Of a stretch of 28,416 nt of DNA, positions 1 to 28,416 are shown in pieces. The notes beneath the pieces are model-generated. The model did no database searches. It was given only the letters and a program-made list of their open reading frames with translations, and had not been told where the DNA came from. This stretch comes from a virus. The DNA lies in IMG/VR virus record IMGVR_UViG_3300018080_000486, positions 1 to 28,416 of that record; one strand, 5' to 3'. The position numbers and the translations under genes are program-made. How positions within the stretch are numbered: the first letter of the stretch is position 1; each line of letters starts with the position of its first letter.

Positions 1-258
1 CTTCGGGCCGCCCTGGCGGCCATTCTTCTGGCGTGGAACGAAGGGGACCTGACCGAAGAAGCGGCCATGGTGGCCGTGGATATCGCCCAGGACTGCTATC
101 TGGGCGGCGGCCGGGTCCTGACCGGACATCACAGTGGTTTCCAGGTGGAACTGAACGTGGAATGTTCGATGGATGAATGGTGGATGGACGCCATCTTCCC
201 CATCCTGGCAACATACGGATACGATTCGGACCCCTGGACGGATTCCGCCATCACTTGA
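1..258 (+). CDS. hypothetical protein, 5' end outside window
   Basis: The frame is open from the first base to a TGA at 256-258, giving 85 visible residues, so the true start lies upstream. An internal ATG at 67 exists, but codon use is uniform on both sides of it and no good ribosome-binding site precedes it. The visible protein starts with an alanine/leucine-rich helix, then an acidic stretch, and ends in a Trp- and Asp-rich segment (MDEWWMDAIF). There is no signal peptide and no recognisable catalytic motif. It heads a run of tightly packed + strand genes; the next gene begins within a few bases of its stop. I do not recognise the family. Confidence 0.7.
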   Translation, partial: LRAALAAILLAWNEGDLTEEAAMVAVDIAQDCYLGGGRVLTGHHSGFQVELNVECSMDEWWMDAIFPILATYGYDSDPWTDSAIT

Positions 259-260
259 CA

Positions 261-395
261 GTGGAAATTCTCAAGATTATCCTGGCGTGTCTGGCGATGG
301 TCCTGGGATGGACGGTCCCCGCGGTCCTGTTCATCCTGGGCCTGGCCTGTCTTCTGGCGGCCCGCCATGGCCTGGCAGAAAGGACGGTGGTATGA
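261..395 (+). CDS. small single-pass or hairpin membrane protein
   Basis: The 44-residue product is almost entirely hydrophobic (about residues 3-34, with one Gly-Trp-Thr-Val-Pro break), followed by a short basic/polar end (AARHGLAERTVV). It probably sits in the inner membrane with one long or two short helices. The start is uncertain. GTG at 261 gives a helix from the first residues, while TTG at 255 would overlap the upstream TGA; neither has a clear Shine-Dalgarno sequence, so translation is probably coupled to the upstream gene. Its TGA (393-395) overlaps the ATG of the next gene (ATGA). Size and hydrophobicity would fit a holin-like or superinfection-exclusion peptide, but nothing specific supports either. 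Confidence 0.55.
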   Translation: MEILKIILACLAMVLGWTVPAVLFILGLACLLAARHGLAERTVV

Positions 396-1120
396 AGTTC
401 GAACTGGCCGAACGAACCCTGGCCTGTCGAAACGAAGGGTGTCCCATGGACCGCGTCACCCTTCCCCTGAACCCGGAAGGATGTCATAAAGCGGCGGGCC
501 GATGGCCCACCTGTCCCGTTTGCGGTTCCGCCCTATATTTCACGGACACGTTCCTGGCCGCGACGAAGCGAACGAAGACGAAACACGGCCGGGTTCGGGA
601 CAGTCAACGGTCGAAGGTCTACAAAGCCGAACGGGAAGCCTTCGCGAACTGTAACGCCACCATGTTCCGCGAAGACTATTCCCTTCGGGAATGTCAACAG
701 TTCGCGGACCGCGTGGCGCATTCGAAAACGTGGGCGGGCCTTCCGGATTCGCCCTGGGTGACGCGGGGGTCCGAACCCTGGACGAAAGTTTATGTCAAAG
801 ACGGCCGCGGAAGCCCACGCGCCCGCGCCCGAATGAACACGGTGATGGTTCCCACCTGGGCGCGAAACAAACCCACCATGATTCACGAACTGGCCCATGT
901 TGCCACCCCCGGCGGGGTGGGCGCCCACGGGCCGGAATTCTGTCGGAACTATATCGCCCTGGCGTCCCGCTTCCTGGGGGAACGGGTGGCCACGGAACTG
1001 AAAAAGGCGTTCCGGCGGAACCGCGTGAAGTTCCAGAAGCCGAAGGCGATGACCCCGGAACAGATGTTCAAGCTGAAGGAACGCGGCCGCGCCCTGGCCG
1101 CCAAACGAAAGGGAAGCTGA
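392..1120 (+). CDS. zinc-ribbon metallopeptidase-like protein (SprT / TIGR04338-like)
   Basis: The 242-residue protein has two parts. The N-terminus carries cysteines at 12, 17, 41 and 44 (the last pair is CPVC), a probable zinc ribbon. The C-terminal half carries an HExxH zincin motif, HELAH at residues 165-169, and a third likely metal ligand at His179 in AHGPEF. This HELAH...HGPEF arrangement is typical of SprT-like and TIGR04338 putative metallohydrolases. The segment SKVYKAEREAF at about residue 75 also fits the TIGR04338 pattern of VY.AE near the start of the domain. The last 40 residues are strongly basic, suggesting nucleic-acid contact. The start at 392 overlaps the upstream stop and follows a GAAAGGAC ribosome-binding site. 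The target is unknown; cleavage of a host or DNA-bound protein is a guess. Metallopeptidase fold is likely; activity is unproven. Confidence 0.75.
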   Translation: MKFELAERTLACRNEGCPMDRVTLPLNPEGCHKAAGRWPTCPVCGSALYFTDTFLAATKRTKTKHGRVRDSQRSKVYKAEREAFANCNATMFREDYSLRECQQFADRVAHSKTWAGLPDSPWVTRGSEPWTKVYVKDGRGSPRARARMNTVMVPTWARNKPTMIHELAHVATPGGVGAHGPEFCRNYIALASRFLGERVATELKKAFRRNRVKFQKPKAMTPEQMFKLKERGRALAAKRKGS

Positions 1121-1299
1121 TGACGGAAGAAAGGCGGTTCCTGGTCATTCGGGCGTTCGAAGGGAAGGCGGAAGTGAAGCGGATTGAAGTGACCGGCCAT
1201 GCCGAACATTACATTGAAAGGGTGGAACGCGGCCTATTGCGGAACATGAACACGGACGCCTATTTTGTGGACGATGTCACGGAAACGGAAAGGAAGTGA
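1120..1299 (+). CDS. small hypothetical protein
   Basis: A 59-residue acidic/basic mixed protein beginning MTEERRFLVIRAF. The ATG shares its A with the upstream TGA (TGATG), so it is translationally coupled to the metallopeptidase gene. The predicted pattern is beta-beta-alpha: two strands (RRFLVIRAF and AEVKRIEV), a helix with Arg/Glu pairs (ERVERGLLRNM) and a final strand (AYFVDDV). There are no cysteines and no membrane segment. The family is not recognised. Codon use (GAA only, no CTC) matches its neighbours. Confidence 0.65.
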   Translation: MTEERRFLVIRAFEGKAEVKRIEVTGHAEHYIERVERGLLRNMNTDAYFVDDVTETERK

Positions 1300-1301
1300 C
1301 C

Positions 1302-1508
1302 ATGGCCGAAGTGAAGATGAAGGCCGAATGTCGCGGGTGTCACGCGCCGGTTTATTTCATTCCCACGAAAACCGGCGGCCGCGCCATCGTGGACCGGAAG
1401 AAAGTGAAGGTCTGGATTTCGGATGGGGATTTGTGGTATGTCCGCGCTGGATACCAGGACCACCACGCCACTTGTCCGAATGCCGATGAATTCAGGAAGA
1501 AGAAATGA
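1302..1508 (+). CDS. small zinc-binding-like protein
   Basis: This 68-residue protein has a CxxC at residues 10 and 13 (CRGCH) and His54, His55 and Cys58 near the end (DHHATC), the layout of a single zinc ribbon. The middle is beta-rich with Trp residues (KVWISDGDLWYV). ATG at 1302 is preferred over the overlapping GTG at 1296, because GGAAAGGAAG lies at a suitable distance upstream of 1302. It ends with a lysine run and overlaps the next gene by ATGA. The DNA, RNA or protein partner is unknown. It is one of several Cys-rich small proteins in this block. Confidence 0.65.
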   Translation: MAEVKMKAECRGCHAPVYFIPTKTGGRAIVDRKKVKVWISDGDLWYVRAGYQDHHATCPNADEFRKKK

Positions 1509-1762
1509 CCAGGGAACGAAGGAAGCCGCGTGTCCTGGTGTCCACTGGAACCTTCCGTCTGGTTCTCCATCCCCATGGCCACGTTTCCGTGGAACGGGCG
1601 GACGGGAAAGACCAGACGTGGAAAATCCGGTGGCGCGTGGCAACACTGGAAGATTACACGGAACGCCTTTTCTTCATCCGGGAACTGGGACGCGCCCTGG
1701 ACCGGCGGAAGTGTCGAATGGCCAGGGCCGCCCGCAAACGAAGAAAGGAACGAAGCCGATGA
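1505..1762 (+). CDS. small basic hypothetical protein
   Basis: An 85-residue, very basic protein. The N-terminal half looks like a beta-sheet unit (VLVSTGTFRLVLHPHGHVSVER, continuing to TWKIRWRV). The C-terminal half is helical and Arg/Lys-rich (RALDRRKCRMARAARKRRK), ending KERSR. The charge suggests nucleic-acid binding, but no named fold is seen. The ATG overlaps the upstream TGA (ATGA) and its own stop overlaps the next ATG in the same way, so it belongs to the same coupled string. Confidence 0.65.
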   Translation: MTRERRKPRVLVSTGTFRLVLHPHGHVSVERADGKDQTWKIRWRVATLEDYTERLFFIRELGRALDRRKCRMARAARKRRKERSR

Positions 1763-1956
1763 TTCTACTGACCGAAAGGTTTTGCGTCCATGACATCATC
1801 CCCGCGTTCTGTTGCGGATTCTTCATGGGCGTGGCCGCCACTATCCTGTGGAACCTGGTGGGCGGGATGATTCGTGACGCCAGGGAAAACCAGGAACGTC
1901 CCCTGGTGGACTTCGACGAAGGCGAAGGGAACGGAAATGGCGAACGTTCGGACTAG
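1759..1956 (+). CDS. small membrane-anchored protein
   Basis: The 65-residue protein has one clear transmembrane segment at about residues 12-36 (PAFCCGFFMGVAATILWNLV), then a charged, acidic C-terminal tail rich in Glu, Asp, Gly and Asn that ends GERSD. Placing the tail in the cytoplasm would fit the positive-inside rule only weakly. The start overlaps the upstream stop (ATGA), and the 3' end overlaps the next gene by 20 bases. No family is recognised. Confidence 0.65.
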   Translation: MILLTERFCVHDIIPAFCCGFFMGVAATILWNLVGGMIRDARENQERPLVDFDEGEGNGNGERSD

Positions 1957-2593
1957 CGTGGAAGGCCGTCGTGGTTGCGGCTTTCGGAAAGGCGGCGGAT
2001 TGTATCTGGTGTCCGGGTTCGAACACCCGTTCTTTTGCGGGAAACTTCCGCTTCCCTGTGATGTCTGTCCCACCTGTTCCCAGGGACTGAAACCGGCGCG
2101 TGGGTGGACATGGGTGGACCCGTCGAAACTAGCCGAAGGCGTGGAGTGTCTGGGCCATGACGGAACGCCGCGCCAGGTGTCCCACTGTCACCCCTGTCCC
2201 CTGGGCGGGACCGTGACGAAGGCCGGACTGGTCTGGATAGGCGAACAGTTCTATCCCACGCCGGAATCCTTCATGGCCGAATGCCGGAAGGTGGGGTTCA
2301 GCCGAAGAATCACCCAGGTCCCCCGCGGCTTCGAAGTGGGAAAGACCTGGGTTCTTCTGGGACATCGGAAAGCCGGAACCCGGTGGCGGCCGGAACTGGG
2401 GAAGATGTTCAATCCGGACCACCCGGAAGAACACCAGGCCCAGGTTCCCGCCATCTTCACCGCATTCGTCCCCACGTCCATTGAATACGTCACGAAGGGC
2501 GATGAAACCGAAGAAGAACTGGACCACCTGGAAGAACGCGGGTTCGAACTGGTGAAGGTGGTTCCGAAGGAAGACGGAGGTTTGTTCGCATGA
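1937..2593 (+). CDS. conserved phage Cys-rich protein of unknown function
   Basis: 218 residues. The ATG at 1937, preceded by GAAGGGAACGGAA, is chosen over an in-frame ATG at 1874 because the upstream extension lies inside the previous gene. The first 90 residues are Cys-rich (residues 14, 34, 41, 44 and 47, then a CHPC pair), with CDVCPTC forming a likely zinc ribbon. The middle part contains FSRRITQVPRGFEVGKTWVLLGH, split here as FSRRI, VPRGFEVG and TWVLLGH. This resembles, from memory, a conserved protein of unknown function found in many tailed phages (SRRI..VP.GF..G.TWVLL.H), which also carries a later F.P..IEYV segment (FVPTSIEYV here). The C-terminus is acidic. A structural or metal-binding role is plausible; no enzymatic motif is visible. 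Confidence 0.75.
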   Translation: MANVRTSVEGRRGCGFRKGGGLYLVSGFEHPFFCGKLPLPCDVCPTCSQGLKPARGWTWVDPSKLAEGVECLGHDGTPRQVSHCHPCPLGGTVTKAGLVWIGEQFYPTPESFMAECRKVGFSRRITQVPRGFEVGKTWVLLGHRKAGTRWRPELGKMFNPDHPEEHQAQVPAIFTAFVPTSIEYVTKGDETEEELDHLEERGFELVKVVPKEDGGLFA

Positions 2594-2973
2594 AGAAACT
2601 GACGTGTCAGGAATGCGGGAAGTTCGTGTCCACGCCCGTTCCGCGAATGACCGAAGTGACCGGCGTTCTATTGTGTCCCGCCTGTTTTCAGGACACCCAG
2701 GACGCGAACATTCAGAAAGGGGACCTAACCGAACTGGACCAGAAGATGTTAGCCCTGGGCGGCGAATTCATGCGGGTGGTCATGATGGCGAACCAGGTGG
2801 GCGCCGAAGCCACGTCCGCTCTGGCCGAAGACCTGGAAGGCGCGGTGACGGCCCAGGAAGAAGTGACGAAGCTGAAAGCCTTTGTGGACCATCTGGCCGA
2901 TGAAGTAGCAGACCATCACGAGAAACTGAAAGGAACTGACCATGACGAAGACGAAAATTCCGACCGCCCGTGA
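2590..2973 (+). CDS. zinc-ribbon protein with helical tail
   Basis: This 127-residue protein has two CxxC knuckles close to the N-terminus (CQEC at about 6-9 and CPAC at about 29-32), a classic four-Cys zinc ribbon. A long, mostly helical region rich in Ala, Glu and Val follows, then an acidic C-terminus (HDEDENSDRP). It is preceded by CGGAGG, one of the few true GGAGG ribosome-binding sites in the window, and overlaps the upstream stop by ATGA. Its 3' end overlaps the next gene by 32 bases. A regulatory or DNA-contact role is possible; the target is unknown. Confidence 0.7.
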   Translation: MKKLTCQECGKFVSTPVPRMTEVTGVLLCPACFQDTQDANIQKGDLTELDQKMLALGGEFMRVVMMANQVGAEATSALAEDLEGAVTAQEEVTKLKAFVDHLADEVADHHEKLKGTDHDEDENSDRP

Positions 2974-3160
2974 AGCCATCCGGCGCCTTCAATCGAAGGT
3001 CCGGCGCCTTCATGTCCCGTGGGAACGAAACCTGTTCGCGGAAATCGCGGACGTTCTGGACGTGGACGAATCCACCGTCCGGAAGTGGTATTCCGAAGTG
3101 GCGCGGCCGCGGCCGGACGCCCGAATCAATCTGATGAACTATCTGGCGGACCTGAAGTGA
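2942..3160 (+). CDS. small helix-turn-helix DNA-binding protein
   Basis: A 72-residue basic protein with a probable helix-turn-helix at about residues 33-62. EIADVLDVDESTVRKWYSEV reads as the first helix, turn and recognition helix, in the Cro/XRE or resolvase-type pattern with the usual small residue in the turn and TVRKW in the recognition helix. The N-terminus is Arg/Lys-rich. The size fits a Cro-like regulator. It sits in the middle of the early block rather than next to a divergent repressor, so it is more likely an accessory regulator than a lysogeny switch. The stop overlaps the next start (TGATG). Confidence 0.65.
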   Translation: MTKTKIPTAREAIRRLQSKVRRLHVPWERNLFAEIADVLDVDESTVRKWYSEVARPRPDARINLMNYLADLK

Positions 3161-3405
3161 TGGGGATGGACATTGAACCCGAAGTCCGGTTCATCGGGAA
3201 AGTCATCCTGTTCCACCGGGAACGCGGATTCCTGAATCCGCTGAACACCGTGGGGACCCACGGAGACATGAACGCGGCCGTGGATGACGGACGGGATGTT
3301 TTCCAGGACTGGTTATTCCGTTCGTCATTCAAGCGGAAGGAAATCAAAGCCACCCTGGTGGTTTATCGAATGACCCTGGAAGAACGTTACAGGGCCAACA
3401 TCTGA
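3160..3405 (+). CDS. small hypothetical protein
   Basis: 81 residues starting MGMDIEPEVRF. The ATG at 3160 shares its A with the upstream TGA; ATG at 3166 is an alternative. The protein is mixed alpha/beta, with a hydrophobic strand (VRFIGKVILF), an acidic central stretch (DDGRDVFQDWLF) and a basic C-terminal part containing a strand (KATLVVYRM). There are no cysteines, membrane segment or known motif. Codon use and GAG avoidance match the surrounding genes, which supports its reality. Confidence 0.6.
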   Translation: MGMDIEPEVRFIGKVILFHRERGFLNPLNTVGTHGDMNAAVDDGRDVFQDWLFRSSFKRKEIKATLVVYRMTLEERYRANI

Positions 3406-3415
3406 CGGGGGAACC

Positions 3416-3676
3416 ATGTTCAATTTGAAATTGAAATGTCTGGACTGGTCCGAATGCCGGGGAATCCTGGAAGCCATGGGGTCCGCTTCGGACCCCATCT
3501 TCCACCGCGGGGAAGAAACCACGCCGAATGACCTGGAATTTCGGGTCCAAGTCCTGAACGACGGAAGGGGACCCACGGAACGGACCGTCATCGAATTCTA
3601 TTCCGGAAGCCGAAGGCTTCACCGGGTCAAGGGGACGGTCCGCGACATGGTGAAAGACCGCTTGACTTGGGGCTGA
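3416..3676 (+). CDS. small hypothetical protein
   Basis: An 86-residue protein preceded by GACGGGGGAACC, a purine-rich ribosome-binding site. It contains a Trp-Ser-Glu-Cys stretch near the start and a probable beta-hairpin (LEFRVQVLNDG and RTVIEFYSGSRRLH) before a short helix (VRDMVKDRL). No family is recognised. Two non-coding signals overlap it: a perfect 9-bp inverted repeat at 3476-3498, and the -35 box of the promoter serving the next gene, which lies on the last codons and stop of this one. Confidence 0.65.
   Translation: MFNLKLKCLDWSECRGILEAMGSASDPIFHRGEETTPNDLEFRVQVLNDGRGPTERTVIEFYSGSRRLHRVKGTVRDMVKDRLTWG
3476..3498. repeat. perfect 9-bp inverted repeat inside a gene
   Basis: ATGGGGTCC (3476-3484) and GGACCCCAT (3490-3498) flank a 5-base loop, GCTTC. 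In RNA this would be a stable hairpin within the 3416-3676 coding region. No T-run follows, so it is not a standard terminator. It could slow ribosomes or polymerase, or be chance in GC-rich DNA. Confidence 0.4.
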
Positions 3677-3690
3677 CACCCTGGGATAAT
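3662..3690 (+). promoter_or_regulatory. sigma70-type promoter for the recombination genes
   Basis: TTGACT (3662-3667) and GATAAT (3685-3690) are separated by exactly 17 bases; each box matches the sigma70 consensus at five of six positions. The -10 box sits inside the small palindrome GGGATAATCCC. The start point would fall at about 3697, leaving an untranslated leader of about 40 bases before the ATG at 3739. This is the best promoter visible in the early block. Confidence 0.65.
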
Positions 3691-3738
3691 CCCGGGAATT
3701 TCCATTCACCGGAAGAACCTGACAGAAAGGACCGAATC

Positions 3739-4893
3739 ATGACCGTGACAAAAGCCGAACTGACGGACGGAATTCCCCTGGACCCACTGGACCAGGCGGA
3801 ACTTCTGGACCTGACCATGAAGGAATACCACCGAACCCGAAGGTTCCTGGGTTCCAGTGGTGTTCGAATGTTTCTTCGTTCGCGTCCGATGTTCGAAGGA
3901 CGCTATGTTTCCGGGACCATTCCGGAACCGTTTGTCCGGCGGCCCATGAAACTGGGGACCGCCGCCCACGCGGCCGCCCTGGAACCGGACACCATGGACG
4001 AAGTGGTGGCCATCGTCCCGAATGAACTTCTGACCCGCGAAGGACAGGCGTGGAACGAATTCGTGGCGGAAGCGGGACAGGGCGCCTATTTCGTCACCCC
4101 GAAGGAAAAGGAACACCTGGTGGTCATCCCCGCGGACCTGGTGGGGAAAAACAAAAACACGAAGGGGTGGAAGGAACTGAAGGCGGAACACCCGGACGGA
4201 AAGTTCGTGACCGCGGAAGAAGCGGAAGCGGCCGTGGTCATCCCGCCCCACGCCCTTCGGAACGGGAAACTGGCCGCGACGAAGGAAGTGGACGCCTTCA
4301 AAAAGGCGAACCGGGAACGGGTCATCCTGAAGGAAACGGACATGGACCAGGTTCACGGGATGGTGAAGGCCGTGATGGACCACCCCCTGGCCGGGCGCCT
4401 TCTGGAAGCGGAAGGACTGGTGGAAGCCACCGTGGTGTTCAATCTTCTGGGCCTGGCCATGAAGGTCCGCCCGGACAAACTGATTCTGACGAATCCGGAT
4501 GAACCCTGGGTGTTCGATTTGAAGTTCACCCAGGACCCATCCCCCGCGGCCTTCGCCCGGACCCTGGCGCGAATGGCGTATCCCATCCAGGCGGAACTGT
4601 ATAAGGAAGGCGTGTTCCAGTTGACGGGTCACTGGCCCGTGTTCGTCTTCATCGCGGCCGGGTCCGAACCGCCTCATGATGTCTGGGTTTACGAACTGTC
4701 CGACAAAGCCGCTTCCTATGGACGGACCCGCCTGGAAGGCGCGGTCCAGGACATCCAGACGTGTTTCGACACGAATGACTGGACGAACCCGGGAGCGGCC
4801 GATATCCGGACCCTGGAACTTCCCAGGTGGGTGGACTTCGAATCCGAATATGAAACGAACGGGGACGCGGACTGGGACCTGGTTTCGGACTGA
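3739..4893 (+). CDS. RecE-like PD-(D/E)XK exonuclease (DUF3799 type) with repeated insert
   Basis: 384 residues. It matches the family of phage RecE/exodeoxyribonuclease VIII-like nucleases, which resect double-stranded DNA to make 3' single strands for annealing. Visible features in order are the N-terminal motif LGTAAHAAAL with His77, a conserved RPD with Asp246, the catalytic core WVFDLKF with Asp260 and Lys262 (the D-x-K of the fold), and the following Q-x-x-x-Y helix (Gln284, Tyr288). Between His77 and the core are three tandem units of about 39 residues (about 89-127, 128-165, 166-205), each beginning VV(A)IVP/VVIP and, in the first two, ending in FVT..E; usual members have about one such unit. 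It is preceded by a good promoter and a CAGAAAGGAC ribosome-binding site. The next gene encodes its likely annealing partner. Nuclease assignment is confident; the effect of the insert is unknown. Confidence 0.85.
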   Translation: MTVTKAELTDGIPLDPLDQAELLDLTMKEYHRTRRFLGSSGVRMFLRSRPMFEGRYVSGTIPEPFVRRPMKLGTAAHAAALEPDTMDEVVAIVPNELLTREGQAWNEFVAEAGQGAYFVTPKEKEHLVVIPADLVGKNKNTKGWKELKAEHPDGKFVTAEEAEAAVVIPPHALRNGKLAATKEVDAFKKANRERVILKETDMDQVHGMVKAVMDHPLAGRLLEAEGLVEATVVFNLLGLAMKVRPDKLILTNPDEPWVFDLKFTQDPSPAAFARTLARMAYPIQAELYKEGVFQLTGHWPVFVFIAAGSEPPHDVWVYELSDKAASYGRTRLEGAVQDIQTCFDTNDWTNPGAADIRTLELPRWVDFESEYETNGDADWDLVSD

Positions 4894-4908
4894 CGGCCCT
4901 GGTAGACT
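4880..4908 (+). promoter_or_regulatory. possible weak promoter before the annealing-protein gene
   Basis: TAGACT (4903-4908) could act as a -10 box, but the hexamer 17 bases upstream (TGGTTT) is a poor -35. The spacer CTGACGGCCCTGG resembles the spacer of the stronger promoter at 3662-3690 (CTGACACCCTGG), and both overlap the stop codon of the preceding gene. A shared phage promoter element is possible; transcription read-through from 3662 is equally likely. Confidence 0.25.
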
Positions 4909-4956
4909 GAACGCCACGTCCGAATCGAATCCTGGCAGAAACGAAAGGACAGAACC

Positions 4957-6159
4957 ATGACGGAACACGCAAACCTTCCGGCGACGATGGCCGCCCTGTC
5001 ACCCGACAAAATCGAAGCCATCGAAACGGTGGCGAAGGGCCTGGACCTGGTGAAGATGGAAACCATGGACCGCGTCCAGGCGATGGTGGCCGTGTCCGAT
5101 GGCGTGGCCGCCCTTCGGACCCTTCTGACGGATGAAGTGGTCACGTCCGTGAAGAAGAACCTGGAAGGTCATTCCCTGGGCTTCCGAACGGACCGCGATG
5201 ACTTCGCGCCGAATCACCGCGATGACCGAAGGCGCGGGGAAAAGGGTTATCCCATCGCGGTGATTCGCGATTGTATGATTCACGCCCTGGTGTTCGGCGC
5301 CCGCCTGACCATGGATGACTTCAACATCATCGGCGGGAATTTCTACGCCAGGAAACCGTGTCTTCTTCGGAAGTGCAAAACCTTCCCCGGCGTTTCGAAC
5401 TTCGACATGGAACCCGGCGTCCCGAAGCTGATGGTGGAACAGGACGCGGCCGGATACCGGGACAAGGGCGCGAACACCCGCGGCCGGAAGGGTCAGACCG
5501 GAGCTATCGTTCCCATGACGGCCCGGTGGACAATGGAAGGCGAAGCGGTGGAAATGACCCGGAACATTCCGGTGAAGCTGAACGCCTTCATGGGCGTGGA
5601 CGCGGCCGTGGGGAAAGCCACCCGGAAGATGGCCGCCCAGGTTCTGGAACGCCTGACCGGCCGTCCGGTCCCCGAAGGCGAACTGGAAGACATCCGGGAC
5701 GTGGAAGCCACCGTGGTGGACGCCAGGCCCACGGGCCAGGGCGCCAGGGCCAGGACTTCGGCCGCCACGGACCGCGTCCCGCCGCGAAACACGAACGGGG
5801 ACGGCGCCGCGGATGAAGGCGGGACGGTCCCGCCGGACCCGGATTCCGGGGTTCCCACCGAACGGGATTCCCCGACATCCGATCATAACTCGACACCCCC
5901 GGAATCCGATTCCGCGGCGCCGGACCCCGCCCCTGAACAGGACCCCGCCCAGGACGATTCCAGGGCCGCCACGGAACGTTCCGCGCCCACGCGGGATTCC
6001 GCTTCGCGGGCGCCGAAGGCGTCCAGGAAGCCACCGCCCGCGAAGGGAAAGGGCGGGTCCGCCTGGGTGGACGAATATCGGACGAAGTGGAAGAAGGACC
6101 GCCCGGCGGGACCCCCGAAGGGTGACCCGTCCACGGTCCTTCCGGAAGAAGAATTTTAG
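4957..6159 (+). CDS. probable single-strand DNA annealing protein (RecT-like superfamily) with acidic tail
   Basis: 400 residues. The first 240 or so form a folded domain. The segment VIRDCMIHALVFGARLTMDDFNIIGGNFYARK (given here as VIRDC, DDFNIIGG and FYARK) resembles phage single-strand annealing proteins, in which a GNEFNIIAG..Y.TK stretch is characteristic; this is recognised from memory. These proteins pair complementary single strands made by the partner exonuclease, encoded just upstream. Residues about 250-400 are low-complexity: Pro, Asp, Ser and Arg rich, then basic (KKDRPAGPPKG). The protein ends LPEEEF, an acidic tip with a terminal Phe like that of SSB-type proteins, which use it to recruit replication partners. 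The start follows CGAAAGGACAGAACC. It could alternatively be an unusual SSB; its position beside a RecE-like nuclease favours the annealing role. Confidence 0.65.
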   Translation: MTEHANLPATMAALSPDKIEAIETVAKGLDLVKMETMDRVQAMVAVSDGVAALRTLLTDEVVTSVKKNLEGHSLGFRTDRDDFAPNHRDDRRRGEKGYPIAVIRDCMIHALVFGARLTMDDFNIIGGNFYARKPCLLRKCKTFPGVSNFDMEPGVPKLMVEQDAAGYRDKGANTRGRKGQTGAIVPMTARWTMEGEAVEMTRNIPVKLNAFMGVDAAVGKATRKMAAQVLERLTGRPVPEGELEDIRDVEATVVDARPTGQGARARTSAATDRVPPRNTNGDGAADEGGTVPPDPDSGVPTERDSPTSDHNSTPPESDSAAPDPAPEQDPAQDDSRAATERSAPTRDSASRAPKASRKPPPAKGKGGSAWVDEYRTKWKKDRPAGPPKGDPSTVLPEEEF

Positions 6160-6190
6160 GGCGGGAACAGGGACGTTTTCTCTGAACCCC

Positions 6191-6225
6191 GGGCGGCCGC
6201 CATCTTTCCTCCGTGGCGGCCGCCC
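6191..6225 (+). terminator. strong GC hairpin downstream of the recombination genes
   Basis: GGGCGGCCGCCA (6191-6202) and TGGCGGCCGCCC (6214-6225) form a perfect 12-bp stem around an 11-base loop (TCTTTCCTCCG). It is followed only by ATTTACC, so the T-run is weak. It lies 32 bases after the stop at 6159 and before the next gene, which is the expected place for a terminator or attenuator. The symmetrical stem could work on either strand, but no - strand gene ends here. Confidence 0.7.
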
Positions 6226-6245
6226 ATTTACCACGACACCCCCTG

Positions 6246-6273
6246 ATTTTTGAACGTTGAAGGTATCAAAAAT
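6246..6273 (+). promoter_or_regulatory. inverted repeat over the ribosome-binding site and start codon
   Basis: ATTTTTGA (6246-6253) and TCAAAAAT (6266-6273) are perfect 8-base inverted arms with a 12-base spacer. The spacer contains the GAAGG ribosome-binding site (6259-6263), and the right arm runs into the ATG at 6272. As DNA it looks like a dimer operator with centres about two helical turns apart; as RNA it would hold the ribosome-binding site in a loop. The adjacent gene encodes a winged-helix protein, so autoregulation is plausible. This AT-rich patch stands out in GC-rich sequence. Confidence 0.5.
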
Positions 6274-6985
6274 GAAACGTCACGCGGAAGGCCAGGGGAA
6301 CCTTTTTGGACCCGGGAAGCGGGTCCCCAGGGCGTTCGTGGAACGCGAACCGTATTCCCGGCCACCTAGCAACGAAACGGACACGTCCCGCCAGGCGGCC
6401 GTGGAAGCCCGGAAGCGGTCCACGGCCCATCGAATCGAAATCATGGGATTCATGGCGGCCGCGGGGGAACGCGGCGCCACCTGTTTGGAAGCGGCCACGG
6501 TCCTGGGGATTCCCCTTCAGGGCGCCAGGGCCAGGTTCCGGGAACTGGAACTGAATGGCGCCCTGGTGATGTCCGAACGGACCCGAATGAAGGTGTCCAG
6601 GTCGAAGCGGCGCCATCACGTCTATTTCCACCGGGGACACGTCCCGGATGGCGTGGAGTTCCGAACCCCGCCGCCGAAGCGAACCCGGCCGAAGAAGGCC
6701 CAGGCCGAAGGGGACACCAGGCCGCCCACCCCGCTTCAACGGGACATCCTGGTGACCCTGTTTCCCCGGCGCCTTCGGACCTATGCGGACCTGGTTCGAA
6801 TCGTCCACAGGACCGTGTCCGGGGTTTCCACCGCCCTGACCCACCTTCAACGGAAGGGCCTGGTGGTGGATTCCGGGAAGCGGGCCATGACGGAATTCCG
6901 GCGAAGGGCTATCCTGTTCAAGTTGACACCCGAAGGACGCCGATGGGTGGAAGGGAACGTGGACTATGAACCCAAAGCGAACTGA
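6272..6985 (+). CDS. double winged-helix DNA-binding protein
   Basis: 237 residues, basic throughout. The first domain (about 38-125) has the layout of a phage winged helix: DTSRQAAVEA, a helix with IEIMGFMAAAGERGATCLEAATVL, a recognition-type helix ARARFRELELNG, and a wing ending in HHVYFHRG. The second (about 148-225) is MarR-like: LQRDILVTLF, YADLVRIVHRTVSGVSTALTHLQRKGLV, then a wing with ILFKLTPEGRRW. A proline- and lysine-rich linker (PPPKRTRPKKAQ) joins them. ATG at 6272 is used because GAAGG precedes it at 8 bases; an in-frame TTG at 6257 would destroy that spacing. It follows a terminator and its start is covered by an inverted repeat, so it is probably an independently controlled, perhaps autoregulated, transcription or replication-initiation factor. 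Confidence 0.7.
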   Translation: MKRHAEGQGNLFGPGKRVPRAFVEREPYSRPPSNETDTSRQAAVEARKRSTAHRIEIMGFMAAAGERGATCLEAATVLGIPLQGARARFRELELNGALVMSERTRMKVSRSKRRHHVYFHRGHVPDGVEFRTPPPKRTRPKKAQAEGDTRPPTPLQRDILVTLFPRRLRTYADLVRIVHRTVSGVSTALTHLQRKGLVVDSGKRAMTEFRRRAILFKLTPEGRRWVEGNVDYEPKAN

Positions 6986-7067
6986 ACGCCTAACGGTCAC
7001 CATTGTCATGGCCATTCTGGCCGTCTTCATTCTGGCGGCCGCGGTGTTCTGCTATGGACTTTTCTGA
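6966..7067 (+). CDS. 33-residue membrane peptide
   Basis: A short frame beginning MNPKRTERLTVTIVMAILAVF: a basic N-terminus followed by one hydrophobic helix to the end (ILAAAVFCYGLF). The ATG lies inside the 3' end of the previous gene (20-base overlap) with GGAAGGGAAC about 11 bases upstream, and the following gene starts within its last 14 bases. Positive N-terminus, single helix and short length suggest an inner-membrane peptide with the N-terminus in the cytoplasm. The function is unknown. Tight overlaps on both sides and a clean hydrophobic segment support a real gene. Confidence 0.55.
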   Translation: MNPKRTERLTVTIVMAILAVFILAAAVFCYGLF

Positions 7068-7311
7068 CCCTTCCATGGTGGAACTGGCGCGGAACCTGTT
7101 GAATGACGGGGAAGCCTGGATTCAAATGACGCCCATGGGTGGTTCGAAGATGGACTGGGTGGTGGACTTCATCACGGACGAAATGAAAGCCGAAGGGCTT
7201 TCCGTCATCGTGGGGGAACCGGAACCGGGTGGTGTCCACCTGAACGGTTCCCCTTTTGTATTCCTTCACGTTCAACGGATTCACCACGGGATTTCGGACA
7301 CCACGCCATGA
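7054..7311 (+). CDS. small acidic hypothetical protein
   Basis: An 85-residue acidic protein, MDFSDPSMVELARNLLNDG, continuing with an amphipathic helix (WVVDFITDEMKAEG), a beta-strand (LSVIVGEPEPGG) and a final hydrophobic strand (SPFVFLHVQRI). ATG at 7054 is preferred to an in-frame ATG at 7003, since the upstream extension overlaps the membrane peptide and gives an unlikely Trp/Pro-rich leader. It ends with an ATGA overlap to the next gene. The family is not recognised. Confidence 0.6.
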   Translation: MDFSDPSMVELARNLLNDGEAWIQMTPMGGSKMDWVVDFITDEMKAEGLSVIVGEPEPGGVHLNGSPFVFLHVQRIHHGISDTTP

Positions 7312-7514
7312 CTGACCGCGAACCCGTCTATGGGTGTTTCCTTTGTGAACGAAGGACCAGGACACCGGAAAAACACGAACGAAGGGTGAAGTTGACGGAT
7401 GGGAAAACCGTGGTCCTGATAGAGTGTCCGGAGTGTCAACGGAAGAAGACCGAACGGGAAGTCCTGGAAGCGGTCCGCGGACTGACCGGACGGGACGTGG
7501 CCAGGTTTCTATGA
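7308..7514 (+). CDS. small zinc-ribbon protein
   Basis: This 68-residue protein has two CxxC pairs about 25 residues apart (CFLC at about 10-13 and CPEC at about 40-43), a four-Cys zinc ribbon, then a basic helix (RKKTEREVLEAVRG). The ATG overlaps the upstream TGA and its own TGA overlaps the next ATG. Two of the rare GAG words in the window (7422 and 7431) lie in its second half. The partner is unknown; DNA or RNA polymerase contact is a common use of such ribbons but is not shown here. Confidence 0.65.
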   Translation: MTDREPVYGCFLCERRTRTPEKHERRVKLTDGKTVVLIECPECQRKKTEREVLEAVRGLTGRDVARFL

Positions 7515-7720
7515 CTTACGAATTCGAAGAAGATGAACGGGTTCATAGCCGGGCGAATCCGCCCTGGCGCGGGCGCGTGGTCTACTGTGATAATTCCATG
7601 GTTCGGGTTCAGTGGGACGATGAAATGGCGCCGCGGAATTATCCCATCGCCATCGCCATGAAAGTCCTGGAAAGGGTGACCGATGAAGAAAGCACAAAGG
7701 GACGTTCTGGCCTTTTGTGA
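7511..7720 (+). CDS. small beta-rich hypothetical protein
   Basis: 69 residues, starting MTYEFEEDERVHSRANPPWRG. The pattern of short strands (RGRVVYCD, SMVRVQWDD) around a turn, with conserved-looking Trp and Gly, resembles the small SH3- or KOW-like barrels in phage accessory proteins (a V.Y...MV.V.WDD pattern). That is a fold guess only. The start has an ATGA overlap. Its last 38 bases overlap the MazG-like gene, which is read in another frame. Confidence 0.6.
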   Translation: MTYEFEEDERVHSRANPPWRGRVVYCDNSMVRVQWDDEMAPRNYPIAIAMKVLERVTDEESTKGRSGLL

Positions 7721-8183
7721 AAGCGGCGGACACTTCGTTCAGAAGAAGGGACCCCGCTGGCCAGAGAAGGGGAAGGAAGCCGGGGACGCGAACCTGGGCG
7801 CGGCCTGGAAGATGGTTCTGGAAGAATTCGAAGAACTGAAGTCCGCGTTTCACGCCCGGGACCTGGTGGACGTGGCCGATGGCGCGGCGGACCTGATATG
7901 GGTGGTGTTCCAGCTTTGTATCCGCCTGGGGATTTACCTTCCCCCGGTCTGGGACGAAGTGGCAAAGACGAACATGGCGAAGCTGAATGACGGGAAACCC
8001 ATCCTGAAGGACGGGAAGATTCAGAAGCCGGAAGGATGGAAGCCGCCGGACATCCGCCGAATCATCGCCAAACAAATCGAACTGGCCGAATGGCTTTCGA
8101 AGAACCCCCAGAACGTGAAGCGGGCCGAACCGCCCGCGCCTTCCGCGCCGGATGACGTGATGGCCGCGGACGGGATGGGATAG
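7683..8183 (+). CDS. MazG-like nucleotide pyrophosphohydrolase
   Basis: 166 residues. An all-alpha NTP pyrophosphohydrolase core (MazG/HisE/dUTPase-2 superfamily) is visible: WKMVLEEFEELKSAF supplies an ExxE-type helix and LVDVADGAADLIWVVF the following ExxD-type metal-binding helix. The MAKLNDGKPILKDGKIQKPEGWKPPD segment (seen as MAKLNDGKP and KPEGWKPPD) is typical of phage-encoded HisE-like members. Such enzymes hydrolyse nucleoside triphosphates to monophosphates and pyrophosphate, and are thought to adjust nucleotide pools or alarmones during infection. The C-terminal 40 residues add a Pro/Ala-rich tail. The start follows GGAAAGGGTGACCG and overlaps the previous gene. It is the last gene of the + strand block. 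Confidence 0.75.
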   Translation: MKKAQRDVLAFCESGGHFVQKKGPRWPEKGKEAGDANLGAAWKMVLEEFEELKSAFHARDLVDVADGAADLIWVVFQLCIRLGIYLPPVWDEVAKTNMAKLNDGKPILKDGKIQKPEGWKPPDIRRIIAKQIELAEWLSKNPQNVKRAEPPAPSAPDDVMAADGMG

Positions 8184-8200
8184 GCCACGCGGACAGACTG

Positions 8201-8245
8201 CCCGGACCCCCGCCCTGTCAAGGCAAAGCGGGCGGCGGGTTCGGG
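8201..8245. terminator. hairpin between converging gene blocks
   Basis: CCCGGACCCCCGCCC (8201-8215) pairs with GGGCGGCGGGTTCGGG (8230-8245) over about 15 bases, with one mismatch and one bulge, around a 14-base loop. It lies at the junction where the + strand early block (stop at 8183) meets the end of the - strand structural block (stop at 8218), overlapping the last codons of the latter. T-runs are poor on both sides, so intrinsic termination would rely on stem strength. Confidence 0.5.
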
Positions 8246-8451
8246 CTTTGGTAGGTCACCTGGACCCGCGCCGCCTGAAAGGCCGCTTCCAGGGTGGTCT
8301 GGGCCGCGCCCGCGGTCACGCCTTCGAACGCCGGGGACGTGTCCCCCGTGTCCATGCGGAATCGGTATCCGTCGTCGTCTTCAATTCCCCATAGAACCCG
8401 GGACAGGTTCACGTTCACCTTCCCGATTTTAACGAACACTGGGACAGTCAT
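8218..8451 (-). CDS. small distal tail-associated protein
   Basis: 77 residues, the last gene of the structural block. It starts with strand-forming sequence (VPVFVKIGKVNVNLSRVLWG), has an acidic middle and ends in a Pro-rich tail (NPPPALP). The ATG directly follows the upstream TGA, and the upstream GCGGAGAT provides a GGAG ribosome-binding site, one of the few GAG words retained here. The V.IG.V.VN...V..I pattern is seen in small phage proteins encoded near tail fibres. The function is unknown; a virion role is inferred from position. Confidence 0.6.
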   Translation of the reverse strand: MTVPVFVKIGKVNVNLSRVLWGIEDDDGYRFRMDTGDTSPAFEGVTAGAAQTTLEAAFQAARVQVTYQSPNPPPALP

Positions 8452-9171
8452 TCAAATTATCTCCGCAAGAAATGTCCGAAGGTAAGATAGGTTCCCGTTC
8501 CCGGTCCACGTCACGTCCACCTTTAGCGTATGGGCCGCGGTCAAGTCCACGGTCACAATGCTCTGGGGGTTCAGGCCGCCCACCACGTTATCATTAAAAA
8601 GGAAGTTCTGAACGTTTGTGGCCACGGACCCACTGGCGCCCGTGGCGCGAACCACCGCGATGAAGGACATGGAAAATCTTCGGACCGCCGATGATAATAG
8701 ACTGACCGTGGTGGTGGTTTCCAACACGGTGGACCCTAGTTTCAAACGCCAATAGGTGGCCGTGGACTGGAACCCGGCGCCCGTATGGTTCCCGAATAGA
8801 GTGACCCGAAGAACCTTCCCTAGTTCGTTCAGGTTCCCGGCCGGGATGGAATGGCTGATGTCATATTCGAAGGTTCCGACGCCGGACACCTGGGAAGAAC
8901 TGGCCGTGTTGATATATTTTTCGATTCCACCGCCGGACGGGTCCGCCAGTTCGTATCCGTCTTCCCCGGAATTCACCTGGATGACCTGGCCCGCGGTTCC
9001 ATCGGCCGCGTTCGGGACGGCCGCTTCGCAAACGAACAGGTCCCCCCTTCGGACGATGGAATAGTCTTCCAGAACTTCCACGCCAGGGGCTTCGCCATCC
9101 GGGAAGTCCAGTGGGTCAAAGTGACCCGCCAGGTGAATCGAACTTTTCGGCGCGGAAATCAGTTCGGACAT
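8452..9171 (-). CDS. tail fibre-like structural protein
   Basis: 239 residues. A short N-terminal part (SSIHLAGHFDPLDFPDG, AADGTAGQVIQVNSGEDG) resembles the linker/repeat stretches of phage fibres that precede a receptor domain. The remaining 150 residues are Ser/Thr/Val/Gly-rich with alternating strands (ISHSIPAGNLNELGKVLRVTLFG, split here; TYWRLKLGSTVLETTT), consistent with a beta-sandwich tip. There are no cysteines except one near the start and no enzymatic motif. The upstream ribosome-binding site is AGGGGAACACG. It lies after the DUF2793 tail protein and is probably a distal tail or host-contact component; the exact role is inferred. Confidence 0.6.
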   Translation of the reverse strand: MSELISAPKSSIHLAGHFDPLDFPDGEAPGVEVLEDYSIVRRGDLFVCEAAVPNAADGTAGQVIQVNSGEDGYELADPSGGGIEKYINTASSSQVSGVGTFEYDISHSIPAGNLNELGKVLRVTLFGNHTGAGFQSTATYWRLKLGSTVLETTTTVSLLSSAVRRFSMSFIAVVRATGASGSVATNVQNFLFNDNVVGGLNPQSIVTVDLTAAHTLKVDVTWTGNGNLSYLRTFLAEII

Positions 9172-9180
9172 CGTGTTCCC

Positions 9181-9894
9181 CTAGACAGTGTATTCAATCC
9201 GGACTTTTTGATAGTTGACATAGTAAGCGGTGGCGTCGAAGGACGGCCGAAGAATCAGATTCGTGGCGTCGAAGCGAATTCCGAACAGCTTATTGTGGGT
9301 GAAGGCCACGCCACCGCCCTGGATGGGACAGGATTCCGTGGGCGTGGTGTTGTGATTCCGGATGGTCATGAAGGCGGCCAGGTGGCCGGATAGATTGATG
9401 GATGTCACCGAATGGGTGATGTTCACGTCCGCGTTATTCGTCAGGGCGCCGGACTTCGTCAGAACCTTCGTCATGATTTTCTTCGGGGTCCCGCTGAAGT
9501 CATAGCGTCCGGTCCAGATACCATCGGCGTCCAGTGGCCACTTCCCCCAAAGCCAACACCAGGCGTCATCCCGATATCCTATCTGGAAGTCTTCGTCTTC
9601 CAGCCAAAAGGACAGACCGTCCCCGGTGATGTCCGCGTCATCCAAGTCGATGAACTTCCACCCGTTCAAATACAGGGCCAGTTCCCCGTCATGGCCCGCC
9701 CAGGCGCCCGAACCAGTGGCCTTCACGATATACAAATCCCCATCCGAAGGGGAACCGGGTGGCGTGGAAAGGTCCCTGTCTTTGATGACCCCGCCCGCCA
9801 TCTGTTCCAGCCACGCTATGGCTTCGTTCACCGTGAAATACTTCAGGTTCTGGCCGGATTCCACCTTCGTAATTCCCTTGGGTGTCAAAGCCAT
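9181..9894 (-). CDS. DUF2793-type tail protein
   Basis: 237 residues. The N-terminal 85 match the DUF2793 family found in alphaproteobacterial prophages and gene transfer agents: FTVNEAIAWLEQMAGGVIKDRDLSTPPGSPSDGDLYIV and GAWAGHDGELALYLNGW (shown here only as the anchors NEA, KDRDL, PPGSP.DGD.YIV and GAWAGHDG). The C-terminal half is a different, beta-rich domain with many Asn, Thr and Asp residues, which may contact the receptor. A GAAAGGAACAG ribosome-binding site precedes the ATG. It follows the large hub gene, as expected for a tail-tip accessory protein. Confidence 0.75.
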   Translation of the reverse strand: MALTPKGITKVESGQNLKYFTVNEAIAWLEQMAGGVIKDRDLSTPPGSPSDGDLYIVKATGSGAWAGHDGELALYLNGWKFIDLDDADITGDGLSFWLEDEDFQIGYRDDAWCWLWGKWPLDADGIWTGRYDFSGTPKKIMTKVLTKSGALTNNADVNITHSVTSINLSGHLAAFMTIRNHNTTPTESCPIQGGGVAFTHNKLFGIRFDATNLILRPSFDATAYYVNYQKVRIEYTV

Positions 9895-9907
9895 GGTCTG
9901 TTCCTTT

Positions 9908-12541
9908 CTATCCCACCGTGGCGGTGGCGGACCGCCCGTATCCTATGGAGAATGACATCTGGCGAACCGTGAACTTCACCGGGTTCCCAGGCGTGTTTCC
10001 GTCTTCGATCATTTGGCTTTCGAAATACCAAAGATAGGGGACATAGGCGAACACGGAACGGACCACCGTGGACCCGGTCCCCAGATAGATTTCTACCAGA
10101 TAACGTTCCTGGGGTTCCAGAAGGACCATGTCCCCGTCATCGGTATAGGTCCGGCCGCGCCGGAACCACTTCAGGCGGATAGAATCCCCGCCCACCGGAG
10201 AAGACGCGGACGCCCGTTCCCCATCCAGGTGACAGGGCGCCCAACACTGAAGGGTTCGAAGTTCCAGGTGAATCTTCGTGGATGAAACGTCCCCTTCATC
10301 CACGCCTTCGGGAACCGCCTTATACCACTTGTCCGTGTCCACGTCCCCGTTCGAAAGTTCGCGGAATTCGACCCCACCGGACAGGTGAATCACCAGGTCC
10401 CCGCCACCGGATGGGTGTTCGTCCATGACGTGTTCCGTGTCGCGAATGCCACGGAGAAGCCTGGACAGGCGGTATTGACGGGTTCCGATGGACGTGACGG
10501 TGGCGGCGCCGATGACTTCCCCGCCAACATAGAACCAGTTCTGGCCACCGAACACTTCCTGGTCCGTCTTCGATTCCAGGCCGTCCCCAGAGTCATATAG
10601 TTCGATGTCCACCGTGTTTTCATCGTCCCAGTATCCGGGCGTGGCGTCATCCAGCTTCGTCAGGGCGAAGCCCACTTCCCCTTCGAAGGACAGTTCCGCC
10701 ACGTCCGTGAACGTGGTGTCATCATCGGATTCATAAAGGAAGCCGCCGGGCCATTCTTCGTCCGGGTCCCCCATGGACTGGGTGAAATACAAACCGGGCC
10801 TTTCCGCGTGGTCATCGGTCAGGGCCGGGATGTCCGCCAGACCCAGGACCAGGTCCGGCGGAAGGATGATGTCCTGGCCCGTTTCTACTTCGCCGGATTC
10901 CGCGATGACATCTTCAAAGTCCAGGACGGACGCCCGTTCCACCAGTCCTTCGAAGGAACGAAGGAAGTTCGCGCCGCGTTCCACCCGCGTCAGAATCACG
11001 CGCCAGTCTTCACCCTGGGCGGTGAAGTTCAGGATGTCATTTTCACCAGGGCCGAAGTAAGAAGGCATAAGGAAGCCGCGAACGGCCTGGCGGTTCGCCC
11101 AGGGCGTCCAGAGGAATCTAAGGGCCATCTTCCGGGCTTCCACCGGGGAAAAAACCATGGCAAGCTGAATATTACTGACCACTTCCGTCAAAGGCGTTCG
11201 AAGCCTTTGGCGCTGATTCCCTTCCTGATAGTTCCGTTCGGAATCCAGATAGCCCACGTTCACTTCGGACGGAAGCCGCAAACCGTCACTGTCACCGATG
11301 ACCACCACCCGGTCCGTATCGGAACCTTCCGGGTGGGCGGCCAGGTCATCCGGGTCTATGTCGATTTCTTCGGCCTGGTCTCGGTCGAAGAAATACAGGA
11401 CCCCGTTCCGTTCCTGAACCAGAATGTCATGGGCCAGGAGAAGCGGCCGAAGGGCCGTGGATGATTCCTGGGCGGATGAAAGGACATAGCCGCGGAAGGG
11501 CTTTTCCGTGGCGCCGGAGACGCCGGTCACGTCATAGTCCGAAGCGGACAGTCCATCCCCGCGCCCGATGATTTTCTGGATGGCGCCGCCCACCGTGGTG
11601 GTCCCTTCTTCCACCATGGCTTCCGTCTGGGGAAACTGGCCGCGAGTGTCCGTCACGTTCATCCGTTCGAAGACAACATAGGCCGTTTCCCGCCAGTTCG
11701 GAACGTTCCCGGAACCTTCCTTCGCTTCGATGACAGGGTCCGGGTTCTGGGGTGGCGAACCGCCGATGATTTGATTCCCATTGTATCGGGTGATGGACGT
11801 GACATCCCTGGGGTTGAATTCCGGAAGGTCTTGATAGATGGTCACGTCCCCGGGGGAACTAGCTTCGGCCACGTTCGCGCCGAAGGAACGGAATTCCGCG
11901 AAGGACCCGCCCGTTTCATAGCCGGACCGGATACACTTGAACGTTCCATTATTGTCCGCGTTCGTCCATCCGGAAATTTCCGTATCCACGCCGGACCGCA
12001 ACACGGACAGGTCCGGACCCGGGTTCACGGAATGGATGGTCACGATTCTGGAACTTTCCTGGGTTCCCAGTTCCGGGTCCCACGAATAGAGAATCCGAAC
12101 GGTCAGGGAAAAACCATCATCCACGATGGTGATGTCCGGGTCATCATCATAGAACAGGTCCCCGTTCCGCCAAACCTTCGGGATGTTGTCCACGGCCCCG
12201 TCATTGTAGGCCACGGCCGCATCGACATAGTATTTATAGGTGGTCACCTTCGGTCCCTGAAAGAATCCGCCGCCGCGGGTTTTCTTCTTTTCAATCAAGG
12301 GACCCATCCAAATGACCGTCCCGCCCACGCGGCATTCGTTCCCGATGCAAAAGTTCTGGGGGGACCCTTCGTCCCCGCCCTGATATCGGACCTGGTCCAG
12401 ACGCGGACCCTGGATTTCTTCCCCGAACAAAGCGGGAAAGATGATTTGATTATCCACGATGGAACCCAGGGCGGCGCCGATCATTCCGCCGACGCCAGGA
12501 AGGGCCAGGTTCCCGATGACTTGAAACGCTATCGTTGCCAT
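9908..12541 (-). CDS. gp15-like tail hub / host-specificity protein
   Basis: 877 residues. It starts with a small hydrophobic Gly/Ala segment (LALPGVGGMIGAALGSIVD) seen in phage tail hub proteins. Recognisable features of the GTA gp15 / Phage-tail_3 family follow: FLMPSYFGPGENDILNF and a late segment VTSIGTRQYRLSRLLRGIRDTEH, in which the YRLS.LLRG..GTE pattern is diagnostic. At 877 residues it is shorter than the 1200-1300-residue GTA version, and I see no TIM-barrel glycoside hydrolase domain in the N-terminal half. It should sit at the tail tip and link the baseplate hub to the distal fibres. A 1-base gap separates it from the upstream peptidase gene, matching the gp14-gp15 order. Confidence 0.8.
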   Translation of the reverse strand: MATIAFQVIGNLALPGVGGMIGAALGSIVDNQIIFPALFGEEIQGPRLDQVRYQGGDEGSPQNFCIGNECRVGGTVIWMGPLIEKKKTRGGGFFQGPKVTTYKYYVDAAVAYNDGAVDNIPKVWRNGDLFYDDDPDITIVDDGFSLTVRILYSWDPELGTQESSRIVTIHSVNPGPDLSVLRSGVDTEISGWTNADNNGTFKCIRSGYETGGSFAEFRSFGANVAEASSPGDVTIYQDLPEFNPRDVTSITRYNGNQIIGGSPPQNPDPVIEAKEGSGNVPNWRETAYVVFERMNVTDTRGQFPQTEAMVEEGTTTVGGAIQKIIGRGDGLSASDYDVTGVSGATEKPFRGYVLSSAQESSTALRPLLLAHDILVQERNGVLYFFDRDQAEEIDIDPDDLAAHPEGSDTDRVVVIGDSDGLRLPSEVNVGYLDSERNYQEGNQRQRLRTPLTEVVSNIQLAMVFSPVEARKMALRFLWTPWANRQAVRGFLMPSYFGPGENDILNFTAQGEDWRVILTRVERGANFLRSFEGLVERASVLDFEDVIAESGEVETGQDIILPPDLVLGLADIPALTDDHAERPGLYFTQSMGDPDEEWPGGFLYESDDDTTFTDVAELSFEGEVGFALTKLDDATPGYWDDENTVDIELYDSGDGLESKTDQEVFGGQNWFYVGGEVIGAATVTSIGTRQYRLSRLLRGIRDTEHVMDEHPSGGGDLVIHLSGGVEFRELSNGDVDTDKWYKAVPEGVDEGDVSSTKIHLELRTLQCWAPCHLDGERASASSPVGGDSIRLKWFRRGRTYTDDGDMVLLEPQERYLVEIYLGTGSTVVRSVFAYVPYLWYFESQMIEDGNTPGNPVKFTVRQMSFSIGYGRSATATVG

Positions 12542-12542
12542 G

Positions 12543-13025
12543 TCAGTCCGTCACCCCCCTGAATTCCCAGATGGAAGACAACAGTTCCACCCACTTTCCA
12601 CCCAGGGTCACTTCCGTCACCTGTCTGGGCGATTCGCTTTCGACGTGAACCAGACCCCACGCCTGGATGTCATGACGCCAGGTCAGAATTCCCAGGTGTC
12701 CGTCCCGCTTTCCGTTCGGACGGGAACGAAACGTGACCACGTCCCCTTCCTTCCATTCCGCGTCCAGGCCCTTTTCCGTCAGGTGTTCCTGAAGGGCTTC
12801 CCGAATCTTCACGCCTTCCGGGCGTTCAAAGGAATAGTCCAGGCGGTCCGAATGGGGATAGTCCACCATCCTGGCCACGCAAACCAGAAGGCCAGCGCAA
12901 TCCACGCCATGAACCGGGTGGCGGCCCTTTCGATGGAAGGGCGTTCCCTTCATCGTCCGGGCCGCCGCCACGATGTTGTTTCGCGTCAAATTGTCCCGGG
13001 CGGAAGAATTCCCCATCCGGCCCAT
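12543..13025 (-). CDS. NlpC/P60-family tail peptidase (GTA gp14-like)
   Basis: 160 residues from the chosen start. The catalytic Cys43 lies in HGVDCAGLLVCV, the family motif DC.GL, and the likely catalytic His110 in DGHLGIL; His127 in LVHVES is a further conserved position. These papain-fold enzymes cleave cell-wall peptides and in phages act at the tail tip to open the peptidoglycan. ATG at 13025 is chosen because GGAAGG lies 6 bases upstream; ATGs at 13052, 13031 and 13016 remain possible. The 5' end overlaps the upstream 174-residue gene by about 40 bases. Its place between the DUF2163 gene and the gp15-like gene agrees with its role. Confidence 0.8.
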   Translation of the reverse strand: MGRMGNSSARDNLTRNNIVAAARTMKGTPFHRKGRHPVHGVDCAGLLVCVARMVDYPHSDRLDYSFERPEGVKIREALQEHLTEKGLDAEWKEGDVVTFRSRPNGKRDGHLGILTWRHDIQAWGLVHVESESPRQVTEVTLGGKWVELLSSIWEFRGVTD

Positions 13026-13510
13026 TCCCATCCTTCCGAAATCAGTTCCCACGGATGGCCCGTGGATTTGCGCCCCCAGACTTTCCAGACCCCATCATCG
13101 GGGTCTTTCCGAAGCTGAAGTTTCTGGACCCAGGTTCCGCCTTCCGGAATGGTGGGGTGTCCGGTCTGACCGCGAACATTGAAGTGGGCGTAAAAATGGC
13201 CGCGGGTGTCCGGCGGTTCCCCTTCCTGGGGGTGTCCGTCCGCGAACCATTCCACCATCACGAACCCACCCTTCCACCACAGGCGTTCCGGCGGGTCCTT
13301 CGTCATGTCCCACTTTCGGACACGGAGATAACCCACCACCTTCTGGCGTTCCGGCGGCGGCTCCGGAAGTTCCGGCATAACATCGGACCATTCCGGGTCC
13401 ACGATGGCCAGGAACAGGTCCGCCAGTTCGGAATTCGAAAGCCCGGCCAGGTCTTCCGGTTCATGGCCGAAGTTCGTCAACACCACCATGGCCTTTTCAC
13501 GGTTCGTCAT
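12986..13510 (-). CDS. Trp-rich hypothetical protein in the tail-tip cluster
   Basis: 174 residues with a good GAAAGGAAGAACCG ribosome-binding site. The first 40 residues are helical (VVLTNFGHEPEDLAGLSNSE). The rest is unusually rich in Trp, Gly and Pro, including RLWWKGGFVMVEWFADG, WVQKLQLRK, VWKVWGRK and a C-terminal EGWEWAGWGILPPG. It contains a GHFYAHFNVRG strand with histidines. No known family is evident. It sits between DUF2163 and NlpC/P60 genes that are adjacent in gene transfer agents, so it is an insertion in that module; a tail-tip, chaperone or carbohydrate-contact role is speculative. Confidence 0.65.
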   Translation of the reverse strand: MTNREKAMVVLTNFGHEPEDLAGLSNSELADLFLAIVDPEWSDVMPELPEPPPERQKVVGYLRVRKWDMTKDPPERLWWKGGFVMVEWFADGHPQEGEPPDTRGHFYAHFNVRGQTGHPTIPEGGTWVQKLQLRKDPDDGVWKVWGRKSTGHPWELISEGWEWAGWGILPPGTI

Positions 13511-13522
13511 CGGTTCTTCCTT

Positions 13523-14464
13523 TCACTTTCTGGACGAAGACTTCATCAGACGGTCCCGCCCTGGAAGGAATCGGAATCCCTTGAATTGCGGGCCGTTCGA
13601 AAATTTGTTCACACAATGGCCGGATGTCCCATCATCCCCGATATGAAGTTTGTTGCACCCGGGGACGATTTCCATGAAGTCCCCGTCCCCCGGAAACATG
13701 GGCGTGATGTCTTCGGGCGTGGGAAGAAACAGTTCTATGATAACCTTCGACGTTTCACCGGAATCCCGTTCGTCCGTTTTGATTTCCGACACCAGGCCCA
13801 TGTTCAGTCCGGATGTCCACCGGACTTCCCCGAACTGAAGATAATTTTTGAAAGGCGCGGGATAGGCCACCAGGCCGCCGATGGCCACGCGAAAGATTCG
13901 CCGGGCTTCCAGGACGTTCACCACTTCCACCCCGAATGACGTATGGGGAATCAGGTTCACCCCGCAACGGGCGTCCCCCAGTTTCCTTTCGCAAGTCCGG
14001 CCGAACACGGAACCCAGTTTCTGTTTCAGAAGGGCGGCCAGGCCCACGATATGAAACACCCACTTTTCTTCATCGTGTTCCGTGTCCTGGATTCGGTATT
14101 TCATCCGCTCGAAATATCCGGCGAACGGGAACCGCCAGTCCACGACATATTCGATGACCCACGCGCCACGGAACCGTCCGGCCCGAATGTCCGTGTTTGT
14201 GATTTGGTCCGCGGTGATGGCGCCCACCAGTTCCGCGTCCGTTTCTTCCACCCCGGATTCCTTCAGTCTACTGGAACCGTCGAAGGACCCGCCAGGGGTG
14301 TATTCCCGAAGTCCGGTGTCTTCGTCTTCGAACCAGATAGGTCTATCGTGGTCCGTCAGATAGTGAAAGACCCCGTCCGTTCGTTCAATCCGTGTCAGCT
14401 TCGCCAGGCAGAGCGTTTCCGCCGTTCGAAGGCCGTTCATCGGTTCCGATAGTTCGATGGCCAT
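13523..14464 (-). CDS. DUF2163 / BR0599-family tail hub protein (GTA gp13-like)
   Basis: 313 residues. The N-terminal half has the DUF2163 start TLCLAKLTRIERTDGVFHYLTDHDRPI (anchor TDHDR). The C-terminal half has the BR0599 signature, with a Cys pair and NKFSNGPQFKGFRFLPGRD (anchor KF.N...F.GF...PG.D), and C-terminal cysteines likely to bind a metal or iron-sulphur cluster. In gene transfer agents this protein forms part of the tail hub/baseplate. The ATG at 14464 follows CGGAGTGAACTTGA, a GGAG-type site. The start overlaps the upstream gene by 80 bases, the longest overlap in the structural block; an alternative ATG at 14440 would shorten it only slightly. The order relative to the NlpC/P60 and gp15-like genes supports the assignment. 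Confidence 0.85.
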   Translation of the reverse strand: MAIELSEPMNGLRTAETLCLAKLTRIERTDGVFHYLTDHDRPIWFEDEDTGLREYTPGGSFDGSSRLKESGVEETDAELVGAITADQITNTDIRAGRFRGAWVIEYVVDWRFPFAGYFERMKYRIQDTEHDEEKWVFHIVGLAALLKQKLGSVFGRTCERKLGDARCGVNLIPHTSFGVEVVNVLEARRIFRVAIGGLVAYPAPFKNYLQFGEVRWTSGLNMGLVSEIKTDERDSGETSKVIIELFLPTPEDITPMFPGDGDFMEIVPGCNKLHIGDDGTSGHCVNKFSNGPQFKGFRFLPGRDRLMKSSSRK

Positions 14465-15164
14465 TCAAGTTCACTCCGTTTCGGACATCGGCCAGGGTTA
14501 GATTCGCGGGCCGCCAGTCCGGAATCGGGTCCCTGGTTTCCATTTCCTGAATCAGCTTCGCGGGGTCCGCCGAACATTCTTCCTTCAGGGCCATCCGTTC
14601 TTCGGGCGGGAACGCCCATATCAGTTCCACCACCTTCCGGGAAAGCGGCGCCCCGGGGCCGCGTTCCAGGAAGTCCAGGGCCGCTTCCTTCCGAATCCAG
14701 AACCGCCAGGTGGCGCGGTCCAGTTCCCGCCTTCGTTCCGGTGTCAGGTCCCCCAGGCGGGCCTTCAAAGCCACCGCCTGGCCATAGAACAGGTTCACTT
14801 CCCGAAGGGTGTCCGCCAGATAGCCGTCTATCTGAAGGGCTTTGTGACGTTCCCGCCAGATGTCCACTTCCGCCAGACGAAGTTCGGCCCATTGAACTTT
14901 GGACCAGTTCCGTTCATTCGGAAGTTCCCCCACCAGTTCCTTCCGCTTCGCTTCCGCCAGGTCTTCCTTCGCCTTCGCTTCTTCGCGGTCCAGGAACATC
15001 TGGGCCATGGAATGAAGGCGGCCATGAAGTTCGCGAACCGCCTGGACGAACATTCCATACAATGTCCCGCCCGCCCGATAGGTGATGAACTGGTCCACCT
15101 GAAGGTCCGAATGGAACGCCTGGTGAAGTCCCAGAAGTTCCTGAATCTTTTCCCCGTGGTTCAT
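14385..15164 (-). CDS. helical hypothetical protein in the tail-tip cluster
   Basis: 259 residues, mostly helical and charged. A Lys/Glu/Ala-rich coiled-coil-like run spans about residues 58-95 (DREEAKAKEDLAEAKRKEL), followed by Arg/Trp-rich helices (AELRLAEVDIWRERHKAL, DRATWRFWIRKEAALDFL). The C-terminus is polar and disordered. Its start overlaps the kelch gene stop (ATGA) and its 3' end overlaps the DUF2163 start. No family is recognised. A position between the kelch protein and the hub suggests a minor tail or assembly function, perhaps a chaperone for the neighbouring fibre protein, but this is inference from position only. Confidence 0.65.
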   Translation of the reverse strand: MNHGEKIQELLGLHQAFHSDLQVDQFITYRAGGTLYGMFVQAVRELHGRLHSMAQMFLDREEAKAKEDLAEAKRKELVGELPNERNWSKVQWAELRLAEVDIWRERHKALQIDGYLADTLREVNLFYGQAVALKARLGDLTPERRRELDRATWRFWIRKEAALDFLERGPGAPLSRKVVELIWAFPPEERMALKEECSADPAKLIQEMETRDPIPDWRPANLTLADVRNGVNLNGHRTIGTDERPSNGGNALPGEADTD

Positions 15165-16360
15165 GCGGTGATTCCCTTCCCCGTATTATAGACGTGACGC
15201 CTGGGGGAATACGGAATGTCCGAAAGGGCCGTCCAAAGTCCGGCGCCGATGTCTTCAAACGTTCCGTGTTCCTTTTCCGTGGCCGTTTGGTCATTCGCGA
15301 TGAAACACTTTCCACCTATCTGATATCCGGAGTGTTCGAACTTCCCGGAACTATAGGGCCAGTCCGTCTTCGCGGTCCATGTCCCGGCCGTGGGGTCATA
15401 TTCGTCCGTGTCCCGATATCGGGTGGATGAATCCGGGGAACCCATGAAGGAAAAAATGGAACCATTCAGTTCCATGGTGGGGAAATAGCGGAAGTTCACG
15501 CCCGGCCGCGCCACCTTTTCGGCCCAGGTCCCGGAACCGCCGGGTGTCAGTTCATAGACCACGTTCGTGGCCTGGCCGCGAACATTGTAAACCTTCCCGC
15601 CCGCCGCGTCACAGGACCCCTGAAGGGTTCCCACTGGCATATCCGTTAGGTCCGTCCACGTTCCCGCGCCGGACGGATTGAATTCTTCCGTGGTCTTCTG
15701 GGAACCACCATCCTGGCCGCCGATTCGATAGCCCAGGTTTGACACCTGGGCGCCGCTATGCGAATGGGCGTAAGTCCCCATGGCCGTCTTCGCGGTGAAA
15801 GTGGGTGGGTCATATTCGTCACAGGATGTCACGCCCACGTCCCCGCCGAAGATATAGCCGGACGTGGAAATCACGAACATCCCGGCCGTGTTCCGGTCCC
15901 TGGGGGAATCCGTCTTTTGCGTCCAGACGGATAGCTGTTGATTGTATTCCCAGACCACCTTCGATGACGAAGGAAGGCCGCCGATGATATAGCCCAGGAC
16001 CGCGGCCGGGGGATTCACCACCGTGTTTTGCGTCCCGACATGAACCTTCCACGTTCCCGCGTTCGTGGAATTTTCCACCAGGTGGACGGTGGCGAAGTCA
16101 TCCGGGGACAGGGTGGCCACCGTCCCGTTTCCCCAGTCCTTCAGGGTGATGGAATTCGAACCTTCCACGATGACATAGAACATGGGTCCGCCCAGGTTCA
16201 GTCCCTTCGCGGGCGGAAGCCGGACGGACAGTCCCGAAGTGGTGGCGGTGATGACCAGGGTTCGGGTCAGGTGCCAGAACAGGGTCAGGTTCGAATTGAT
16301 GGAAAGTTCCAGGCTTTCGCCATAGAAATAGCTTTCCCGCGTTCGCCCGCTTTCACCCAT
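15161..16360 (-). CDS. kelch-repeat beta-propeller tail protein
   Basis: 399 residues. The N-terminal 130 residues form a beta-rich virion-attachment-like module (GGPMFYVIVEGSNSITL, then LSPDDFATVHLVENST, split here). From about residue 130 to the end are six kelch-like units, each with a hydrophobic-GG strand and a later Y/F..(P)...W..K/L.D.P strand: IIGGLPSSS, YIFGGDVG, YRIGGQDGG, YNVRGQAT, FSFMGSPD and a final FIANDQ unit, with spacers such as TWTDLTDMPVG and TWTAKTDWPY. This predicts a six-bladed propeller. Kelch propellers bind proteins or glycans and are uncommon in phage virions. It lies directly after the DUF2460 distal tail gene, so it is probably a receptor-binding or tail-side adhesin. 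Start and stop abut neighbouring genes. Confidence 0.75.
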   Translation of the reverse strand: MGESGRTRESYFYGESLELSINSNLTLFWHLTRTLVITATTSGLSVRLPPAKGLNLGGPMFYVIVEGSNSITLKDWGNGTVATLSPDDFATVHLVENSTNAGTWKVHVGTQNTVVNPPAAVLGYIIGGLPSSSKVVWEYNQQLSVWTQKTDSPRDRNTAGMFVISTSGYIFGGDVGVTSCDEYDPPTFTAKTAMGTYAHSHSGAQVSNLGYRIGGQDGGSQKTTEEFNPSGAGTWTDLTDMPVGTLQGSCDAAGGKVYNVRGQATNVVYELTPGGSGTWAEKVARPGVNFRYFPTMELNGSIFSFMGSPDSSTRYRDTDEYDPTAGTWTAKTDWPYSSGKFEHSGYQIGGKCFIANDQTATEKEHGTFEDIGAGLWTALSDIPYSPRRHVYNTGKGITA

Positions 16361-17335
16361 TTATTTGGCCCGCCATGTTTTGTTTCCCGTCGAATCCACG
16401 GACAGGACGATGACCACCGAATTCCCGGCGGACACGGCCACCAGTTCCGTGTCATCCGGATTCCGGATGGAAAAGGAAGTGGTCCCGTCATTGAAATAGT
16501 AGAAATGGGGTCCGCCCGTGGGAATGGGGTCCGCGTTCGGAAGGAAGCCCTTCAGGCCCGCGGCCGTCTGTTCGGTGGTATGAACCCGGCCCTGAAGAAG
16601 TGTCAGGTTCACGTCCCCGGTGATGATTCCCCATTCCTTCGAACCGCCGAAGAAGAATTCCCCGTGGTGAACTTCGGTGTCCGCCTTCATTTCGATGATA
16701 GGGATATCATCTATCCCCATCACGTCCCCTTCGTCCGCTTCGATGTCCAGAAGGACATCCGCTTCCTGGCCGAATCGACACGGAACATGAAACTGTCCAC
16801 CCCAGGTCAGGGTCCCCGCTGAAGGTGGCGTGGAAAAGGTTATCAGTCCGGTGGTGGGGTCCAGGGTCCATCCACTGGTGATTTCCACCGCGTCCTTTCC
16901 GATGACCACGGTCCCGTCTATCGGTTTCAGGATGGTTCGTTCGCGGGTCACCCCGCCGTCAATATACTGTTTCGATAGCTGGAACGTGGTGGCCGCGCCA
17001 TCGGCCGTTCCCAGAATCATGTCGGTAAAGGCCACCGCGCCCACGCCGTTTTCCCCGGTGGCAAAATCGGACCAATCTAACATCCGGAAGCCGAAGGCGG
17101 ACCCGCGCCGCGCCATATAGAACGTCTTCACCGCGAAAACGTCCGCCTGGGTTCGAATGTTATAGGCGCCATTGAATCGGTGTCGGGCTTCTTCCCATCG
17201 GGACACCACTTCTTCATGTCCGGAATCCCCTTCGAACACGAAGGACTTGAACCCGGGTCCGCCGCGTGAACCCGGCGCCAGGCCCGCAACGGACCCCGAA
17301 CCCGTGGGGAAGATAGCGTCTTCGTGAAAGCCCAT
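16361..17335 (-). CDS. DUF2460-family distal tail protein (GTA gp12-like) with extra C-terminal module
   Basis: 324 residues. The first 220 match DUF2460/TIGR02217: FPTGSGSVAG near the start, GGPGFKSFVFEGDSGHEE, RWEEARHRFNGAYNIRT, FYMARRGSAFGFRMLDWSDF, and an SGWTLDPTTGLITFSTPP block followed by a FHVPCRF strand. This family forms the distal tail ring joining the tube to the hub. The last 75 residues (from about 250) are an added beta domain starting GGPHFYYFNDG and ending NKTWRAK. It resembles the N-terminal part of the kelch protein encoded next door, suggesting an adaptor for that protein. A short gap separates it from the tape measure stop. Confidence 0.85.
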   Translation of the reverse strand: MGFHEDAIFPTGSGSVAGLAPGSRGGPGFKSFVFEGDSGHEEVVSRWEEARHRFNGAYNIRTQADVFAVKTFYMARRGSAFGFRMLDWSDFATGENGVGAVAFTDMILGTADGAATTFQLSKQYIDGGVTRERTILKPIDGTVVIGKDAVEITSGWTLDPTTGLITFSTPPSAGTLTWGGQFHVPCRFGQEADVLLDIEADEGDVMGIDDIPIIEMKADTEVHHGEFFFGGSKEWGIITGDVNLTLLQGRVHTTEQTAAGLKGFLPNADPIPTGGPHFYYFNDGTTSFSIRNPDDTELVAVSAGNSVVIVLSVDSTGNKTWRAK

Positions 17336-17338
17336 CAG

Positions 17339-20300
17339 CTAAACCTTTCGCGAAAGTTCCCGCGCCCGCTTCGATAGCTGGCGCCGCGTTCGTCGGAATC
17401 CGTCTTCCGTTCCCTTCACGCCATGATAGTGGAAATGGAAGGTTTGGTTTCTGTTGTCCTGGGACGTGGCGGACGTGGTGGTGGACACGGGCGCCGGTCC
17501 GGACCCACTGGCCGCGGCCGCGGCGGCCACGTTCGTTCGGAATAGCGGTTCCGCCTTCGGCCGCGAAGGGTCTGTCCGGTCCATGGCCGTGACCCGGACA
17601 CCCAGGCGGCCCTGGTCATCCCGCTTCAACGGAACCGGCCGTCCCGTTTCCGTGTCCCGAAGGGCCGGTCCCTGGTTCGTGATGACCACCGGGACCACCG
17701 CTTCCGTTCCACGTTCGCCCATCACGCCGGTTTTCCCGCCCGGAAGCGGGAAGAAGGTGGGGAAGTTCACCAGGTCCCCGGCCGCGTGGGGAATGGGTTT
17801 TCCGTCCTGAAAAACCGCGCCGCGCCAGACGCCACTTCCGCCGAAGATTCCGGACAGGAAGCCGCCACCCGAACCGGACAGGGCTTTCAGGAATGAAGAC
17901 GCCAAATCCTGAAGAAGTTTGGTCAGTTCTTCGGTCAGTGGTTCAATCAATAGTTCCCGCTGAAGGGTGGCCTGGACATTCCTGGCGAACTGTTCCAGGG
18001 CCTGTTCCGCGTCGATGGTTCCCAAAAGGAACTGGTCCAGGGCGCCGCCGAAGGCGTCGGAAATTCCCTTGGCAATTTCGAACGCCTTTTCTTCCCGGAG
18101 AATGGATTCGGCCAGGATTTCAATGGCGGCCGCTTCCCGTTCGATGGCTTCCGTGGAAGAACGCCTGGACGCTATCAGGATTTCCCGTTCCAGGTTCGTC
18201 TTTCCGATCAAATCCAGTTCCAGGCCCAGGCGTTCCCGAAGTCCGGTGATGGCCGGGATGGCGTCCGCTTCCCTCTGAAGGGTCTTCGCCCGCTTTTCCA
18301 GTCCTTCGTTTGTCTGGTCCAGGATGGCCCGAAGGTTCTGGTTTTCCTGAATCAGAGTCTTCACCGCTTTTGTTTCTTCGTCGGACAGTTTCAGTTTCGC
18401 CTGACCCAGAATGGCGGCCGCTTCCAGCCGGGCTTCTTCGATTTCCCGGGCCTCCTTTCCCTGTTCGATTTCCAGACGAAGAAGGCGGTTCGATTCCGCA
18501 AGGTCTTTCAGATAGGCCGCCAGGTCATCCCGGGCTTCCTTCCTGGCCTGAACCCGGCGAAGCCGCTGAAGTAGCGTGATTTCGAATTCCACCAGTTTCA
18601 GGACCCATTCATGGTCCGCGATTCCCCGCTTGATTGATTCCGCCTGGGCCTTTCGCTTCGCGGTGATTAGTTCGATTTCATCCGCGTCTTTCCCTATCAG
18701 TTCGGCTTCCAGTTCGTACGCGGCGGACAGTTCCCGTTGAAGTTTCCGAATCTTCACGATTTCGGATTCGGCTTCGTCCCCGCCTTCGGCCTGGAACTTG
18801 ATTCGGATTTCTTCGCCCATCTTTTCCAGTTCGGGGGTCAGTTTCTTGATTCGCCCTTCCACCAGGTCCATGGCCTGGTCCGTGTCCACGCGAACCAGTT
18901 TCAGGGATTCCAGGATGGCGGACACGTCCAGGGCGTCCAGTGGAACGGACCAAACATCCTGAAGGTTTCGAACCGCCGCGGTCCCTTGTCCCTTGAATTT
19001 TTCCACCAGTTTCGCCAGTTCCGGGTCCGCGGAAGCCGCCGCCTTTGCGATGGATTCGGTGAAGGAATCTTCGATGGGTTCAAACAGCTTCGGGAAGTCC
19101 GTCAGCTTCATCAGGTCCCCGATGTTCACGCCACCCGCGGCCTGGGCCTGGTTCACCAGGTCTTCCACTATCAGGCGGCCCAGGTCCCCTTCCACGTCTG
19201 GCGAAAGGTCCACCAGGTCCGTGAATTTCACCAGGGGTTTGTCCGAAGCCGCCAGTTCGTCCGCCCGGTCCTTCAACAGTTCGATTTCCCCGCGAAGTTT
19301 CGCGAAGGCCCGTTCCACGTCCCCCGCTTCCTGGGCGCGTTCCCTGGCGATTCGGAGTTCCCGAAGGCCGGAAGCGGCGTTTTCCAGTTCCACGGTTTCG
19401 TCCTTCAGGCGTTCCGTGGCGTCCGCCGCCCGCGTCAGGTGACCGAACAGGGCTTCCAGTCCGCCGATGACCAGGCCGATGGCGGTTATCATGATACCGA
19501 TGGGATTCGCCTTCGCCGCCGCATTGAATCCCAGTTGCGCCACGGTGGCGCGGCCTAACCAGACGATGAACCGCGAACCCACGATAAGGGCCAGGGACGT
19601 GGCCATGAACTGAAGACCCGTGGCCACCAGTTGAACCGAAGTCCCGGCGCGTTCGCCCGCGGTGTCAAGCTGAAACAGAAAGGAAATGGCGCCGGACATG
19701 GTGTCCACCAGGTCCGCCAGGACCCCGTTCGATTCGCCCAGGCGTTCGATGATGACCCGGCCCATGGTGTTCCCCAGGATGGTCCACCTGGCGGCCAGGG
19801 TCTGTGCGGCGGCGGCGGATTCATTCGTCAGGGCCGTGTTCGATTCCCATTCCTTCGCGGCCGCGGCCACTTTGTCCGCCACCAGGTCCGAATTTTTCGC
19901 CAGGGTGGGAAGAACCTTCAGGAGTTCTTCGCCCTGAAGGCCGAATTCCGCCAGGGTGGCCGTCACGTCCCCGCCCTTCGCCACGATTCGGCCCAGTCCT
20001 TCCACGAATAGCTGGAATCCGGCCACCGCGTCCTGGCGGAAAATCCGGGATATGTCTTCTTCGGTTCGGCCGGTCAGTTCGGCCAGGGCTTCCAGTTCCT
20101 TCCCCTGGTTCCTGATGGCCGCGTCCATGGCCCTGAAGGCCCGCCCAGTGGCCGAACCGGCCAGTTCCGCCCGGACACCCAGGGAAGCATAGACGGCCCC
20201 CAGGGCGGCCGCCTGTTGGGCGTTCGTCCCGAAGGCGGCCGTGGCCGCCGCCACCTGGTTCGCGGTGAAGGCGATTTCCCGTTCCGTGGCCGCGGACGTG

Positions 20301-20878
20301 TTCCCCAGTTTCACCAGGACGGACGCCACGCGGTCCACTTCACTGACCGCTTCCCCAGTGATGTTCATCAGGCGGGCCAGGGACGTGGCGCCTTCCGCGC
20401 CCGCCAGGTCCGAAGCCGAACCCAGACGCGCCACGGTGGCCGTGAACTTCACGATGTTGTCCGAACCGGAAACGCCTAGCTGGCCCGCGGCCTGGGCGAT
20501 ATCCAGAAGGTCCCGGCGGGACTGGGGAATGATGGTGGAAAGCCGAAGGATGTCCGAACCCAAGTCCTGAAGGGCCTGGCCGGAAAGGTCTGAAGTCTTT
20601 CCAACACCCACCAGGCCGGTTTCATATTCCACCAGGGAACCCAGGATGGCCCGGCCACTGAAGGCCGCCGCGATTCCCGCGCCGACACCCAGAAGGGCCG
20701 TCTTCACCCGCTGGCCCGTCTTTTCAACGGAATCCAGTTCACGGTCCACGCCATCCACCGCCTTCGCGGCGCGGCGTGAATCCTTCACGATGGAATCGGA
20801 CGCCTGATTATACTGGGCCGCGCCCTGGGCGGCGCCGCGGGCGTCCAGTTTAATCCGTAGGGTTCCCTCTGTTGCCAT
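17339..20878 (-). CDS. tail tape measure protein
   Basis: 1179 residues, by far the largest gene. The N-terminal 350 residues have the TP901/PhageMin_Tail character: a helical start with KDSRRAAKAVDGVDRELDS, then YETGLVGVGKTSDLSG and a Gly/Ala-rich helical repeat region with LAGAEGATSLARLMNITGEAVSEV. A hydrophobic patch at about 430-480 (NPIGIMITAIGLVIGGLEALFG) is typical of tape measures and probably inserts in the membrane during DNA ejection. Long charged coiled coils follow. The C-terminus has an Ala/Ser/Thr linker and ends RARELSRKV. At roughly 1.5 angstrom per residue, the usual scaling, the tail would be about 175 nm long. The start follows AAGAAAGGGAACCA and overlaps the end of the tail-chaperone frameshift frame, as is normal. 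Confidence 0.9.
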   Translation of the reverse strand: MATEGTLRIKLDARGAAQGAAQYNQASDSIVKDSRRAAKAVDGVDRELDSVEKTGQRVKTALLGVGAGIAAAFSGRAILGSLVEYETGLVGVGKTSDLSGQALQDLGSDILRLSTIIPQSRRDLLDIAQAAGQLGVSGSDNIVKFTATVARLGSASDLAGAEGATSLARLMNITGEAVSEVDRVASVLVKLGNTSAATEREIAFTANQVAAATAAFGTNAQQAAALGAVYASLGVRAELAGSATGRAFRAMDAAIRNQGKELEALAELTGRTEEDISRIFRQDAVAGFQLFVEGLGRIVAKGGDVTATLAEFGLQGEELLKVLPTLAKNSDLVADKVAAAAKEWESNTALTNESAAAAQTLAARWTILGNTMGRVIIERLGESNGVLADLVDTMSGAISFLFQLDTAGERAGTSVQLVATGLQFMATSLALIVGSRFIVWLGRATVAQLGFNAAAKANPIGIMITAIGLVIGGLEALFGHLTRAADATERLKDETVELENAASGLRELRIARERAQEAGDVERAFAKLRGEIELLKDRADELAASDKPLVKFTDLVDLSPDVEGDLGRLIVEDLVNQAQAAGGVNIGDLMKLTDFPKLFEPIEDSFTESIAKAAASADPELAKLVEKFKGQGTAAVRNLQDVWSVPLDALDVSAILESLKLVRVDTDQAMDLVEGRIKKLTPELEKMGEEIRIKFQAEGGDEAESEIVKIRKLQRELSAAYELEAELIGKDADEIELITAKRKAQAESIKRGIADHEWVLKLVEFEITLLQRLRRVQARKEARDDLAAYLKDLAESNRLLRLEIEQGKEAREIEEARLEAAAILGQAKLKLSDEETKAVKTLIQENQNLRAILDQTNEGLEKRAKTLQREADAIPAITGLRERLGLELDLIGKTNLEREILIASRRSSTEAIEREAAAIEILAESILREEKAFEIAKGISDAFGGALDQFLLGTIDAEQALEQFARNVQATLQRELLIEPLTEELTKLLQDLASSFLKALSGSGGGFLSGIFGGSGVWRGAVFQDGKPIPHAAGDLVNFPTFFPLPGGKTGVMGERGTEAVVPVVITNQGPALRDTETGRPVPLKRDDQGRLGVRVTAMDRTDPSRPKAEPLFRTNVAAAAAASGSGPAPVSTTTSATSQDNRNQTFHFHYHGVKGTEDGFRRTRRQLSKRARELSRKV

Positions 20879-21784
20879 TGGTTCCCTTTCTTGGGTCTTC
20901 AGCTAGTTTCAATTTCACCCAGTCTTTCAGGGAACCCTTCGGGCCATCCTTCGGTTCTTCCGTTTGAATCTTGCCAGTTTCTTCGTCCTTCGTCCACTTG
21001 TCCCGGTTCGATTCCTTCAGGTGGACCCATTCCATCCAGGTTTCATCCAGGACGAACACCAGGCGATAGAACAGGACACGGTCCGGAACGTGTTCCACGC
21101 CATGAATGCGAAGCCACGATTCCACCCGCCCTTCCTGGGTGAACCCCGCGTCTTCCTTCCGCCGCCGGGCCTGAAGGTCCCCCCACCCGTTCCAGACCCA
21201 GACGATGTCTTCGAACAGGCGCGGCCGATAGGAAATCGGGGTGGTTTCCCCGCGGGCGCGGCGCCGGGCGTGAAGCGGGGAACGTTCCCACCCTTCGAAG
21301 ATTCTGGCCCACCGTTCCCATTCCAGGGACCAGGCCAGGAAGGCTTTCAGTTTCCCGCCGAATCCTGTTCCGCTTTCCTCTGGTCATCGGCGTCCATCCC
21401 GAAGTTCCTGGGGTTCGAACCCGTGGCCAGAAGCCATTCATAGAATTCCCCGAAGCCGGGGTTTTCCAGGACTTCCAGCTTCCGTTCCGGCGTGTTGAAG
21501 TGGGACAGGTCCGTCCCGTCATCCAGCTTCCCGCCCATGAACTTCAGAAGGATGAACTTCGCGACGGCGGGCGCCACGATAAGGCGGATTTCTTCGTCCG
21601 TGGCTTCGCCCTGGCGAATCCGCTGAAGATAGGGCTGAATCAGCTTCGAACGTTCCCGCTGATAGTCCGGGTTCGTGGTGGACCCCACCAGAACGGGAAT
21701 CTTCCCGTCTTCCACCACGAAATCACGTTCTACGCCATGGGTTTCTTTGTCCGGGTCGAAGTGAAGTCTTCGGAGTGTTCCCAT
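20850..21784 (-). CDS. tail assembly chaperone, -1 frameshift product (GT-like)
   Basis: This feature is the frameshifted form. Ribosomes read 145 codons of the short chaperone gene from the ATG at 21784, slip back one base on GGGAAAC (21356-21350), and continue in the -1 frame to a stop at 20852-20850. This adds 166 residues, for about 311 in total. The downstream frame is open from before the slip site with no good start of its own. It encodes KLKAFLAWSLEWERW, then a Pro/Arg-rich middle, a VESWLRIHGVEHVPDRVLF stretch and a Lys-rich C-terminus. In lambda-like phages the G and GT proteins escort the tape measure during tail assembly. The arrangement, between the tube and tape measure genes, is exactly the expected one. 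Confidence 0.85.
21347..21784 (-). CDS. tail assembly chaperone, unshifted product (G-like)
   Basis: 145 residues, MGTLRRLHFDPDKETHGVERD onward. The ATG at 21784 is preceded by GAAATGGAAAGGAAAGACTG, with GAAAGGA as the ribosome-binding site; a longer in-frame extension upstream (to 22048) lies inside the tail tube gene and is rejected. A helical core (LIQPYLQRIRQGEATDEE, IVAPAVAKFILLKFMGG) and an acidic C-terminus (GMDADDQRKAEQDSAGN) fit the chaperone family. The TGA at 21349-21347 directly follows the slippery heptamer, so most ribosomes stop here. Confidence 0.8.
   Translation of the reverse strand: MGTLRRLHFDPDKETHGVERDFVVEDGKIPVLVGSTTNPDYQRERSKLIQPYLQRIRQGEATDEEIRLIVAPAVAKFILLKFMGGKLDDGTDLSHFNTPERKLEVLENPGFGEFYEWLLATGSNPRNFGMDADDQRKAEQDSAGN
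21350..21356 (-). promoter_or_regulatory. programmed -1 ribosomal frameshift site GGGAAAC
   Basis: Read on the - strand, the zero frame is GCG-GGA-AAC-TGA, so the heptamer G-GGA-AAC has the X-XXY-YYZ form needed for tandem -1 slippage, and the zero-frame stop follows immediately. Lambda uses GGGAAAG at the same place. Downstream RNA is GC-rich, but I cannot confirm a stimulatory structure by eye. Confidence 0.85.
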
Positions 21785-21820
21785 CAGTCTTTCCTTTCCA
21801 TTTCCGTTTCCAGAACTGGC

Positions 21821-21847
21821 GGACCCAGGTTCTATGAACCCGGGTCC
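21821..21847 (-). promoter_or_regulatory. hairpin between tail tube and chaperone genes
   Basis: On the - strand, GGACCCGGGTTC and GAACCTGGGTCC form a 12-bp stem with one G-U pair and a 3-base loop, located between the tube gene stop (21882) and the chaperone start (21784). No T-run follows, so it is more likely an attenuator or mRNA 3'-end stabiliser for the very highly expressed tube gene than a full terminator. Confidence 0.5.
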
Positions 21848-21881
21848 ACCCGTTACAAAAACACCCGGGGAAGGGATGTCA

Positions 21882-23045
21882 TCAGGCCGCCAGACGCGCC
21901 ACGCGCCAGGTGATTCCTTCCGTTTCGTGTTTGTAGGCCGTGAAGCCCAGGTCTTCCAGAATGTCCGTGTTGATTCCGGTGGCCACCTGTTGGCCACTGG
22001 TGAACTTGATTCGCGGGAAGTCCATGACGTACCCGTTCCCGGCGTCATCCTGGAAGACGATGGCGATGGACGTGGCGGTGAAGTTCCGATATTTGTCCAT
22101 CTTCGTCTTCACGGTGAAATAGGCCGTGACCGTTCCCGTCATGTTCCGTGTTCCGCGTCCGATGGAAATGGCGCCCAGGGTGGCCACCTGAAGACGGGCG
22201 CGAAGGTTATTCCGCCCCTGAATGGTGAACCCGGTGATTCCATAGTCCGCGTTCGCTTCCAGAACGGAAATGACGTGGTCTATGGCGTTCATCACCTGGG
22301 TGGTGGTCACCGCGTCCTTCGAAGTGGAATCCGTAGCCGTGGCGGAAATTTCATCCTTCCCGATGAAGGAAAAGGTTCCCGTCACGATTTGGTCCACGGA
22401 CACGGTCAGGGCGATTCCATCCAGGGCCATTCCGCGGTCCAGAATGAATTCGTTTGACAGGTCCGTGAATTCCTTTTCGAAGTGGAAGGTTTCCATGGTG
22501 GCGGTTCCGTCCACCACCTGTTCCATCATCTTGATGGTCACGGATTCGCCGCCAGGGTCATCCGTGGTCAGGTCCGTATAGACGGTGATTTTGTCATTCG
22601 TCTTTGTCGCGATTTTGTGGAAACCGTTCGCGATTTCCGAACCCGTCCCGGTGAACCCGGAAACGTGAATCCACTGGTTCGCCACGAAGTTCGTGAAGCC
22701 GCCTGTTTGGTTGAACGAATCGTCGGCTTCGCCCACGGAGATATCCGTGCCCGACGCCGTTTGAATCGTGGACCACCCGCCCGCCATCAGGAAGGCGTCA
22801 AAGAAATCATCGAAAGTCCCATAGGACAATTCGACGTTGATATCACCGTCCGCCGAAAGGGCGTTCCGGATGACATCCGACACCTGGCCGTCTTCGACGA
22901 TTTCCTGGGACGTGACGGTTCCCGTGGTCTGTTTCAGGCTTTCACCAGTGAATCGAAGTTTCTGATAGGTTCCACCGGGCGCGACACCGAAATTCCCCGC
23001 GCCTTCTTTCGCATAGGCCAGGGACATCGAATTCGCGTCCGACAT
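21882..23045 (-). CDS. major tail tube protein
   Basis: 387 residues. The start MSDANSMSLAYAKEGAGNFG and the segment TYQKLRFTGESLKQTTGTVTSQEIVEDGQVSDVIR (anchors FTGESLK, S.EI..DGQ..D) are typical of siphophage tube proteins that read like GLTPATPT..LRFTGESL. A central GGFTNFVANQWIHVSGFTG stretch and following strands (DKITVYTD, SVTIKMM) form an inserted domain also seen in this family (Phage_tube_2 type). The C-terminal half is a beta-sandwich (AYFTVKTKMDKYRNFTATSIAIVFQDDAG). It is preceded by GAAAGGAACAAACC. It is a major structural protein and its gene lies at the usual place between the tail terminator and the chaperones. Confidence 0.85.
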   Translation of the reverse strand: MSDANSMSLAYAKEGAGNFGVAPGGTYQKLRFTGESLKQTTGTVTSQEIVEDGQVSDVIRNALSADGDINVELSYGTFDDFFDAFLMAGGWSTIQTASGTDISVGEADDSFNQTGGFTNFVANQWIHVSGFTGTGSEIANGFHKIATKTNDKITVYTDLTTDDPGGESVTIKMMEQVVDGTATMETFHFEKEFTDLSNEFILDRGMALDGIALTVSVDQIVTGTFSFIGKDEISATATDSTSKDAVTTTQVMNAIDHVISVLEANADYGITGFTIQGRNNLRARLQVATLGAISIGRGTRNMTGTVTAYFTVKTKMDKYRNFTATSIAIVFQDDAGNGYVMDFPRIKFTSGQQVATGINTDILEDLGFTAYKHETEGITWRVARLAA

Positions 23046-23058
23046 GGTTTGTTCCTTT

Positions 23059-23517
23059 CTACGTTTCGTCCGTCAGGAATGGAATTTCCACGTTCCACTG
23101 GAACCACGGGCCGTCCCGCCCGACACGGACCGTTTTCGGCTTCCGATAAGTGATTCCACCAGGCTTCGCGCCATCGGCGGGTTTGAAGGCGTTTGTGATG
23201 ACACCCGCCAGGGTCAAAGCCACTTGACTTCCGGTTCCGGCGGGGACGAAGACCATGGCCGTGGCCGTTCCGTGGGTTCGGAACTTCTTCGTGGCGCCGC
23301 CGATTTCCGATAGGTCCGAATCATCGAAGCGGACCGTGAAACGGACCCACTTCGTGGCCGAAGGGTCCGCGGGGTCTATGGACGGGGGAACGAATTCGTC
23401 CGACACGGAACTGTTCCCCGCGTTATCGTATTCCACCAGACCCGCCAGGGACTGGGGTGTTTCCACGTCTGTTTCGAACTTCGTCATGATGGTGGTTTGG
23501 ATGGTGATTTCCGCCAT
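23059..23517 (-). CDS. tail terminator-like protein
   Basis: 152 residues. The ATG at 23517 shares its A with the upstream TGA (TGATG) and is preferred over an in-frame ATG at 23616 that would lie within the upstream gene. The shape KFETDVETPQ, KWVRFTVRFDD, THGTATAMVFVPAGTGSQVALTLAGVITNAF and WFQWNVEIPF (quoted as anchors FRTHG.A..VFVPAGTG and FQWNVEIPF) matches phage tail terminators, which cap the tube and join it to the head. The order after the HK97 gp10-like gene and before the tube gene supports this. Confidence 0.7.
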   Translation of the reverse strand: MAEITIQTTIMTKFETDVETPQSLAGLVEYDNAGNSSVSDEFVPPSIDPADPSATKWVRFTVRFDDSDLSEIGGATKKFRTHGTATAMVFVPAGTGSQVALTLAGVITNAFKPADGAKPGGITYRKPKTVRVGRDGPWFQWNVEIPFLTDET

Positions 23518-23954
23518 CAGAGTCCCACTTCCTTCGCGGCCAGGCCGCGTTCCAACATTCGATTTAGGCGCCGAAGGGTGACACCCACCATTCCGTCCGG
23601 GTGGCGCCTGGACCATCCGTGTTCCAGGCGTTCGGCATACGGAACGTTATTCACCAGGAAGGATACCCCGAATGGGTCCTGGATTCCACGGTCGGCTTTT
23701 CCGCCTTCCTGGGCGATGGTTTTTGCCCCCTGGGTGTCCCACCTGGATTCAGGAACTTCATTCGCCACGGGCGCCGCTTCGGAATACTGCCAGTTCCCCC
23801 GCGCCCGGCCGGACTTCACGGCCGTGGTTTTCACCACTCCATCCAGGGCCAGAATGAACATCTTCTTCCGGAACAGAAGAAGCGGTCCCGGCGCCAGGGT
23901 CCGGGCGAAGGTTTCCAGGTTCGAAACGAAACTTTCCAGGTTATCTATCGGCAT
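23517..23954 (-). CDS. tail completion protein (HK97 gp10-like)
   Basis: 145 residues. The pattern MFILALDGVVKTTAVKSGRARGNW, then VSFLVNNVPYAERLEHGWSRRHPDGMVGVTL (anchors TAVKSGRARGNW and VNNVPYAERLEHG) is characteristic of HK97 gp10-like neck/tail completion proteins: a helix followed by T...SG..R..W and a late NN.PYA..LE.G. The protein should act at the head-tail joint. The ATG is directly after the upstream TGA, and the stop overlaps the next start by one base. Confidence 0.8.
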   Translation of the reverse strand: MPIDNLESFVSNLETFARTLAPGPLLLFRKKMFILALDGVVKTTAVKSGRARGNWQYSEAAPVANEVPESRWDTQGAKTIAQEGGKADRGIQDPFGVSFLVNNVPYAERLEHGWSRRHPDGMVGVTLRRLNRMLERGLAAKEVGL

Positions 23955-24362
23955 TCATCCGGTCTTTCGAATCACCAGACCCCACGCCACGATGTCATCA
24001 CCGGGTTCATAGGGGTTCAGGGCTTCCACCTTCCAGACCGTCCCATCATCGAATGAAACATACTGACCCATGGCGGGCGTAAACGAAATTGCGGTCCCGT
24101 CCGTGTCCTGGGCCGGAACGAAAATCATGGCGTCCCCGGCCTTCGAAAGAAACCCTGGGAAGAATTCTTCCATGAAGTTCACGCGGGCCGTGGAATACCA
24201 GGTGACCGGCGAACCGCCCGCCTGGCCCTTCGTGACCCCGCCCGTGGCGGTGGAATGGGCGTTTGTGGAATAGACGGTGAACGTCACGTCCGCCTTCGGG
24301 AACTTGTCCTGAATCAGACGGGCCGCCAGTTCCGCGAACTTCGTGTCAAGGGTTTGTGTCAT
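23955..24362 (-). CDS. head closure / stopper-like protein
   Basis: 135 residues. After a short N-terminal helix (KFAELAARLIQDKF), the protein is beta-rich, with VTFTVYSTNA, TWYSTARVNFMEEF, DAMIFVPAQDTD and a final VSFDDGTVWKVEALNPYEPGDDIVAWGLVIRK (anchors VWKVE and PGDDIVAW). The VS..G..W.V..V.....GD.I..W.L.. ending resembles head-tail joining (stopper) proteins of siphophages. Position between connector and completion genes agrees. The start follows AAAAGGCCG inside the last 17 bases of the upstream gene. The assignment is by pattern and order, not by a strong motif. Confidence 0.6.
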   Translation of the reverse strand: MTQTLDTKFAELAARLIQDKFPKADVTFTVYSTNAHSTATGGVTKGQAGGSPVTWYSTARVNFMEEFFPGFLSKAGDAMIFVPAQDTDGTAISFTPAMGQYVSFDDGTVWKVEALNPYEPGDDIVAWGLVIRKTG

Positions 24363-24798
24363 CGGCCTTTTCCACCTGTTCGTGTTCCACCCGCAACAGG
24401 CCCGCTTCCAGGTTCAAGCGGACATTCGCCTGAACCCTGATGTTCGCTTCCATCAGAACCGGGTCTTCCGCGCCTTCCAGTGGTTCCAGAGCGAACCGCG
24501 TGATTCCCATGATTTCTTCGCCCTTCGTTCCGTCCGGCCGCGCCACGAACGCCTGGAACGTTTCCGAAGACCCGCGACATTCCACGATGATTCCAGGTCC
24601 CAGGTTCGGTCCCAGGCGTTCGGCCTGTTCCCGACGTTCGTCCATCGTGTAAATCGTTCGAATCGCGGCGTCCACGGCCGTGTCCGACATCACGGTCCCT
24701 TCGGTGTTTTCCTTCCGCCCGGTCAGAAATTCCGCCAGGGTTCCCAGGCGATTTTGAAGGTTCAGGTTTTCCTGTTCCAGTTCTTCCTTCGTCTTCAT
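24346..24798 (-). CDS. hypothetical protein in head-tail connector region
   Basis: 150 residues, acidic, with a short coiled-coil-like N-terminus (MKTKEELEQENLNLQNRLGTL), a helical middle (AVDAAIRTIYTMDERREQAERL), strands in IIVECRGSSETFQAFVARPDG, and two more strands before the acidic end (DPVLMEANIRVQANVRLNLEAG). A GAAAGGAAGAACAG ribosome-binding site precedes the ATG. It is not recognised. Being between the DnaT-like connector and the head closure gene suggests a virion assembly role, but no motif shows it. Confidence 0.6.
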   Translation of the reverse strand: MKTKEELEQENLNLQNRLGTLAEFLTGRKENTEGTVMSDTAVDAAIRTIYTMDERREQAERLGPNLGPGIIVECRGSSETFQAFVARPDGTKGEEIMGITRFALEPLEGAEDPVLMEANIRVQANVRLNLEAGLLRVEHEQVEKADDTNP

Positions 24799-24814
24799 CT
24801 GTTCTTCCTTTCCG

Positions 24815-25330
24815 CTATCCGTTCAAACGGATTCGTCCCGCCAGGGTCAGGACATCACCCAGGACCCGCGCCACTTCGGGAAACAGCTTTCCGCCCTGGG
24901 ACTTCTTTCCGAAATATTCCACCGCTTCTTCCATCGGACCGAACTTGCTACGTTCGGACTTGATTTTGTCCGGGGAAATGATTCCTTCGCGGATGGTGTC
25001 GATATACGGACAGAGCATCCAGAACGCGGTTCGAACCTGGACGGGGACGGAATCGGACGCGACATAATAGCCGTCTTCGTCCTGGACGTTATAGCGTGGC
25101 CAGTCCTTCGCCTGGGCCTTCGTCTTTCGAATTCCCTTCCATCGGCGCCGGAACGTGTTGTCCATCCAGTTCGTGGTTTTCCGGGCCTTCTGTTCCTTCA
25201 CTTCTTCGTCCAGGTCTTCCCAGTCCGCCGCCGCGGTCCCGATGGACTGGTGATAAGTGGTCACGGCCGCGGTGGTGTCATAGGATTCCGCGTCCGTCTT
25301 TCCGGTTCCGTCTTCCACCACCAGGGCCAT
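24815..25330 (-). CDS. DnaT-like head-tail connector protein (PF20557 type)
   Basis: 171 residues. It begins MALVVEDGTGKTDAESYDTTA and continues with a helix ending WMDNTFRRRWKGIRKT, DWPRYNVQDEDGYYVASDSVP and VQVRTAFWMLCPY. This is the usual pattern M.LVVEDG.G..DAESY...A....H...G, the Y.D..F..RW.G RRWP..G..DDG..I.SD..P..V..A of phage putative DnaT-like/head-tail connector proteins. They form the adaptor ring below the portal. It lies 3 bases after a small unknown gene and 16 bases before the next. Family recognition is from memory; confidence is good on pattern and position. Confidence 0.8.
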   Translation of the reverse strand: MALVVEDGTGKTDAESYDTTAAVTTYHQSIGTAAADWEDLDEEVKEQKARKTTNWMDNTFRRRWKGIRKTKAQAKDWPRYNVQDEDGYYVASDSVPVQVRTAFWMLCPYIDTIREGIISPDKIKSERSKFGPMEEAVEYFGKKSQGGKLFPEVARVLGDVLTLAGRIRLNG

Positions 25331-25333
25331 GGG

Positions 25334-25663
25334 CTATCCCCCCTTTTCGATTCCTTCCGTCTTCGGCTTCGGAACCTTCGTGGCGTCCATCACCAGGGCT
25401 TCGTCCGCCGCCGGTTCGGGCTTCGGACCCAGTGGCGCGGGCGGCTTCTTCACTTCGGGCGCCTGGCCCGTCTTCTTCCAGGTGTCGAAGCGGGCCTGTT
25501 CATCTTCACTGGCGAACCGCCAGGCTTCTTCGGCAAACCTGGGAAACCCGGTGTCCGGGTCCGTTCCCGCGAACACCCTGAAGTTCGTTCCCAGTTTCGA
25601 ATCCGCCGCCGGTCCGGACAAGCGGACCAGGCCCGCGGGTCCCACCATTTCGAACATTTCCAT
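25334..25663 (-). CDS. small proline-rich hypothetical protein
   Basis: 109 residues. The N-terminal half is compact (MEMFEMVGPAGLVRLSGP, then NFRVFAGTDPDTGFPRFAEEAW), followed by a Pro/Lys/Ala-rich tail (EVKKPPAPLGPKPEPAADE). The start follows GGAAGGGGACATC. Disordered Pro-rich tails of this kind occur in small head-associated proteins, but no family is recognised. Its place among the capsid genes is the only functional hint. Confidence 0.6.
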   Translation of the reverse strand: MEMFEMVGPAGLVRLSGPAADSKLGTNFRVFAGTDPDTGFPRFAEEAWRFASEDEQARFDTWKKTGQAPEVKKPPAPLGPKPEPAADEALVMDATKVPKPKTEGIEKGG

Positions 25664-25677
25664 GATGTCCCCTTCCG

Positions 25678-25833
25678 TTAGGGTTGCGCCGCCGTCCAGT
25701 TCGCCCGGTGTCGCTTCCTGTTGAAATACAGGGCCGCGGCCATCCGGTCATTCATGGTCCGAATCGGCCGTGGCTTCACCGTGTCCCCTGGCCGGGCGGG
25801 CGCCTTCACCTGTTCGGGTTTCGGCTTCGCCAC
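25678..25833 (-). CDS. 51-residue basic protein with GTG start
   Basis: A short frame starting at GTG 25833, one base after the upstream stop (TGACGTG) and preceded by CCGGAGGAAAGGACTGAC, which contains both a GGAGG and an AAAGGA ribosome-binding site. The product begins VAKPKPEQVKAPARPGDTVK and then has a helix (DRMAAALYFNRKRHRANW) and ends TAAQP. It fills an otherwise empty 170-base interval in a block where genes are nearly end to end. An internal ATG (about residue 26) would give a shorter form. The function is unknown; it is basic and Pro-rich, consistent with a small capsid-associated protein. Confidence 0.6.
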   Translation of the reverse strand: MAKPKPEQVKAPARPGDTVKPRPIRTMNDRMAAALYFNRKRHRANWTAAQP

Positions 25834-25834
25834 G

Positions 25835-26116
25835 TCAGTCCTTTCCTCCGGCCTTCGCCTTCGCGGCCGCCAGAATCTTCTTCGCTTCCGCTTCGGCGGC
25901 CGCCAGAATCTTCGCGGCCTGGGCGCGGGCGTTCCCCAGGATTTCGTTCGCTTCCGTGGTGTATTTCTGAACCAGTTTCTGGGCTTCTTCCGGCGTCCCC
26001 ACCTTCGGTTCGTCGGCGCGGGCCAGACGGTTCGCGGTGACCAGGTCCACCTGGGCGCCCTTCTTCACGTTCAGCTTCGGCCGGACGGCCTTCACCGTTT
26101 TCGTTTCGTCCGTCAT
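25835..26116 (-). CDS. alanine-rich helical protein with 11-residue repeats
   Basis: 93 residues. After a basic N-terminus (TKTVKAVRPKLNVKKGAQ) and a short linker, the protein becomes a long Ala/Lys/Glu helix. Its last part repeats every 11 residues (AKILAAAEAEA, KKILAAAKAKA), and the DNA repeats too: an 18-base block recurs 33 bases apart at 25863 and 25896. Hendecad helices are usually coiled coils or surface-binding amphipathic helices. It lies just after the major capsid gene in transcription order; a capsid-associated or spacer role is possible. The start follows GGAAGGAAAGGACACTATC. Confidence 0.6.
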   Translation of the reverse strand: MTDETKTVKAVRPKLNVKKGAQVDLVTANRLARADEPKVGTPEEAQKLVQKYTTEANEILGNARAQAAKILAAAEAEAKKILAAAKAKAGGKD

Positions 26117-26219
26117 GATAGTGTCCTTTCCTTCCGGCTAGGGTCCGGACGGACGATGTTGGAACCGCCCGCCCGGACGTTCACGGGTTTCGGTCCGGTT
26201 GTGCGAAGGACCCGAAGTG

Positions 26220-27233
26220 TTAGCCGTTCGTCTTCAGAACCGCGATTCGGACCAGTTTCCGGTCATAGACGCGGTCCCAATTATCCGCGTCTTCGGATTC
26301 CGTGTTCGTGGGGGACTGGCCCGCCACCGTGGTGTTCGTGAACTTGATTCCACGCGGGTGAAGAAGATACTGTTTCCGCGTGAACAGGAATTCCACGCCT
26401 TCACCATCGCCCGCGTCCGGGTCGCGGTCCACTTCGACGGGAACCCGGGACCGGCCTTCACCCCATCCGAACGCACCCGCGCCGAACAGAACCGTCCAAT
26501 AGGTGATTCGGTTCGTCCCGGCCACGGCCGGAAGCCCATCGTCCACGATGACCCGCATTCCCAGATAGGTGGGAATGTTGACTTCGCCCCGGGCGTCCGG
26601 AATGAAGTCAATGAGGTTCAGCTTTCGGAGTTTCGAATAGGGAACGGAGTGAAGGCAAATCCCCGCCAGGGCCGCGCCCGCGTCACCCATCGTCTGTTGG
26701 GTTTCGATGACCGCGGTGGCGGAAATTCGTTCGGCGTCCGTGACGGCCGCGGCGTCATCCGTGGCGATGGAATAGACCATGTCCCCGGAATCGTTCGCGA
26801 CATTGTCCGCGATGACGCCTTTCACGCTGGCGATAAGGTGTTCCTGGTAGGCCCGCGCCCAGTATCCGGCCACGCGGTCCCCGATAACCTTCATGGGGTC
26901 ATCCCCCGCCAGGGCGGACACCAGGTCCGCGGCGGACCAGGACTGGTTCCGGTGGTGTCCCACGCCCACGTCCGAAGACGCGGTGATTTTCTTCGATTCC
27001 GACGAAGACGTGGGGTCATCGGAACTGATGTTCGGTTCGTCGGACGCCAGGTCATTCCAGAACGGAAGGGTGAACGTCTTCCCCCCGCCCTGAATCAGCT
27101 TTGCGAACTGGGCGTCCGGCCGAACGATTCCGGACTGAAAGACCGCGGAAAGTTCCGTGGTTCGAACCCGGATATACTGTTCGAAGACATCCGGGACGAT
27201 GACATCGGAAAGTTGCGTGACGGCGTTCGCCAT
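26220..27233 (-). CDS. major capsid protein (HK97 fold, gp13-like family)
   Basis: 337 residues. The start VTQLSDVIVPDVFEQYIRVRT, then TELSAVFQSGIV, GGGKTFTLPFWNDL, WSAADLVSALAGDDPM and VAGYWARAYQEHLIASVKGV, is the characteristic pattern of the coat protein family PF20036 (gp13-like): a short arm, a spine helix ending in GYW.R..Q..LI...KG, and the later HS.....L..L..I....Y.G..V.VDD segment (VPYSKLRKLNLIDFI, YLGMRVIVDDGLP). No delta-domain protease is encoded before it, and the next gene upstream looks like a separate scaffold. AAAGGTGACATACA precedes the ATG. The protein forms the icosahedral shell. Confidence 0.9.
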   Translation of the reverse strand: MANAVTQLSDVIVPDVFEQYIRVRTTELSAVFQSGIVRPDAQFAKLIQGGGKTFTLPFWNDLASDEPNISSDDPTSSSESKKITASSDVGVGHHRNQSWSAADLVSALAGDDPMKVIGDRVAGYWARAYQEHLIASVKGVIADNVANDSGDMVYSIATDDAAAVTDAERISATAVIETQQTMGDAGAALAGICLHSVPYSKLRKLNLIDFIPDARGEVNIPTYLGMRVIVDDGLPAVAGTNRITYWTVLFGAGAFGWGEGRSRVPVEVDRDPDAGDGEGVEFLFTRKQYLLHPRGIKFTNTTVAGQSPTNTESEDADNWDRVYDRKLVRIAVLKTNG

Positions 27234-27274
27234 TGTATGTCACCTTTCATTCAGTGGCGGCCGTCTTCGAACGT

Positions 27275-28129
27275 TCAGGATTCCGGGAATGCCGCGTTTT
27301 CCGCTTCCTTCGCGAAACGGGCGTACAATTCCGGGTCCTCCGTTTTCAGTTCCGCCGCCAGTTTCATGTCACGGGATTCCGGAAGGAACGGGTTCTTCAT
27401 GGCGCCCGTCTTCCCGGTTTCACCAGGTTCGCCGGTCTGGGTTTTCAATCCCACCCGGCCCGTTCCATCGAACATTTCAGACCAGTCATCGGAATCGGCC
27501 ATCGCGGAAAGTTCTTCGCCCACGCCCATGGGGTTCGTTCCCGAATGCCGCTTCATCGAAGGCTTCGGGCGTCCACCTTCGCCTATGACCACCACCTGGA
27601 AGTCTTCCGTTCCGTCCACGGCCAGAATATCCGTCACGGATTCCAGGTGCTTCCGAATTGCGGGACGCCACTTCGCGGTCACCTTCGCTTCATCCATCGC
27701 CTTTTCGATGGACGAAGAATGAAGGGTTCCACGATAGCGGTCCCGCCATTTGTCGCGGTCCGATTCCAGGCCCGAAATCTTCGCCTGGATTTCCGGGTCC
27801 GGGTCATCCGAACCTTTCTTCCCGGCACGGGACGCCCGCGCCTGAAGGTCCGCCACGTCATCCGGGGACGTTTCCCCGTAGGCGTCCAGGCGGGCCTTCC
27901 GCTTCTGGGCCTTTTCTTTCCAGTCATTCGAAGTGGACTTCAGACCGGCCACGTCTTCCAAAGCCCACCCATCCACGGACTGGACTTCCAACACGAAGTC
28001 CCCGTCCGCGGCGTCATCCTGGACAAACCATCTGTCCACCACCCCGGCCAGTTCTTCGGGGGTCATCCCCTTCAGTCTGGCCACCAGTTCCCCTTTTTCC
28101 TTTTCCGTCAGCTTCGCTTTCAGCTTCAT
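27275..28129 (-). CDS. capsid scaffold-like protein
   Basis: 284 residues from ATG 28129, chosen because GGAAGGTGAAGTG precedes it; an in-frame GTG at 28153 also exists but would place the ribosome-binding site inside the gene. The protein is charged and helical: KLTEKEKGELVARLKGMTPEE near the start, a coiled-coil-like central region (DWKEKAQKRKARLDA, SGLESDRDKWRDRYRG), and a C-terminus with FDGTGRVGLKTQTGEPG and short helices. Length, charge, lack of a protease motif and position directly before the major capsid gene fit an internal scaffold. No catalytic residues are seen. Confidence 0.65.
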   Translation of the reverse strand: MKLKAKLTEKEKGELVARLKGMTPEELAGVVDRWFVQDDAADGDFVLEVQSVDGWALEDVAGLKSTSNDWKEKAQKRKARLDAYGETSPDDVADLQARASRAGKKGSDDPDPEIQAKISGLESDRDKWRDRYRGTLHSSSIEKAMDEAKVTAKWRPAIRKHLESVTDILAVDGTEDFQVVVIGEGGRPKPSMKRHSGTNPMGVGEELSAMADSDDWSEMFDGTGRVGLKTQTGEPGETGKTGAMKNPFLPESRDMKLAAELKTEDPELYARFAKEAENAAFPES

Positions 28130-28176
28130 CACTTCACCTTCCTTCCCCGGCACGGGGAATGAAACGCCTTCGCCGG

Positions 28177-28205
28177 ATGATACTTAGGTTCTTCCGTTCA
28201 CGCAA
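28177..28205 (-). promoter_or_regulatory. possible promoter for scaffold and capsid genes
   Basis: On the - strand, TTGCGT (28205-28200) and TATCAT (28182-28177) are 17 bases apart. The -10 matches the sigma70 consensus at five of six positions and the -35 at three. It lies in the short gap between the partial upstream gene and the scaffold gene, where extra transcription of the highly expressed capsid genes would be useful. Confidence 0.4.
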
Positions 28206-28211
28206 ACGTTT

Positions 28212-28416
28212 TCAGTAGTCCCGGCCCTGAATCGTTTCCGGGGAAACGTGGGCGTCCAGGGACAAAATCTTTCCGTTCATGGCCTTAACCGCGGCTTCGG
28301 CCGCGGACAGGTCCGGGTCCGGGTCCTGTCCATGGGGACCCTTCGCCATCCAGTCCCGATGAAACACCCGAAGGGTTCGCTGAAGGACCGGGTTCCGGGA
28401 AGTCCATTCCCCGTCA
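28212..28416 (-). CDS. partial gene upstream of the scaffold (5' end outside window)
   Basis: The frame is open from the right edge of the window to a TGA at 28214-28212, giving 67 visible C-terminal residues. They read VLQRTLRVFHRDWMAKGPHG, then an Asp-Pro repeat (DPDPD), a helix (SAAEAAVKAMNGKILSL) and an end VSPETIQGRDY. Gene order in related phages places a portal or other head protein here, but the visible part is too short and lacks a diagnostic motif, so I do not assign it. It does not carry the usual portal C-terminal acidic tail. Confidence 0.6.
   Translation of the reverse strand, partial: DGEWTSRNPVLQRTLRVFHRDWMAKGPHGQDPDPDLSAAEAAVKAMNGKILSLDAHVSPETIQGRDY

Follow-up and report, generated by a model that had tools for sequence, protein, structure and literature searches.

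Near-complete loss of GAG/CTC from a viral contig and from Rhodobacterales phages is consistent with selection by a restriction-like host defence

The window analysed here, a viral contig taken at its full length of 28,416 bp, has lost almost all copies of the trinucleotide GAG/CTC, and unrelated isolated Rhodobacterales phages (hosts Rhodobacter and Paracoccus) are also GAG-depleted. This loss is probably due to selection from a restriction-like host defence with an asymmetric three-base target, the hosts probably being Alphaproteobacteria.

Results

GAG/CTC depletion in the window

Exact counting gave 55 GAG/CTC words, in agreement with the original prediction of about 55 and of a near-total avoidance throughout the window. 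Base composition predicts ~1,022 copies, close to the roughly 900–1000 quoted before, and an order-1 Markov estimate predicts 840. The Markov-corrected observed/expected ratio (o/e) of 0.065 is thus far from 1 and lies under 0.1, the criterion for restriction-site avoidance by phages. Simulated order-1 sequences contain 814 ± 27 copies (z = −27.7).

1–28,416, both strands: GAG/CTC-depleted contig (55 words, o/e 0.065, all frames)
15,331–18,097, unstranded: longest stretch free of GAG/CTC (neighbouring sites 2,768 bases apart)

The GAG-free stretch, formerly placed at about 15,340–18,090, is real (GAG at 15330, then at 18098), but its length is unremarkable, as 55 randomly placed sites would readily leave a gap of 2,768 bases (p = 0.17).

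Both strands, every frame, and coding as well as intergenic DNA are depleted to a similar degree, which argues for double-stranded DNA rather than mRNA as the target. As originally claimed, glutamate is nearly always GAA (607 GAA to 10 GAG) and CTC is almost unused for leucine (14 of 647 codons). The claim of frame independence likewise held when synonymous codons were shuffled: 17 and 10 out-of-frame sites are present against 129 and 178 expected. None of the sites in coding DNA is forced by the protein sequence, i.e. all are removable with synonymous codons. Intergenic DNA was also said to obey the avoidance, and it does so with 7 GAG/CTC against 337 GAA/TTC. Each NGAG and GAGN context is found at 2–17% of expectation, while AAG/CTT and GAA/TTC are both enriched (1.60 and 1.79 of expectation).

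Further words are near zero in the window, among them GATC, GCAS, CGAC, CACA and many six-base palindromes. GATC occurs at 4 sites (about 116–180 expected), GCA/TGC at 100 (599 expected), and at least nine six-base palindromes have zero copies, with near neighbours that occur at normal frequency. The original prediction was therefore right about GAG but missed GATC, GCA/TGC, CGAC, CACA and the palindromes, which are equally avoided. Such a breadth of avoided sites, short words and palindromes besides GAG, suggests that the hosts have many restriction systems.

Genes and relatives of the window

The following genes were annotated:

3667–4893, plus strand: RecE/exonuclease VIII-like PD-(D/E)XK nuclease in an early-gene block (PHROG 412, PF12684)
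7683–8183, plus strand: MazG-like nucleotide pyrophosphohydrolase
9908–12,541, minus strand: GTA-like tail protein (Phage-tail_3, Rcc01698_C), best matches in alphaproteobacterial phages
13,523–14,464, minus strand: baseplate hub protein (phiJL001 Gp84 / BR0599)
16,361–17,335, minus strand: DUF2460 distal tail protein, tblastn 38.5% identity to RcKemmy gp18
17,339–20,878, minus strand: tape measure protein
21,882–23,045, minus strand: tail tube protein
26,220–27,233, minus strand: major capsid protein (PHROG 247), 47% to Serratia phage Eta

A megablast comparison of the window with phages gave no match. Neither the tail protein nor the exonuclease had a close relative among the viral contigs scanned, and a scan of genome contigs for the tail protein was likewise negative. 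The close relatives by capsid and tail genes lack GAG depletion; these are loci L001–L018 (major capsid protein), Sulfitobacter phage M39 and loci L349–L353 (nearest DUF2460). Leptospirillum, a host guess based on codon style, was rejected, as Leptospirillum plasmids show no depletion.

GAG in other phages and in host chromosomes

RcThunderbird has 6 GAG against 563 expected (o/e 0.01), with a count of 9 for the complete 40 kb genome; its three codon frames hold 1, 1 and 1 against 391, 58 and 116 expected. Paracoccus phage vB_PmaS-R3 is similar (o/e 0.01; 11 GAG in 40 kb), with 552 GAA and 0 GAG among its glutamate codons. RcKemmy has 65 GAG against 931 expected (o/e 0.07) and RcOceanus 89 against 1210. 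RcThunderbird and RcKemmy share almost no detectable homology except in structural genes. Within the RcThunderbird/R3 capsid family, o/e spans 0.005 to 1.15, and even sister contigs diverge (0.13 in L225 versus 0.67 in L218). Depletion is weaker in RcSaxon (0.35) and RcapNL (0.72), which serve as a temperate-phage comparison. RcZahn and RcSimone-Hastad have normal GAG yet plaque on R. capsulatus YW1; thus, this strain need not carry a GAG system. Most phages that avoid GAG also lack GTAC, which RsaI of Rhodobacter recognises; this supports restriction as the selective force.

A longer motif shared by the residual GAG contexts was sought across phages and none emerged; as these contexts vary between phages, there appears to be no longer core motif. 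The contexts retained are TCGAG in RcSaxon, GCGAG in L219, L220 and L254, and AAGAG in L225.

Among 78 Rhodobacterales chromosomal loci, GAG o/e ranges from 0.49 to 0.95; R. capsulatus gives 0.68–0.70 and plasmid pRCB133 0.65. The 80 viral loci with a GTA-like tail, many of them apparently prophages by contig name, fall at 0.55–0.84. The depletion is therefore not common to these chromosomes, although the window's own host may differ. Because the chromosomal loci are not depleted, and the GAG-depleted Rhodobacterales phages have lost the word from all three codon frames, a mutational bias of the host is rejected for these phages.

GAGTC exemption

The GAG words that survive in RcKemmy and RcOceanus are mostly part of GAGTC, a GANTC site. 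In the two phages pooled, 39 of 49 glutamate codons before TC are GAG, compared to 37 of 1,267 elsewhere (RcKemmy 19/25 versus 12/681, p = 3e-24; RcOceanus 20/24 versus 25/586, p = 2e-21). Both carry a DNA methylase (adenine methyltransferase) gene at the same location, that of RcKemmy, gp67, being of MT-A70 type with a predicted GANTC specificity. In two Rhodobacter strains GANTC is N6-methylated at 98–99%, and no GAG motif is listed in either methylome (PMC6256690). It should be noted that the exemption is a property of one phage cluster, RcC (RcKemmy, RcOceanus); among those members of the RcThunderbird/R3 capsid family that retain GANTC it is weak (odds ratio 2.4), and the window does not show it (3 GAGTC versus 3.0 expected). 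The exemption of GAGTC in methyltransferase-carrying phages would fit a restriction-like activity sensitive to methylation better than a PAM or a mutational cause.

Discussion

Proposed explanation and alternatives

We infer that the agent is host-encoded and that it cleaves or nicks DNA. Judged from word usage, a host-side restriction-like activity would target GAG and would probably be blocked by adenine N6-methylation in GAG. Each GAG would reduce phage survival, and synonymous changes that remove it would then build up in all frames. The RcC phages suggest that the defence needs unmethylated adenine, so that GAG within methylated GANTC would be tolerated. Phages may thus escape by genome-wide erasure of the word or by methylation in the GANTC context. 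By analogy of the shared pattern, the agent acting on the window may be the same as in the Rhodobacter and Paracoccus phages, accompanied by avoidance of other short or palindromic sites. For the broader proposition of a GAG-reading double-stranded DNA defence that is widespread in Rhodobacterales, perhaps in other Alphaproteobacteria, and blocked by adenine N6-methylation, we consider the chances even. Against selection by a host defence stand the two methylomes without a GAG motif, the putative nature of the GAG enzyme, the window's nearest relatives, which do not avoid GAG, and the tens of thousands of methylations that a host would have to bear for a three-base site.

Context-dependent mutation in phage or host, e.g. 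C deamination in CTC, could remove GAG faster than it is gained, and the C-to-T products of CTC (GAA/TTC, AAG/CTT) are enriched in the window. Silent removal changes the last base of a GAG codon, the middle A in xGA-Gxx and the first G in xxG-AGx, and one chemistry cannot silently clear all frames as in RcThunderbird (1, 1, 1). Together with host chromosomes that are replicated in the same cells and not depleted, and absent palindromes with normal near neighbours, this makes mutation very unlikely. Similarly improbable is a CRISPR-Cas system common among the hosts that uses GAG as its PAM, with phages having lost nearly all PAMs. Asymmetric three-base words do resemble PAMs; however, AAG and TTC, well-known PAMs of type I systems, are abundant in the window, spacer-by-spacer escape hardly reaches 99% genome-wide loss, and the GAGTC exemption has no natural reading. 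The original proposal of host selection on a three-base word is well supported, whereas its list of candidates is narrowed, with PAM and mutation disfavoured by this exemption. Summation of many longer GAG-containing restriction sites would fit the window's avoidance of many longer sites too, but is scarcely credible given the uniformly low NGAG and GAGN contexts and the nearly GAG-free 40 kb of RcThunderbird and R3.

A phage-encoded GAG nuclease or nickase directed against host DNA, the word being avoided to spare the phage's own genome as in chlorella viruses, is unlikely. Three-base viral nickases with cognate methylases exist (Nt.CviPII, Nt.CviQII; works cited in PMC8845596), and RcThunderbird has a GIY-YIG endonuclease as well as a weak match to VRR-NUC. 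However, RcKemmy and RcThunderbird share almost only virion structural genes, a comparison of the two for a nuclease common to GAG-avoiding phages found none, sister contigs of one family differ sharply in GAG, and the window contig, a fragment, has no such gene. Equally improbable is a non-cleaving short-motif defence selecting against GAG, such as DarT-type ADP-ribosylation, phosphorothioation-based Ssp/Dnd or 7-deazaguanine Dpd. Ssp, Dnd and Dpd systems use short motifs; to our knowledge, none of these four systems uses GAG, nor is adenine methylation known to us to block their enzymes. The DarT2 motif is also short, but it comprises four single-stranded bases, typically with T at positions 1 and 3, not three (PMC11543638).

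If host selection on GAG is confirmed, no bacterially encoded restriction-like system known so far would read a shorter site. A three-base target amounts to ~1 site per 32 bases; to clear hundreds of them from a 40 kb genome, selection would have had to act strongly over a long time, and bacteria using such a defence would have to carry protective marks at exceptional density. This hints at an abundant defence overlooked in well-studied bacteria, one predicted to recognise GAG with an unmethylated adenine, and points to phages and a model host for the search. More generally, word-avoidance profiles of phages can expose unknown defences and the methylations that protect against them.

Comparison with known systems

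A literature search for phages that avoid GAG or other trinucleotides found nothing relevant, and we know of no GAG-specific restriction enzyme in the hosts. The nickases of chlorella viruses read RAG (Nt.CviQII) and CCD (Nt.CviPII). They resemble the proposed system in their three-base nicking specificity and cognate methylase, M.CviQII methylating AG (title cited in PMC8845596). They differ in being virus-encoded, and a RAG target would also deplete AAG; AAG/CTT is not depleted in the window (o/e 1.60). Pelagiphages avoid GANTC (PMC9516812), which is likewise a case of alphaproteobacterial phage clades that differ sharply in one short motif linked to adenine methylation, albeit a five-base CcrM motif and not a three-base word. 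Restriction-site avoidance as such is already known, non-temperate phages avoiding Type II sites (Rusinov et al. 2018, PMC6286503). The GAG pattern shares its features: o/e below 0.1 in phages, on both strands and in all frames, weaker or absent in temperate phages and in host (here Rhodobacterales) chromosomes, and, in most GAG-avoiding phages, a concomitant lack of GTAC. It differs in that the target is asymmetric and three bases long, and a host-encoded target of this size appears new.

Depletion of GAG/CTC in the window

Exactly 55 GAG/CTC words are present on both strands of the 28,416 bp, where base composition would predict 1,022 and dinucleotide content 840; order-1 simulated sequences contain 814 ± 27 (z −27.7 for the window). 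The original prediction of near-total avoidance, with a count of about 55, thus holds under Markov control. Its statements on codon usage, glutamate nearly always GAA and CTC nearly unused for leucine, agree with 607 GAA to 10 GAG codons and with CTC at 14 of 647 leucine codons. Synonymous-codon shuffling, which holds in-frame codon counts fixed and tests the other two frames, gave 17 and 10 out-of-frame sites vs 129 and 178 expected, as anticipated for a frame-independent effect, and the predicted avoidance between genes is seen as 7 GAG/CTC vs 337 GAA/TTC. Within genes, coding and template strands are affected alike (GAG 22, CTC 29). Nowhere in the window's coding DNA does the protein sequence demand a GAG or CTC, so the word is fully removable without amino-acid change. 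A GAG-free stretch singled out in the prediction is not a signal in itself, as the longest one is of ordinary length for so few sites (p 0.17).

The contig is a siphophage genome fragment with the following organization:
Plus strand: early genes, among which are a RecE-like nuclease gene and a gene for a MazG-like enzyme
Minus strand: head and tail genes

In its distal tail genes the contig resembles phages of Caulobacter, Rhodobacter and Roseobacter as well as the gene transfer agent (GTA). A kelch/beta-propeller-like protein (15161-16360) adjoins a DUF2460 tail gene, an arrangement also found in MW202657.

Other avoided words in the window

The window also holds 4 GATC sites vs 116-180 expected and 100 GCA/TGC vs 599. 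Among four-base extensions, GCAG and GCAC are at 4-6% of expectation and GCAA at 83%; observed/expected ratios (o/e) are 0.19 for CACA and 0.25 for CGAC, and GTAC is among the words absent or strongly depleted. No copy exists of at least nine six-base palindromes (GCCGGC, GGGCCC, CGCGCG, GCGCGC, GACGTC, ACCGGT, ACGCGT, CACGTG and AGGCCT, 9-30 expected each), while CGGCCG, CCGCGG, GGCGCC, TCCGGA, GAATTC and CCATGG are at normal level. This all-or-none pattern is of the kind produced by multiple restriction specificities. Moreover, the GCA/TGC avoidance extends to the protein level: dipeptides forcing either word (Met-Pro, Met-His, Met-Gln, Trp-His and Trp-Gln) number 5 vs 22.8 ± 4.5 in shuffled proteins. 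RcSimone-Hastad and RcThunderbird proteins have no such deficit, and those of MW202657 have a marginal one (19 vs 27).

GAG avoidance in isolated phages and their relatives

The same word is avoided by isolated phages. RcKemmy, a cluster RcC phage of Rhodobacter capsulatus, has 65 GAG/CTC vs 931 expected in a 29.9 kb part and 90 in the complete 41.3 kb (o/e 0.068), RcOceanus 89 vs 1210 expected, RcThunderbird (cluster RcB) 6 vs 563 expected, and the Paracoccus marcusii phage vB_PmaS-R3 (R3) an o/e of 0.01. Avoidance is partial in the temperate RcSaxon (cluster RcA, 0.35); RcZahn (0.77), RcSimone-Hastad (0.85), RcapNL (0.72) and Roseobacter phage RDJL1 (0.87) are non-avoiders. In sampled genes, GAA:GAG is 552:0 in R3, 514:1 in RcThunderbird and 158:296 in RcSimone-Hastad. 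The remaining avoided words vary among the avoiders, and hardly any homology links RcKemmy with RcThunderbird beyond structural genes, which argues that GAG avoidance probably arose more than once.

Among 67 loci of the RcThunderbird/R3 capsid family, o/e ranges continuously from 0.005 (2 vs 411) to 1.15, with 18 below 0.2. Some avoiders and non-avoiders are sisters on the capsid tree (L225 at 0.13 with L218 at 0.67; L206 at 0.72 next to L209 and L210, both near 0.2), which means that avoidance shifts repeatedly within one phage lineage. RcKemmy terminase relatives lie at 0.58-0.97 in 78 of 80 cases. Another set, 80 viral loci whose tails are of GTA type, falls at 0.55-0.84; from their contig names, many of these appear to be prophages in genomes of isolates.

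Several loci have further peculiarities. L218 and L225 are depleted in CAG (0.43 and 0.16) and CGA (0.41 and 0.37), hinting at more three-base targets; in L029, L033, L212, L230 and L263 the depletion, of varying degree, concerns four-base asymmetric words, for example CATC and GGAC (also CTGC in L263). RcZahn, although normal for GAG, is entirely without 29 different six-base palindromes. RcSimone-Hastad avoids GTAC, GANTC and several A/T-containing palindromes, GC-only palindromes being normal, a pattern that could reflect base modification. Microcystis phage Mwe-JY26 combines 59% GC and tail genes of alphaproteobacterial type with the absence of many palindromes, and its stated host looks doubtful.

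Exemption of GAGTC

The residual GAGs of the RcC phages are concentrated in GAGTC, which makes up 61 of 90 in complete RcKemmy (5.4 expected) and 40 of 89 in RcOceanus (4.4 expected). Glutamate is encoded by GAG in 19 of 25 codons before TC and 12 of 681 elsewhere in RcKemmy (p 3e-24), and in 20 of 24 and 25 of 586 in RcOceanus (p 2e-21). GAGTC is one of the GANTC sites, whose adenine is the methylation target of CcrM. Both phages retain GANTC, and a DNA methylase gene occupies the same position in each, the RcKemmy product being of MT-A70 type. In R. blasticus and R. sphaeroides, 98-99% of GANTC is methylated (PMC6256690). The most probable interpretation is that the GAGTC adenine of RcC phages is methylated, perhaps by an enzyme of the phage itself, and that methylation shields the word from the GAG-reading activity. 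The strong effect is confined to this one cluster; other GANTC-keeping avoiders show a 2.4-fold excess. In the window GANTC is common, yet GAGTC shares the rarity of the remaining GAGs (3 vs 3.0 expected), indicating that the GAG reader is not simply blind to GAG before TC.

GANTC is essentially absent from RcThunderbird and R3 and from the parts read of RcZahn (L030), RcSimone-Hastad (L031) and RDJL1, the loci concerned including L034, L029 and L033; the adenine-methylase carriers L024/L116, L264 and L027 retain it. Residual GAGs cluster, too, in phage-specific contexts, GCGAG (L219, L220, L254), TCGAG (L027) and AAGAG (L225), which may mark protective methylation.

Origin of the avoidance

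Two explanations had been proposed, selection by a host system reading a three-base word and a context-dependent mutation process. A chemical process acting on a single base of GAG/CTC would be unable to clear all three frames silently, since the silently changeable base differs by frame. Yet GAG is cleared from every frame in RcThunderbird (1, 1, 1 vs 391, 58, 116 expected) and R3 (0, 1, 1 vs 400, 84, 136). A host mutational bias would leave the same depletion in the host chromosome, and none is seen in 78 chromosomal loci of Rhodobacterales, the order that hosts the avoiding isolates (o/e 0.49-0.95, mean 0.72); R. capsulatus is at 0.68-0.70 and its plasmid pRCB133 at 0.65. For the Rhodobacterales phages, selection rather than mutation is the well-supported cause of GAG loss.

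The best supported mechanism is a putative restriction-like defence, encoded by the hosts of avoiding phages, that would target the three-base, strand-asymmetric word GAG and would be sensitive to adenine methylation. GTAC, the site of RsaI from a Rhodobacter strain, is absent from most of the compared phages, supporting the notion that they yield to host restriction. On YW1, two phages with normal GAG, RcZahn and RcSimone-Hastad, form plaques (PMC8601537), so this laboratory host may be without the system or the two phages may overcome it. The window is tied to the Rhodobacterales phages by the common avoided word and a related tail module, and the window phage may instead face a different system, from some other group of hosts, that has this target too.

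Avoidance of Type II sites is greater in lytic than in temperate phages (PMC6286503), and GAG avoidance follows the same trend, being greater in lytic than in temperate-like phages. The known three-base enzymes are the viral nickases Nt.CviPII and Nt.CviQII (PMC8845596). AAG is abundant in the window. By contrast, an enzyme such as Nt.CviQII, with its target RAG, would remove AAG as well.
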